This document shows positions 1-50,786 of a DNA stretch of 50,786 nucleotides, in pieces. The stretch comes from an uncultured Prevotellaceae bacterium. Its GTDB lineage: Bacteria > Bacteroidota > Bacteroidia > Bacteroidales > Bacteroidaceae. The notes under the pieces were generated by a model. The model searched no databases. It was not told where the DNA came from and saw only the letters and a program-made list of their open reading frames with translations. The stretch lies in assembly GCA_900314985.1 (NCBI GenBank), contig OMXL01000016.1, positions 1 to 50,786 of the forward strand, read 5' to 3'. How positions within the stretch are numbered: the first letter of the stretch is position 1; each line of letters begins with the position of its first letter. The position numbers were made by a program, and so were the translations under genes.

Positions 1-58
1 AGCTGTATACGCAGTAAATTCTCTAGAGAATTTTGTGCGTATTAGCTGTTCCCGTCAG

Positions 59-94
59 AAAGTGGTACGACTTTTCAGAAAGTCCTACCACTTT
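59..94. repeat. Hairpin repeat, 16-bp arms
   Basis: Arms at 59-74 (AAAGTGGTACGACTTT) and 79-94 (AAAGTCCTACCACTTT) pair with one mismatch around a 4-nt loop. The hairpin sits between two copies of AGCTGTTCCC. It lies downstream of the toxin gene, so it could be a REP-like element or a transcript end. No gene is visible in 1-219; the small open frame there reads through repeats. Confidence 0.6.
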
Positions 95-170
95 TTCCCA
101 TATTAGCTGTTCCCATCGCCGTATCAGCTATTCCCGTTGCCAGGAACGCCCATCCCGCGCACGCGAACCG

Positions 171-197
171 CAATCAGAGGGACATCAATCAGAGGGA
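171..197. repeat. Two copies of CAATCAGAGGGA
   Basis: CAATCAGAGGGA occurs at 171-182 and 186-197. Related copies, direct or inverted, occur near 919-932, at 2310-2321 with an inverted partner just after it, and at 6954-6967 inside a coding region. All lie in the first 7 kb. Confidence 0.55.
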
Positions 198-219
198 CAT
201 TCCTTGATCCGCTTTTATC

Positions 220-528
220 TTAAATAGACTTGCGCAATTTGTCAGGATGCATACGCATATCCCAGAAAGCTGCAATACGCAAGATGTCGCCTTGAACATA
301 ATATACCAATTTATAGTAATCGTTGATAATAAGTGAACGATAACGTATCTTCCTGTCACTCAGCAATGGTTCAGGCGTACCACTCTCAGGATACTTTAAC
401 AGGCGTTTCTGCTTTTGCAGATACTTCTGGTGAAGATTTGCTGCAGCTCTTTCTCCTCCCATCTCATTATAATAGACGAGAATGCGGAGCCACTGATGTT
501 GAGCCCGTTTGGAGACTTCTACTTGCAT
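220..528 (-). CDS. RelE/ParE-type toxin of a type II toxin-antitoxin pair
   Basis: A 102-residue protein resembling ParE/RelE plasmid-stabilisation toxins. Features are an N-terminal helix (VEVSKRAQHQWLRILVYY), a middle stretch with YPESGTPEPLLSDRKIRYR, and a final strand RIAAFWDMRMHPDKLRKSI; the 'AFWDMRMHPDKL' ending is typical. RelE members act as ribosome-dependent mRNases and ParE members inhibit gyrase; which activity this one has cannot be read here. The start codon follows directly on the stop of the upstream 86-residue gene, an arrangement expected for antitoxin-first TA operons. Family assignment is strong; toxin activity is inferred. Confidence 0.8.
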   Translation of the reverse strand: MQVEVSKRAQHQWLRILVYYNEMGGERAAANLHQKYLQKQKRLLKYPESGTPEPLLSDRKIRYRSLIINDYYKLVYYVQGDILRIAAFWDMRMHPDKLRKSI

Positions 529-789
529 TTACCTAGTTGCGAAACTGTCTATTAATGCCTGGCATTGAACATTGAATTCGTCACCAGAAATAACATCACC
601 ACGCTCAAATTCCTTCTCAGACTCATCGAGATCGGACAGTGCCTCTTCCCAAGTCTGTAAAACAGGTGGAGTTGCGGTTTTCTCTTCAAGGGGCTCGATG
701 AGCTTCTCTGCCAACCACTTACGATTGCTGGCTGTCAGCGAGAGTCCCTGAAGATAACTCCAAAGGTTATTCATTGATACGGCATTCAT
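529..789 (-). CDS. Putative antitoxin paired with the RelE/ParE toxin
   Basis: A small acidic protein of 86 residues beginning MNAVSMNNLWSYLQGLSL. The C-terminal half is rich in Glu and Asp (EEALSDLDESEKEFERGD). The N-terminal 'LWSYLQGLSLTASNRKWLAEKL' block is common to Bacteroidales antitoxins next to ParE-like toxins. The upstream part of the open frame (790-843) runs into the promoter, so the start is placed at 789 or at the second Met at 774. It is transcribed first, from a TATTTTTG promoter at 815-822, and abuts the toxin gene. Antitoxin role is inferred from position and composition. Confidence 0.7.
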   Translation of the reverse strand: MNAVSMNNLWSYLQGLSLTASNRKWLAEKLIEPLEEKTATPPVLQTWEEALSDLDESEKEFERGDVISGDEFNVQCQALIDSFATR

Positions 790-814
790 ATTGTGCGTCG
801 TTTTGTTTCTGCTG

Positions 815-822
815 CAAAAATA
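815..822 (-). promoter_or_regulatory. -7 promoter element of the TA operon
   Basis: The reverse complement reads TATTTTTG, matching TAnnTTTG, 25 nt before the antitoxin start at 789. Confidence 0.6.
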
Positions 823-933
823 CAAAAAAATCCCGATACTCAAAAGAATAATGGGGAAAAATTTTGTACTTGGACTTACGGGGTAGGCTACATGTGATGC
901 GAATCACGGGATGGTTCCGACCCTTTGATTGCA

Positions 934-2073
934 TTAATAATATGTTGCCAACCACTCCGACAAGAAGAAGTCGTAGACACGATACCTGTTGTCAGACTGG
1001 GTGATAAGGTCGTTCTTTAATAGTAATTTGACTGCAGACTGGACGGAACTGGCCGAGTTTAGATTATACTTCTTGATGAACTTTACAGAGGTAATGTTCT
1101 GTGCTACACCTTCCTTAGCAATAGCCTGCAATACGGTTTTCTGCTTCGGAGGCAGATTAGATAGCAGATCCTTATAGCTCTGCTCTTGTGACATGATTAC
1201 ATTGTTACGAGCATCTTCTATCATGGATGTTTTGCAAGTTCCTCCTTCTGGGGTCAGCGCATAAAGCTCGTTCATCATCATTTGGACAAACCATGTGTAT
1301 CCCTCGTATTGCTGCCATACATGCTCTATGACCTCTGTTTCCACATGTTTGCTCCGCTCGTCAAACAGACTGATTGCAAACTGCTTGTAGGTGTCAATGG
1401 GTATGGGGTCAAGGCTCATACTGATGGCACTTTGGTAGAATGGTTTGGAGGGCGAGTTGAACATGTTGCTCATGACATGGCGTTTGCTGCCAGAAAAAAT
1501 AAATTGAGCGCGGTTGCATCTTTGTATCTTGGTACGCAACAGCGATTCAACATTTTTCTCTGTGTACTCACCGATTTGTTGAAACTCGTCAATGGCAATG
1601 ATACAAGGTTTGTCAGCCTCTTCTATATAGGTAAAAATCTCGTCGAGGGTCATCTGTGGAGCCTGAATGTCGCCTAACCCTAAGTCAAACGACGGGGCTC
1701 CGGTCATTGCATCCAATTTGAATCCGACGCGGAAAGAAGAAATAACCTGGAAGAACTTCTCTTTCCATTGTGTACTCAGGGGTTTCAGTTGTGTATATAT
1801 CTCTTTTCCGAAGGTATAGACAAACTCTGCTAATGACGTAGTAGCATAGATGTCAACGAAGAAGACATAATACTGATTTTTGACATCTTGTTGATTGAAG
1901 AAATGCTGAATCAACCCCGACTTCCCTATGCGTCGTGGAGAAATAAGAGCAACATCCCTGCCGTTTTCTATCTGTTTGTGCAGAAATGCAGTCTCTACAA
2001 CTCTATCGCAGAAGTACTTGTCAGACTGGTATTTACCCACAACAAAAGGATTATTTACTTCTTTCTCGCTCAT
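934..2073 (-). CDS. ATP-binding protein, archaeal-type AAA ATPase family
   Basis: A 379-residue protein. The Walker A motif is SPRRIGKSGL (Lys51-Ser52) and Walker B is CIIAIDEFQQI (Asp162-Glu163). This is the layout of the 'archaeal ATPase' (PF01637-like) branch of STAND NTPases common in Bacteroidetes. After the ATPase core, about residues 300-379 look like a winged-helix domain (PPKQKTVLQAIAKEG, SSVQSAVKLLLKNDLI). No nuclease motif is visible. The gene stands alone behind its own promoter at 2092-2099, next to a TA module and repeat-rich DNA, so a defence or mobile-element role is possible but unproven. Cellular function of this family is largely unknown. Confidence 0.8.
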   Translation of the reverse strand: MSEKEVNNPFVVGKYQSDKYFCDRVVETAFLHKQIENGRDVALISPRRIGKSGLIQHFFNQQDVKNQYYVFFVDIYATTSLAEFVYTFGKEIYTQLKPLSTQWKEKFFQVISSFRVGFKLDAMTGAPSFDLGLGDIQAPQMTLDEIFTYIEEADKPCIIAIDEFQQIGEYTEKNVESLLRTKIQRCNRAQFIFSGSKRHVMSNMFNSPSKPFYQSAISMSLDPIPIDTYKQFAISLFDERSKHVETEVIEHVWQQYEGYTWFVQMMMNELYALTPEGGTCKTSMIEDARNNVIMSQEQSYKDLLSNLPPKQKTVLQAIAKEGVAQNITSVKFIKKYNLNSASSVQSAVKLLLKNDLITQSDNRYRVYDFFLSEWLATYY

Positions 2074-2091
2074 GTCTTCTAAATTTTATTG

Positions 2092-2099
2092 CAAATATA
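2092..2099 (-). promoter_or_regulatory. -7 promoter element of the AAA ATPase gene
   Basis: The reverse complement reads TATATTTG (TAnnTTTG), 18 nt upstream of the start at 2073. Confidence 0.6.
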
Positions 2100-2184
2100 A
2101 TAATTATATCCATAATAAAATACCTTCTCTGCTTTTATTTGGCATTTTTTAACGAATTAAATGTATGTTAAGTGTTTTGCGAAA

Positions 2185-2220
2185 AAATACAGCTAAGCCA
2201 GCGCTGGCTTAGCTGTATTT
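2185..2220. repeat. 36-nt perfect palindrome
   Basis: Two 18-nt arms (AAATACAGCTAAGCCAGC and its exact reverse complement) meet with no spacer. It lies upstream of the ATPase promoter and could be a bidirectional terminator, a protein-binding palindrome or a mobile-element relic. Confidence 0.85.
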
Positions 2221-2310
2221 GGCATGCTAGTACAGCTCATTTTGCAATTATTTCCTTCATTGTGCTTGCATATTCGGAAATAATGCTTGTCTTTGCAGTA
2301 TAGACCAATC

Positions 2311-2331
2311 AATCAGAGGGACCCTTTGATT
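2311..2331. repeat. Imperfect palindrome AATCAGAGGG-A-CCCTTTGATT
   Basis: Ten-base arms pair with one mismatch around a central A. It is a head-to-head pair of the CAATCAGAGGGA motif seen at 171-197. Confidence 0.6.
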
Positions 2332-2342
2332 GAATCTGTCCC

Positions 2343-2370
2343 GCTTTGCTCTCTTCCAACCCTTGGCATA
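2343..2370. repeat. 28-nt direct repeat, copy 1
   Basis: Starts GCTTTGCTCTCTTCCAA and ends TTGGCATA; matches 2972-2999 at 27 of 28 positions. On the minus strand both copies read as Tyr-Ala-Lys-(Gly/Asp)-Trp-Lys-Arg-Ala-Lys, so they may be relics of a duplicated gene end. Confidence 0.7.
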
Positions 2371-2459
2371 CATTGATTGTTTAATCCAATAACGTTATAG
2401 ACTTATTGCTTATTGTGCGAAATCTGATTTTTCAATCAAAAACCTGTAACTCTGATTGC

Positions 2460-2793
2460 AATTTTTTTGCTATTAAAGATAATAAAAAGTGGCTTAAGCC
2501 TACATGATATATGTTAAGTAACTGATAGATAGGTGTTTGATGTATGTAGGCTTGCCTTTTGAGCCTACATAAAGGGTACATAAAATGGCGATTTTGGCCG
2601 TTTTTAGGATGTTATCAGACTGGTTACTGATAATTACCAGGCTGGTAACTCATTGTAACTAGGCTGGTAACTCGCTGTAACTAAGCTGGTAACAGATAGT
2701 AACTAGGCTGGTTTAAAATGCAGTATATCAATAAGTTAACATGCTTTATGTAGGCTTAGACCACTTTTTGACATTTTTGTGAGCAAAAAAATT
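2460..2793. mobile_element. 334-bp MITE-like inverted-repeat element
   Basis: The two ends, 2460-2505 and 2748-2793, are inverted copies aligned without gaps: a 12-nt block identical on both sides (AATTTTTTTGCT), a 12-nt diverged block, then 20 of 22 matches ending in AAGCCTACAT. Similarity continues inward to about 73 nt per arm (54 of 73 by hand count). The interior holds a 9-bp hairpin ATGTAGGCT/AGCCTACAT (2544-2570) and tandem 22-nt repeats (2614-2714). There is no open frame and no clear target duplication. It could be a MITE or a long-hairpin RNA locus. Confidence 0.55.
2614..2714. repeat. Tandem 22-nt repeat, four to five units
   Basis: Units start at 2614 (degenerate), 2636, 2658, 2680 and 2702 (partial). 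The consensus is close to ACTAGGCTGGTAACTCGCTG plus TA. They are contiguous with no spacers and lie in the centre of the inverted-repeat element. Confidence 0.8.
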
Positions 2794-2838
2794 CTGTGCA
2801 TAGACTCTTGCTTGTTCTGAGGTGCTAAGCAACAATAC

Positions 2839-2876
2839 AAAAAGAATGGCAAACTGATCTGTTTGCCATTCTTTTT
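2839..2876. terminator. Strong bidirectional terminator
   Basis: A perfect 16-bp stem (AAAAAGAATGGCAAAC paired with 2861-2876) with a 6-nt loop, A-rich on one side and T-rich on the other. It lies downstream of the minus-strand RHS operon and can end transcription from either side. Confidence 0.8.
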
Positions 2877-2971
2877 GTTTGAATAAGGTTCATAATAGGC
2901 CTGACTGCTATCCGTTCTAAGGCTCTGAGAAACAAATCTTTACAAATTCTGATGATTTTGAAGAAGGGACT

Positions 2972-2999
2972 GCTTTGCTCTCTTCCAATCCTTGGCATA
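2972..2999. repeat. 28-nt direct repeat, copy 2
   Basis: Second copy of the repeat at 2343-2370. The two copies bracket the inverted-repeat element and the terminator at a spacing of about 630 nt. Confidence 0.7.
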
Positions 3000-3155
3000 G
3001 TTATTTCTACTACTTTTCTTCTACCAAAAAACGGGAAACGCTGCTATTTATTGCCGCAGGAATCAAAAACCTCCCTATGATTCCCAGCTTCAATTGTTTA
3101 ACCGTCCAAACTTTGGGGTTCACTTCATCCGGCTGTCCCTCCGTGTTTATGATTG

Positions 3156-3725
3156 TCAGTTGCATGAACCATATACATTTGGACAATAATCTTTTGTCCA
3201 TCCAACAATTTTCTTTTCGTCTTTAACTATTACCGTTTTTATCCAATATTCTCCTTTATAAAGTTTATAATCAAGTACTGGGAATGCCTTGTTATTCGTT
3301 GTGGAATAGTTATCAAAACAGTCAGGATACTTGCCTGTTATCTTTATAAATGAACATAATAGACCTGGCATATGATATAGACTAACTATGCAGTTCTCAG
3401 GCTTTGTCCATCTTCCCCAAAACCAGACTCCGCATTGTTCTTTATCTACCCATCCAGTTATAGGAGCAATATTTTCTTCATTGATTGCAGTTATGCATAC
3501 CTTATACCTGTTGTTTGACTGTTCTAATATTTCTACATCGTGCCAGTTTTCTTTCTCAGTATCTTCTTTGACACTTGTATAACTAACTATAGTTGTGTCA
3601 TCAGCATAAACAGGAACACTGTTAGTTATTGCGTCTGTAAAAAAGACTACGAGGTTATCTTTTTGTGAAAATAACACCTGGCACTTCACAATGACAAAAA
3701 ATAAGATGGCAACTGTCTTTTTCAT
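3156..3725 (-). CDS. Secreted protein, putative immunity partner of the RHS toxin
   Basis: A 189-residue protein I do not recognise as a named family. It starts with a signal peptide (MKKTVAILFFVIVKCQVLFSQ) and then has SH3-like stretches with repeated Gly-Trp (ITGWVDKEQCGVWFWG, KIVGWTKDYC), ending in a Cys-rich YCPNVYGSCN. Its ATG overlaps the stop of the large RHS gene by 4 nt (ATGA), so the two are translationally coupled. Immunity genes normally sit just 3' of polymorphic toxins. An exported immunity protein fits a toxin acting in the periplasm, which matches the L,D-transpeptidase-like toxin tail. Role is inferred from position and export. Confidence 0.6.
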   Translation of the reverse strand: MKKTVAILFFVIVKCQVLFSQKDNLVVFFTDAITNSVPVYADDTTIVSYTSVKEDTEKENWHDVEILEQSNNRYKVCITAINEENIAPITGWVDKEQCGVWFWGRWTKPENCIVSLYHMPGLLCSFIKITGKYPDCFDNYSTTNNKAFPVLDYKLYKGEYWIKTVIVKDEKKIVGWTKDYCPNVYGSCN

Positions 3726-6700
3726 TTTCTTCTTAATATTACCTTAAATGGATTTCTTCCGACATGTTTCTCAAAATTTTCCATCTGTTGCGCCTTAATA
3801 AGAAGGCAACCTGTGGAAACAGCACCATTTGCAGTTCCACTATTATTTGTTCTATGAATGAAAATTCCATTCTTTTGACTCTTCGAATACCCATTTTTAT
3901 TTCTATTCCCATCAACCGTATTTATTGGACCACCATTTTCCAACATATAATGTTTGGGAATCACCCCCGTACCATTACTAGCCCTCCAAGAACCATCATA
4001 TACACCATCTTGTATAGCCCCATATTTATCAAAGTTTGAGGTCATTGTAAATGCTGTATAATGAGTTATGTCGTCAGCCCCTTTTGCTCCATACACGGTT
4101 GCAGTCGCATGCTTGGATCCTGGACCATCAAGGGTGTAGTCTTTTCCTAATTGTTCATCATAATAGCCATCGAAAGAAACAACTGTTTCTCCCAGATAAG
4201 TACCATTAATATTATTATTAGCCAGTTGTTCTTGTGATGTACAATCTGTATAATGTATTTGTGTTTGCCATGTTGTTTGGCCATTATTACAGCCAACAGA
4301 ATCTAAAGAAGAATACCAATCCCTTCCATCCGGGTCGAACTTATTCACAGGATCTCCTGCGCAATACGAGTATGGAGAAAAAGGATAGTACTTCTCTGCC
4401 AGCGGGTCCATACTTGTCCACATCGGTACACCAGCAACGTCAAACAATCTGGCACCGAAATCGTACATGTTCAGACCATTCTGCTTGTCCAGCTCCTTAC
4501 CTGTGAAACGGAAAGGATGCCAATTGTTGTCGGTCTGCTGTATGAGGGCAGGATCCTGTATCCTCATCTCGCTGCCATAGGGATAGTAGTTGATGGTTTC
4601 CTTAACGTTATTCTTACTATCTACCACCATCCTCGTACTACCCAAGTGGTCGGTGACGTAGTAGTTCCAGCTGGTCGGAGCGCCATTGGCGTCCAAGTCC
4701 ACATAACCTCCGTCGAACTGCCACATGAAAGGTTCGCCATCTCGCAGAATCAGACCGTCAATGTACAGGTCTGTAGTGGTCTTTCTGATATAGCCGTTTG
4801 TCTTGGGAATGGACATTACATGGCGGCTTGACAGCTTCCTGCCGTCTGAGGTGTAGTCGTTTCGGATGTACTTCGGCCTGTTGTTCACATTCTGGTTTAT
4901 CATGTATGCGTGGTGCCCGTAGTCATATGTAATGCTGTTAATGCCCCGGTTGCTGTCTTTGGTCAGGGCACCGTTGCTGTCGTACGCATACTCCACGTCG
5001 GCATCTGAAGCGTCATGGAAATCGAGCGCACCGTTGTAGTTCAAGACCTCAGCATCGTCTGTGACCTTCAACAGGCGGTTGCCGTCATAGCTGATGGACA
5101 GGTCGTCAATGAGCCCGAATGTGCCGTCGTTCTTCATGCCCCTACGCTGCAAGGATGTGATGGAGCCATTGGCATCGTATGAGACAATCTCATCATAATA
5201 CCCTGAAATCATCTTGGTGAAGGATGTGTAGCGAGCATCGGTCATTCGTCCGAGGTCGTCATAAGTATAATCATATCCGTGCAATTCGCCGTTACTGGTA
5301 TTCCGCCACCGCATGCTGCCGATATTTCCGCTGAACAGAGGAAACGTAGCATCCTCGCGTAGCAACTGTTCGCTGAAGCCACTTGGCGAGGATATGCCCT
5401 TCAGCCATCCATGCAGCGTGTCGTAGGTATATGTCATGTCAGCGGCTGTACCTGGGCGGTCGTTGGCAACAACATTGCCGAAGACATCATACCCGGGATG
5501 GCTGACGACCTGGCTACTCGTATTGCCGTTCTTGTCTGTATGGGTTACGGTGGTACTGGCCAACAGACGCGTGCCAGGGTGGTAGGTGTTGATTATTCTC
5601 CGCCTGGCTATGAGATATTTGGGATAGTCAATGTGCTTATACACGCTTTCCAGTACAGACGACACATCGCCCGCGAAGTTGTATGACGTATATACAGACT
5701 TCAGCCACTTGTCACCATAGGCACTGAGCTTGTAAGCCAAACGGCCTTTTGCGTCATAGTTATATAATTCAAAGTATCTTTTACCGTCGCCAGTAGAGAG
5801 GATTGTTGCAGTAGGCTTGCCCCTTGCCACCGATAATGACGGCTGCTTGGCATAGATGGAGTCGGCCCATATATTAAACAATGATACAAGATCCTGACGG
5901 CAGGCTGTATAGTCATCGTAGTAGTTCTTTACCTCTACTGCCTTGGCATTGTTCTCGCTGGCCACGCCACGTGTGCCGCTGATGGTCTGCAGCGTCAGGC
6001 GCCCGATAGCGTCATAGCGGTAGTTGCGGTAGAGTGACTGGCTACGCAAGTGCCCGTCCTGTTCCGACTGCAGGCGGTTGGCATTGTCGTACCAGTACTT
6101 TACTGGCTCACAGCCTGGCAGCTGTTTCTCTATGCAACGCCCTCTGTCGTCGTATTTGTACCGATACCAGTATTTAGACATCATCAACGAGTCGTTCTGA
6201 CACATGGGAGGGAGCACATAGCTCAGACGACCATAGGTGTCATATACATAATAGGTGTCATTATCCGTACCTCTGCGCTCGAGAATGGTATTCTCATGCA
6301 CATTAGTATATACTGTCATGCTCCGATCATCCTCATCGGTAGTTGCGCAACTCATCAGCATACCGTATGGATACGTGCCGTCACAAACCAGTCCACCATT
6401 GGAGTCCACAGAGTATTTCTTTACCACCTCTGCGGGCACCGCCAACCGATTCATTGTAACTAGGTGCTCTTCCCAGGCATCGCCGGGCTTTCTGCTACTT
6501 ATCAACTGCTGGAAATCATCATACTCACTCTCAAAGTATGTTAGATACTCACCATAGGTTCTTTTCCCTATCCTTGATACATCCACATCTTTAAGGTAAT
6601 CCAAACCTTCAACAGGAATAGGAGACCGCTGACACTCTGGCTTAAGTTGCGTAGTATACTCAGTTCTGGTTAAGATTGGAGTCTGTGTAGTGTTGCCGCC

Positions 6701-6898
6701 AACATCCACAGTCTCAGATACCACACCCAGCTCGTCGTAGTAGTCGATATGGCGCAAGAACGTCAGGCCGTCCTCGTCAAGAAAGGTCTTAGTCTGGATA
6801 TAGTTCATGCCAGAGCTTTGGGCTGTTGCACAGATGGGAATAAGCTGAACAACTAATAGATATAGTAATTTATTTATTATGGAACTATTTGGTAGCAT
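3722..6898 (-). CDS. RHS-repeat polymorphic toxin with L,D-transpeptidase-like C-terminus
   Basis: 1,058 residues: a signal peptide (LLYLLVVQLIPICATAQ), a Bacteroidetes RHS N-terminal region (DYYDELGVVSETV), many YD repeats (YDTYGRLSYV, YDYAGDV-like, YDANGSITSL) and the conserved RHS core end (DHLGSTRMVVDS, GKELDKQNGLNMYDFGARLFD, DPLAEKYYPFSPYSYC, DPDGR at about 855-859). The variable C-terminal 200 residues contain FIHRTNNSG (His1015) and AVSTGCLLI (Ser1028, Cys1031), resembling the H...SxGC signature of YkuD-type L,D-transpeptidases. A peptidoglycan-directed toxin is therefore inferred. It is the third gene of a four-gene operon, 5 nt after the lipoprotein gene. The delivery route is not evident. 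Confidence 0.75.
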   Translation of the reverse strand: MLPNSSIINKLLYLLVVQLIPICATAQSSGMNYIQTKTFLDEDGLTFLRHIDYYDELGVVSETVDVGGNTTQTPILTRTEYTTQLKPECQRSPIPVEGLDYLKDVDVSRIGKRTYGEYLTYFESEYDDFQQLISSRKPGDAWEEHLVTMNRLAVPAEVVKKYSVDSNGGLVCDGTYPYGMLMSCATTDEDDRSMTVYTNVHENTILERRGTDNDTYYVYDTYGRLSYVLPPMCQNDSLMMSKYWYRYKYDDRGRCIEKQLPGCEPVKYWYDNANRLQSEQDGHLRSQSLYRNYRYDAIGRLTLQTISGTRGVASENNAKAVEVKNYYDDYTACRQDLVSLFNIWADSIYAKQPSLSVARGKPTATILSTGDGKRYFELYNYDAKGRLAYKLSAYGDKWLKSVYTSYNFAGDVSSVLESVYKHIDYPKYLIARRRIINTYHPGTRLLASTTVTHTDKNGNTSSQVVSHPGYDVFGNVVANDRPGTAADMTYTYDTLHGWLKGISSPSGFSEQLLREDATFPLFSGNIGSMRWRNTSNGELHGYDYTYDDLGRMTDARYTSFTKMISGYYDEIVSYDANGSITSLQRRGMKNDGTFGLIDDLSISYDGNRLLKVTDDAEVLNYNGALDFHDASDADVEYAYDSNGALTKDSNRGINSITYDYGHHAYMINQNVNNRPKYIRNDYTSDGRKLSSRHVMSIPKTNGYIRKTTTDLYIDGLILRDGEPFMWQFDGGYVDLDANGAPTSWNYYVTDHLGSTRMVVDSKNNVKETINYYPYGSEMRIQDPALIQQTDNNWHPFRFTGKELDKQNGLNMYDFGARLFDVAGVPMWTSMDPLAEKYYPFSPYSYCAGDPVNKFDPDGRDWYSSLDSVGCNNGQTTWQTQIHYTDCTSQEQLANNNINGTYLGETVVSFDGYYDEQLGKDYTLDGPGSKHATATVYGAKGADDITHYTAFTMTSNFDKYGAIQDGVYDGSWRASNGTGVIPKHYMLENGGPINTVDGNRNKNGYSKSQKNGIFIHRTNNSGTANGAVSTGCLLIKAQQMENFEKHVGRNPFKVILRRK

Positions 6899-6903
6899 TA
6901 CTT

Positions 6904-7662
6904 TTATTCTTTCTTTTCAGAGTGCCTGTTTGTGTCATTGAAGGAATCAAAACTGTCCCTTTGATTGAATGATTTCTGATTTCTACTGTTTTTTTTCTTT
7001 ATTACTACCTTTCTAGAATTTACAATCTTTAGAATACTGTTATTAGAAAGTTTAGTTGCAGTAACAACTATATTCGATTTGTCTTTATTATTATCAGCAT
7101 TTGATTTTATAATGGTATTGTTTTCTAATCTGTTACAATAATTATTTGGCATTCCCCATTTGTGTATCAATTTGTCATACATTAGTTCTTCTTTAGAAAA
7201 GAAATTATAATAACCGCAAATACACCTTAGATAATAAATATTATTAGCATTTACTTGAATTCTTTTCAAATGATGATCATAACCATAAATACAAGTATCA
7301 TTACTCTCTGGTATGAAGATGTCTGGATATCCTAATGCAATTTTGACAGAATCATATTGAACAAACATCCTGCAATCTATATCTTGGTTATCAATATGTT
7401 TCTTATTATTAATAATAGACAAAACTCTATTGTATTCGCTGTCTTTTAAGTATAATACTGTATCTGTGTTTTTCTCCATGGCTTTTTCTGACACTTCCGT
7501 CAAGCTCTTCCTAATGGGAGATTCCCTCCATCCTGTATAATAAAATACGACGATGGAGTCCGTGCTATTTGTGCCCTCACAAGAGTTACTCTTACAAGAA
7601 AAGGCATTTAAAAATAAAATAGTAATCAAGCTGTAATATGCAATTTGATTTTTGTGATTCAT
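6904..7662 (-). CDS. Lipoprotein of unknown function, putative immunity protein
   Basis: A 252-residue protein with a lipoprotein signal (ITILFLNAFSC, Cys23), then no domain I recognise. The middle has LKDSEYNRVLSIINNKK and a Cys-containing patch (YYLRCICGYYNFFSKEELMYDKL). The C-terminal 60 residues are Lys, Asn and Ser rich and look disordered. Base composition is much more AT-rich than the core genes, suggesting recent acquisition. It lies 9 nt after the mini-RHS toxin and 5 nt before the large RHS gene, so its likeliest role is membrane-anchored immunity to the metallopeptidase-like toxin. That is positional inference only. A CAATCAAAGGGAC repeat copy falls inside its 3' part. Confidence 0.5.
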   Translation of the reverse strand: MNHKNQIAYYSLITILFLNAFSCKSNSCEGTNSTDSIVVFYYTGWRESPIRKSLTEVSEKAMEKNTDTVLYLKDSEYNRVLSIINNKKHIDNQDIDCRMFVQYDSVKIALGYPDIFIPESNDTCIYGYDHHLKRIQVNANNIYYLRCICGYYNFFSKEELMYDKLIHKWGMPNNYCNRLENNTIIKSNADNNKDKSNIVVTATKLSNNSILKIVNSRKVVIKKKNSRNQKSFNQRDSFDSFNDTNRHSEKKE

Positions 7663-7671
7663 TTTGTTTTA

Positions 7672-8751
7672 TTATTTAGGTTGAATGGAGGTTGGACTAA
7701 CAGTCGGATATGGAGTTCCTTTATGGTCATTTCTCGGATCTTCATTATTGTGAATTGCAGTGTCATTCTCAGCATTAATAGCTTCTCTTTCTTCCAAGTA
7801 ATCATATTGAGGATCTGGTGTTGTAGATTTTGTCCGCCTCAATGATGGGTTTTGGGCATTGTCTACTGCATGATAAAATTCATGTTCTAATCTAGTCGCT
7901 GCAGATTGATGTCCTCCTTCAGTTGTTTTCAATCCCATCCTTGATTCCCATGTTATATATGATTTCCCTTCTTGAGGATTAAATCCAGTTTCTTGTGTTT
8001 CGACAGCGTTGGGATCAGTTGCATCACGCAGATAATATATATTGTTAGGATCTTCTGCTGCTTTTTTCATATATTTACCCCCTCCATTATTAATGTTATA
8101 ATTATATGCAGCAAAAAAATCTTTAACAAATTGGCTTTTAGGATAGACATATTTCCCAGAGCCATTAAAAGGTAATGAATAATAGTTGTTATCACTTGCT
8201 TTATATTCTATAACAATTACTTTTCCATCCGGATCAATTCTATTCACAGGATTGTTGCCACAAAAAACATATGGTGAAGTCGGATAGTCTTTCTCACACA
8301 GCGGGTCCACTCTATCCCATCTGCCTGTAACAGGATTATACTGTCGTGCCCCATAGTCATAGGTGTTCAGTCCATGCATCAGGTCCAGCTCCTTGCCGTT
8401 GTACTTGTACGGCTGCAGGCTGGCATTCGTTACCATGTCCGGGTCTGCATATGGTGCTCCGAAGGGGTAATAGTTTGTTCTCTGCTGGAGACTACCGCTG
8501 GCATTCACCACCTCGCGGATGTTGCCCAAGTGGTCTTTGTTGTAGTAGAACAGCGTATAGCCATAGGTCGTATCGCCAATCCTCTCGGCCTTGGCATAGC
8601 CGCCGTCAAAGAGCAGCCTGTCCGTCTGGTCCTCCTTTACGATAAGACTACCACCCAGCAGGTAATCGGTATGAATGCTTGCCCTGATGGGACAGACGAA
8701 CACTGCCATCAGGAGAAACAATATGATATGTCGTAGCCTTATGTATTGCAT
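7672..8751 (-). CDS. Mini-RHS toxin with HExxH metallopeptidase-like C-terminus
   Basis: A 359-residue protein that keeps only the last ~150 residues of an RHS core, directly behind a signal peptide (HIILFLLMAVFVCPIRAS). Core marks are FDGGYAKAERIG, KDHLGNIREVV, NYYPFGAPY, GKELDLMHGLNTYDYGARQY and DPDGK (173-177). The variable tail (177-359) contains LEHEFYHAVDN, a zinc-metallopeptidase HExxH motif (His290, Glu291, His294), followed by LEEREAINAEN, where a Glu may be the third ligand. It is first in a four-gene operon behind a promoter at 8768-8775. It could be a displaced 'orphan' RHS tip that gained its own signal peptide, or a compact toxin in its own right. Confidence 0.7.
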   Translation of the reverse strand: MQYIRLRHIILFLLMAVFVCPIRASIHTDYLLGGSLIVKEDQTDRLLFDGGYAKAERIGDTTYGYTLFYYNKDHLGNIREVVNASGSLQQRTNYYPFGAPYADPDMVTNASLQPYKYNGKELDLMHGLNTYDYGARQYNPVTGRWDRVDPLCEKDYPTSPYVFCGNNPVNRIDPDGKVIVIEYKASDNNYYSLPFNGSGKYVYPKSQFVKDFFAAYNYNINNGGGKYMKKAAEDPNNIYYLRDATDPNAVETQETGFNPQEGKSYITWESRMGLKTTEGGHQSAATRLEHEFYHAVDNAQNPSLRRTKSTTPDPQYDYLEEREAINAENDTAIHNNEDPRNDHKGTPYPTVSPTSIQPK

Positions 8752-8767
8752 TTTACTGATTTGTGGG

Positions 8768-8790
8768 CAAAGTTATACCTTTTTCGTCAA
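8768..8790 (-). promoter_or_regulatory. Promoter of the RHS toxin operon
   Basis: On the minus strand, TTGAC (8786-8790) lies upstream of TAACTTTG (8768-8775), about 16 nt before the mini-RHS start. The match to the Bacteroidetes -33/-7 pattern is good, although the spacing is short. Confidence 0.6.
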
Positions 8791-8853
8791 TTATGCAAGT
8801 TTTTCGGAGTACACTTTGTACACCGAATATTTAAGGCAATGAGAAACAAGAGA

Positions 8854-10455
8854 TTACAGAATCTTCGTCGAAAGCTTTGCAATATTCTCTTCCAGAGTTT
8901 TGGAACTCTTTTCACCAAAAAGTTTCTGATTGATGCTGCTACGAAGATTAGTAATACGTTGTTTACTGACATCTAACAGAGCCGCTTGCTCGGTTGGGAT
9001 GAATTGTAAACGTATGAGGATGCTGATGAGTATTTCTTGATTTGTCAGCCCTATGTCGCGACGATTGATATGTTGGTAAAAAGTAGAGAGGTGTTCTTCG
9101 GCAAACTTGCGGAACTCCTGCCATTGTGCGCGAGTGGGTACGACAACTTGACTGGCAAGGTGGTGTAGTTGACTGACAATAGGACTTTGAAGCATGGCTT
9201 GTTCTGTGCTCCATCGTTCCGCAATAGTTGATTTAACCTGATAATCCGTCAGACGGTCTTTTAAAGTTTTGAGTTCACGCTCTTTTTCCTCACGGTAGAC
9301 TTCCCAGTTTTGCTGTGAGTTCGTAAGGTCCATATTCACCTGATGATATCGTGACAACAAGGTAGAGTAAGTCGAATTGACCTTTCTTAATTCTTCGCGC
9401 TGTTTTTGCTTCTGCCTTTTAAAATAGCGATAACTTGCATATCCTGCTACACTAAGAATTACTATCAATAAAAAGACCGCTTGCCTATATCGTTCGGCCT
9501 CCTGCGTCTTCTTAGCTGCTATGCGCTCGTGTTCCTCATAGTTATAGAGGGCCTGGGTACGCGTCAGTTCGTCTGCTGAGTGCTGGAAACTGGCGGAGTC
9601 GTTGGCCTGGCAATAGAGCTTAGCATACTTGGCAACGGAGTCTGCATTATTCGATAGTTGAAAAATAGATAATAAACCTTGATAAATGGTTTCTTTCCCG
9701 TTCTCACTCTCACTACTATATAAAAGAGTTCTGTAAAGATATTCTGCAGAATCTAATTTTTCTGTATTTAAATAATAATTAGCTAGATTTTTCTTGTAGA
9801 GTCTATTTGCTTGACTATTACAACTGAAAATATCCAAAACTCTTTTGGCTTCTTTGAGATTCTTTTTGCGTAGATAGATTTCGGCATCAATCATCAAGGT
9901 GGTCAATGCTAAATCATCATAGCCAATACGTTTAAACCAGATTCTTGACTGTTTATTAATCAATAAGACAGAATCCATTTGATCTAACATATGATAGGAG
10001 TCTCCCATATAATAATAGAAGATGACTGCTGAAAGTGTGTCTTTGGCCTTCCACGCATACTCGACGGCCTTGCGCCCTGCCTCAATTTCTAAGCGAGGGG
10101 CACGTTGGCGGTTAAAGAGGTCGGCCATCTGTCCATAGATACGGCTGAGGCGTCGGTAGTCACAATCGTTAGCCGTGGTGTCGGCATAGCTGACGGCATC
10201 GCGGTAACAGCGTAGCGCCATCGGTGTATTGTTCTGGTCGCGGAAGACACAGCCTAACAGATAATGGGCCGTCATGCGTTCATTGTCTGAGCCCCACAGG
10301 TCGAAATAGTCAACCACTTCAGGCATGGTGGTGATAGTATCCAGCAGGGCGTCGCAACTATTTAGAGAATCGACGCGCTGCAACTCACGACGCATCTTGT
10401 CGCCCTGACAAGCGCAGAGTAACAGCGGCAGAAGATATACTATCCAGCGTTTCAT
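8854..10455 (-). CDS. Membrane-anchored TPR protein with C-terminal HTH (transcriptional regulator)
   Basis: 533 residues. It begins with a lipoprotein-type signal (IVYLLPLLLCACQGD), followed by TPR-like helices to about residue 320 (HYLLGCVFRDQNNTPMALRC, IYGQMADLF, LDSAEYLYRTLLY). A transmembrane helix follows (AVFLLIVILSVAGYASYRYF), then a charged coiled coil (about 350-420) and a C-terminal helix-turn-helix-like segment (LTNQEILISILIRLQF, TEQAALLDVSKQRITNLRS). This layout is typical of Bacteroidales TPR regulators that link an envelope signal to DNA binding. It is divergent from the GH127 gene, whose promoter it may control. Targets are inferred. Confidence 0.75.
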   Translation of the reverse strand: MKRWIVYLLPLLLCACQGDKMRRELQRVDSLNSCDALLDTITTMPEVVDYFDLWGSDNERMTAHYLLGCVFRDQNNTPMALRCYRDAVSYADTTANDCDYRRLSRIYGQMADLFNRQRAPRLEIEAGRKAVEYAWKAKDTLSAVIFYYYMGDSYHMLDQMDSVLLINKQSRIWFKRIGYDDLALTTLMIDAEIYLRKKNLKEAKRVLDIFSCNSQANRLYKKNLANYYLNTEKLDSAEYLYRTLLYSSESENGKETIYQGLLSIFQLSNNADSVAKYAKLYCQANDSASFQHSADELTRTQALYNYEEHERIAAKKTQEAERYRQAVFLLIVILSVAGYASYRYFKRQKQKQREELRKVNSTYSTLLSRYHQVNMDLTNSQQNWEVYREEKERELKTLKDRLTDYQVKSTIAERWSTEQAMLQSPIVSQLHHLASQVVVPTRAQWQEFRKFAEEHLSTFYQHINRRDIGLTNQEILISILIRLQFIPTEQAALLDVSKQRITNLRSSINQKLFGEKSSKTLEENIAKLSTKIL

Positions 10456-10482
10456 GTAGTATTAAGTTTTTAGTCCTGAGTG

Positions 10483-10490
10483 CAAAGTTA
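10483..10490 (-). promoter_or_regulatory. -7 promoter element of the TPR regulator
   Basis: The reverse complement reads TAACTTTG, 27 nt before the start at 10455. Confidence 0.65.
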
Positions 10491-10497
10491 CAAAAAA

Positions 10498-10525
10498 GTT
10501 GAGAATTAATAGTTAAGAGTTAAGA
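10498..10525. repeat. Heptamer array: GTTGAGA ATTAATA GTTAAGA x2
   Basis: Four consecutive 7-nt units in the divergent regulator/GH127 intergenic region. Confidence 0.6.
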
Positions 10526-10565
10526 AAAAAAGTGAGAATAAAGTGTATTATTCTCACTTTTTTTC
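10524..10565. promoter_or_regulatory. 17-bp perfect inverted repeat at the GH127 promoter
   Basis: Arms 10524-10540 and 10549-10565 are perfect reverse complements (GAAAAAAAGTGAGAATA) with an 8-nt loop. The right arm ends 1 nt before the -7 box at 10567, so the -33 region lies inside the structure. It may be an operator, or a terminator-shaped insulator between divergent genes. Confidence 0.7.
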
Positions 10566-10566
10566 G

Positions 10567-10574
10567 TACCTTTG
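10567..10574 (+). promoter_or_regulatory. -7 promoter element of the GH127 gene
   Basis: TACCTTTG, followed by a leader of about 100 nt that can fold: CATCGT-GAA-ACGATG at once, then GGCAAT...ATTGCC around 10610-10632. Confidence 0.65.
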
Positions 10575-10676
10575 CATCGTGAAACGATGCGAGCCTGCTT
10601 TCGCTCGGCAATTCAAACTTGTTTGATTGCCCTCGCTTAACCGCAGCCTTGCAGGCAGAACTAACAGAACAATTCT

Positions 10677-12983
10677 ATGAGACAACTATTCCTTATTGGC
10701 TTGACAGCCATTGCTTTGACGGCAAGTGCAGCACAGACAAAGCGCATCGAGACTTTCCCCATCAAGAGTGTGAGACTGACCGATAGTCAGTTTCAGAAAA
10801 ATCAGCAGGCAGACATCCACTACCTCTTGGCGTTGGATGCTGACCGACTGTTGGCACCCTATCTGAAAGGTGCTGGTCTGACGCCTAAGGCCGAGAACTA
10901 CACCAACTGGGAGAATACGGGTTTGGACGGCCATATCGGTGGTCACTATGTGTCGGCACTGAGCTATATGGTGGCTGCCACAGGCAATCAGGAGATTAGT
11001 GCCCGTCTGGACTATGTGCTCAGCGAGTTGAAGCGCTGCCAGGACGCTCGTCAGGACGGCTATCTGGGTGGTGTACCCAATCCCAATGAGATATGGGGAC
11101 AGATTGCCAAGGGTGATATCCGTGCCAACTCTTTCGGACTGAACAACCGCTGGGTACCTCTTTATAATATCCATAAAATCTATGCCGGTCTGCGCGACGC
11201 CTACCTCATTGCAGGTCGTCAGCAGGCCAAGGAGATGCTTGTCAAGTTGACCGACTGGATGGTCAACGAGGTCAGCAAGTTGAGTGACGAGCAGATTCAG
11301 CAGATGCTGATTAGCGAGCATGGCGGATTGAACGAGTCGTTTGCCGATGTCGCTGAGCTGACAGGCGATAAGAAGTACCTCAAGCTGGCTCACCAGTTTA
11401 GCGACCAGCGCATCCTGCAGCCGCTGATGAAGGGCGAGGACAAACTGACGGGTATGCATGCCAACACACAGATTCCAAAGATTATCGGCTACAAGCGCAT
11501 TGCCGACCTGGAAGGCCGTAGCGACTGGGACCAGGCCGTCAAGTTCTTCTGGGACGTGGTGGTCAATCATCGTAGTGTCAGCATCGGTGGTAACTCTGAG
11601 CGCGAGCACTTCAACCCCACCGACAACTTCAGCAGTCTGCTGGCTTCAGAACAGGGTCCTGAGAGCTGTAATACCTATAACATGCTGCGACTGAGCAAGA
11701 TGCTCTATCAGACCACTGCCGACAAAAACTATATGGATTATTACGAGCGTGCCCTCTATAACCACATCCTCTCTACGATGAATCCCGTACAGGGCGGCTT
11801 CGTCTACTTCACCCCCATGCGTGCAGGTCACTACCGCGTCTATTCGCAGCCCCAGACCTCTATGTGGTGCTGTGTGGGTACAGGTATCGAGAACCCTGGC
11901 CGCTATGGCGAGATGATCTATGCTCACGAAGGCAACGACCTCATCGTCAACCTCTTCATCCCCTCTACGCTGACATGGGACGGCCTGACCGTTAAGCAGC
12001 AGAACCGCTTCCCACAGGAGGAAGCCACCACGCTGACCGTCGAACTGAAGAAGGCGCGCCAGTTTGCCATCAAGGTCCGCAAGCCAGCATGGGCAGATGC
12101 CGTGCAGCTTACTGTCAATGGAGAAGCCGTTGACTATCGCATCAGCGAGGGCTACCTCGTCGTTAACCGTCGTTGGCAGAATGGCGACCAGCTGCGTGTG
12201 GAGATGCCTATGCACCTGACTGCAATGACTACCCCTGACGGCAAGCCTCAGTACTCATTCCTCTATGGTCCCCTGGTGCTGGCTGCTAAGACGGGCACCG
12301 ACCGTCAGGACGGCCTCTTTGCTGATGACAGCCGCGGCGGACACACTGCTAACGGTCCGAAGGTGCCACAGGCTCAGATGCCTGGCATGGTAGGTAGTGC
12401 CGCCGATGTGCTATCTCACGTCACTCCCGTCGAGGGAAAGCCTCTCACCTTTAAACTCACGGGTCTTACCACTCCCGCCTACGAGGGCATCCAGCTGGTA
12501 CCTTTCTATCAGCTCTACGAGTGCCGTTATCAGATATACTTCCCCCTCTATTCAGAGTCAGAGTGGGCTGCCAAGCAGGCAGAGATGGCTGCTGCCGAGA
12601 AGGCTAATATGGAGATGGAGGCCAAAACCGTCGACAAGGTGTTCTGCGGTGAGCAGCAGTCAGAGAGCGACCACTTCTTCAAGTCTGTCGGTGCCTGGAA
12701 CGGCTACGACGAAGGCATGCACTGGCGTACCGCTCGTGGCAACTTCTCTTACCAGCTGAAGGCACAGGGTGCTAACGTGCTGCGCCTGAAAGGCTTTGCC
12801 GCCTACGACCGTGTCATTGTCAGCATTGATGGCCAACAGCTCGACACCGTCCGCCTGGATGGTCGGGGTCTTGCTGTCATCAACTTGCCTGCCACCCTGC
12901 AGAAGGAGAGCATCACCCTCACCCTCGCTGCCGAGCAGGGCAAACAGACGCCACGCATCCACGAAATCCGCCTTTGCAAGTAA
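10677..12983 (+). CDS. Secreted GH127-type beta-L-arabinofuranosidase
   Basis: 768 residues with a signal peptide (MRQLFLIGLTAIALTASAAQ). The GH127 alpha/alpha-barrel follows (NWENTGLDGHIGGHYVSALS, GYLGGVPN, NNRWVPLYNIHKIYAGL). The catalytic zinc/cysteine set is visible: ESCNTYNM gives Glu329 and Cys331, and MWCCVGTG gives Cys398 and Cys399. These correspond to the Glu, Cys and Cys-Cys set of characterised GH127 enzymes, in which one Cys is the nucleophile. A C-terminal extension (VDKVFCGEQQSESDHFF...) is an accessory domain usual in Bacteroidetes members. It probably removes arabinofuranose from plant glycans in the periplasm. No SusCD pair is adjacent, and it is transcribed alone. Confidence 0.88.
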   Translation: MRQLFLIGLTAIALTASAAQTKRIETFPIKSVRLTDSQFQKNQQADIHYLLALDADRLLAPYLKGAGLTPKAENYTNWENTGLDGHIGGHYVSALSYMVAATGNQEISARLDYVLSELKRCQDARQDGYLGGVPNPNEIWGQIAKGDIRANSFGLNNRWVPLYNIHKIYAGLRDAYLIAGRQQAKEMLVKLTDWMVNEVSKLSDEQIQQMLISEHGGLNESFADVAELTGDKKYLKLAHQFSDQRILQPLMKGEDKLTGMHANTQIPKIIGYKRIADLEGRSDWDQAVKFFWDVVVNHRSVSIGGNSEREHFNPTDNFSSLLASEQGPESCNTYNMLRLSKMLYQTTADKNYMDYYERALYNHILSTMNPVQGGFVYFTPMRAGHYRVYSQPQTSMWCCVGTGIENPGRYGEMIYAHEGNDLIVNLFIPSTLTWDGLTVKQQNRFPQEEATTLTVELKKARQFAIKVRKPAWADAVQLTVNGEAVDYRISEGYLVVNRRWQNGDQLRVEMPMHLTAMTTPDGKPQYSFLYGPLVLAAKTGTDRQDGLFADDSRGGHTANGPKVPQAQMPGMVGSAADVLSHVTPVEGKPLTFKLTGLTTPAYEGIQLVPFYQLYECRYQIYFPLYSESEWAAKQAEMAAAEKANMEMEAKTVDKVFCGEQQSESDHFFKSVGAWNGYDEGMHWRTARGNFSYQLKAQGANVLRLKGFAAYDRVIVSIDGQQLDTVRLDGRGLAVINLPATLQKESITLTLAAEQGKQTPRIHEIRLCK

Positions 12984-13010
12984 TTACATAGAAAATTGCC
13001 TTTACGTTCA

Positions 13011-13043
13011 CGCCTAACGTTCACTATCACAGAGCGTTAGGCG
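13011..13043 (+). terminator. Terminator hairpin after GH127
   Basis: CGCCTAACG (13011-13019) pairs with CGTTAGGCG (13035-13043), followed by a T-rich stretch (CTTGTTTTTC). Confidence 0.7.
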
Positions 13044-13129
13044 TAAACCTTGTTTTTCATGGACATAAATTTATTGCAATTCTTTTTGAAAAAATAAGTG
13101 AAAACATTTAGTTGTTTCAAAAAATGTTG

Positions 13130-13137
13130 TAACTTTG
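13130..13137 (+). promoter_or_regulatory. -7 promoter element of the sensor pair
   Basis: TAACTTTG lies only 6 nt before the ATG at 13144, so the transcript is probably leaderless or nearly so. A TTG upstream in the same frame (13135) is part of this box and is not the start. Confidence 0.7.
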
Positions 13138-13143
13138 CAACTG

Positions 13144-14625
13144 ATGAGGAGACTGACCGAGAAACAATCACGACATTCGCTGACCACACAACTCGTTGTA
13201 TGGGTTGTCGGATTCGTCTCTTTGCTTTTCGTCACGGCTCTCTTTATCATGTTCCACCATGCCCGTCAATCCATCTATCATGAGGCAATGGAAAAAGCGC
13301 GTCAGACGCTGCGCACCACTGAGCTTCGCATCGACAATACGCTGAGTGAGGTGGAGACGGCAACGCGCAGCATGCACTGGACCATTGAGAAGCGCCTGAA
13401 CCAGCCGGAAATCATGGATAGCCTCTGTCGGCAGCTGGTAGCTACCAATCCCCATATTCAGGGCTGTGCCGTCGCCTTCGAGCCAGGTGTCTATCCTCAG
13501 TATGGTACTTACCATGAGGTATATGCCTATCGCACCCATGCCGACTCCTCAGTGATTCGTGTGGCGATAAACAGCGGACGACAGCCATACACACGGGAGA
13601 AATGGTACTTCGCACCGCTGCACCTTAACAAACCTATATGGATAGACCCATACATAGATGGCGACCAGGGTGAGACATCCATCATCACGTCATACGGCAT
13701 GCCACTGCACAACAGCAGTGGTGAGCTCGTCGGTGTACTGTCAACAGACATCTCAATGAAGTGGTTTTCTGACCTTATACTCTCGCTGCGACCGTTCCCC
13801 AACTCGCACGCTACGGTAATGAGCACCGATGGTCACCTCATCATCCACCCCGAGAACACGCTGAAAGAACATGAGGCACACTTCAACGAGGCCTACACCG
13901 ACGTGACCAACGATGCCCATCTGGCAGCCATATCGATGATGACGGGCCATGCTGGCCATAGCGAAATGTGCGTTGACGGCACGCCGAACTTCATCTTCTA
14001 TCACCCCTTTGAGAATGCCGGATGGAGCGTAGCCATCGTCTGTCCGGAGAGCGACATCTTCAATTCCTACAATTCGCTGTTACGCTATACCATTATTATC
14101 AGCCTGACAGGTCTGGTGCTCTTGGCATTGTTCTGCCTGTTCATTAGTCACCGACAACTACGCCCCTTGCAGCGTTTGGTGGACGAAGCCCATAGCATGG
14201 CTGAAGGCCAGCTTGATGTTCCTGTGGAGAAGAGTCACCGCACCGATGAGGTGGGCTACGTGCAGAACACCTTCCGGCAGATGCAGGAGAAGATAGGACT
14301 GCACATCGCCCATATTACCCAACTGACCGATGCGCTACGTCAGCGCAACGAAGATTTGAAACTGGCCTACGAACAAGCCCGTGAGGCTGATCGTATGAAA
14401 GATGCTGTCATCCTGAACATGAGTGACCGCATGGAACAGGCGGTCAAGGGTATCCACGGCACCGTGGGTGAATTCCGTCAGCATATTGCCGACATGGATG
14501 CTGAGGAATGTAGCCATATGGCCGATAAGATTGGCCGATATACCGAGACGACCACCGAATTGCTGGGCAACCTGCTCGACATTGCCGACAGGAAAAATAT
14601 GGAAGAGGAGGGACGCCCATGTTAG
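13144..14625 (+). CDS. Membrane sensor with Cache and HAMP domains and a degenerate kinase dimerisation domain
   Basis: 493 residues. A transmembrane helix (VVWVVGFVSLLFVTALFIMF) precedes a periplasmic double-Cache domain (ATRSMHWTIEKRL, VYPQYGTYHEVY, REKWYFAPL, IDPYIDGDQGETSIITSY, ELVGVLSTDIS), a second transmembrane helix (YTIIISLTGLVLLALFCLFI), a HAMP domain (RPLQRLVDEAHSMAEGQLD) and a coiled coil. The last 90 residues align with a histidine-kinase DHp domain, but the expected NMSHEIRTPL reads NMSDRMEQAV: the phospho-accepting His is gone and no ATPase domain follows. It overlaps the next gene by 7 nt. It may act as a heterodimer partner of that kinase. Confidence 0.8.
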   Translation: MRRLTEKQSRHSLTTQLVVWVVGFVSLLFVTALFIMFHHARQSIYHEAMEKARQTLRTTELRIDNTLSEVETATRSMHWTIEKRLNQPEIMDSLCRQLVATNPHIQGCAVAFEPGVYPQYGTYHEVYAYRTHADSSVIRVAINSGRQPYTREKWYFAPLHLNKPIWIDPYIDGDQGETSIITSYGMPLHNSSGELVGVLSTDISMKWFSDLILSLRPFPNSHATVMSTDGHLIIHPENTLKEHEAHFNEAYTDVTNDAHLAAISMMTGHAGHSEMCVDGTPNFIFYHPFENAGWSVAIVCPESDIFNSYNSLLRYTIIISLTGLVLLALFCLFISHRQLRPLQRLVDEAHSMAEGQLDVPVEKSHRTDEVGYVQNTFRQMQEKIGLHIAHITQLTDALRQRNEDLKLAYEQAREADRMKDAVILNMSDRMEQAVKGIHGTVGEFRQHIADMDAEECSHMADKIGRYTETTTELLGNLLDIADRKNMEEEGRPC

Positions 14626-16535
14626 AGATGCGAAAACACATACGAAAGTCGCTGGCGATTAAGCTCTGTCTGGACATTCTCTTCGTCGTCATGCTGATAT
14701 TCACGCTGTCGCTTGGATTCCTGTACTGGCAGTCGCGTGGCATCATCCGTCAGGAGGCCATCGACGAGGCTTCGCATGTGTTGGACAACACAGCTCTGCG
14801 TGTAAAGGGACAAATGCTAGAGTTAGAGACGGCCACGCGAAATATCCTGTGGCTCGTCAACCTCAACCACCAGCAGGACTCCCTGCTGTGGTATTCACAC
14901 CGCATCGTCGCCAACCATCCACATGTCAATGGCTGTTCCATCACCATGGAACCCGACTACTATCCCGGTGAGGACTATGGATTCTCGGCCTATTCCGTAC
15001 GCATCGACAACAAGAAGGAATCACAGAAGGATTCAGTGGCTACGGTGCGTGAGGCTGACTATGACTATTATAACAAGGTATGGTACAAGACACCACGCCA
15101 AAAGAATGCCGCCTGCTGGGTGGACCCATTTGATGACTACAACGCAGGTACACTGTCCAGTCCTGAGATGATAGCCTCTTACTGTGTGCCGCTGTACGAC
15201 GGAAAGGGCAAGTTCATCGGCGTCATCTCCACCGACCTGTCGCTGAGGAAACTGACGGAGACAATCACCGCCGAGCATCCCTACGAGAATTCCTACTTTA
15301 TGATGCTGGGTGCCGATGGCCATTACTTTGTACACCCTGACACCACAAAGGTGCTGAAACAGTCCATCTTCACAGGTACCGACCCCAGAGAGAATCCCGA
15401 CGTCGTGACATTGGGCTACGAGATGACCAATGGACGTACTGGTCACATGGATGTCAACCTTGACGGCCGTCAGTTCATCGTACTCTATCGCCCCTTGGAG
15501 GGAACGCAGTGGAGTGTGGCATTGGTATGTCCCTCCAACGAGATGTTGCGTGGATACAACAGGCTGAACTACATCCTGCTACCCTTACTCTTGATAGGAC
15601 TCCTACTGCTCGCTCTGGGGTGCCAACGTATTGTGCGACATGTCGTACAGCCGTTGGGCCTGCTGGCTGCCGAGTTACGGCAGATAGGCGACGGTAACTA
15701 TGAGAAAACACTGCCGCACAGCGAACGTACCGACTTGATAGGTCAGCTGCAAAACAGTTTCTGCCAGATGCGCCGTAGCATTAGCCAGCACATCAGAGAT
15801 GCAGAACAGACGAAACAGGAAACCGAACAGCGTACCAAGGAACTGGAACAGGCCACTCTGTTGGCACGTGAGGCCAGCGAACAGAAGACGCAGTTCATGC
15901 AGGACATGTCGCACCAGATACGAACACCGCTCAACATCGTTCACGGCTTCTCACAGATTCTGCGTGACAGTGAGGAAATTACTGATGATGAGAAACAGCA
16001 GATTGTCGAGACCATGTACGTACAAACCAATGCCCTCGACTATATGGTAAGTAAGTTGCTCACCGCCTCACTCATCGAAAGCCATCAGTCCATCAGCACC
16101 GATGATACAGTCAGTTGCAATGAGCTGGCCCGTGAGGCCTTTGACAATGCCAGCAGCCTCATTACACCTGCTGTCAAGATGCATTTGGACAGTCATGTCG
16201 CTGATACGGTCACAGTTAAAACCAACCGCCATCATTTGCTCATTGTTCTCACGGAGCTTCTTTTCAACGCCCTCCACTTTACCCGTGAGGGCAGTGTCAC
16301 CCTGCGCATTGATGCCGTCGACGACACCGTGCGTTTCACTGTCGAAGACACAGGATCTGGCATTCCTTCCGACAAGACTGACTTCGTATTTGAAAAATTT
16401 ACCAAGCTCGACATGTTTACCGATGGACTTGGCCTTGGGCTCTTCCTTTGTCGCCGCGTCGTCGAGCTCATGGGAGGCAGTTTGACGCTTGACACCCAAT
16501 ACACTGGTGGCAGCCGTTTTATCCTGATTTCTTAA
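14619..16535 (+). CDS. Sensor histidine kinase, Cache-HAMP-HisKA-HATPase
   Basis: 638 residues and a paralogue of the gene before it. Domains in order: transmembrane helix (LDILFVVMLIFTLSLGFLYW), periplasmic Cache domain (YYPGEDYGFSAYSVR, VWYKTPRQ, SYCVPLYDGKGKFIGVISTD), second transmembrane helix (YILLPLLLIGLLLLALGC), HAMP, HisKA (FMQDMSHQIRTPLN, His432) and HATPase with N box (ELLFNALHFT), G1 (DTGSGIP), F (FEKFTKLD) and G2 (GLGLGLF). All kinase boxes are intact. A strong GAGGAGGGA ribosome site precedes the ATG at 14619. No response regulator is adjacent, so its partner is elsewhere. Confidence 0.9.
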   Translation: MLEMRKHIRKSLAIKLCLDILFVVMLIFTLSLGFLYWQSRGIIRQEAIDEASHVLDNTALRVKGQMLELETATRNILWLVNLNHQQDSLLWYSHRIVANHPHVNGCSITMEPDYYPGEDYGFSAYSVRIDNKKESQKDSVATVREADYDYYNKVWYKTPRQKNAACWVDPFDDYNAGTLSSPEMIASYCVPLYDGKGKFIGVISTDLSLRKLTETITAEHPYENSYFMMLGADGHYFVHPDTTKVLKQSIFTGTDPRENPDVVTLGYEMTNGRTGHMDVNLDGRQFIVLYRPLEGTQWSVALVCPSNEMLRGYNRLNYILLPLLLIGLLLLALGCQRIVRHVVQPLGLLAAELRQIGDGNYEKTLPHSERTDLIGQLQNSFCQMRRSISQHIRDAEQTKQETEQRTKELEQATLLAREASEQKTQFMQDMSHQIRTPLNIVHGFSQILRDSEEITDDEKQQIVETMYVQTNALDYMVSKLLTASLIESHQSISTDDTVSCNELAREAFDNASSLITPAVKMHLDSHVADTVTVKTNRHHLLIVLTELLFNALHFTREGSVTLRIDAVDDTVRFTVEDTGSGIPSDKTDFVFEKFTKLDMFTDGLGLGLFLCRRVVELMGGSLTLDTQYTGGSRFILIS

Positions 16536-16586
16536 TCTGGGCATCAACAGATGGTGGACAATCTTTCAACGAAAGGTGTATAGACA

Positions 16587-16617
16587 CTAAGGGCTCGCAA
16601 TAATTGCGAGCCCTTAG
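16587..16617. terminator. Bidirectional terminator between convergent genes
   Basis: CTAAGGGCTCGCAAT and its exact reverse complement around a single A (16587-16617). It lies between the plus-strand kinase and the minus-strand mannitol-dehydrogenase-family gene. Confidence 0.8.
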
Positions 16618-16643
16618 CGCTTGTATGTAGATAATGAGTTGGA

Positions 16644-18293
16644 TTATCTTGCGGCAACATACTTGTGCAGGGTAGCACGAACGGCACCCTTGCCAGCGTA
16701 GAGCTCCTTGACCATGCCCTCAATCTGGTCACCAAGACCTGCCTCGTAGAGGTCGAGACCAAAGACGTCCTTGCGGCTGTAGAGCTGCTTCAGCGGGCTC
16801 CAATCCTGATCGGGCTTGCCAATCTCGAGAGGAGCGACGATGGCCTGCAGTTCTGCCAACATGGGGTCGGGAGAGGGCTCGAAGGTGGTAAGGTCGTCTT
16901 TCAGTCCCTTCAGATAGCGGGCGTAACCAGCCAGCGTGAGGGGGATGAGTACCAGGTTAGACTTGTCGAGACCACGGGCAATATACTTCTTCAGCGTCTC
17001 GCCGAAGCGGATGGGCAGCTTCTGCGAGGTGTCGCAGGCAATACGCTGGGGAGCGTCGGGCATGAAGGGGTTGGGCAGACGCTTGTTGAGCACGGCACCA
17101 ATGAACTCGTAGGGGTTCAGCACGCCTGGGTCAACGACCACGGGCATGGCCTCCATATAGCCAATCTTCTGGATGAAGGCACGCAGGTCGTCATCCTTCA
17201 TCTCGGCAGAGATAAGCGTATAGTCGAGCATGCAGCCATAGATAGACATGGCGGTATGCAGCGGGTTCAGACAGGTGGTCACCTTCATGGTCTCTACCTT
17301 GTCGACGGTCTCGCGAGTAGTATAGAGGGCACCACCTAAATCGAGGGGCGGACGACCGTTGGTGTAGTGGTCTTCGATGACCAGATACTGCACCTCCTCG
17401 GCATTGACGAAGGGCGCGGTGAAGGTGTGCTTCTCGGTCTCGATATAGTCATTATCCTCGAATCCATCGGCAGCCAACAGTTCCTTTACCTTCTCGTGGG
17501 GACGAGGAGTAATCTTGTCAATCATTGACCAAGGGAAAGTAATCTTCGTCTCATCCTTCAAGTAGTCGAGGAAGGCAGCGGGAACGAGTCCATCCTTCAC
17601 CCAGCGCTCAGCATAGGCGAAGACGCCAGCCTTCACCTTGTCGCCATTGTGCGAGCAGTTGTCCATAGACTGAATGGTGAGGGGATACCCCTCTCTATCT
17701 CCCCCAAGGGGAGAAGCCTCAACACCCGCTTTCCAGCGCTCATAGAGCAGGGCACACACCTTACCCATGGCAAATCTGGGACCGTTTGTCTCCCCTCCTT
17801 GGGAGGGGAAGGGGGAGGTTTGCAGGTCGGCCTCATTATAGGTATAGCCCTTCTCGGTGATGGTGAACGAGATCATCTGCAGACTGGGGTTCTTGAAGAT
17901 TTCCACCAGTCGGTTCCAGTCGGGGAACTGTGGGTCAGCCTTCAGAGCTTCTGTCACAGAGGCAATGACTTTCTTCTCGATAGAACCGTCAGAGCAGAGG
18001 TTGACGCAGAGCGACAGGTTGTCGTAAGGAGCATAGGCCTTGTCGATGACTTCGAAGTCGAAGGTCTCTGCTACGATGACACCACGGTCGTATTTACCCG
18101 TATTCAGCGCATCGTTGAGGATGGCAGCGGGGAAGGCGCGGAAGATGTTACCGCCACCGAAGTGCACCCATGTAGGCTCTTTGGCAGTCTTCTCGCGTAC
18201 AGCCTTGATATCATACTTGGGAAGCTCGTAACCCTTGCTTTCCCATTCGGCAGCATTTAACTGACCGTTTAAGATGTCCTTTAGTTTCATCAT
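16644..18293 (-). CDS. Mannitol dehydrogenase family oxidoreductase (fructuronate/tagaturonate reductase-like)
   Basis: 549 residues. The N-terminal NAD-binding region is WVHFGGGNIFRAFPAAIL, and the family's catalytic region is KVTTCLNPLHTAMSIYGCML (Lys...Asn...His). Members reduce fructuronate or tagaturonate, or oxidise mannitol; substrate cannot be read here, but a KDG-kinase-like gene at 31,487 favours uronate catabolism. Two GC-rich repeats are embedded in frame: one encodes TSPFPSQGGETNGP, the other EASPLGGDREGYPL, either side of conserved FAMGKVCALLYERW. They explain the length above the usual ~480-500. A 27-nt gap from the CtpA-like gene suggests the end of the parE operon. Confidence 0.8.
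   Translation of the reverse strand: MMKLKDILNGQLNAAEWESKGYELPKYDIKAVREKTAKEPTWVHFGGGNIFRAFPAAILNDALNTGKYDRGVIVAETFDFEVIDKAYAPYDNLSLCVNLCSDGSIEKKVIASVTEALKADPQFPDWNRLVEIFKNPSLQMISFTITEKGYTYNEADLQTSPFPSQGGETNGPRFAMGKVCALLYERWKAGVEASPLGGDREGYPLTIQSMDNCSHNGDKVKAGVFAYAERWVKDGLVPAAFLDYLKDETKITFPWSMIDKITPRPHEKVKELLAADGFEDNDYIETEKHTFTAPFVNAEEVQYLVIEDHYTNGRPPLDLGGALYTTRETVDKVETMKVTTCLNPLHTAMSIYGCMLDYTLISAEMKDDDLRAFIQKIGYMEAMPVVVDPGVLNPYEFIGAVLNKRLPNPFMPDAPQRIACDTSQKLPIRFGETLKKYIARGLDKSNLVLIPLTLAGYARYLKGLKDDLTTFEPSPDPMLAELQAIVAPLEIGKPDQDWSPLKQLYSRKDVFGLDLYEAGLGDQIEGMVKELYAGKGAVRATLHKYVAAR
17677..17720. repeat. GC-rich palindromic repeat inside a coding gene
   Basis: Contains CCCCTCTCTATCTCCCCC followed by AAGGGGAG, in frame within the mannitol-dehydrogenase-family gene. 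Confidence 0.55.
17789..17820. repeat. GC-rich palindromic repeat inside a coding gene
   Basis: TCTCCCCTCCTTGGGAGGGG then AAGGGGGAGG, in frame in the same gene, about 70 nt from the previous element. Confidence 0.65.
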
Positions 18294-18320
18294 TTGTATG
18301 TTCTTTAAGTTAACGTATTC

Positions 18321-19890
18321 TTATTTCTCTATCAGCTGCAGGGCGCGCTGTACGATGTCGCTCTGCTCGTTCATCACGGCAAAGTACTCGTTCATTGACC
18401 ACAGGTCGCGAGCCACCAAGGCTTTCAACTGCTGGCTCAGGTAAGGCAGGGTGCGCTGCAATTCAGCATCGTCCTTGGGCGTAATCTTCTGTTTCTTGCC
18501 CTCGGCGATGATGCCATCGATGACTTTCTTAGGTACCGTATAATTGGCCTGGAAGTCAGCAAAGGTGGGATACTGCTGTTTGAGCTGTTTGCGATAGCTA
18601 TCGACATAGCGCAGATTCTGATTAATCAGTATAGACTTAGCCGCCAGTTCCCGATGGAATCGGGTATATTTGGTGGTGTCGAGGGGTACAAACTCGTCGG
18701 GCATGATGCCTCCGCCGCCATAGACCACGCGGTGTTCGCGCAGCGTATAGTACTTCAAGGAGTCGTTGAAATGGACACTATCGGCACTCATCAGTTCGCC
18801 ACTCTTCAGTCGAGCCAGCATATCCTCAGCATAGTCTTTCTGCTTGCCCTTCTCGTAAGGTTTCTGGATGCAACGCCCTGCGGGAGTGTAGTAGTGGGCA
18901 ATGGTCAGACGAATCATAGAACCGTCGGGCAGGTCGATGGGACGCTGTACCAAGCCCTTGCCAAAGGTGCGACGACCTACGATGATGCCACGGTCGTGGT
19001 CTTGGATGGCACCAGAGACGATCTCTGCTGCCGAAGCGGTATAGCTATCGACCAGCACGATGACCTTTCCCTCTCTGAACAGGCCACCGCCACGAGCCGC
19101 ATATTCGTTACGATCCACGCGACGACCCTCGGTATAGACGATGAGACTGCCACGCTCCAGCAGTTCGTTGGCCACCTCTACAGCTGCCTGCAGATAGCCG
19201 CCACCATTCTCCTGAAGGTCGAGGACAAGGGTCTCCATACCCTCTGCCTGAAGCTTCTTCAGACTCTCGTGGAACTCATTAGGTGTGGTAGCACCGAAAT
19301 TGCCGATGCGGATATAGCCCACACCGGGACGAATCATATAGGTAGCATCGATGGAATGGACGGGAATCTTGTCGCGGGTGATGGTAAAGGAGAGGCGGTC
19401 GCGGATGCCTGGACGCACAATGCCCAGCAGCACCTTAGTACCCTTAGGACCACGCAGGCGCTTCATAATCTCCTCTTTCGACATCTTGACACCAGCAATG
19501 GCGGTATCGTTAACGGAAACGATGCGGTCGCCAGCCAGAATACCCATCTTCTCAGAAGGACCACCGCTGACGGTCTGGATAACGAGCAGCGTGTCTTCCA
19601 CCATATTAAACTGTACACCGATGCCTTCGAAGTTACCCTGCAGGGGCTCGTTCATCTCCTTGACTTCCTTGGGTGTGGAATAGGTGGAGTGTGGGTCCAG
19701 CTTCTCCAGCATGCCACGGATAGCATCCTCTACCAGCTTGTTCTCATCGACACTATCCACATACAGGCCGTTCACCGCCAACTCTGCTATCTGTAACTTA
19801 CGAAGCGGCGAGTCGTTGCCGGCCTTTACCCTGAGCTGTGCACTGGCGGTCATAAAGTGCAGCGACAGAATCGCTGCACATAATAGTATC

Positions 19891-19898
<8 letters not shown>
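18321..19898 (-). CDS. S41 family C-terminal processing peptidase (CtpA-like)
   Basis: 525 residues with a signal peptide ([17 protein letters not shown]). A PDZ domain (about 95-175) reads [32 protein letters not shown]. The S41 catalytic core follows: [16 protein letters not shown] holds Ser289 and RTFGKGLVQ holds Lys314, the usual 25-residue Ser-Lys dyad spacing. It would cleave periplasmic or outer-membrane-bound proteins near their C-termini. Its start overlaps the end of parE by 8 nt, so the two are co-transcribed. Confidence 0.9.
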
Positions 19899-21858
<1,960 letters not shown>

Positions 21859-21879
21859 ATTATTGTTTACCTTTCACTT

Positions 21880-23034
21880 CTAAAGAGCCTTTTTGAAACA
21901 TCTTCTACGCTTATGCTGCTCGCGCTCCAGATACTGCCACTGGCTCTGTACCTTCTCGTTAGTCTCCATCTCTACATTGGTCTCGCCCCACTTGAAGCCG
22001 TACTTCTGATAGATGGGGATGAGGTCGTAGAAGAGCAGGGCATTGGCACCCTTCTGCTGATATTCAGGCAGGATGCCTACCAACATCAGGTCGACACACT
22101 CCGCCTTATGGAACTTCAGGGCGCGCAGACAGTGCCACCAGCCGAAAGGCCACAGGCGACCGTTCTTACATTTCTGCAGGGCGCGCGTCATATTGGTGAT
22201 GGAGATACCCACGCCAATCACGTCATGGTCGGGGGTGTTCCAGTCTTCTATCAGACAGAGCAGGTTCATGTCGAGCATGGGGAAATACATCTTCAGGTAC
22301 TCGTCAATCTGGCGCTCGGTCATCTGCGAGTAGCCATAGAGGTGGCCAAAGGTCTTGTTGACCACATCGAGCACCTTACGACCAATCTGTTCCTTGCCAA
22401 ACACCTGACTGCGCTTGGGGTGTACGGGGTGCAGGTTGTAGCGCTTCATCACCATCTCAGAGACCTTACGGAACTTCTCAGGCATGCCCTCTTTCGGTAC
22501 GAAGATGCGATACTCCACATAGTCGTTGTCCTTCTCGAAGCCACCCAATTGCTCGATGTGCTTAGGGTAGTAGGGATAGTTGTAGATGGTAGCCATGGTG
22601 CCCAACTTATCGAAACCCTCGATGAGCATTCCCTCAGGATCCATATCGGTGAAGCCCAACGGACCGACCATCTCGGTCATGCCTTTCTCACGTCCCCACT
22701 GCTCTACAGCCTGGAACAAGGCTGATGACACCTCAATGTCGTCAATGAAGTCTACCCAACCGAAGCGCACGCTCTTGCGTTCCCACTTGTCGTTGGCACG
22801 ATGGTTGATGATGGCAGCGATACGCCCCACCACCTTGTTGTCGCGATAGGCTAAGAAATACTCAGCCTCACAGAATTCAAAGGCTGCATTGCGATCCTTA
22901 CTTAACGTATGAACCTCGTCGCTGTACAAGTTGGGAGCATCATACTCATTGCCCTTGTACAAGTCGTAGTGGAGTTGGATGAAAGCGTCAAGCTCCTTCC
23001 TGTTGGTTACTTTCCGAATCTCTACTGATGGCAT
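21880..23034 (-). CDS. GNAT-like acyltransferase of unknown substrate
   Basis: 384 residues. The N-terminal half has a GNAT-like fold signature (EYFLAYRDNKVVGRIAAIIN) and the C-terminal half a second one (VDLMLVGILPEYQQKGANAL). This long two-part form, with GPLGFTDMDPEGMLIEGFD in the middle, is conserved in Bacteroidetes and usually annotated only as N-acetyltransferase. Substrate is unknown. It starts the operon leading into parE (21-nt gap) from a promoter at 23061-23068. Confidence 0.75.
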   Translation of the reverse strand: MPSVEIRKVTNRKELDAFIQLHYDLYKGNEYDAPNLYSDEVHTLSKDRNAAFEFCEAEYFLAYRDNKVVGRIAAIINHRANDKWERKSVRFGWVDFIDDIEVSSALFQAVEQWGREKGMTEMVGPLGFTDMDPEGMLIEGFDKLGTMATIYNYPYYPKHIEQLGGFEKDNDYVEYRIFVPKEGMPEKFRKVSEMVMKRYNLHPVHPKRSQVFGKEQIGRKVLDVVNKTFGHLYGYSQMTERQIDEYLKMYFPMLDMNLLCLIEDWNTPDHDVIGVGISITNMTRALQKCKNGRLWPFGWWHCLRALKFHKAECVDLMLVGILPEYQQKGANALLFYDLIPIYQKYGFKWGETNVEMETNEKVQSQWQYLEREQHKRRRCFKKAL

Positions 23035-23060
23035 TTTTCAATTCATGATTTAATATCATG

Positions 23061-23068
23061 CAAAGGTA
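23061..23068 (-). promoter_or_regulatory. -7 promoter element of the acyltransferase-parE-ctpA operon
   Basis: The reverse complement reads TACCTTTG, 26 nt before the start at 23034. Confidence 0.6.
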
Positions 23069-23096
23069 ACGAAAAAGCCTGAGACTCCCAAAATAT

Positions 23097-24260
23097 TTAA
23101 CCAATTTTACGGCAAATGTACAGACTGTGTGCTCCGTCTGCCTCGGTAGTAGCAAAGATGTAAGTGTCACCACCATCCTTTAGACGCAGTTTCTTACGCA
23201 ACTGTTCGACAGACAACGGGAAGTTCCGTACGCTGATATTGGCACGACTGACGCCCGCCAGTGTCTCCTTTAGAGTCTGCTTATTTGTCGATGAAATGGC
23301 GCAAATTTGAAAGCGACGGCCTGGGAAATCCTCGATTTCAACGGAAGACAGGAAGAGGTGCGAGTTGGCAGACACCTGACAGACGGGATACTGTTGTGGC
23401 AAAGCGTCAAAGCACCCTGCCTTCATGATGCTGGCGTTGGGTTCGTAGAGGAATTGTTCAGAGGTGAGAGGTGAGGGGTGAGGGGTGAGGGGTGAGGGGT
23501 GAGAGGACACTTCGAAAATCTGGTTGTTGTTGACACAGACCAGACGCAAGGGGCGCTCAGCCTGTTCCAGCACCAGAAGCAGTTCCTTGCACTCGTTATC
23601 CACACTGACAATGTGTACCTCTCTGACGTATTGCAGGTCATCGACGGCCTTGCGCCAGTCCAGCATGGGCGACAGCTTGAGAATCACCTTGTCCGCTTTC
23701 TCCATCAGGAGTGGTAGCAGTTCCAGGATGTTGGGCGTGCAGTCCTTGATGTCATAGGTGCGACCGCCATGTTCGTTGCGACGGGCAGGGTCTAAGAAGA
23801 CGACATCAGCGTGAGGAACAGTTGGTAGGTATGTTGCTGTGTCACAACAACAGACGGAGCAGCTATGCCCCAACGTGCGGAAGTTATGCTCAACCAACTC
23901 GCAAAGCTCGGCATTCCGCTCTACATAGTAGCGCTGCTTGAAGCCCTGCGACATCCAGTAGAAGTCAACGCCCAAGCCACCCGTCAGGTCCACATACGTA
24001 TCACCGCTGCCTGCCAGTCGGGCCTTGTAGCGTGCCGTCTGTTCGCTGGAACACTGTTCCATATTCAGATGAGGCGGATAGAGTACACGCTCTACAGCAG
24101 CCCACGACGGCAACTTCTTCAGCGCCGTCTGTCGACCCGCAATCTGTTGCAATGCCATCGACAAATCAACAGCAGCATCTTTCGTGCCCTGTAGTGCCAG
24201 TTTGCGCACATCGTCAGCAGCATGCTGGCGGATGAAGTCCCATGTCTGTTCATTAATCAT
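23097..24260 (-). CDS. THUMP-like domain SAM-dependent methyltransferase
   Basis: 387 residues, starting MINEQTWDFIRQHAADDVRK. A class I methyltransferase core is visible: YVDLTGGLGVDFYWMS (motif I), DVVFLDPARRNEHG (motif IV) and LKLSPMLDW. The C-terminal THUMP-like part includes RANISVRNFPLSVEQLRKKL. These proteins are presumed RNA methyltransferases; the target is unknown. The five extra codons upstream overlap the promoter, so the start is set at 24260. A heptamer repeat array is embedded in frame (23461-23506), encoding a HPSPLTP/HPSPLTS repeat just before the conserved FLYEPNASIMKAGCF. Confidence 0.8.
   Translation of the reverse strand: MINEQTWDFIRQHAADDVRKLALQGTKDAAVDLSMALQQIAGRQTALKKLPSWAAVERVLYPPHLNMEQCSSEQTARYKARLAGSGDTYVDLTGGLGVDFYWMSQGFKQRYYVERNAELCELVEHNFRTLGHSCSVCCCDTATYLPTVPHADVVFLDPARRNEHGGRTYDIKDCTPNILELLPLLMEKADKVILKLSPMLDWRKAVDDLQYVREVHIVSVDNECKELLLVLEQAERPLRLVCVNNNQIFEVSSHPSPLTPHPSPLTSEQFLYEPNASIMKAGCFDALPQQYPVCQVSANSHLFLSSVEIEDFPGRRFQICAISSTNKQTLKETLAGVSRANISVRNFPLSVEQLRKKLRLKDGGDTYIFATTEADGAHSLYICRKIG
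23461..23506. repeat. In-frame heptamer array, GGTGAGG x6
   Basis: Six 7-nt units (GGTGAGA, GGTGAGG x4, GGTGAGA) inside the methyltransferase gene; on the coding strand CCTCACC. Confidence 0.85.
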
Positions 24261-24264
24261 GGCA

Positions 24265-24272
24265 CAAAGATA
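24265..24272 (-). promoter_or_regulatory. -7 promoter element of the methyltransferase, abutting the start codon
   Basis: The reverse complement reads TATCTTTG, only 4 nt before the ATG at 24260. A leaderless transcript is expected. Confidence 0.65.
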
Positions 24273-24296
24273 CAAATAAAGTTTAAATTATCAATA

Positions 24297-24327
24297 ATTC
24301 TTAATTCTCAATTCTCCATTTTCAATT
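24297..24327. repeat. Heptamer array, ATTCTCA-type x4
   Basis: ATTCTTA, ATTCTCA, ATTCTCC, ATTTTCA in the divergent methyltransferase/dapB intergenic region, just upstream of the dapB promoter. Confidence 0.75.
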
Positions 24328-24335
24328 AAATATTG

Positions 24336-24343
24336 TATCTTTG
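24336..24343 (+). promoter_or_regulatory. -7 promoter element of dapB
   Basis: TATCTTTG, 24 nt before the ATG at 24368. The upstream in-frame TTG at 24341 lies within this box. Confidence 0.65.
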
Positions 24344-24367
24344 CACGGTATTAATACATTAAGGAAC

Positions 24368-25084
24368 ATGAAAATAGCATTAATCGGCTACGGCAAGATG
24401 GGTAAGATGATTGAACAGATAGCCATCAGCCGTGGTCACGAGATTGTAAGTATCATTGATATTGATAATCAACAGGACTTCGACAGCGAGGCCTTCAAGA
24501 GTGCCGACGTCGCCATTGAGTTTACCGCCCCGCAGGCTGCTTACGGCAACTACCTGAAGGCATGGAAAGCAGGTGTAAAGGTGGTTTCTGGCTCTACTGG
24601 CTGGATGAAAGAACATGGCGATGAGGTTCGTAAAGCATGCAGTGAAGAGGGTAAGACGCTCTTCTGGGCATCGAACTTCTCCATTGGTGTCGCCATCTTC
24701 TCGGCTGTCAACAAATACTTGGCCAAGATTATGAACCAGTTCCCTCAATATGACGTGGAGATGGAAGAAACCCACCACGTCCACAAGCTCGACCATCCCA
24801 GTGGCACCGCTATCACGCTGGCTGAGCAGATTGTGGAGAACATCGATCGTAAGGAAGCCTGGAAAGAAGATACCACCGATAAAAAATATCTGCGTATTGA
24901 CCATATCCGTCGCGGAGAGGTGCCTGGCATCCATACTATCCGCTACGATTCAGAAGCAGACATTATTACCATCACCCACGATGCCCACTCACGCCAGGGC
25001 TTTGCCCTTGGAGCCGTGCTTGCTGCCGAATATACCAAGGAGCATCAAGGACTGCTGACCATTTCAGACATGTTTAAATTCTGA
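24368..25084 (+). CDS. dapB: 4-hydroxy-tetrahydrodipicolinate reductase
   Basis: 238 residues. The N-terminus MKIALIGYGKMGKMIEQIA is the NAD(P)H-binding Rossmann start. The catalytic and substrate region is EETHHVHKLDHPSGTA, with HH and K as in DapB, and VPGIHTIRYDSEADIITITH follows. It reduces HTPA to tetrahydrodipicolinate in lysine/meso-diaminopimelate synthesis in the cytosol. It is the first gene of a run that continues 95 nt later with two signal-peptidase genes. Confidence 0.93.
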   Translation: MKIALIGYGKMGKMIEQIAISRGHEIVSIIDIDNQQDFDSEAFKSADVAIEFTAPQAAYGNYLKAWKAGVKVVSGSTGWMKEHGDEVRKACSEEGKTLFWASNFSIGVAIFSAVNKYLAKIMNQFPQYDVEMEETHHVHKLDHPSGTAITLAEQIVENIDRKEAWKEDTTDKKYLRIDHIRRGEVPGIHTIRYDSEADIITITHDAHSRQGFALGAVLAAEYTKEHQGLLTISDMFKF

Positions 25085-25179
25085 TAAGAAGCATTAAGGG
25101 AGATTAAATCTACAGGCCTGACGCAACTGATACGATGTAAGAGGGCGTCAAAGGCGTGTAAACCAAGAAATTAATCATA

Positions 25180-26616
25180 ATGGAAAAAAGAGAAAAGAAA
25201 AAGCTGAATATAAAGGTGCAGTGGACGAAGTTCATCGCCGTACTGCTCTGTTATCTGTTGTTCCTCTATTGGGTAGAGTCATGGATGGGACTATTGGTAG
25301 TGCCCTTTATCTATGACATCTATATCACGAAGAAGATTAACTGGCAGTGGTGGAAGGACTCAGAAGGTCCTGTGCGCTTTGTGATGTCGTGGGTGGACGC
25401 CCTGGTCTTCGCGCTGGTGGCCGTCTACTTCATCAACCTATTCTTCTTCCAGAACTACGTCATTCCATCCAGTTCACTGGAGAAATCACTCTTGACGGGC
25501 GACTACCTGTTTGTCAGCAAGGTCAGCTACGGTCCCCGTATCCCTGAGACCCCGTTGACAATGCCACTGACACAGCATACCATGCCTATCTACAACTGTA
25601 AGTCGTATATCGAATGGCCCCATTGGGACTATCGTCGTGTGAAGGGTTTGGGTAAGATTCAGCTGAACGACATCGTCGTCTTCAACTTCCCTGCCGGCGA
25701 CACCATCTGCTCGGCACCGCAATATCAGGCTTACGACTACTATCAGCTGTGCTATCAGATTGGCTATCAGGTATATCCGCAGCGTCCTAACCCAGACTCT
25801 TTGTCTCAGGAGCAGTTGCCCATCTACTTCAACACCATCTATCAGGCAGGAAAGCAGACCATCGAAGCCAATCCCCAGGAGTATGGCCTCATCGACACCC
25901 GTCCTGCAGACCGTCGTGAGAACTATGTGAAGCGCTGCGTGGGACTGCCTGGTCAGACACTGCAAATCAAAGACCGCACCATCTATATCAATGGTAAGGC
26001 CAACAAGGAGCCTGACAATGTGCAATATACCTATAAGATTAAGCTGAAGCGCCACTTCACCGATGAAGAGATGAAAGAATGGGGCATCACCATGGAGGAG
26101 CTGAAAGATCTGAACAACTATGGTTATATGCCGATGACCAACAAGACGGCCGACATCTTGAAGAAGCGCTCAGACATCGTAGAAAGTATTACGCTGAATA
26201 CCGATGCCAGCGACCTGGACATCTATCCATTGAATGGTAACATGCACTGGACACGCGACAACTACGGACCCATCTGGATTCCTGCCAAGGGCGAGACCAT
26301 CGACCTGACACTGAAGAATCTGCCCATCTACGAGCGTCCTATCCGCACCTATGAAGGTAACAAGTTGGAAGTAAAAGACGGAAAGATATACATCAACGAT
26401 AAGGAGACCACGAAGTACACCTTTAAGATGGACTACTACTGGATGCAGGGTGACAACCGTCACAACTCGCTCGACTCCCGCTACTGGGGCTTCGTACCTG
26501 AAGACCACATCGTCGGCAAGCCCATCTTCATCTGGTGGAGTAGTGATCCTGACAGAAATGGTTTCTCCGGCATCCGCTGGAATCGACTGTTCCGCTTTGT
26601 TGATAATATCAAGTAG
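25180..26616 (+). CDS. lepB: Signal peptidase I
   Basis: 478 residues. Transmembrane segments are at about 17-50 and 70-95 (WVDALVFALVAVYFINLFFF). The catalytic Ser box is VIPSSSLEKSLLTGD (Ser99), the Lys box is NYVKRCVGLPG (Lys251), and the GDN box is WMQGDNRHNSLDSRYWGFVP. The region between boxes is long, as usual in Bacteroidetes LepB. It removes signal peptides at the outer face of the inner membrane. A short heptamer array lies between it and the paralogue downstream. Confidence 0.92.
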   Translation: MEKREKKKLNIKVQWTKFIAVLLCYLLFLYWVESWMGLLVVPFIYDIYITKKINWQWWKDSEGPVRFVMSWVDALVFALVAVYFINLFFFQNYVIPSSSLEKSLLTGDYLFVSKVSYGPRIPETPLTMPLTQHTMPIYNCKSYIEWPHWDYRRVKGLGKIQLNDIVVFNFPAGDTICSAPQYQAYDYYQLCYQIGYQVYPQRPNPDSLSQEQLPIYFNTIYQAGKQTIEANPQEYGLIDTRPADRRENYVKRCVGLPGQTLQIKDRTIYINGKANKEPDNVQYTYKIKLKRHFTDEEMKEWGITMEELKDLNNYGYMPMTNKTADILKKRSDIVESITLNTDASDLDIYPLNGNMHWTRDNYGPIWIPAKGETIDLTLKNLPIYERPIRTYEGNKLEVKDGKIYINDKETTKYTFKMDYYWMQGDNRHNSLDSRYWGFVPEDHIVGKPIFIWWSSDPDRNGFSGIRWNRLFRFVDNIK

Positions 26617-26650
26617 ATGTTTGATGTAAGAGGGAAGATGTAAGATGTAA
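26616..26650. repeat. Heptamer array, GATGTAA-type
   Basis: GATGTTT, GATGTAA, GAGGGAA, GATGTAA, GATGTAA between lepB and its paralogue; the first unit touches the lepB stop codon. Confidence 0.65.
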
Positions 26651-26655
26651 GAGAT

Positions 26656-27156
26656 ATGGTTAAATGGCTGAAGAACGTGATAGTACTGGCATCAGCGTTC
26701 GCACTGATGCTAGGCTTTCGTGCTTTGGTCTTTTCCATTCACAACGTGACGGGCAACGGATTGGAACCACTATACAAACATGGCGACTGCCTACTGGTGA
26801 ATCGGTGCAGCTATGGACTGCGTATCGAGGGACATGGACTCCTACCCTACAGTCGTCTGTTGCGCCAACCCGTTAAGAGAGGCGACATCGTTGCCTTCAC
26901 CATGCCCAGCGACTCTGTCGCAGGAATCTGCATCGCCCGCTGCAAGGCTGTCCCCGGTGACACCATCAACACACTGAAGGGAAAGCTTGTCGTGCCAGGA
27001 CTGAACACCTGTGCCAAGGCCGACTACTACTGGCTGGAGGCACTGAACCAACAGAACCCTGCCGACTCGCGCCACCTGGGGTTTATCCCAGAGAGTAACA
27101 TCATCGGAGAAGTCATCACCGTCATATATAACCGTAAAAATCTCAGACTGCAATGA
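26656..27156 (+). CDS. Catalytically dead signal peptidase I paralogue
   Basis: 166 residues with one N-terminal transmembrane helix. It aligns without gaps to LepB around the Ser box: LepB IPSSSLEKSLLTGD against VTGNGLEPLYKHGD, so the nucleophile Ser99 is replaced by Gly35. The Lys box YVKRCVGLPGQT aligns with CIARCKAVPGDT, replacing Lys by Ala94. The GDN box is degraded (LEALNQQNPADSRHLGFIP) yet the fold signature remains. A peptidase role is therefore unlikely; it could bind precursors or modulate LepB. It lies 39 nt after lepB and overlaps the next gene by 4 nt (ATGA), so it is expressed, not a relic. Confidence 0.8.
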   Translation: MVKWLKNVIVLASAFALMLGFRALVFSIHNVTGNGLEPLYKHGDCLLVNRCSYGLRIEGHGLLPYSRLLRQPVKRGDIVAFTMPSDSVAGICIARCKAVPGDTINTLKGKLVVPGLNTCAKADYYWLEALNQQNPADSRHLGFIPESNIIGEVITVIYNRKNLRLQ

Positions 27157-27785
27157 GTACAGCGTTGTTACAGACTACCTATTTTGGTCCCATCCAATGG
27201 TACCAGAAATTGTATCGCTATGACCAGACGCTGATAGAACAGTATGACACCTACCAGAAGCAGACCTACCGTAACCGCTGCGTGATAGCTACAGCCAACG
27301 GCTTGCAGGCACTGACGGTACCCGTAGAACATAACGTTCAACGTTCAATGTTCAATGTTCAATGTAAGGACCTCCGCATCAGTGACCACAACCAGTGGCG
27401 ACGTGTACACTGGAATGCCTTGCAGAGCGCTTATAGCGAGAGTCCATTCTTTGACTACTATGCTGACGATATCCGTCCGTTCTTTGAAAAGAAATATGAG
27501 TTTTTGGTCGATTTCAACGAGGCTATCCGACAGACCGTGTGCGACCTGTTGGATATACAGCCCAAGGTAGAGTACACCTCATCATTCCTCTCACCTCTCA
27601 CCTCTCACCTCTCACCTCTTGATGACTTCCGAGAAGTCATCAATGTCAAGCATCCACAGGCTGATGCAGACTTTCAGCCTCGTCGCTACTGGCAGGTGTT
27701 CGAGGGCAAGCATGGCTTCCAAGCCAATCTCTCGATTCTCGACCTCTTATTTAATATGGGAAACGAAGCTATTTTTTATTTATAA
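27153..27785 (+). CDS. WbqC-like family protein
   Basis: 210 residues. The family start is TTYFGPIQWYQKLYRYDQ, followed by KQTYRNRCVIATANGLQALTVPV and RISDHNQWRRVHWNALQSAY. WbqC-like proteins occur in surface polysaccharide and core loci but have no proven reaction. Two heptamer arrays are embedded in frame: 27333-27365 (encoding NVQRSMFNVQ) and 27587-27620 (encoding LSPLTSHLSPL). It overlaps the upstream signal-peptidase-like gene by 4 nt. Confidence 0.8.
   Translation: MSTALLQTTYFGPIQWYQKLYRYDQTLIEQYDTYQKQTYRNRCVIATANGLQALTVPVEHNVQRSMFNVQCKDLRISDHNQWRRVHWNALQSAYSESPFFDYYADDIRPFFEKKYEFLVDFNEAIRQTVCDLLDIQPKVEYTSSFLSPLTSHLSPLDDFREVINVKHPQADADFQPRRYWQVFEGKHGFQANLSILDLLFNMGNEAIFYL
27333..27365. 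repeat. In-frame heptamer array, AACGTTC/AATGTTC x4
   Basis: AACGTTC x2 and AATGTTC x2 plus a partial unit, within the WbqC-like gene. Confidence 0.85.
27587..27620. repeat. In-frame heptamer array, CCTCTCA x4
   Basis: Four identical 7-nt units and a partial fifth, within the WbqC-like gene. Confidence 0.9.
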
Positions 27786-27806
27786 ACCCTTTAAAACTTA
27801 ACAATT

Positions 27807-28358
27807 ATGAAGAAAATTAGTTTGAAAGTAGCAGTCTGCTTCCTAGCAGCAAACTTCCTGTTCAGTTCTTGTTTCGTAGGTAAGTATGCTCTTTGGAACA
27901 AGTACATCAACTGGCAGAACACCATGACCAGCAACAAGTTCGTTAACGCCATCGTAGGTTTCTTCCTCGTACCCATTGTTGGTGGTATCGCTCAGTTTGT
28001 TGACATCATCGTCCTCAACACCATCGAGTTCTGGTCTGGCAGCAACCCCGTAGCCTCTAATGTAGGTAAGACACAGCAGGTAATGGGTCAGGACGGTCGC
28101 TACTATGCAGTAACCACCCTGAAGAACGGCTACGAGGTAAAGTCTCCTACCGGTGAGATTACTAACTTCATCCACAACGACGAGAACGACTCTTGGAGCG
28201 TTGAGCAGAATGGTGTTGTTAAGGAGCTGTTCCGTTTCAATGCTGACGGTACCATCCAGGCTAACGTCAATGGCGAGACCCGCAACTTCACGCTGAACGA
28301 GGCTGGTCTGTATGACGCCCGCATGGCAGCCAACGGCACTTTCTTTGCCATGAACTAA
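27807..28358 (+). CDS. DUF3332 family lipoprotein
   Basis: 183 residues. It has a lipoprotein signal (VCFLAANFLFSSCFVGK), then the DUF3332 signature KYINWQNTMTSNKFVNAIVG and a hydrophobic stretch (VGFFLVPIVGGIAQFVDIIVLN). The C-terminal half is a beta-rich soluble part (VKSPTGEITNFIHND, GTIQANVNGETRNFTL). The family is widespread in Bacteroidetes and has no known function. It lies 21 nt after the WbqC-like gene and ends convergent with the AGCS transporter gene. Confidence 0.82.
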   Translation: MKKISLKVAVCFLAANFLFSSCFVGKYALWNKYINWQNTMTSNKFVNAIVGFFLVPIVGGIAQFVDIIVLNTIEFWSGSNPVASNVGKTQQVMGQDGRYYAVTTLKNGYEVKSPTGEITNFIHNDENDSWSVEQNGVVKELFRFNADGTIQANVNGETRNFTLNEAGLYDARMAANGTFFAMN

Positions 28359-28365
28359 GGGATAC

Positions 28366-29787
28366 TTATTCCCAACACTCTATCTCGTCTTCTATCTCAG
28401 GCAACTGCCTGCGGTGGAAGACGGGTTCTTTGATGCCCTGTCGCTTCTGCTGACGATAGTCGTCCAACAACCGGAAGGCATAGCGCCCTAAGATAACGAT
28501 GGCGATGAGATTGCAGGCTGTAAGGAACGCCATAAAGAAGTCGACGATGTTCCAGACGAGTTCAAAGCTGGCCACAGCTCCGAAGACCACCATCACACCT
28601 GCCGAAAAGATACGGTAGACGGTCATCACCGTTGTATTGGGCGTAATAAAGCGGATATTGGCCTCGCCATAATAGTAGTTGCCGATGATGCTGGAAAAGG
28701 CAAAGAGGAAGATGGCAATGGCAATGAAGATAGGACCGATGGCACCTACCTCAGACTGCAGTGCTGACTGGGTGAGGGCGATACCGTTCAGTTCTGGAAC
28801 ACTGTAGAGTCCACTAATCAGAATGATGAATGCCGTACACGAGCAGACCAGCAGCGTATCCGTGAAGACACCCAACGCCTGGATGAGTCCCTGCTTGACA
28901 GGATGCGTTACCGATGCCGTCGCTGCCACGTTTGGTGCACTACCCTCGCCCGCCTCGTTAGAGAACAGCCCACGCTTGACACCATTCATAATGGTGGCTC
29001 CGATGCCGCCGCCAGCAATCTGCTGAATACCGAAAGCATCCTCCACAATCACTTTGAACACATGAGGTATCAACCCGATGTTCATGACAATGATGACAAT
29101 AGCCAGCACTACATAACCGATAGCCATCAATGGCACCAGTACAGAACTGACCTGGGCAATACGTTGAATGCCTCCGAAGACTATGAACAGACCCATCATA
29201 GCCAATGCAATGCCTACCCACATGGGCGACCAACCAAAGGCCTCCTGCATGGCGCCACAAATGGTATTGGCTTGTATGGAGTTGTTGGAAAGACCAAACT
29301 GACAGGTTATCAGTATGGCAAAGGTGACAGCCATCCAGCGCTGGTGCAGTCCTTTTTGGATATAGTAGGCAGGACCACCAATGAACGAGTCTTTATGTTT
29401 CTGCTTGAACAGCTGTGCTAATGTGGACTCTACGAAAGCCGTTGCCGAGCCGATGAAGGCGATAATCCACATCCAGAAGACGGCACCAGGACCACCAATA
29501 GCAATAGCCGACGCCACACCTGCCAAGTTACCTGTTCCCACACGGGTAGCCACACTGACGGCAAAGGCCTGGAACGAGGAGATATGCCGCTGCTTACCTT
29601 CCTTGACCTGATCTCCGACCGTATCTACAGCAGAGTCGGTCAGCAGGCGCAACATCTCGCCTACCATACGAAACTGAACAAAACGCGTCTTCAGTGTGAA
29701 CCACAGTCCACAACCCACCAAGGCAAAGATGAGTACATAGCCCCATACGGCATCGTTCACGGAAGTGATGAGTTCATTGAAATCCAT
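28366..29787 (-). CDS. Sodium:alanine symporter (AGCS family)
   Basis: 473 residues with about ten membrane helices. Family motifs: FQAFAVSVATRVGTGNLAGVA, IAIGGPGAVFWMWIIAFIGS, TLAQLFKQKHKDSFIGGPAYYI and GLFSNEAGEGSAPNVAAT. It imports alanine, glycine or related amino acids with sodium across the inner membrane. It starts 13 nt after the Fur-family gene, so the two probably share a transcript. Exact substrate not determinable. Confidence 0.92.
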   Translation of the reverse strand: MDFNELITSVNDAVWGYVLIFALVGCGLWFTLKTRFVQFRMVGEMLRLLTDSAVDTVGDQVKEGKQRHISSFQAFAVSVATRVGTGNLAGVASAIAIGGPGAVFWMWIIAFIGSATAFVESTLAQLFKQKHKDSFIGGPAYYIQKGLHQRWMAVTFAILITCQFGLSNNSIQANTICGAMQEAFGWSPMWVGIALAMMGLFIVFGGIQRIAQVSSVLVPLMAIGYVVLAIVIIVMNIGLIPHVFKVIVEDAFGIQQIAGGGIGATIMNGVKRGLFSNEAGEGSAPNVAATASVTHPVKQGLIQALGVFTDTLLVCSCTAFIILISGLYSVPELNGIALTQSALQSEVGAIGPIFIAIAIFLFAFSSIIGNYYYGEANIRFITPNTTVMTVYRIFSAGVMVVFGAVASFELVWNIVDFFMAFLTACNLIAIVILGRYAFRLLDDYRQQKRQGIKEPVFHRRQLPEIEDEIECWE

Positions 29788-29800
29788 ATTCCCTCATTTG

Positions 29801-30244
29801 TTATTTCAGGTGTGTCCCCTTATCAATACACTGCGGACAGATGCCCTTTACCACATATTCTGCCTCTTCCATCTGGAAACCATTAGGCAATGGTACAGAA
29901 GGAATATGGACGTCCTTCAGACAGAAGGTGCGATGGCAACAGCGACACGTCAGGTGTACATGACCAAAACACTGGCGCGTATCGTCCAAATGACAGACAC
30001 AGTATTTCTGTGAACCTGAGCCGTCATCGATATCGTGCAGCAGATGTGCCTCAGAGAGCAGGGTCAGCGTACGGAAGATAGTAGAGCGATCGACGGTGGG
30101 CAGCGCGGCCTCCAAATCAGCTAAGCTGAAAGCGTCGCTGAACCCATGCCGCACCTTGCGCCAGATAAGCAGACGTACTGCCGTAAGGCGTATGCCCGCA
30201 TTGTCAAGAATCTGTTCGTCGGATATGTCGAGGTGTGCCATCAT
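29801..30244 (-). CDS. Fur family transcriptional repressor
   Basis: 147 residues from the first of two Met codons (30244/30241); the longer frame crosses the promoter. The winged-helix region has DNAGIRLTAVRLLIWRKV and VDRSTIFRTLTLLSEAHLLH, the Fur/Zur/PerR recognition region. The dimerisation part has metal-site residues (HVHLTCRCCHRTFC, GICPQCID), a two-CxxC structural zinc arrangement. Which metal or peroxide it senses is unclear. It is divergent from a sufT-like gene, with back-to-back promoters in 60 nt, and may repress itself and that gene. Confidence 0.85.
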   Translation of the reverse strand: MMAHLDISDEQILDNAGIRLTAVRLLIWRKVRHGFSDAFSLADLEAALPTVDRSTIFRTLTLLSEAHLLHDIDDGSGSQKYCVCHLDDTRQCFGHVHLTCRCCHRTFCLKDVHIPSVPLPNGFQMEEAEYVVKGICPQCIDKGTHLK

Positions 30245-30264
30245 AATTTTTTTGCTTTCGACTG

Positions 30265-30293
30265 CAAAGATACAAAAATTTTTCGTACCTTTG
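30265..30293. promoter_or_regulatory. Back-to-back promoters of the Fur-family and sufT-like genes
   Basis: The minus-strand TATCTTTG (30265-30272) and plus-strand TACCTTTG (30286-30293) face away from each other 13 nt apart. The two promoters overlap, so one repressor could block both. Confidence 0.65.
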
Positions 30294-30314
30294 CAACAGA
30301 AGACTGATAATATT

Positions 30315-30635
30315 ATGACACAAGAAGAGAGAACACAACTGGAAGAGCGCATTGTTGATGTGCTGAAGACCGTCTATGACCCAGAGATTCCCGTCAACAT
30401 CTATGATCTTGGCATGATCTACAAGATTGACGTGCAGGACGATGGTTCTGTGGATATGGACATGACGTTTACTGCTCCTAACTGTCCTGCGGCCGACTTC
30501 ATCCTCGAGGATGTTCGCACCAAGGTAGAGAGTGTTGATGGCATCAAGGGTGCCAATGTCAACCTCGTCTTTGAGCCTGCCTGGGATCAAAGCATGATGA
30601 GTGAAGAAGCACGCGTCGAACTGGGGTTCGACTAG
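30315..30635 (+). CDS. SufT/MIP18 (DUF59) family iron-sulfur assembly factor
   Basis: 106 residues from MTQEERTQLEERIVD; the longer open frame upstream overlaps the Fur gene antisense. DUF59 signature: VLKTVYDPEIPVNIYDLGMIY and TFTAPNCPAADFILEDV. These proteins help mature or deliver Fe-S clusters. Divergent pairing with a Fur-family regulator suggests metal-linked control (inference). The stop codon runs straight into a heptamer array. Confidence 0.88.
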   Translation: MTQEERTQLEERIVDVLKTVYDPEIPVNIYDLGMIYKIDVQDDGSVDMDMTFTAPNCPAADFILEDVRTKVESVDGIKGANVNLVFEPAWDQSMMSEEARVELGFD

Positions 30636-30662
30636 TGAATAGTGAACAGTGAATAGTGAAAA
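30635..30662. repeat. Heptamer array, GTGAATA-type x4
   Basis: GTGAATA, GTGAACA, GTGAATA, GTGAAAA from the last base of the sufT-like stop codon to just before the lpxH start. Confidence 0.8.
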
Positions 30663-30663
30663 A

Positions 30664-31428
30664 ATGAAGAACGTCTATTTCCTTTCCGATGCCCACCTTG
30701 GCTCGTTGGCAGTGCCCCACCAGCGCACGCAAGAGCGCCGCTTGGTACGTTTCCTTGACAGCATCAAGGAGAAGGCTGCGGCTATCTACCTGTTGGGCGA
30801 TATGTTCGACTTCTGGTACGAATATAAATATGTGGTACCGAAGGGCTTTACCCGCTTCCTGGGTAAGCTGTCGGAACTGACGGATATGGGTGTCGAGGTG
30901 CACTACTTTACGGGCAACCATGACATCTGGGCCTACGACTATCTGGAGAAGGAGTGTGGTGTCATCCTGCACAAGCAGCCTGAGACCACCGAGATCTATG
31001 GCCATGAGTTCTTCTTGGCTCACGGTGACGGCATGGGCGACCCCAACAAGTCGTTTAAGTTCATCCGTGCCATTTTCCATAACAAGGTATGCCAGTGGCT
31101 CTTCTCTGGTCTGCATCCGCGTTGGGGTGTGAGTTTTGGACTGACATGGGCCAAGCACAGCTATATCAAGCATAAGGAGAGCGACGAACCCGTCTATCTG
31201 GGTGAGGACAAGGAACACTTGGTGCTCTATGCCAAGGAGTATATTAAGGGCCATCCGAATATCGACTACTTCATCTTTGGCCATCGTCATATTGAGTTAG
31301 ACATCAAACTGGCACGCAATACCCGTCTGATGATCTTAGGCGACTGGATTAGCCAGTTTACCTATGCTGTCTATGATGGTGAACACATGTTCTTAGAGGA
31401 ATATGTGGAGGGTGAGAGTCAGCCATGA
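30664..31428 (+). CDS. lpxH: UDP-2,3-diacylglucosamine diphosphatase (lpxH-like)
   Basis: 254 residues. Calcineurin-like metallophosphatase motifs in order: FLSDAHLGS, LLGDMFDFWYEY, TGNHDIW, LAHGDGMGD and IFGHRHIE. The start at 30664 is the Met after the heptamer array. It hydrolyses UDP-2,3-diacylglucosamine to lipid X in lipid A synthesis, at the inner membrane face. Probably co-transcribed with the sufT-like gene upstream. Confidence 0.88.
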   Translation: MKNVYFLSDAHLGSLAVPHQRTQERRLVRFLDSIKEKAAAIYLLGDMFDFWYEYKYVVPKGFTRFLGKLSELTDMGVEVHYFTGNHDIWAYDYLEKECGVILHKQPETTEIYGHEFFLAHGDGMGDPNKSFKFIRAIFHNKVCQWLFSGLHPRWGVSFGLTWAKHSYIKHKESDEPVYLGEDKEHLVLYAKEYIKGHPNIDYFIFGHRHIELDIKLARNTRLMILGDWISQFTYAVYDGEHMFLEEYVEGESQP

Positions 31429-31447
31429 ATAAGCGGGCTTCGCCCTA

Positions 31448-31482
31448 GTGAAGAGTGATTAGTGAATAGTGAAGAGAGAAGA
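31448..31482. repeat. Heptamer array, GTGAAGA-type x5
   Basis: GTGAAGA, GTGATTA, GTGAATA, GTGAAGA, GAGAAGA between lpxH and the sugar kinase; the last unit may supply its purine-rich ribosome site. A short GGGC-TTC-GCCC hairpin precedes it (31435-31446). Confidence 0.75.
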
Positions 31483-31486
31483 GAGA

Positions 31487-32545
31487 ATGGGAAAGAAGAT
31501 AGTTACTTTTGGTGAGCTGTTGCTGAGGTTCTCGAAACCGGGACAGCTGCGACTGACACAGGGCGACCTGTTTACAAGCAAGTATGGTGGTAGCGAGGCG
31601 AATGTAGCCGTGTCATTAGCTACACAGGGCGAAGACGTAACCTACATTACCCGTCTGCCAGAAACACCCGTGGGTCGTGCTGGTGCGATGAATCTGGCCC
31701 AGTTGGGCGTCGATGTCAGTCACGTGCTTTATGGCGGACAGCGCATTGGCACCTATTATTTCGAGCCCGCTGCAGGCATGCGTGCCGCCAAGGTTATCTA
31801 CGACCGCTCAGGCTCTGCCTACTACGACCTGCAGCCAGGTATGATTCCCTGGCGCGAAATTCTGAAAGACTGTGCCTACTTCCATGTGTCGGGCATCACT
31901 GCTGCCATCTCTCCACAGGCTGCCGAAGCTACCTTCGAGGCCCTCGACATTGCCGATGAGTTAGGTGTCACCATTTGTTTCGATATCAACTACCGCAAGA
32001 ATCTGTGGAAATATGAGGGCGCAGAGCCTCGCAGGACGCTGAGCCGTATGCTGTCGCGCTGCGACATGATGTTTGGCGATGCCATCGAATTCGACTGGCT
32101 GTCACAACACCCACAGCCACCCTTCACGGCTACCGACTCCCATTTCGAGATGCAGATGAAGGAGTATGGCGAGTGGTTCGATGAGTTGCACGCACAGTAT
32201 CCACGCCTGAAACACTGGATGATGGGTATGCGCAATATTGTCAACTCTAACCACCACACGCTGACAGCCATGCTATGGACTGAAGGCCAGCTGCTACAGG
32301 CGCCCATCATGGATATCCCTGACGTGGTAGACCCCGTAGGTGTGGGCGACGCCTTTGTAGGCGGTTGGCTACATGCTGTCAACCTCTACCCTGACGACAT
32401 GCAGAAACAGCTGAACTACTCGCTGGCGGCAGCGGCGCTGAAGAACACCATCCCTGGTGACTTCAACCTGTCCACAGAAAGTGAGATACTGGATGTGATG
32501 GAAGAACGCCACAACATCTCCACGCTATACAAGACAATAGAATAA
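31487..32545 (+). CDS. PfkB family sugar kinase, 2-keto-3-deoxygluconate kinase-like
   Basis: 352 residues from MGKKIVTFGELLLRFSKPG. PfkB motifs: GGSEANVAVSLATQG near the N-terminus and DVVDPVGVGDAFVGGWLHA near the C-terminus (the usual GAGD reads GVGD, with the catalytic Asp kept). FDINYRKNLWKYE is typical of KDG kinases in Bacteroidetes. It would phosphorylate KDG to KDPG in uronate breakdown, which fits the mannitol-dehydrogenase-family gene at 16,644. No aldolase gene is adjacent. Confidence 0.82.
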   Translation: MGKKIVTFGELLLRFSKPGQLRLTQGDLFTSKYGGSEANVAVSLATQGEDVTYITRLPETPVGRAGAMNLAQLGVDVSHVLYGGQRIGTYYFEPAAGMRAAKVIYDRSGSAYYDLQPGMIPWREILKDCAYFHVSGITAAISPQAAEATFEALDIADELGVTICFDINYRKNLWKYEGAEPRRTLSRMLSRCDMMFGDAIEFDWLSQHPQPPFTATDSHFEMQMKEYGEWFDELHAQYPRLKHWMMGMRNIVNSNHHTLTAMLWTEGQLLQAPIMDIPDVVDPVGVGDAFVGGWLHAVNLYPDDMQKQLNYSLAAAALKNTIPGDFNLSTESEILDVMEERHNISTLYKTIE

Positions 32546-32546
32546 C

Positions 32547-32576
32547 AATAAGCGAGGCCGTTGAGCCTCGCTTATT
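32547..32576. terminator. Terminator between convergent kinase and ackA genes
   Basis: AATAAGCGAGGC (32547-32558) pairs perfectly with 32565-32576 around a 6-nt loop. Confidence 0.8.
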
Positions 32577-32588
32577 ATATAAATAGGT

Positions 32589-32610
32589 GTAAGCGGGGTG
32601 AACCGCTTAC
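32589..32610 (-). terminator. Hairpin after ackA
   Basis: GTAAGCGG (32589-32596) pairs with CCGCTTAC (32603-32610), 15 nt beyond the ackA stop on the minus strand. Confidence 0.6.
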
Positions 32611-32624
32611 AGCCCGCTTGTCGC

Positions 32625-33815
32625 TTACAGCAGATTCATGGTGTCGGTAGCAATCATCAGCTCCTCGTCGGTGGGGATTACAACCACCTTCACCTTAGAG
32701 TCGTCAGCAGAGATGACAACCTCTTCGCCACGAACGTTGTTCTTCGAGTCGTCGAACTTGACACCCAAGAACTCCAGGCCCTTGCAGACCTCTGAGCGCA
32801 TGCCAATCTGGTTCTCACCAACACCGGCAGTGAAGACGATGACGTCAACGCCACCCATAGCGGCAGCATAGGCACCGATATACTTCTTGATGCGATAGAA
32901 ATACATCTCCTGAGCCAGTACGGCACGAGGTTCACCAGCCTTGGCAGCATTCTCTACATCACGCATATCGCTGGAACCACCAGTGATACCAGCCACACCG
33001 CTCTTCTTGTTCAGCAGGTTTGACATGCCGTCAGCATCCAAGCCAAGCTTCTTCTGGAGGAAGGTGACAGCACCACCGTCGATATCACCAGAGCGGGTAC
33101 CCATTACGAGACCCTCCAGTGGGGTAAGACCCATAGAGGTGTCTACGCACTTGCCATCAACAACAGCAGCTACAGAACCACCATTACCGATGTGGCAGGT
33201 AATCATCTTCGTACCCTCAGCCTTCATGCCTAAGAACTCCAGTGCACGGGCTGATACATAGCGGTGAGAGGTGCCGTGGAAGCCATAGCGACGTACACCG
33301 TACTTCTCGTACAACTCGTAAGGGATGGCATACATATAAGCCTTGGCAGGCATGGTCTGATGGAAGGCAGTGTCAAATACACCGACCTGTGGCAGACCAG
33401 GCATCAGTTCCTTCACAGCATTGACGCCCTTCAGGTTGGCAGGGTTGTGCAGCGGAGCCAGGTCAGAGCACTCCTCGAAGGCCTTCAGCACCTCGTCAGT
33501 CAGCAGTACCGACTTGTTGAACTTCTCGCCGCCATGCACCATACGGTGACCCACAGCGTCAATCTCCTTCAGGTCTTTGATGACACCAATCTCAGGATCG
33601 GTGAGCAATGAGAAGATGAACTTCACACCCTCTGTATGTTCAGGGATGTCGTGCATAATCTGCTTCTTCTCACCATTGGCCAATTTCACCTTGACAAAGG
33701 CATTGTCCAAACCTACGCGTTCTGCGCCACCACTGGTCATCACGCTCTTGTCGTCCATATTATACAGGGCGTACTTGATAGACGATGAGCCACAATTCAA
33801 TACTAATATCTTCAT
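32625..33815 (-). CDS. ackA: Acetate kinase
   Basis: 396 residues from MKILVLNCGSSSIKYALYN. Motifs: GHRMVHGGEKF, FDTAFHQTMP, RRYGFHGTSHRYVS, CHIGNGGSV and FTAGVGEN. It converts acetyl phosphate and ADP to acetate and ATP. It follows pta after 135 nt of GC-rich repeats. The earlier in-frame Met at 33839 is made of repeat sequence and was not chosen. Confidence 0.95.
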   Translation of the reverse strand: MKILVLNCGSSSIKYALYNMDDKSVMTSGGAERVGLDNAFVKVKLANGEKKQIMHDIPEHTEGVKFIFSLLTDPEIGVIKDLKEIDAVGHRMVHGGEKFNKSVLLTDEVLKAFEECSDLAPLHNPANLKGVNAVKELMPGLPQVGVFDTAFHQTMPAKAYMYAIPYELYEKYGVRRYGFHGTSHRYVSARALEFLGMKAEGTKMITCHIGNGGSVAAVVDGKCVDTSMGLTPLEGLVMGTRSGDIDGGAVTFLQKKLGLDADGMSNLLNKKSGVAGITGGSSDMRDVENAAKAGEPRAVLAQEMYFYRIKKYIGAYAAAMGGVDVIVFTAGVGENQIGMRSEVCKGLEFLGVKFDDSKNNVRGEEVVISADDSKVKVVVIPTDEELMIATDTMNLL

Positions 33816-33819
33816 AGTA

Positions 33820-33858
33820 CCTCCCCCGACCCCTCCCAAGGAGGGGAGTGCCTGGCGG
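33820..33858. repeat. GC-rich palindromic repeat between pta and ackA
   Basis: CCTCCCCCGACCCCTCCC, AA, GGAGGGGAG. Same family as 33919-33951 and 50552-50587. Confidence 0.75.
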
Positions 33859-33918
33859 ATTTCAGGGGGAAAACCAGACTTCCTAATTGTTTATTTTGTA
33901 ATATTGTTGCCCGCAGGC

Positions 33919-33951
33919 CCTCCTCCCCTTTGGGGAGGTCGGGTGGGGTTT
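33919..33951. repeat. GC-rich palindromic repeat at the end of pta
   Basis: CCTCCTCCCCTTTGGGGAGG then TCGGGTGGGG, inverted relative to 33820-33858; together the two elements bracket the pta-ackA spacer. Confidence 0.75.
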
Positions 33952-34961
33952 TACTTCTTGGCGTCCATTGCCTGACAAGCAGTAATGGCAATCATGTAGT
34001 AGATGTCATCTACAGAGCAGCCACGGCTGAGGTCATTCACAGGACGTGCAATACCCTGCAGCACAGGACCGATGGCGATAGCATCACCTAAGCGCTGTAC
34101 CATCTTATAACCGATGTTACCAACCTCGAGGTTGGGGAATACGAGTACATTAGCCTTACCGGCGATGTCAGAACCAGGAGCCTTCTTGGCACCTACAGAG
34201 GGAACGAGGGCAGCATCAGCCTGCAGTTCACCGTCAATCTTCAGTGTGGGATCAAGCTCCTTAGCCAGACGGGTAGCCTCAACAACCTTATCGACTACCT
34301 CGTGCTTAGCAGAACCCTTGGTAGAGAAGCTCAGCATAGCTACGCGAGGCTCCTTGAAACCAGCCACAGCCTTAGCCATCTGTGCGGTACAAACAGCAAT
34401 CTGAGACAGCTGGTTAGCATCGGGCATAGGTGTTACAGCCACGTCAGCAACGACGAGTACACCATCCTCACCATACTGCTTCTGCTTAGAGATGAGCAGC
34501 AGACCACCACTCACGCAGGTAATGCCAGGCTGGCACTTGATAATCTGCAGAGCAGGACGCAGCGTGTCGCCAGTAGTTGACAGTGCACCACTGATCTGAC
34601 CGTCAGCACCCTCAGTCTTGATAATCATACAACCCAGATACAGGGGGTTCTTGATGAGCTTGCGAGCCTCCTCGATGGTCATACCCTTTGACTTGCGAAT
34701 CTCTGCCAGCTTCTCAGCCAGCTCTTCGCTCTTGTCATAGTTCTCGGGGTCGATGAGGGTAGCCTTACCGATGTTTGTCAGTCCTTTCTCCTTTGCCAAG
34801 GCAGCTACCTTCTCAGGGTTACCAATCAGGATGATGTCTGCAAGGTCATCAGCCAGCGCCTTGTCGGCTGCACACAGAGTACGCTCCTCTTCTGCTTCAG
34901 GGAGCACGATGCGCTGCTTGTCACTCTTAGCACGCGCAACGATTTGACTTAATAAATCCAT
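33951..34961 (-). CDS. pta: Phosphate acetyltransferase
   Basis: 336 residues, the short single-domain form. Motifs: RIVLPEAEEERTLCAADKAL, GALSTTGDTLRPALQIIK, MLSFSTKGSAKHEVVDKV, DGELQADAALVP and LVFPNLEVGNIGYKMVQRL. It makes acetyl phosphate from acetyl-CoA and partners with ackA in acetate production. It is first in the pta-ackA transcript, behind a promoter at 35000-35007. Confidence 0.95.
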   Translation of the reverse strand: MDLLSQIVARAKSDKQRIVLPEAEEERTLCAADKALADDLADIILIGNPEKVAALAKEKGLTNIGKATLIDPENYDKSEELAEKLAEIRKSKGMTIEEARKLIKNPLYLGCMIIKTEGADGQISGALSTTGDTLRPALQIIKCQPGITCVSGGLLLISKQKQYGEDGVLVVADVAVTPMPDANQLSQIAVCTAQMAKAVAGFKEPRVAMLSFSTKGSAKHEVVDKVVEATRLAKELDPTLKIDGELQADAALVPSVGAKKAPGSDIAGKANVLVFPNLEVGNIGYKMVQRLGDAIAIGPVLQGIARPVNDLSRGCSVDDIYYMIAITACQAMDAKK

Positions 34962-34999
34962 AGTTGTTTGTTTTAAATATATTAATGTATTCTTGTCTG

Positions 35000-35007
35000 C
35001 AAAGGTA
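35000..35007 (-). promoter_or_regulatory. -7 promoter element of pta-ackA
   Basis: The reverse complement reads TACCTTTG, 38 nt before the pta start. Confidence 0.65.
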
Positions 35008-35014
35008 CAAATTA

Positions 35015-35045
35015 ATTCTCAATTTTCAATTCTCAATTCTCAATT
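35015..35045. repeat. Heptamer array, ATTCTCA-type x4
   Basis: ATTCTCA, ATTTTCA, ATTCTCA x2 between cdaA and the pta promoter. Confidence 0.8.
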
Positions 35046-35060
35046 TATTTGCGTTTACGT

Positions 35061-35837
35061 TTACGCCAACTCCTGTGTCAGGATGCTCTCCAGCTTCTCT
35101 GCCGACAGGCGCAGCTGGAAGTCGCTGCGGATAGCCACCGAGATGCTACCCGTTTCCTCGCTCACCACAATGGTGATACAGTCGCTCTCGTGGGTGATGC
35201 CCAGTGCGGCACGATGGCGCAGACCCAACTCCTTGGGAATATCGAGACTATGGCTGACGGGCAGGATACAGCCCGCTGCCTTGATGCGCTGACGGGCTAT
35301 AATCAATGCACCGTCGTGCAGGGGTGAGTTCTTGAAGAAGATGTTTTCTATCAGCTGCTGACTGATCTTAGCATCAATCAGTTCGCCCGTGGCCACGATG
35401 TCGTCAAGGGGTGTGGCACGCTGAATCACAATCAGGGCACCTACCTTCTTCTTGCTCATCGACATACAAGCCATCACGATGGGCATAATGATCTGCTTCA
35501 GCTGTTCAGGGTCTTGCTTCTTCTCGGTACTCGAGAACAGGCGGCGCAGTGCACGCATACGCTGATGACCACCTAAGTTATAGAGGAACTTACGGATGTC
35601 TTCCTGGAAGAGGATGATAAGGCCGATGACACCCACAGACACCAATTTGTCAAGGATGCTACCCAACAGCTTCATCTCCAGCACCTGCGAGACAACCAGC
35701 CAGAAGACGACGAACACCAGGATACCCATGAAGACGTTCAGCGAGCGCGACTCCTTCATGAGGCGATAGACATAGAACAACGTCAGGGCGACGAGTACGA
35801 TGTCAATAATGTCCTTGATACCAAATTCGAAAAACAC
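35061..35837 (-). CDS. cdaA: Diadenylate cyclase (CdaA-type)
   Basis: 258 residues. About three membrane helices occupy residues 1-80 (FGIKDIIDIVLVALTLFYVY, VFMGILVFVVFWLVVSQVL, VGVIGLIILFQEDIRKFLYN). The DisA_N domain follows with SPLHDGALIIARQRI and LGLRHRAALGIT, the DGA and RHR catalytic motifs. It makes c-di-AMP from two ATP at the membrane. It lies 16 nt after folP, so the two share a transcript. Confidence 0.93.
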   Translation of the reverse strand: MFFEFGIKDIIDIVLVALTLFYVYRLMKESRSLNVFMGILVFVVFWLVVSQVLEMKLLGSILDKLVSVGVIGLIILFQEDIRKFLYNLGGHQRMRALRRLFSSTEKKQDPEQLKQIIMPIVMACMSMSKKKVGALIVIQRATPLDDIVATGELIDAKISQQLIENIFFKNSPLHDGALIIARQRIKAAGCILPVSHSLDIPKELGLRHRAALGITHESDCITIVVSEETGSISVAIRSDFQLRLSAEKLESILTQELA

Positions 35838-35853
35838 CGTGTCTATTTATTAA

Positions 35854-36720
35854 TTACCTATTTCGCGTTTTATATGCTGCGACATCGTCGCAGTTATTTC
35901 GCAGCGCCTTCATCGCAGTCCACATCTTCACCACCTCCACGGCCTGCTTCACGTCGTGAACGCGCAGGATGTCGGCACCTTTCTGCAGCGAGATGGTGTT
36001 CAGCATGGTCGTGCCATTCAGAGACTCCTCAGGAGTAGTGCCCAGCAGTCGGTATATCATCGACTTGCGCGAGATACCTACCAGCACAGGCAGGTGCAGC
36101 ATCTGCATGCGCTCCAGTTCCTGCATGCAGGCATAGTTCTGTTCCACCGTCTTGCCAAAGCCGAAGCCAGGGTCCAGGATGATGTCCTTCTGACCCATAG
36201 AGCGCAGCGTGTCAACCACCTCTGCACAGTCTATCATCACCTCCTTCATCGTGGCCTTGCGCGACATATAGATATAAGGTACGCCCAGACGGCTCACCAT
36301 GCGGAACATGTCACGTTGAACGTTGAACGTTGAACATTGAACATTCACGGGGCCTGCCACGTCGTTGATGATGTCGGCACCAAACTCCTCGACGGTCATG
36401 CGGGCCACGTCAGGACGATAGGTATCAATAGAGACAATGGCCTCAGGGGCCTCACGCCTGACGATGGCCAAGGCAAAGCGAAGACGCTCCATCTCCTCGG
36501 CTTCCGTGGCAGGCTCGCTGTCAGGACGCGTCGAGCAGGCGCCCACATCGATGATGCTAGCCCCTTCGTCCAGTATCTGGTGCGTACGCTCAGCTATCTC
36601 CTGCTCTGTCTGCATTCTGCTGCCAGCATAGAACGAGTCGGGCGTAGCGTTCAGGATTCCCATCACCTGTGGTGTCTTCAACTCCAGCAACTTTCCGTTA
36701 CAATTCAGCGTATAATTCAT
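35854..36720 (-). CDS. folP: Dihydropteroate synthase
   Basis: 288 residues from MNYTLNCNGKLLELKTP; the 29 earlier codons cross the promoter and were rejected. Motifs: VMGILNATPDSFY, ASIIDVGACSTRPDSEP, DIINDVAG, IILDPGFGFGKTVEQNY and VLVGISRKSMIYRLLG. It condenses pABA with the pterin diphosphate in folate synthesis. A heptamer array (36315-36345) is embedded in frame right after DIINDVAGP and encodes NVQCSTFNVQ, in a loop where homologues normally have a few residues. Confidence 0.93.
   Translation of the reverse strand: MNYTLNCNGKLLELKTPQVMGILNATPDSFYAGSRMQTEQEIAERTHQILDEGASIIDVGACSTRPDSEPATEAEEMERLRFALAIVRREAPEAIVSIDTYRPDVARMTVEEFGADIINDVAGPVNVQCSTFNVQRDMFRMVSRLGVPYIYMSRKATMKEVMIDCAEVVDTLRSMGQKDIILDPGFGFGKTVEQNYACMQELERMQMLHLPVLVGISRKSMIYRLLGTTPEESLNGTTMLNTISLQKGADILRVHDVKQAVEVVKMWTAMKALRNNCDDVAAYKTRNR
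36315..36345. repeat. In-frame heptamer array in folP, GTTGAAC x4
   Basis: GTTGAAC x3 and ATTGAAC. On the coding strand it is the same GTTCAAC/GTTCAAT heptamer as in the WbqC-like gene. Confidence 0.88.
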
Positions 36721-36728
36721 ATTAGGTG

Positions 36729-36736
36729 CAAAGTTA
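36729..36736 (-). promoter_or_regulatory. -7 promoter element of folP-cdaA
   Basis: The reverse complement reads TAACTTTG, 8 nt before the folP ATG, so the leader is almost absent. Confidence 0.65.
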
Positions 36737-36780
36737 CGAAATATTTTATAATGTATCATGCTTAATTCATAATTATTTTG

Positions 36781-36788
36781 TATTTTTG
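36781..36788 (+). promoter_or_regulatory. -7 promoter element of murF
   Basis: TATTTTTG, 17 nt before the start at 36806. Confidence 0.65.
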
Positions 36789-36805
36789 CGCCAAAATTCA
36801 CAAAC

Positions 36806-38167
36806 ATGATGGATATAAAAGAGCTCTATAAGCTGTACCAGCAGCATCCGTGTATTACGACAGACTCGCGCAACTGTCCTGAGGGCAGCATCTTCCTGGC
36901 CTTGAAGGGTGAGTCGTTCAATGGCAACCAGTTCGCACTCCAGGCATTGGAGAAAGGTTGCGCCTATGCTATTGTAGATGAGGCCCCCTCCAACCTCCCC
37001 CAAAAAGGGGAGGCAATTATTAAAGTCGAGGATTGCCTGCAGACCTTCAAGGACTTAGCGCGCGAGCATCGTCGCCAATTTGATATACCTGTCATTGGCA
37101 TTACGGGAACGAATGGCAAGACCACTACCAAGGAGTTGATTCGTGCCGTGCTGGCAGAGTGCTATAGCGTGATGGCTACCGAGGGTAACTTCAACAACGA
37201 CGTGGGTGTTCCCAAGACGCTGTTCCGCCTCAGTGACGACCACGACATTGCCGTTGTAGAGATGGGTGCTTCGCATCCTGGCGACATCAAGACGCTGGTA
37301 GAGACGGCCGAGCCTACCTGTGGCCTCATCACCAATGTGGGTCGTGCCCACCTGCAGGGCTTCGGCTCCTTCGAGGGTGTCTGCAAGACCAAGGGCGAGC
37401 TGTATGATTTCCTGATTGCTCATGACTGTCCCCTCTTTGTCAATCGCGACAACGAATATCTGATGAAGATGCTATCCTCTCACCTCTCACCTCTCACCAC
37501 TCACCACTCACCAGATGTTTACTACTATGGTCAGAGCGACAACGAGGACATCCTGATTCGTGGCGAGGTCATCAGCTGTGCGCCGTTCCTCAAGTTCCGC
37601 TGGCGCGAGCAAGACCATGATGCAGGCTACACCTCTGACTGGATGGAGGTACAGACTCACCTGATTGGTGCCTATAACCTCGACAATATGTTGGCAGCCA
37701 TCACTATTGGCTACGTCAACAACATACCCTTCGAGCAGATTAACCACGCCCTGGAGAACTACGTGCCCACCAACAACCGCTCGCAGCTGACAGAAACCAA
37801 GACCAACCACCTCATCGTGGATGCCTACAATGCCAACCCCACCTCGATGGCTGCCGCCATCGACAACTTCAAGCGTATGGAGGTGTCGCCCAAGATGGCT
37901 ATCCTAGGTAAGATGGGCGAGCTGGGCGATGTCAGCGCTGAGGAGCACCAGAAGGTCGTCAAGATGCTGGCCGATGCCAGCTTCGACGAGGTATGGCTGG
38001 TAGGTGACGAGTACAAAAACTGTCAACTTTCAACTTTCAACTTTCAACTTTTTAAGGACGTAGAAGAAGTAAAAGCTGCGATTGCCAAGCAGCAACCGCA
38101 GCATAAGTATATCTTGATAAAGGGTTCAAACAGCGTTAAGCTCTATCAGTTGCCTGAGCTGTTGTAA
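36806..38167 (+). CDS. murF: UDP-N-acetylmuramoyl-tripeptide--D-alanyl-D-alanine ligase
   Basis: 453 residues. The Mur-ligase ATP loop is VIGITGTNGKTTTKE (about 96-110); other motifs are ATEGNFNNDVGVP, EMGASHPGDI, ITNVGRAHLQGFGS, DAYNANPTSM and LGKMGELG. It adds D-Ala-D-Ala to the peptidoglycan precursor in the cytosol. Three separate repeats are embedded in frame: a GC-rich palindrome (PSNLPQKGEA, about 61-70), a CCTCTCA/CCACTCA heptamer array (LSSHLSPLTTHHSP) and a TCAACTT heptamer array (NCQLSTFNFQL). The start could be 36806 or 36809. It ends 2 nt from the convergent DUF4353 gene. Confidence 0.95.
   Translation: MMDIKELYKLYQQHPCITTDSRNCPEGSIFLALKGESFNGNQFALQALEKGCAYAIVDEAPSNLPQKGEAIIKVEDCLQTFKDLAREHRRQFDIPVIGITGTNGKTTTKELIRAVLAECYSVMATEGNFNNDVGVPKTLFRLSDDHDIAVVEMGASHPGDIKTLVETAEPTCGLITNVGRAHLQGFGSFEGVCKTKGELYDFLIAHDCPLFVNRDNEYLMKMLSSHLSPLTTHHSPDVYYYGQSDNEDILIRGEVISCAPFLKFRWREQDHDAGYTSDWMEVQTHLIGAYNLDNMLAAITIGYVNNIPFEQINHALENYVPTNNRSQLTETKTNHLIVDAYNANPTSMAAAIDNFKRMEVSPKMAILGKMGELGDVSAEEHQKVVKMLADASFDEVWLVGDEYKNCQLSTFNFQLFKDVEEVKAAIAKQQPQHKYILIKGSNSVKLYQLPELL
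36981..37014. repeat. GC-rich palindromic repeat in frame in murF
   Basis: AGGCCCCCTCCAACCTCCCC then CAAAAAGGGGAGG. Confidence 0.7.
37476..37513. repeat. In-frame heptamer array in murF, CCTCTCA x3 + CCACTCA x2
   Basis: Five consecutive 7-nt units in the murF central domain. Confidence 0.9.
38023..38050. repeat. In-frame heptamer array in murF, TCAACTT x4
   Basis: Four identical 7-nt units in the C-terminal domain coding region. Confidence 0.9.
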
Positions 38168-38169
38168 CA

Positions 38170-39282
38170 TTAGAATACTACCTTTACTTCCTTTTTCGCA
38201 TAAACAGCTTCAGAGGGTGTACCCACCACGGTGACACGCTCTGAAGCCACTTCGCTGTCGGTACCGTTGTCGCACGCCCAGCTCTTATCGACCTTGGCAT
38301 AGAACGAGCCGCCACTGAGCACGATGCCCTTGTCGCCCTTGACGGCCTTGGGTTTGCCGTCGTCGCCACTGCCCGTAGTGATGGCGCTGAAGGTGCCACC
38401 CTTGATAGTAACCACATCGGCGCAGTTGACACCCTTGCCGCCGTCGCCGCTGCTCGTCATTGTCAGCTTACCACCCGTCATGGTAAAGCCTGCTTCGCAC
38501 TTGATGCACGCTGCAGAGCTATAATCGCTCTCTGCCTCGTCGTAGACGCAGTCGCCCGTAGTACTGATTGTGATGTCGCCGCCCGCGATGACAACCTCCG
38601 TGTCTGACTTGATGCCACGGGCTGCATCACCAGTAACATCGATTTTCAGCGTACCACCATTGATCCAGAGGCCATCGTTGACCTTGATGCCGTGACCCGT
38701 CGATGAACAGGCCGTGATGCTGGGCTCACCGTCAACCACAATATAGTCGTCGCTGGCAATGGCATTCTTGCAGTTGCCCGTCACGGTGAGTGCTCCCTTG
38801 CCACTGAAGAATATCTGTCCCTCGCTGAAGAGGGCACCCTTCTGCTGGTAGTTGACCGACTCGTCGTAGGCCGTTCCGTCAGCCAGCGTATTGACAGTAC
38901 CGTCGACAACCTCCAGATAGAGCGACTTGCCACACTGGTTGTTGATAGCTGGTCCGTCACTGTTGGTGATAGATACGCCCTTCAGCTGAATGCCGTACTT
39001 CTTCTCACGGAACACCAGCAGCGAGCCGTCGGTCGTAGAACCACTGAGCACCAGCAACAGGGAATCGTTGTCCACAGCATTCACGGTTACATCAGCACCT
39101 GTAGTGCTCACATAACCCTTGTCGTCGCCCGTTACGGCTACGCTGTTACCATTATAAATAAGGTAGATGACGTGCGTCGTCGAGGTGGCGCCATCCGTAT
39201 AGGCGCTGAAATCTGTATCGTCGTTCTGGCAGGCCACCATACAGCTGGCCAGAGCCAAAAGATAGAAAATCTTCTTCATCAT
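38170..39282 (-). CDS. DUF4353 carbohydrate-binding-like lipoprotein
   Basis: 370 residues. Lipoprotein signal (YLLALASCMVACQNDD), then a parallel beta-helix-like series of short Gly-rich turns (GALTVTGNCKNAIASDDYIV, GGDITISTTGDCVYDE, GGKLTMTSSGDGGKGVNC, GGTFSAITTGSGDDG). This matches the DUF4353 family, of which a clostridial member binds acidic polysaccharide. It is last of four minus-strand genes (VTC-like, DUF4956, DUF2490, this), 9 nt after the DUF2490 gene. Function in this cluster is unknown. Confidence 0.82.
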   Translation of the reverse strand: MMKKIFYLLALASCMVACQNDDTDFSAYTDGATSTTHVIYLIYNGNSVAVTGDDKGYVSTTGADVTVNAVDNDSLLLVLSGSTTDGSLLVFREKKYGIQLKGVSITNSDGPAINNQCGKSLYLEVVDGTVNTLADGTAYDESVNYQQKGALFSEGQIFFSGKGALTVTGNCKNAIASDDYIVVDGEPSITACSSTGHGIKVNDGLWINGGTLKIDVTGDAARGIKSDTEVVIAGGDITISTTGDCVYDEAESDYSSAACIKCEAGFTMTGGKLTMTSSGDGGKGVNCADVVTIKGGTFSAITTGSGDDGKPKAVKGDKGIVLSGGSFYAKVDKSWACDNGTDSEVASERVTVVGTPSEAVYAKKEVKVVF

Positions 39283-39291
39283 ACTCCTGTT

Positions 39292-40065
39292 TTAGAATTT
39301 AAACTTATAGCCTACACCGATATAGTGCATATCGGGGTCGTAAACACCTGCCTCGACATTCTTCTTATTCTCATAGCGGTAGAACACGTCGAGCGAGTGC
39401 TGCTTGGTCAGATTGATGTCCGCACCCAGCGTATAACGGATCTTCTCAACCTCGTCAGTGTTATACAGCTCCACGCTGGCGTAGGGCGTCAGCAGGGCGT
39501 GCTTCTTGTCGTATTCCACCTGCAGGCGAGAACGCAACTGGTTCTTGGCCTTGCCCGAACGCGCCTTGTCTTCCCAGCAAGCGTTGTCGAAGTCCCAACG
39601 CTCTACAGTCTTCTCAGGACGGTAGGTGTATTGCCAACGCTCGCGCAGTGAGACGCGCAGGCCGTTCTGGAACTTATACGAACCCGTCAGCGAGGCATGT
39701 ACACGATGACGCAAGCCCCAGTACGAAGGACGCCAGTTGTTGTAAGCGCCTGACGACTTATAGCTGATATCCTCACGAAAGTTGGTGTTCAACAGTGTAT
39801 AGCCCGCATCGGCCTTCAGCCACTTGTTGAACTTGTAAGTAGCACCAAGACCCAGGCTCCAGCGCTCCATTGTTTTGAAGTCGTTACGGGTACGCAGTTC
39901 AGCCTCCACACCGACAGACAACTGCTTGTTGACCTTCTTCTCGACCTCAGCACCAGCTATCAGGCCTCCCTCAGTCTGTGCTGACGCAGTGAATAGCGAA
40001 CAGTGAACGGTGAATAGTAGGGCGAGGGCGTAGCGTACCGTCTGCTGACCATTAAACCTTTTCAT
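39292..40065 (-). CDS. DUF2490 outer-membrane beta-barrel-like protein
   Basis: 257 residues from MKRFNGQQTVRYALALLF; the longer frame overlaps DUF4956 antisense-free but lacks a signal peptide at its N-terminus. The signal peptide (ALALLFTVHCSLFTASAQ) is followed by alternating aromatic/polar strands (YKFNKWLKADAGYTLLNT, LRVSLRERWQYTYRP, SLDVFYRYENKKN) and a terminal GVGYKFKF, with the C-terminal Phe typical of outer-membrane barrels. The hydrophobic core FTVHCSLFT is encoded by a heptamer array at 39989-40016. It overlaps the DUF4956 gene by 14 nt. Confidence 0.8.
   Translation of the reverse strand: MKRFNGQQTVRYALALLFTVHCSLFTASAQTEGGLIAGAEVEKKVNKQLSVGVEAELRTRNDFKTMERWSLGLGATYKFNKWLKADAGYTLLNTNFREDISYKSSGAYNNWRPSYWGLRHRVHASLTGSYKFQNGLRVSLRERWQYTYRPEKTVERWDFDNACWEDKARSGKAKNQLRSRLQVEYDKKHALLTPYASVELYNTDEVEKIRYTLGADINLTKQHSLDVFYRYENKKNVEAGVYDPDMHYIGVGYKFKF
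39989..40016. repeat. Heptamer array forming part of a signal peptide
   Basis: GTGAATA, GCGAACA, GTGAACG, GTGAATA (plus strand), coding on the minus strand for the FTVHCSLFT hydrophobic core of the DUF2490 signal peptide. Confidence 0.85.
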
Positions 40066-40744
40066 AATCCGAGTTTTTAATCTTGAGCATGTTGTCCAGA
40101 TTCTTGTCGCGCTTGTTGGCCTCTGAATCATAATAGACACGTAGCATTACCATATCGCGCAAGAAGTCGATGGCACCAACCTCTATGTTGAGCACCTTCA
40201 GACCTGTGCGCTCACGGAGGTCAGCAATAAGCTCCTGACGACGTTCTGGCTTGATGAGTTCGATGCGGTCGTACTGCACCAGCTTAGAAGCATCCATCTT
40301 CAGGTGACGCTCGAACAAGATGATAACTGCAATGGTAATCAGGTCGATGACAAGGAGTTCGGGCAGCGGCGTGCCAATCATCAGACCATCGTCGTCGATG
40401 CCCAGCGAAGAAGCCATGGCATGAACAACAGACAGACAAACCACGACGAAGAGATACGTCATCTCACGCACAGGCATCGTGTCGGTGCGGTAACGCATAA
40501 TAGAAAAGATGCCGAAGAGACCGAGACCTACACCCATCGTAGCCTTGCCACGATCCATGCCCATCATCAGATAAACCAGGAAATAAATGGCCACCGATAT
40601 GATCATGAAGGTGAAATAGAAGTCACGGCGCTTGGCTTTCCTAAAATACAGGAGGTGAACGATAACCCAGTTAACCACCAGGCAGATGAAAAATCTCAGT
40701 AAAGCACCTCCGAAACCGGATGAAAAAAAGTCTTGCATATTCAT
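40052..40744 (-). CDS. DUF4956 membrane protein
   Basis: 230 residues. Membrane helices lie in the first ~130 residues (ALLRFFICLVVNWVIVHLLY, FTFMIISVAIYFLVYLMMG, LFVVVCLSVVHAMASSL, LLVIDLITIAVIILFE). The conserved GLGLFGIFSIMRYRTDTMPVREMTY and a soluble C-terminal part (IELIKPERRQELIADLRERT) follow. DUF4956 genes accompany VTC-type polyphosphate polymerase genes in many bacteria, as here (9-nt gap). Function is unproven. Confidence 0.85.
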   Translation of the reverse strand: MNMQDFFSSGFGGALLRFFICLVVNWVIVHLLYFRKAKRRDFYFTFMIISVAIYFLVYLMMGMDRGKATMGVGLGLFGIFSIMRYRTDTMPVREMTYLFVVVCLSVVHAMASSLGIDDDGLMIGTPLPELLVIDLITIAVIILFERHLKMDASKLVQYDRIELIKPERRQELIADLRERTGLKVLNIEVGAIDFLRDMVMLRVYYDSEANKRDKNLDNMLKIKNSDYEKV

Positions 40745-40753
40745 TATTTTATT

Positions 40754-41503
40754 TTAGTGTTTGCGTTCCATAATGTTATTAATCTCTCTCAGCTTGCTCT
40801 TAAAACGATGAATGGGCAGATGCTGATTGGTCAGTGCCGACCCCATGCAATATTTGGAGAAGCCATGCGGATGGATGTGCAACTGACGCAGCATCTCCAA
40901 CACAGGCGAGTAGCAGAGTCCGTCGCGTTTCAGTTCGATAATCACCAGATTACCCATATCCTTGTCTGCCCCACTCACCAGGTTGTGGAAGTGCAGCTCT
41001 GAGTCGATGGTCAGTCGCTCGGTCTTGGCCTTGTTGACCAGCGTGATGCGATGGAAGTGGTTGTTCAGCACAGGGCGTAGCGTGTCGGCACCATAGCGCA
41101 GATGCTTAGCCAGGAAGGTGCGCTTCTCCTGCTCGCACACATCCATGTCGCTCACCTCCATGCGTTTCTTCTTGGTACGTCCGTGGTTATTCTTCGTCTT
41201 CACCTCCATAAACTGCAGACCACTGATGCAATAGGTGCGAAAACGAATCTTCTGGCGGTTGGCATGGTTCCACTGGTGCTGGTTATACATGTCAAACGCC
41301 TGCGTATCAAAATAGGTGGTGTCGTATTCCAGATTACGCTCACCATCAATCTCTTGTATGTAATAGTCCTGACGCGCCATCTTCAGCAGTCGGCACAGCT
41401 GTTCCATCGTCGTGACAAACTTCGTGTCCGTACGGTTCATCAGCTTCACCCCACTCATCTGTTCCAGCGAGATAGGAGGAAAAGAGTTTATTAGGTCAGT
41501 CAT
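40754..41503 (-). CDS. VTC-domain protein, polyphosphate polymerase-like
   Basis: 249 residues. VTC tunnel motifs: KLMNRTDTKFVTTMEQL, LEYDTTYFDTQAFDMYNQH, NRQKIRFRTYCISGLQFMEVK and NNHGRTKKKRM, rich in the basic residues (Lys, Arg) that line the polyphosphate channel; an acidic VIIELKRDG strand follows. Eukaryotic VTC makes polyphosphate from ATP; the bacterial role is inferred. First gene of a four-gene unit, behind a promoter at 41538-41545. Confidence 0.85.
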   Translation of the reverse strand: MTDLINSFPPISLEQMSGVKLMNRTDTKFVTTMEQLCRLLKMARQDYYIQEIDGERNLEYDTTYFDTQAFDMYNQHQWNHANRQKIRFRTYCISGLQFMEVKTKNNHGRTKKKRMEVSDMDVCEQEKRTFLAKHLRYGADTLRPVLNNHFHRITLVNKAKTERLTIDSELHFHNLVSGADKDMGNLVIIELKRDGLCYSPVLEMLRQLHIHPHGFSKYCMGSALTNQHLPIHRFKSKLREINNIMERKH

Positions 41504-41537
41504 TCTATCTTGTTTCTGTTCTGGTTAAAAAGCCGTG

Positions 41538-41545
41538 CAAAGATA
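41538..41545 (-). promoter_or_regulatory. -7 promoter element of the VTC/DUF4956 cluster
   Basis: The reverse complement reads TATCTTTG, 34 nt before the start at 41503. Confidence 0.6.
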
Positions 41546-41702
41546 AGCAAAAGAGAGAAATGCAGCAAATTTTCTCAACGAACAGCGCCCATTTATCAGC
41601 AAACAAGGCGGTTATTTATGCTTTTTTCACTTTTAAGTGGACTTTTTACACGCTTTTTTCTGAAATTCGCTGAAATTACTTGTCTGTTTTACGGAAAAAG
41701 TC

Positions 41703-41710
41703 TATCTTTG
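41703..41710 (+). promoter_or_regulatory. -7 promoter element of the Sel1 gene
   Basis: TATCTTTG, 29 nt before the ATG at 41740. Confidence 0.65.
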
Positions 41711-41739
41711 CCCCCACATTATTCATTAAAGACAAGAAC

Positions 41740-42204
41740 ATGAAGAAAGTCATGACAACCCTGCTGCTTGCTATCCTGTGTCTGGTAGCAAGTGCACAAA
41801 GTGCGGAAGACCTCTACAAGGAGGGCGATGCACTATATGAAGCCAAGAAATACGAGCAGGCCATCCCAAAGTTGAATGCTGCGGCCAACAAGGGGTATAA
41901 GAAGGCGCAATACAAGTTGGGCAAGTGCTACAAAGAGGGCCATGGCGTGGAGAAAGACCGCAAGAAGGCTACCCAGCTGTTCATGAAGGCTGCCCAGCAA
42001 GGCTATGCCAAGGCAGAATATGAGGTGGCAAAGGCCTATCTGAAGGGCAAGGGGACTGCTGCCGACGAGAAGAAGGCTCGTCTATGGCTGAAGAGAGCCC
42101 TTGCCCATGAAAACAAAGGACCAGAGATCTTGGCCAAGATACGCAAGAAGGCGGCAGAAGGTGACGACGATGCCAAACGCATGCTGAAACTGGTGGGCAA
42201 ATAG
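41740..42204 (+). CDS. Secreted Sel1-repeat protein
   Basis: 154 residues from MKKVMTTLLLAILCLVASAQ, a signal peptide; the longer frame starts inside the promoter. Two to three Sel1/TPR-like repeats follow (AIPKLNAAANKGYKKAQYKL, ATQLFMKAAQQGYAKAEYEV, ARLWLKRALAHENKGPEIL). Such proteins are periplasmic adaptors; no partner is visible. It is monocistronic and converges on recO with 10 nt between. Confidence 0.85.
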   Translation: MKKVMTTLLLAILCLVASAQSAEDLYKEGDALYEAKKYEQAIPKLNAAANKGYKKAQYKLGKCYKEGHGVEKDRKKATQLFMKAAQQGYAKAEYEVAKAYLKGKGTAADEKKARLWLKRALAHENKGPEILAKIRKKAAEGDDDAKRMLKLVGK

Positions 42205-42214
42205 GCTGCCACCC

Positions 42215-42964
42215 TTACGCCCATAATTCCTGGAGTACGCTGAGACTCTTCAACGCCGGGAATTGAGGTATGTGCAACTGATAATACTGCAGCAACACCT
42301 CAGTGATGCGGTTGCGCTCGTGGCGCGACAACTGGAAGAGGTGCATCGTCGGGAAGTCCATGCGCATCAGCAGGTGTATCAGCCGTGCCTCATCGGGTTG
42401 CAGAAAGTCACTATGCGTAGGAGCTAAGCTGCAGAAGCGTCCTTCGCGCAGGTCGAAATAGACAGTACCCTCCTCTCCATTTGGAGAGGGGATGGGGGTG
42501 AGGCTTAGGTTCGGATAGAACCCTAAGAAACGGCTCATCCTCATCAAGAAGGTCAAGTGGAAATTGGCATAGCCCGTAGAGGCGGCATCCAACCACTGCA
42601 TAGAACTGCAGATATAGGCAAAGAGCAGTTGGTCCTGCTGTTGGGAGCGTAGTGCATGATACAGAAACTCAGCGACAAACAGCGAGATAGCCAACTTGTC
42701 GGGCGAGAACGGAATGGAGGAATAAGGTGTCAACAGACGGGCGTCTTTCAACTTCTGCAGTTGCACGCGCTGACGCACATCGCACTCAACCTCCAAGAGT
42801 GTCATGGGTTGGAAATACTGCTTCTTCAACCTACCCTTCGACGTCTTCGGAATGGGTACGGCAAACGACAGTCTACCCACCTCGCGGGTAAACATATCGA
42901 CTATCAAGCGTGACTCGCCATACTTGAAAGCATGTAGTACTATAGCTTCTGACTTCACTAACAC
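42215..42964 (-). CDS. recO: DNA repair protein RecO
   Basis: 249 residues. The N-terminal OB-fold start is SEAIVLHAFKYGESRLIVDMFT, followed by GRLSFAVPIPKTSKGRLKKQYFQP and a helical C-terminal domain. It loads RecA with RecF/RecR. The start is GTG at 42964, only 5 nt after a TACCTTTG box. A GC-rich repeat is embedded in frame (42467-42502) and encodes LTPIPSPNGEEGT between GFYPNLS and VYFDLREGRFC, where homologues have a shorter link. Confidence 0.9.
   Translation of the reverse strand: MLVKSEAIVLHAFKYGESRLIVDMFTREVGRLSFAVPIPKTSKGRLKKQYFQPMTLLEVECDVRQRVQLQKLKDARLLTPYSSIPFSPDKLAISLFVAEFLYHALRSQQQDQLLFAYICSSMQWLDAASTGYANFHLTFLMRMSRFLGFYPNLSLTPIPSPNGEEGTVYFDLREGRFCSLAPTHSDFLQPDEARLIHLLMRMDFPTMHLFQLSRHERNRITEVLLQYYQLHIPQFPALKSLSVLQELWA
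42467..42502. repeat. GC-rich palindromic repeat in frame in recO
   Basis: ACCCTCCTCTCC, ATTT, GGAGAGGGGATGGGGGTGAG. Confidence 0.75.
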
Positions 42965-42969
42965 GAGGA

Positions 42970-42977
42970 CAAAGGTA
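42970..42977 (-). promoter_or_regulatory. -7 promoter element abutting recO
   Basis: The reverse complement reads TACCTTTG, 5 nt before the GTG start; a leaderless transcript is expected. Confidence 0.6.
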
Positions 42978-42986
42978 ATGGGAAAA

Positions 42987-43017
42987 ATTGAGAATGGAGA
43001 ATGCAGAATGGAGAATT
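42987..43017. repeat. Heptamer array, ATGGAGA-type x4
   Basis: ATTGAGA, ATGGAGA, ATGCAGA, ATGGAGA upstream of recO. Confidence 0.75.
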
Positions 43018-43073
43018 TTGAGCGCCTATGTAGTTAATTAAGGTTAAATAATTGATAATGAAAGTAAATTATT

Positions 43074-43101
43074 CACTTTTCACTTTCCACTTTTCACTTT
43101 T
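43074..43101. repeat. Heptamer array, CACTTTT x4
   Basis: CACTTTT, CACTTTC, CACTTTT x2 ending 5 nt before the tRNA promoter, covering its -33 region. Confidence 0.8.
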
Positions 43102-43106
43102 ATTTG

Positions 43107-43114
43107 TACCTTTG
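43107..43114 (+). promoter_or_regulatory. -7 promoter element of tRNA-Glu and rpsT
   Basis: TACCTTTG, about 53 nt before the tRNA. Confidence 0.65.
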
Positions 43115-43167
43115 CACCCGCTTTTGACGATTCGTAAATCGCAAATTGTCAAATAGTAAATGGTTTT

Positions 43168-43239
43168 GGTCCCTTCGTCTATCGGTTAGGACGAGAGATT
43201 TTCATTCTCTAAAGAGGAGTTCGACTCTCCTAGGGACTA
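43168..43239 (+). tRNA. tRNA-Glu (UUC)
   Basis: The acceptor stem GGTCCCT pairs with AGGGACT (first pair G-U). The D arm contains GTCTATCGGTTAGGAC. The anticodon stem AGAGA/TCTCT holds the 7-nt loop TTTTCAT, anticodon TTC. The T arm is GAGGAGTTCGACTCTCC. No CCA is encoded. rpsT follows 174 nt later and may share the transcript; nothing recognisable lies between. Confidence 0.93.
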
Positions 43240-43412
43240 CAAAATCTGGCATCTGCACAGCCAAGTGCTACCAGTCATGGGGACACGGTGTCAGAGGGCT
43301 TTGGAAAATGGAAGAATTGCAAAATTTAGAAATTAAAGAAGTCCGCCCAGGGCAGTCCAATAGAGACGCAAGACCCACAAGCTTTATTAACTTTTAAACA
43401 ACAAAAACAAAA

Positions 43413-43664
43413 ATGGCAAACCACAAGTCAAGCCTGAAGAGAATTCGTCAGGACAAGAAAAAGGCAGAACACAACCACTATTATGCCAAGACCATGCGTA
43501 ACGCAGTGCGTAAGCTCCGCGCTATGACCGATAAGGACGAGGCTACAAAGCTGTACCCCGCTGTACAGAAGATGCTGGATAAGTTGGCTAAGAACAACAT
43601 CATCCACAAGAACAAGGCTGCCAACATCAAGTCAAGCCTGTGTGCTCACATCAGCCAGCTGTAA
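43413..43664 (+). CDS. rpsT: 30S ribosomal protein S20
   Basis: 83 residues, highly basic: [20 protein letters not shown], then [15 protein letters not shown] and [15 protein letters not shown]20 binds 16S rRNA early in 30S assembly. A terminator follows at 43692-43725. Confidence 0.95.
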
Positions 43665-43691
43665 GAAGCACCTGACAAGACTGAAAAGCAT

Positions 43692-43725
43692 AAAAAGTCG
43701 CGAACCAAATGGTTTGCGGCTTTTT
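43692..43725 (+). terminator. Terminator of rpsT
   Basis: AAAAAGTCGCGAACCA pairs with TGGTTTGCGGCTTTTT (two G-U/mismatch positions), ending in a T run. Confidence 0.75.
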
Positions 43726-43817
43726 TGTTGCTTGGAAATGTACATTTTTTGTAGTTTTTTAGCATTAAAAGCATAGCTTTTTTCTCTTTTTCTTTCGTGT
43801 CTTTGCGAGAAATTTCG

Positions 43818-43825
43818 TATCTTTG
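43818..43825 (+). promoter_or_regulatory. -7 promoter element of gyrB
   Basis: TATCTTTG, 24 nt before the ATG at 43850. Confidence 0.65.
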
Positions 43826-43849
43826 CATCCAAATTGCAAATAAATCACA

Positions 43850-45820
43850 ATGGCAGAAGAATTAAACAAAGAAAGCAACTATTCCGCGAGTAACATTCAG
43901 GTGCTCGAGGGACTGGAGGCCGTACGTAAGCGTCCGGCCATGTATATCGGAGACATCAGTGAAAAGGGTCTCCATCACCTTGTAAACGAAACTGTCGATA
44001 ACTCTATCGACGAGGCTATGGCGGGCTACTGCACGCATATTGAAGTAACGATTAACGAAGATGGCTCTATCACCGTACAGGACAACGGTCGTGGTATTCC
44101 TGTTGACGAACACGAGAAGATGCACAAGTCGGCCTTGGAGGTCGTTATGACAGTGCTGCACGCTGGTGGTAAGTTCGACAAGGGTTCCTACAAGGTCTCT
44201 GGTGGTCTGCACGGTGTGGGTGTGAGTTGTGTGAACGCCCTGTCAACGCACATGATGTCGCAGGTATTCCGCAACGGTCACATCTACCAGCAGGAGTACG
44301 AGAAGGGTAAGCCCCTCTACGACGTAAAGATTGTAGGCGACACCGATCAGACAGGTACCCGTCAGCAGTTCTGGCCTGATGGCAGCATCTTCACCACCAC
44401 AGAATATAAGTACGACATCATTGCTAAGCGTATGCGCGAGCTGGCCTACCTGAATGCCGGCATCACCATCACGCTGCAGGATATGCGTCCTGACGAGGAG
44501 GGTAACCTCAAGAAGGAGGTCTTCCACGCCAAGGAAGGTCTGAAGGAGTTTGTGCGCTACGTCGATCGTCACCGCACGCATCTCTTCGACGACGTTATCT
44601 ATCTGAAGACCGAGAAGCAGGGTGTACCCATCGAGGTCGCTGTGATGTACAACACCGACTACTCGGAGAATATCCACTCTTACGTCAACAATATCAACAC
44701 CATCGAGGGTGGTACCCACCTGCAGGGCTTCCGTATGGCACTGACCCGTACGCTGAAGAAGTATGCCGATGAGGACCCCAATATCTCTAAGCAGATTGAG
44801 AAGGCTAAGATTGAGTTGGCTGGTGACGACTTCCGCGAGGGTCTGACAGCCGTTATCTCTATCAAGGTCGCTGAGCCCCAGTTCGAGGGACAGACCAAGA
44901 CCAAGCTGGGTAACAGCGAGGTCGCTGGTGCCGTACAGCAGGCTGTTGGTGAGGCGCTGAGCAACTATCTGGAGGAGCATCCGAAGGAGGCTAAGCAGAT
45001 CTGTGAGAAGGTGGTGCTGGCTGCTACTGCCCGTATCGCCGCCCGCAAGGCCCGTGAGAGCGTACAGCGCAAGAACCCCATGACGGGTGGTGGTCTGCCT
45101 GGTAAGCTCGCCGACTGCTCAGAGAAAGACCCCAAGGTCTGCGAAATCTTCCTCGTCGAGGGTGACTCCGCTGGTGGTTCTGCCAAGCAGGGTCGCGACC
45201 GTCACTTCCAGGCTATCCTGCCGCTGCGTGGTAAGATTCTGAACGTGGAGAAGGTACAGTGGCATCGTGTCTTCGAGGCTGAGTCAGTCATGAACATCAT
45301 CCAGTCTATTGGTGTACGCTTCGGCGTAGATGGCGAGGGCGACCGTGAGGCCAATGTCGACAAGCTGCGCTACGACAAGATTATCATCATGACCGACGCC
45401 GACGTCGATGGTTCTCACATCGACACACTGATCATGACACTCTTCTATCGCTTCATGCCGAAGGTCATCCAGGAGGGACACCTCTACATCGCTACGCCAC
45501 CTCTTTATAAGTGTACCTTCAAGAAGTTCTCTGAGTACTGCTATACCGAGCAGCAGCGTCAGGCCTTCATCGACAAGTATGTCGCTGGTGACGAGAACGC
45601 TACCGCACTCCACACACAGCGCTACAAAGGTCTTGGTGAGATGAACCCTGAGCAGTTGTGGGAGACGACTATGAATCCTGAGAACCGCTTGCTCAAGCAG
45701 GTAACTATCGAGAATGCCGCTGAGGCTGACGAGATCTTCTCTATGCTGATGGGTGACGATGTAGAGCCTCGCCGCCAGTTCATCGAGAAGAATGCTACCT
45801 ACGCCAACATCGACGCATAA
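43850..45820 (+). CDS. gyrB: DNA gyrase subunit B
   Basis: 656 residues. Motifs: VRKRPAMYIGDI, VNETVDNSIDEAM, VQDNGRGIPVDEH, GGLHGVGVSCVNALS in the ATPase; TOPRIM EIFLVEGDSAGGSAKQGRDR and MTDADVDGSHI; C-terminal RYKGLGEMNPEQLWETTMNP, the GyrB-specific ending. With GyrA it introduces negative supercoils. Monocistronic, bounded by its own promoter and terminator. Confidence 0.95.
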   Translation: MAEELNKESNYSASNIQVLEGLEAVRKRPAMYIGDISEKGLHHLVNETVDNSIDEAMAGYCTHIEVTINEDGSITVQDNGRGIPVDEHEKMHKSALEVVMTVLHAGGKFDKGSYKVSGGLHGVGVSCVNALSTHMMSQVFRNGHIYQQEYEKGKPLYDVKIVGDTDQTGTRQQFWPDGSIFTTTEYKYDIIAKRMRELAYLNAGITITLQDMRPDEEGNLKKEVFHAKEGLKEFVRYVDRHRTHLFDDVIYLKTEKQGVPIEVAVMYNTDYSENIHSYVNNINTIEGGTHLQGFRMALTRTLKKYADEDPNISKQIEKAKIELAGDDFREGLTAVISIKVAEPQFEGQTKTKLGNSEVAGAVQQAVGEALSNYLEEHPKEAKQICEKVVLAATARIAARKARESVQRKNPMTGGGLPGKLADCSEKDPKVCEIFLVEGDSAGGSAKQGRDRHFQAILPLRGKILNVEKVQWHRVFEAESVMNIIQSIGVRFGVDGEGDREANVDKLRYDKIIIMTDADVDGSHIDTLIMTLFYRFMPKVIQEGHLYIATPPLYKCTFKKFSEYCYTEQQRQAFIDKYVAGDENATALHTQRYKGLGEMNPEQLWETTMNPENRLLKQVTIENAAEADEIFSMLMGDDVEPRRQFIEKNATYANIDA

Positions 45821-45837
45821 TAGCATCGACATATATA

Positions 45838-45877
45838 AAAAGAAGAAAGAGGGCCGTCATGCCCTCTTTCCTCTTTT
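45838..45877 (+). terminator. Terminator of gyrB
   Basis: AAAGAGGGC (45846-45854) pairs with GCCCTCTTT (45861-45869); the stem extends outward with one mismatch to an A-rich and a T-rich flank. Confidence 0.8.
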
Positions 45878-45887
45878 ATATCCTTTA

Positions 45888-45989
45888 TTAAAGTGCTTGC
45901 TTGATATCCTCTATCAGAATAGTATGCCACTCGCCTGTCCCCGTGGCATTCTCAAGGAGTTGCGCTCGGGAAAGTGCATCATCACAATA
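45888..45989 (-). pseudogene. Possible 3' remnant of an unidentified gene
   Basis: A 33-codon open stretch on the minus strand, bounded by stops and lacking a start, reads ...DDALSRAQLLENATGTGEW and then HTILIEDIKQAL before TAA. The composition is protein-like, but I do not recognise it. The rest of the 45,821-46,102 gap holds only the gyrB terminator and the next promoter. Confidence 0.25.
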
Positions 45990-46073
45990 TTAAGTCGTGC
46001 AAAAAATGACATTAAAAACACAAAAAGTCACTGGAAAAATGGCAAAATATTTGGCAAACTCACTGGAAAAATG

Positions 46074-46081
46074 TATCTTTG
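46074..46081 (+). promoter_or_regulatory. -7 promoter element of the DUF4143 ATPase gene
   Basis: TATCTTTG, 21 nt before the ATG at 46103; the in-frame TTG at 46079 is part of this box. Confidence 0.65.
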
Positions 46082-46102
46082 CGGCATAAAACCGCGCAAA
46101 GT

Positions 46103-47542
46103 ATGATGTTAAAGCGAAGAATTACAGAAACACTCAGACAATGGAAGGCCAAGCCAAACCATCTGCCATTGGTCATTATGGGCATTCGCCAATGTGGGAA
46201 GACGTATATCGCACAACAGTTTGCGAATGACAACTATAAGCACGTTGCCTATATCAACTTTTTTAAAGAAGAGGAAAGGAAGAAAGCTTTTTATGGCTCT
46301 AAGGATGTGGACACAATCATTATGCTCCTGTCAGCCCAGATGAGAACTGCGAAGTTCGTCCCAGGTGAGACTTGTCTTATCTTAGATGAAATACAGGAGT
46401 GCCCAGAAGCACGTACCTGCTTGAAGTTTTTTAAGGAGGATGGTCGATACGACATCATTGCCACAGGGTCGTTACTGGGTGTTCAGGGATATGGACAAGA
46501 GAAAAAGAAGAGACGCAAGAGGGGAGCAGTCAAGCAAGAGAAGGGCAGCAATTCTATTCCTGTGGGCTATGAAGAGATTGTTGAGATGTACCCGCTCGAT
46601 TTTGAGGAGTTCCTCTGGGCAAACAACATGAGCGAGGAAATCATCAAGGTGTTGAGAAAATGCTTAGTCGAGGAGACCCCCGTACCAGAAGGTATCCATG
46701 TGGCTATGAAGACATTGTTGTACCGATATATTGCCGTTGGAGGACTTCCTGCTGCTGTGAATGCCCTACTTGAGACGGGCAACATGAATGAGGTGAATAC
46801 AGTGTGGCAATCTATTCTGAAGGAATACCGTTCAGACATGGTGAAGTATGCGGACGACAAGGACAAGCCTCACATCCGAGCCTGTTTCAATGCCATTCCC
46901 AAGCAACTGGCCAAGGAGAACAAGAAATACCAGTGGTCAAAAGTGGAGAGTGGCGGTCGTGGCGTGCTTTACAAAGACTCGCTACAGTGGTTGGAAGATG
47001 CCGATATCATTCGTCGGTGCTATAATTCCAATATTACAGGACTGCCGTTGGAAGGCAATGCAATAGATAATGTTTTCAAGGTTTATACCGCTGACATTGG
47101 AATGCTGGTTGCCATGCTTGGTGGTACTACAAGGGCGGATATTCTTCTGGGTAATCTTGGTGGCTGCAAGGGGGCTATCTATGAGAATCTGATGGCTGAC
47201 ACGCTCATCAAGAAGGGACAGAGCCTGTATTACCTCCAAAAGGATTCCGGCATGGAACTAGACTTCCTCATCCGATACAAGGGTGAATGTGTTCCCGTAG
47301 AGGTGAAGGCTCGTACAGCACAGGCCAAAAGTATCTCCACCGTTAGGAAACATCCTGAGAAATATGGTGTGAAACACTTCATCAAATTCGGTGACTACAA
47401 TATCGGTCGTGATGGCGACCTGCTGACGCTTCCTACCTATATGCAGTTCCTGTTGGATTTGGAGCCAGAAGAACTTGTGTTGGAACCCATTGACACCACC
47501 GCACTGAACTCGCTGGCAAGGGAGATTTTGGGCAAAGACTGA
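46103..47542 (+). CDS. AAA ATPase with DUF4143 domain
   Basis: 479 residues (start 46103 or 46106). The Walker A motif is IMGIRQCGKTYIAQ, Walker B is CLILDEIQECPEA, and IIATGSLLGV follows as sensor I. The C-terminal DUF4143 has a restriction-nuclease-like strand pair (MELDFLIRYKGECVPVEVKA; Asp, Glu and Lys of a PD-(D/E)xK-like site). The family is abundant in Bacteroidetes and archaea and is often called a defence or mobile-element ATPase without proof. It stands alone. Confidence 0.85.
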   Translation: MMLKRRITETLRQWKAKPNHLPLVIMGIRQCGKTYIAQQFANDNYKHVAYINFFKEEERKKAFYGSKDVDTIIMLLSAQMRTAKFVPGETCLILDEIQECPEARTCLKFFKEDGRYDIIATGSLLGVQGYGQEKKKRRKRGAVKQEKGSNSIPVGYEEIVEMYPLDFEEFLWANNMSEEIIKVLRKCLVEETPVPEGIHVAMKTLLYRYIAVGGLPAAVNALLETGNMNEVNTVWQSILKEYRSDMVKYADDKDKPHIRACFNAIPKQLAKENKKYQWSKVESGGRGVLYKDSLQWLEDADIIRRCYNSNITGLPLEGNAIDNVFKVYTADIGMLVAMLGGTTRADILLGNLGGCKGAIYENLMADTLIKKGQSLYYLQKDSGMELDFLIRYKGECVPVEVKARTAQAKSISTVRKHPEKYGVKHFIKFGDYNIGRDGDLLTLPTYMQFLLDLEPEELVLEPIDTTALNSLAREILGKD

Positions 47543-47585
47543 CACGTCTTTCAATGAATCGTGGGGACGGCTGGACCAGAAAAAG

Positions 47586-47630
47586 AATGGCCGCCGAAGT
47601 TCTGTGAAATGCGGGACTTCAGCGGCCATT
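47586..47630. terminator. Hairpin after the DUF4143 ATPase gene
   Basis: AATGGCCGCCGAAGT pairs with ACTTCAGCGGCCATT (one mismatch) around a 15-nt loop. No strong T run follows. Confidence 0.6.
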
Positions 47631-47658
47631 TGTAGTCATCATGCTTTTCTGCTGCCTT

Positions 47659-47727
47659 TTATTTGTTAACTGGTTCGAGGTAATTCAGGTCGTCCTCATC
47701 TAAAAGGGGGGGAAAAGCAAGAAATTC
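47659..47727 (-). pseudogene. Possible 3' remnant of an unidentified gene
   Basis: A 22-codon minus-strand stretch between stops reads EFLAFPPLLDEDDLN then YLEPVNK before TAA. The acidic ending is protein-like, but no start or upstream part exists. Otherwise the 47,543-47,870 gap holds the hairpin above and the M4 protease promoter and leader. Confidence 0.2.
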
Positions 47728-47781
47728 CTATTTTGAGATATCATTTTCCTATTTTGAAACATCTGTTTTGTCAGTCCACCG

Positions 47782-47789
47782 TATCTTTG
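47782..47789 (+). promoter_or_regulatory. -7 promoter element of the M4 protease gene
   Basis: TATCTTTG, with an 81-nt leader before the ATG at 47871. Confidence 0.65.
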
Positions 47790-47870
47790 CAGTCGAAAAT
47801 CACAGAAAACATCACGCCAAGGAAAATAAATGATACAATAAACAAATAAACTCAAATCAAACATGAACAG

Positions 47871-50114
47871 ATGAGAAAGACAATTATCCTTTTGTGTACA
47901 TTGCTTGTGCAGCTGACTGCATGGGCACAGTTGGGCAGCGGACACTTCTTCAAGTCGCTGCGAAGTGAAAATCTTACGGAACAGAGAGCCGTAGAGTACT
48001 TCAATCAGTGGTTCGCCCTGCCTCAGGAAACCGAGTGGCAACGAGTGGGCGAGCGCACCGACAGGCTGGGCATGACCCGCGTGGAATACCGCCAGTATGT
48101 GAGCGGTGTGGAAGTGGAGCACTCGCAGGTGCTGCTGCATATTAAGGACGGTCGCGTGCAAACCGCCAACGGCACCGTGATGGAAGTTCGCCAGGCACCC
48201 TCTAAGATTCGCCACTACGCCAAGATCTATCGCAACGGCACACCCACCGACCAGCTGGGCCGGACACTCTATCTGGTTAGCACTAATGATGGCTACCGCT
48301 ATGCCACAAAGGTGCTCTCGGCTGACAAGAGCGAGTGGATATACAGCGACGCTGACTCCGGTGAAGTCCTAAAGCGCATCCCCACACGCTACAACTTGAC
48401 AGCAGAACCCGTGACAGTCACCGGCAGCACCATCTACAGCGGTGAAGTTCAGATGGATGCCACCCACGACACAGAGAGCGGTGCCTATATGCTCTGGGAT
48501 CAGCAGCGTAACATCCACACCATGATAGGTGCCACCCTGCCCTCGTTTCAGATGATGCCTAAAGAGGTCTTTGTAGAAAACTTCCCCCAATATGCAGAGA
48601 CGTTGCCGGTTCCCATCGAAGAGATGACGGACCAATTATGGACAGAGTGGTTTAGTAATCTAACCCTTGACTTGAACACGCTGGAGCTGACGACCTACAT
48701 CGCTCGCAATGCGCTCTATGCCGCCAGCACCGAGCCCCATTTTGACAGCTATGTCCTCAATACGCTCACCATCGACCGCCTGGCCACAGTCGACGAGGAC
48801 AAAACAGTTACGGAAATCGTGCCATCGAAGTTCAATCCACTCACCCTCTACACGGAAATCCAGTATGCGGGTACCGATGGTATCATAGATCGAAGCCAAA
48901 ACACCATTACCAAATTTCCGTTTACGCTCAACCTGAAGGGCTATTTCGACGAAGTGCCCACTGCGGGCATCGACATCACCTTGTATGCCGTTACCACGAA
49001 TGAAAACAACCAGCAGAACCCTACGACGAAAACGCTTCTGAACAACATAAGACTTGTACCCGACGCCAGCGGCTATAAGGAGTGGAACGCGGAACTGCTG
49101 AAGGCATCGGCTACCTACGAGAAGGGACCGTGGTCGGCTGCCGACATCCACTGGGGCATGCAGCATACCTACGACTTCTACATGAACTACTTTGGTCGCA
49201 ACAGCTACGACGACAATGGTGCCCCTATCTACAACCTCTTCTATCTGCCTGACGACAAACGCAGTCTGTCATACATTCTTCGCACCGACCCCAACAACGC
49301 TATGGCCCTTAACGCCGGCACATCCCAGATGGTTTATGGCATGGGGTCACGTGACTATGGTTACTACAACATGTATCCTGTCGTGGAACTGAGTGTCATG
49401 GCCCATGAGTTCACCCATATGGTGACTCACACCACTGCCGATTTAGTCTATCAGGGAGAGTCGGGCGCACTGAACGAGTCGTTCTCTGACGTGTTTGGTG
49501 TCAGCATCAAGAAGCATGTGCAAGGCAACGACGCTCCGTGGACCATTGGCGATGGCGTAATGGCTAATTTCTCAAGCATGCGCTCCATGTCGTTCCCCAA
49601 GATGGGCATGGATGGCAAGGACCCCAGTCCCGACACCTATCAGGGAGAGTACTGGATAGATACTAAGAGCCAAGATGACCACGGCGGCGTACACAGGAAC
49701 AGTGGCGTGCAGAACAAATGGTACTACCTGCTCACTGACGGTGATTCCGGCACTAACGACAATGGCTACAGCTACCAAGTCAATGGCATCGGCATAGAGA
49801 AGTCTCAGCAAATTGCCTACCGCACCCTGACAGAGTATGCCACTCAGGAGTCGCAGTACGCCGACATCCGCCTGGCCTCCCTCCAGGCCGCTGAGGATCT
49901 CTTTGGCGAGAATGCCGCTGAGGTGATGGCCGTCGATGAGGCTTGGAAGGCAGTAGGCGTAGGCGGTGGCGGAGATCCGACCGCCATCCGCAACATTGAG
50001 CAAGCAGTTCAACCCTCAACAGTTCCTTCCGTCTATGACCTCGCTGGCCGCAAGGTGCAAAACCCACAGAAGGGTCTCTACATCATTAATGGCAAAAAGG
50101 TGATGGTCAAGTAA
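47871..50114 (+). CDS. Secreted M4-family (thermolysin-like) metalloprotease
   Basis: 747 residues. Signal peptide (IILLCTLLVQLTAWAQ), an FTP/PepSY-like propeptide (about 20-180; VSGVEVEHSQVLLHIKDGRV), then the catalytic domain: VMAHEFTHMVTH gives His512, Glu513 and His516, and GALNESFSDVFG supplies the third zinc ligand Glu536. NKWYYLLTDG and AYRTLTEYATQESQYADIR follow, as in thermolysins. The C-terminal VYDLAGRKVQNPQKGLYII then NGKKVMVK resembles the short Prevotella C-terminal tails linked to type IX secretion. An exported, self-processed protease is expected. Confidence 0.9.
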   Translation: MRKTIILLCTLLVQLTAWAQLGSGHFFKSLRSENLTEQRAVEYFNQWFALPQETEWQRVGERTDRLGMTRVEYRQYVSGVEVEHSQVLLHIKDGRVQTANGTVMEVRQAPSKIRHYAKIYRNGTPTDQLGRTLYLVSTNDGYRYATKVLSADKSEWIYSDADSGEVLKRIPTRYNLTAEPVTVTGSTIYSGEVQMDATHDTESGAYMLWDQQRNIHTMIGATLPSFQMMPKEVFVENFPQYAETLPVPIEEMTDQLWTEWFSNLTLDLNTLELTTYIARNALYAASTEPHFDSYVLNTLTIDRLATVDEDKTVTEIVPSKFNPLTLYTEIQYAGTDGIIDRSQNTITKFPFTLNLKGYFDEVPTAGIDITLYAVTTNENNQQNPTTKTLLNNIRLVPDASGYKEWNAELLKASATYEKGPWSAADIHWGMQHTYDFYMNYFGRNSYDDNGAPIYNLFYLPDDKRSLSYILRTDPNNAMALNAGTSQMVYGMGSRDYGYYNMYPVVELSVMAHEFTHMVTHTTADLVYQGESGALNESFSDVFGVSIKKHVQGNDAPWTIGDGVMANFSSMRSMSFPKMGMDGKDPSPDTYQGEYWIDTKSQDDHGGVHRNSGVQNKWYYLLTDGDSGTNDNGYSYQVNGIGIEKSQQIAYRTLTEYATQESQYADIRLASLQAAEDLFGENAAEVMAVDEAWKAVGVGGGGDPTAIRNIEQAVQPSTVPSVYDLAGRKVQNPQKGLYIINGKKVMVK

Positions 50115-50142
50115 AACAAAACTGAAGTAAGATATGACAAAA

Positions 50143-50173
50143 AAGTGCTGCAGACATATTGTTTGCAGCACTT
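50143..50173 (+). terminator. Terminator of the M4 protease gene
   Basis: AAGTGCTGCA (50143-50152) pairs with TGCAGCACTT (50164-50173), followed by CGTTTTT. Confidence 0.85.
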
Positions 50174-50260
50174 CGTTTTTGAGTGTGTTCAACAGCAAAT
50201 TTTCGTTTCACTCTACTCACTATTCTTTGACCTGAAGGTCAAAGTGTGGCTTCGCAATCG

Positions 50261-50337
50261 TTATTCACTATTAACTATTCACTATTCACTATTCACTATT
50301 CACTATTCGTTATTCGTTATTCACTATTAACTATTCA
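50261..50337. repeat. Longest heptamer array, CTATTCA-type x11
   Basis: Eleven consecutive 7-nt units (TTATTCA, CTATTAA, CTATTCA x4, CTATTCG, TTATTCG, TTATTCA, CTATTAA, CTATTCA) between the protease and the smalltalk gene. Confidence 0.92.
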
Positions 50338-50340
50338 CTA

Positions 50341-50362
50341 GCTTGCGCTACAGAGCGCAAGC
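50341..50362 (-). terminator. Hairpin overlapping the smalltalk stop codon
   Basis: GCTTGCGCT and AGCGCAAGC form a 9-bp stem around ACAG; the stop codon lies within it. Confidence 0.6.
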
Positions 50363-50446
50363 GCTCACTCCCAGCGTAGTCGTCAGTGCGGTCAGCACCG
50401 AAATGACAATCTGAATCAGTGTCTTCCAAAATTCCTTGTTTCGCAT
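50348..50446 (-). CDS. Smalltalk family micropeptide
   Basis: 32 residues, MRNKEFWKTLIQIVISVLTA then a Thr-rich LTTTLGVSACAL: a short charged start and one hydrophobic helix. This matches the 'smalltalk' proteins found in Bacteroidales next to HU-like DNA-binding protein genes. Role unknown; a membrane micropeptide is likely. It follows the HU-like gene on the same strand across 141 nt that carry a pair of inverted GC-rich repeats. Confidence 0.82.
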   Translation of the reverse strand: MRNKEFWKTLIQIVISVLTALTTTLGVSACAL

Positions 50447-50450
50447 AGAG

Positions 50451-50484
50451 ACTCACCCCCATCCCCTCCCTGTGAGGGAGGGGC
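50451..50484. repeat. GC-rich palindromic repeat, arm 1
   Basis: ACTCACCCCCATCCCCTCCC then TGTGAGGGAGGGG. It is an inverted near-copy of 50552-50587. Confidence 0.85.
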
Positions 50485-50551
50485 GTAGATACCTCGGGGG
50501 CTCCATTTCTTTTAATCGTTAAACTTACTTTTAGTTCTCTCTGTTCTAATT

Positions 50552-50587
50552 ACTCCCCTCCCTCACAGGGAGGGGTCGGGGGTGAGT
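50552..50587. repeat. GC-rich palindromic repeat, arm 2
   Basis: CTCCCCTCCCTCACAGGGAG then GGGTCGGGGGTGAGTC; its end touches the HU-like stop codon. Confidence 0.85.
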
Positions 50588-50786
50588 CTACTCCCCCTGC
50601 ACGTCCTTCTCCACCTTGTTCTCAGGCAGCTCCTCGCACTTCGCTCCCTGCAGGAACTGCTTCACGCGGTTGCCGGCAGCGTCGGTCGAGCGCTCGGGGG
50701 TGAACACGATGTGCATGCCCTTGATGTTGTCGGCCACGGTGAACGCCTTCGCCGAGCGGGCACCCTTCGAGCTGATGCCGATCTTG
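50588..50786 (-). CDS. HU-like DNA-binding protein, 3' part only
   Basis: The last 65 codons of a gene running off the window. It reads KIGISSKGARSAKAFTVADN, then IKGMHIVFTPERSTDAAGNR, VKQFLQGAKCEELPENK, ending VQGE. The 'ADNIKGMHIVFTPER' strand is typical of the C-terminal part of Bacteroidetes HU-like nucleoid proteins, and the adjacent smalltalk gene supports the call. The composition is GC-rich. Confidence 0.75.
   Translation of the reverse strand, partial: KIGISSKGARSAKAFTVADNIKGMHIVFTPERSTDAAGNRVKQFLQGAKCEELPENKVEKDVQGE

What the first reader, a model, noticed from the sequence alone, without database searches (positions are those of the whole stretch)
10498..50337. Dispersed arrays of tandem heptamers with related units
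Sixteen arrays share a strict 7-nt period but use different heptamers: ATTCTCA, GTGAATA, CCTCTCA, GTTCAAC, TCAACTT, CACTTTT, GATGTAA, GGTGAGG and others. Most can be written on one strand as T/C/A-rich units containing TCA, so they look like one diverging family. Array sizes run from 4 to 11 units. They sit in intergenic gaps, often touching a stop codon or a promoter, and inside genes. Heptamer short tandem repeats are known in cyanobacteria; I know of no defined system for Bacteroidales. None appears in the first 10.4 kb of accessory DNA.
Basis: partly seen in the sequence, partly recalled or inferred. Interest (0 to 1): 0.8.

Follow-up and report, generated by a model that had tools for sequence, protein, structure and literature searches.

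The report
Dispersed four-to-five-unit heptamer arrays in Prevotella
A rumen Prevotella genome is peppered with short runs of four to five copies of a seven-letter DNA word, whose words differ between species, between sites and between parts of genes, which makes the unexplained abundance of seven-base repeats in bacteria open to direct testing.

Summary
Confirmed and extended. All 16 arrays exist; period 7, with 14 and 21, is the only clearly enriched short period. In 436 kb of the genome there are 105 period-7 arrays, against 1-4 at periods 5, 6, 8, 10, 11 and 13, and 15 and 10 at the codon-related periods 9 and 12. A grammar pattern matches 127 of 150 congeners, with counts from 0 to 775.

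Four features fit simple slippage poorly. (1) Isolated perfect arrays peak at 25-35 nt after a trough at 21-24 nt. (2) Orthologous sites often carry different units at equal length; one-unit length changes are rare. (3) Units recur within genomes. (4) Unit and context are coupled: CCTCTCA in coding DNA, TAGTGAA at gene ends. The seed test is inconclusive.

Bacterial heptamer repeats are known and unexplained, so this is a new variant of a known kind. Best reading, held moderately: roughly 30-nt blocks copied into tolerated positions and filtered by context. No generator was found; RVT_1, Y1_Tnp, Ku and IMS do not explain presence.

The parts
10497..10525 (-). period-7 array, 4.1 copies (AACTCTT class); a TAnnTTTG box follows on the minus strand towards the gene at 8854-10455
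23460..23503 (-). period-7 array CCTCACC inside the THUMP-like gene 23097-24275, TCA on the coding strand
24295..24327 (+). period-7 array AATTCTC between divergent genes, followed by a TATCTTTG box upstream of dapB
26626..26653 (-). period-7 array GATGTAA/GTAAGAG between two Peptidase_S26 genes
27333..27365 (+). period-7 array, AACGTTC units then AATGTTC units (block structure), inside the WbqC-like gene 27153-27785
27587..27619 (+). perfect period-7 array CCTCTCA, 4.7 copies, inside the same WbqC-like gene
30633..30660 (-). period-7 array TAGTGAA overlapping the stop of the FeS-assembly gene 30096-30635
31446..31488 (-). period-7 array TAGTGAA/GAGAGAA between the metallophosphatase gene and the PfkB gene
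35014..35045 (+). period-7 array AATTCTC between pta and the diadenylate cyclase gene; several relatives hold other heptamers at this site
36313..36345 (-). period-7 array TTCAACG/TTCAATG inside folP (Pterin_bind, 35854-36807)
36737..36780 (.). 44-nt spacer between the facing -7 boxes of folP and murF; degenerate period-7 sequence here, filled by arrays of different heptamers in relatives
37476..37513 (+). period-7 array, CCTCTCA block then CCACTCA block, inside murF (36806-38167)
38018..38051 (+). period-7 array AACTTTC inside murF
39987..40018 (-). weak period-7 array CAGTGAA (72% matches)
   Evidence: only; not recovered by the detector
42986..43016 (-). period-7 array ATTCTCC, left arm of an outward-facing pair; TTACCTTTG on the minus strand towards recO
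43072..43101 (+). period-7 array TTTTCAC, right arm of the pair; TACCTTTG box at about 43107 upstream of a tRNA gene (43168-43239)
50262..50340 (+). longest array in the window, TATTCAC, 11.3 copies, with a TATTCGT block; followed by the inverted repeat GCTTGCGCT...AGCGCAAGC

Best explanation
The arrays behave like a family of roughly 30-nt micro-elements, each made of four to five heptamers. Shown: period 7 only, a preferred length, dispersal, units that recur within a genome more than between genomes, and positions that tolerate sequence change (promoter spacers, gene 3' ends, stretches of coding sequence). Inferred: a new array is laid down as a block whose unit can come from elsewhere in the genome, instead of growing only from a local seed one unit at a time. 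Also inferred: selection then keeps blocks that fit the context (stop-free and richer in G+C inside genes, stop-bearing at gene ends, A+T-rich at promoters), point mutation erodes them, and tolerated sites are refilled with other units. The enzyme or template that lays down the block is unknown.
For: Period-7 specificity. Perfect isolated arrays in two samples: 36 and 34 at 25-35 nt, 2 and 4 at 21-24 nt, 5 and 6 at 20 nt, 2 and 2 above 35 nt, with period 10/11/13 controls at 0 above 21 nt. Shared unit between unlinked sites of one genome 8.6% (346 of 4039 pairs) against 2.5% between genomes (1437 of 57895), permutation maximum 4.1%; without the own genome 7.5% (45 of 599) against 2.4%. At the folP/murF site, 36 of 86 loci have facing -7 boxes; 28 of the 36, the window included, keep a spacing of 43-45 nt. 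In 21 of these at least 59% of positions match at distance 7, with at least seven different heptamers. Where relatives carry different units the commonest length difference is 0 (135 of 605) and a difference of 7 occurs 4 times (both directions counted). Intragenic arrays are mostly in the stop-free orientation: the coding-strand unit has a stop in 7 of 45, the other strand in 34 of 45.
Against: No generator was identified. The seed test does not settle the matter: 18 of 229 arrays have a clean empty site in a relative, but these are only 9 distinct sites. The own unit matches the empty sites slightly better than random units do (5.67 against 5.28 per site, reached by 7% of draws; 5.5 against 5.27 over all 18, reached by 11%), and 3 of 9 sites hold a full copy of the unit. 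Which side is ancestral was not established, so loss of an array could also leave no seed. One case (L120 against L113) holds 1.6 units and differs by exactly 21 nt, as slippage would give. Unit turnover is not faster than synonymous change overall: units are identical at 10 of 23 sites with 90-95% flanks, while four-fold sites differ by 17-26% among three close species. Variant units lie in contiguous blocks (453 runs against 538 expected, z -7.2), which fits local spread. The distribution of unit differences lies between stepwise and wholesale replacement. In the second sample there is also an excess at 14-19 nt (79 against 52). Recurrence of units is strong in a few genomes and absent in others. 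The unit-context coupling is not required by a purely mutational model. In ten further genomes the length quantum could not be tested, with 6 isolated perfect arrays above 20 nt in all.
Confidence: 0.38

Rival explanations
1. Replication slippage with a seven-base preference. Local seeds expand by slippage, are kept homogeneous by slippage-like conversion, and drift in sequence at the neutral rate.
For: Variant units lie in contiguous blocks. Same-unit pairs differ by 7 nt in 10 of 131. Three of 9 empty sites hold a full copy of the unit and one array differs from its empty site by exactly 21 nt. Identity of units falls roughly with synonymous divergence.
Against: Length distribution has a trough and a second peak instead of a decline. 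Different-unit pairs rarely differ by 7 nt (4 of 605). Units recur at unlinked sites within genomes and are coupled to context.
Confidence: 0.27
2. The arrays are selected gene-boundary parts: promoter spacers, stop and 3'-end elements, and coding linkers, whose unit is chosen by function.
For: Unit and context are associated beyond G+C in both samples (mutual information 0.661 against a G+C-stratified shuffle maximum of 0.633 in the own genome; 0.455 against 0.415 in relatives). TACCTTTGC lies within 40 nt after 46 of 447 arrays against 0.8 expected. Outward-facing pairs are 34 of 53 close neighbours in relatives and 6 of 7 in the own genome. A head GCGGTAGCAAA abuts a subset.
Against: The same promoter spacer holds many units or decayed sequence in different species. 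Congeners with zero pattern matches exist and carry the same murF gene. Arrays inside murF and folP are hard to explain as regulation.
Confidence: 0.23
3. Part of a REP/BIME-like palindromic element mobilised by a Y1 (RAYT-type) transposase, with the arrays as its outer ends.
For: Head GCGGTAGCAAAYT in 66 of 150 genomes, rank correlation 0.60 with array density, and two or more copies in 0 of 41 array-poor genomes. Outward-facing pairs lie mostly 20-60 nt apart. Y1_Tnp-positive genomes have a higher median density (48.8 against 10.3 per Mb).
Against: Only 2 inverted head pairs among 48 heads in fetched loci. 30 of 88 array-rich genomes lack the exact head. 15 genomes above 40 per Mb have no Y1_Tnp match, including the densest. 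Correlations are not corrected for kinship or completeness.
Confidence: 0.08
4. Phase-variable contingency loci of the Haemophilus hmw type, where copy number switches expression.
For: Some arrays sit at promoters, and a change of 7 nt inside a gene would shift its frame.
Against: Copy number is narrow and rarely differs by one unit between species; host genes include murF and folP with intact domain matches.
Confidence: 0.03

Closest known systems
Over-representation of tandem heptamers in prokaryotic intergenic DNA (SPADE survey, PMC6344855, passages read; Mrazek 2007, known only through citing papers)
   Same: Tandem heptamers dispersed in many prokaryotes; the survey states that there is no clear clue about function.
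   Different: Here a preferred length of four to five units, recurrence of units within genomes, unit-context coupling and unit change at fixed sites are measured in one genus.
TAACTGA direct repeats of Beggiatoaceae, Cyanobacteria and five Bacteroidetes (MacGregor 2015, PMC4679880; abstract and one section read)
   Same: Dispersed heptamer direct repeats; in the best-studied genome two to six copies of one word, mostly intergenic.
   Different: Many units per genome here; TAACTGA is not among the units listed or in the capped lists; nearly half of the arrays lie inside genes.
GGGAATC and GGGGA(T/C)T repeats of Xanthomonas and Nostoc (Rehm 2015, PMC4692102; passages and one section read)
   Same: The majority of arrays in Xanthomonas have four units; convergent pairs occur in 70 and 75 cases in two species; 90% of repeats lie between the same genes in both species, with variable length and sequence.
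   Different: Own-genome units here rarely have G-tracts (2 of 105), so G-quadruplex folding cannot explain the four-to-five-unit preference in this genome.
7-bp promoter repeats of Haemophilus influenzae hmw1A and hmw2A (PMC2424069, passages read)
   Same: Heptamer tandem repeats in promoters.
   Different: There 9-28 copies, with expression tied to copy number; here mostly four to five copies, rarely differing by one unit between species.
REP/BIME elements with RAYT transposases (recalled, not read here)
   Same: Inverted, dispersed, gene-boundary elements with a short conserved head.
   Different: The repeated part is a heptamer array, and a Y1 gene was not found in every genome that carries the head.

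Membership tests
Prokaryotic heptameric simple sequence repeats | Excess of period 7 over neighbouring periods | tested here: met
Prokaryotic heptameric simple sequence repeats | Concentration outside coding sequence | tested here: met
   55 of 105 own arrays are intergenic or at gene edges although non-coding DNA is 13.5% of the sample; the other 50 are inside genes
Prokaryotic heptameric simple sequence repeats | Origin by polymerase slippage | tested here: inconclusive
   length distribution against it, block structure for it, empty sites undecided
TAACTGA repeats | Unit TAACTGA | tested here: not met
   not among the units listed; one search lists only the top 25 units of each sample
TAACTGA repeats | Location just upstream of start codons in forward orientation (as in the Beggiatoaceae genome) | tested here: not met
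   own sample: 2 gene 5' ends and 14 promoters against 38 gene 3' ends, 46 coding and 5 others
G-quadruplex heptamer repeats (GGGAATC type) | Tract of at least three G in each unit | tested here: not met
   in the own genome only the ACCCCTC class (2 of 105) has such a run
G-quadruplex heptamer repeats (GGGAATC type) | Inverted pairs of arrays with G-rich strands converging | tested here: met
   34 of 53 close pairs in relatives and 6 of 7 in the own genome have this arrangement
Copy-number phase variation (hmw type) | Variable copy number of a fixed unit at a fixed promoter | tested here: not met
   between species, unit changes are common and a difference of 7 nt is rare; variation within a strain was not testable
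REP/BIME with RAYT | Palindromic core with conserved head | tested here: inconclusive
   head found but only 2 inverted pairs of 48 heads
REP/BIME with RAYT | Y1 transposase in genomes that carry the element | tested here: inconclusive
   13 of 50 genomes with three or more heads have no Y1_Tnp match, but several of them are incomplete

The most novel reading that the evidence does not exclude
Array-rich Prevotella carry an unrecognised activity that writes blocks of four to five copies of a genome-specific heptamer into chromosomal sites without needing a local seed, a telomerase-like or patch-copying process acting throughout the chromosome. The four-unit habit reported for Xanthomonas would then reflect the same kind of writer and not G-quadruplex folding.
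Probability: 0.17. Interest if true: 0.92.

Novelty: new variant of a known kind. Interest (0 to 1): 0.64.

Why it matters
A 2018 survey of 7006 prokaryotic genomes states that tandem heptamers are the most abundant intergenic repeats and that there is no clear clue about their function (PMC6344855, passages). This genus offers close relatives with zero and with hundreds of matches, a preferred length, units that recur within genomes, empty sites, and sites whose unit changes at constant length. That turns a survey-level oddity into a system in which origin and function can be tested in cultured rumen isolates. If blocks are written without a seed, it would be a new mutational process that also edits genes such as murF and folP.

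Tried and rejected
Generator candidates by presence in 150 genomes (own genome included): reverse transcriptase RVT_1 in 70, no relation to array density (p 0.60) and no match in the own genome; Ku in 0 of 150; DinB-type IMS in 142 of 150, so not discriminating; Y1_Tnp in 88, associated with density (p 5e-5, uncorrected for kinship and completeness) but without a match in 15 genomes above 40 per Mb. Density is the sum of pattern and backward-pattern matches per Mb.

Inversion of arrays in place: inverted units at orthologous sites (59 cases) are about as frequent as chance matches between unrelated units, so no inversion signal. Faster-than-neutral unit turnover: not supported overall. G-quadruplex: own units rarely have G-tracts. 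Rfam on the window at gathering thresholds: one tRNA only. Absence from accessory DNA: too few expected to conclude.

On re-checking, the seed test proved weaker than first written: its 18 arrays fall on 9 sites, and 3 of these hold a full copy of the unit. I lowered the best explanation from 0.45 to 0.38 and the novel case from 0.20 to 0.17, and raised slippage from 0.22 to 0.27 and selected function from 0.22 to 0.23.

The built-in control of the pattern searches (pattern read backwards) is not a clean null here, because ACT also recurs in many units.

Rows dropped before counts: 10 named loci that duplicate G-genome loci (second set, and later calls); also L102-L104 (replaced by longer stretches of the same genomes) and L088 (overlap with L069; trimmed, left out). 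L065 and L085 overlap by 1.4 kb and were trimmed only. Arrays under score 14 were left out (its run test). Pairs count both directions; one search counts each pair once, but pairs that share a site are not independent. The two samples of perfect arrays may share orthologous arrays. Gene calls come from a simple script of mine; promoter was assigned before gene 3' end and gene 3' end before 5' end.
Full report
Check of the observation. Exact matches at distance 7 of at least 10 nt number 12 against 0.05 in shuffles; distances 14 and 21 give 9 each, and every other distance from 4 to 30 gives 0 to 2. In 436,162 nt of the same genome (window plus 20 stretches) there are 35 exact runs of at least 14 nt at period 7; no other period from 2 to 13 has more than one. 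With mismatches allowed there are 105 arrays, against 1, 4, 3, 15, 3, 4, 10 and 2 for periods 5, 6, 8, 9, 10, 11, 12 and 13. The 20 stretches came from contigs with a known CCTCTCA match, so the density is biased upward.

Grammar. On the strand that carries it, 82 of 105 own units hold TCA, mostly with Y before it, A or C after it, and Y at the next position. Random genomic heptamers carry TCA on either strand in 25%. In relatives 221 of 360 arrays hold TCA. The unit set is therefore far from random but not closed.

Spread. Period 7 was strictly the most numerous of the periods tested (5-13) in 18 of 24 sampled congeners and tied in 2; in G027, G117, G024 and G122 it was not; G033 leads by 5 to 4 with one array counted twice. 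A pattern of TCA every 7 nt, four times, matches 127 of 150 congeners, with counts from 0 to 775 and 362 in the own genome, and 105 of 198 genomes of the class. Array-poor congeners with complete or nearly complete assemblies exist. At least one array-rich genome is from a record not labelled as a metagenome assembly (G055: L059 and L100 are the same contig, record title HUN156, 240 matches), so metagenome binning is not the cause. Loci L164-L178, mostly labelled Muribaculaceae or Bacteroidales, also show the excess, 29 arrays in 265 kb.

Length quantum. Among isolated perfect arrays in 1.22 Mb, 36 are 25-35 nt long, 2 are 21-24 nt, 5 are 20 nt and 2 are longer than 35; the 81 of 14-19 nt do not exceed an unfiltered control of 96. 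In a second set, the 55 named loci left after dropping 10 duplicates, the numbers are 34, 4, 6, 2 and 79 against 52. A process that adds one unit at a time should give a decline, not a trough and a peak. In five further congeners and five genomes of other families only 6 isolated perfect arrays exceed 20 nt, too few for this test, and array sizes there run from 2 to 15 whole units.

Same site, other word. Between folP and murF two facing -7 boxes (TAnnTTTG) were found in 36 of 86 loci; 28 of the 36, the window included, have 43-45 nt between them. In 21 of these at least 59% of positions match at distance 7, and six more look like decayed arrays. The heptamers include AATTCAT, TTTCTCA, AACTCTA (also as its reverse complement GTTTAGA), AACTTTA, AATTGAT, AATTGTC and AAGAGTG. 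At orthologous sites where both relatives carry arrays, each pair counted once, units are identical in 7 of 9 (flanks at least 95%), 10 of 23 (90-95%), 30 of 133 (85-90%) and 28 of 328 (80-85%). In one case (L064 against L127) the left flank aligns without a difference over about 90 nt while the whole array differs. When units differ, the commonest length difference is 0, and 7 nt is seen 4 times in 605; for identical units it is 10 in 131 (both directions counted). Against a fast process: four-fold sites differ by 17-26% among the species G150, G151 and G152 and by 38% between L064 and L127, so unit change is not faster than synonymous change in general.

Dialects and seeds. Unlinked sites of one genome share the unit in 8.6% of pairs, genomes among each other in 2.5%, permutation maximum 4.1%. 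The own genome dominates the first number; without it the values are 7.5% and 2.4%. Among 22 genomes with enough pairs a few are strong (L152, L158, G094, G081, G035) and at least four are at zero. The capped listing shows recurring words by eye, TCAACTC in G010 and TCAACAT in G045, but that pattern itself demands TCA. For 18 of 229 arrays a relative has a clean empty site, 18-48 nt shorter, commonest 30. These are 9 distinct sites. The own unit fits them only slightly better than other units do (5.67 against 5.28, reached by 7% of random draws), and three sites hold a full copy. The direction of change is not known, so this test neither shows nor excludes local seeds.

Context. Of 105 own arrays 46 are coding, 38 at gene 3' ends, 14 at promoters, 2 at 5' ends and 5 elsewhere; of 447 in relatives 126, 151, 109, 13 and 48. 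CCTCTCA is coding in 20 of 20 (20 of 26 in relatives), ACTATTC is at gene 3' ends in 10 of 16 (7 of 9), and ACTTTTC is at promoters in 6 of 8 (5 of 19 in relatives, a weaker result). The association exceeds all 1000 shuffles within G+C classes in both samples. Intragenic arrays avoid stops on the coding strand (7 of 45 have one, 34 of 45 on the other strand). In the window they lie in WbqC-like, THUMP-like, folP and murF genes. Two arrays closer than 120 nt face outward in 34 of 53 cases in relatives and 6 of 7 in the own genome, with no bias at 120-1000 nt (23, 22, 18 and 21). A head GCGGTAGCAAA directly precedes a subset: 6 of 9 own and 37 of 76 relative hits (one mismatch allowed) are followed by an array within 60 nt, 22 of the 43 at 2 nt. 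Its exact form with YT occurs in 66 of 150 genomes and tracks array density (rho 0.60), but 30 of 88 rich genomes lack it.

Reading. The length quantum, recurrence of units and constant-length change of unit favour blocks laid down as a whole, then filtered by context and eroded. Blocks of variant units, the intermediate distribution of unit differences and the undecided seed test keep slippage alive. The promoter and 3'-end coupling leaves a functional reading open. The generator is unknown; of four families tested none explains presence.

Known context. Heptamer abundance is established and unexplained (PMC6344855 and PMC4692102, passages). TAACTGA arrays are published for five Bacteroidetes (PMC4679880, abstract and one section). 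The four-unit habit and convergent pairs of Xanthomonas (PMC4692102, one section) are matched here with few G-tracts. Searches that listed no description of such arrays in Prevotella: limited to the open-licence library and judged from listings and the passages named.

Noticed in passing
window 43072-43114 and 43168-43239: A heptamer array followed by a TACCTTTG box directly upstream of a tRNA gene; its partner array on the other side faces recO.
   Followed up: partly
window 50262-50370: The longest array is followed by a G+C-rich inverted repeat; several ACTATTC arrays of the own genome are followed by short hairpin-like sequences such as GGGCGAAGCCC.
   Followed up: partly
window 220-10455: Stretch without arrays of four or more units, with a ParE-like toxin gene, an AAA ATPase, a Peptidase_M91-like protein and a 1058-aa protein without a Pfam match at E 0.001.
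   Followed up: no
L141 9500-9533 against L142 and L144: At a murF coding site one species has a CAACTCT array while relatives have a degenerate repeat of CTAGA-type words with a period near 9.
   Followed up: no
G094 (L076, L093): One genome uses a GTGTGGA word at 6 of its 10 sampled arrays.
   Followed up: partly
G024, G076, G084, G122: Congeners at 99% completeness with 0 period-7 arrays in 40-80 kb samples, useful as array-free controls; G122 has 6 pattern matches genome-wide.
   Followed up: partly
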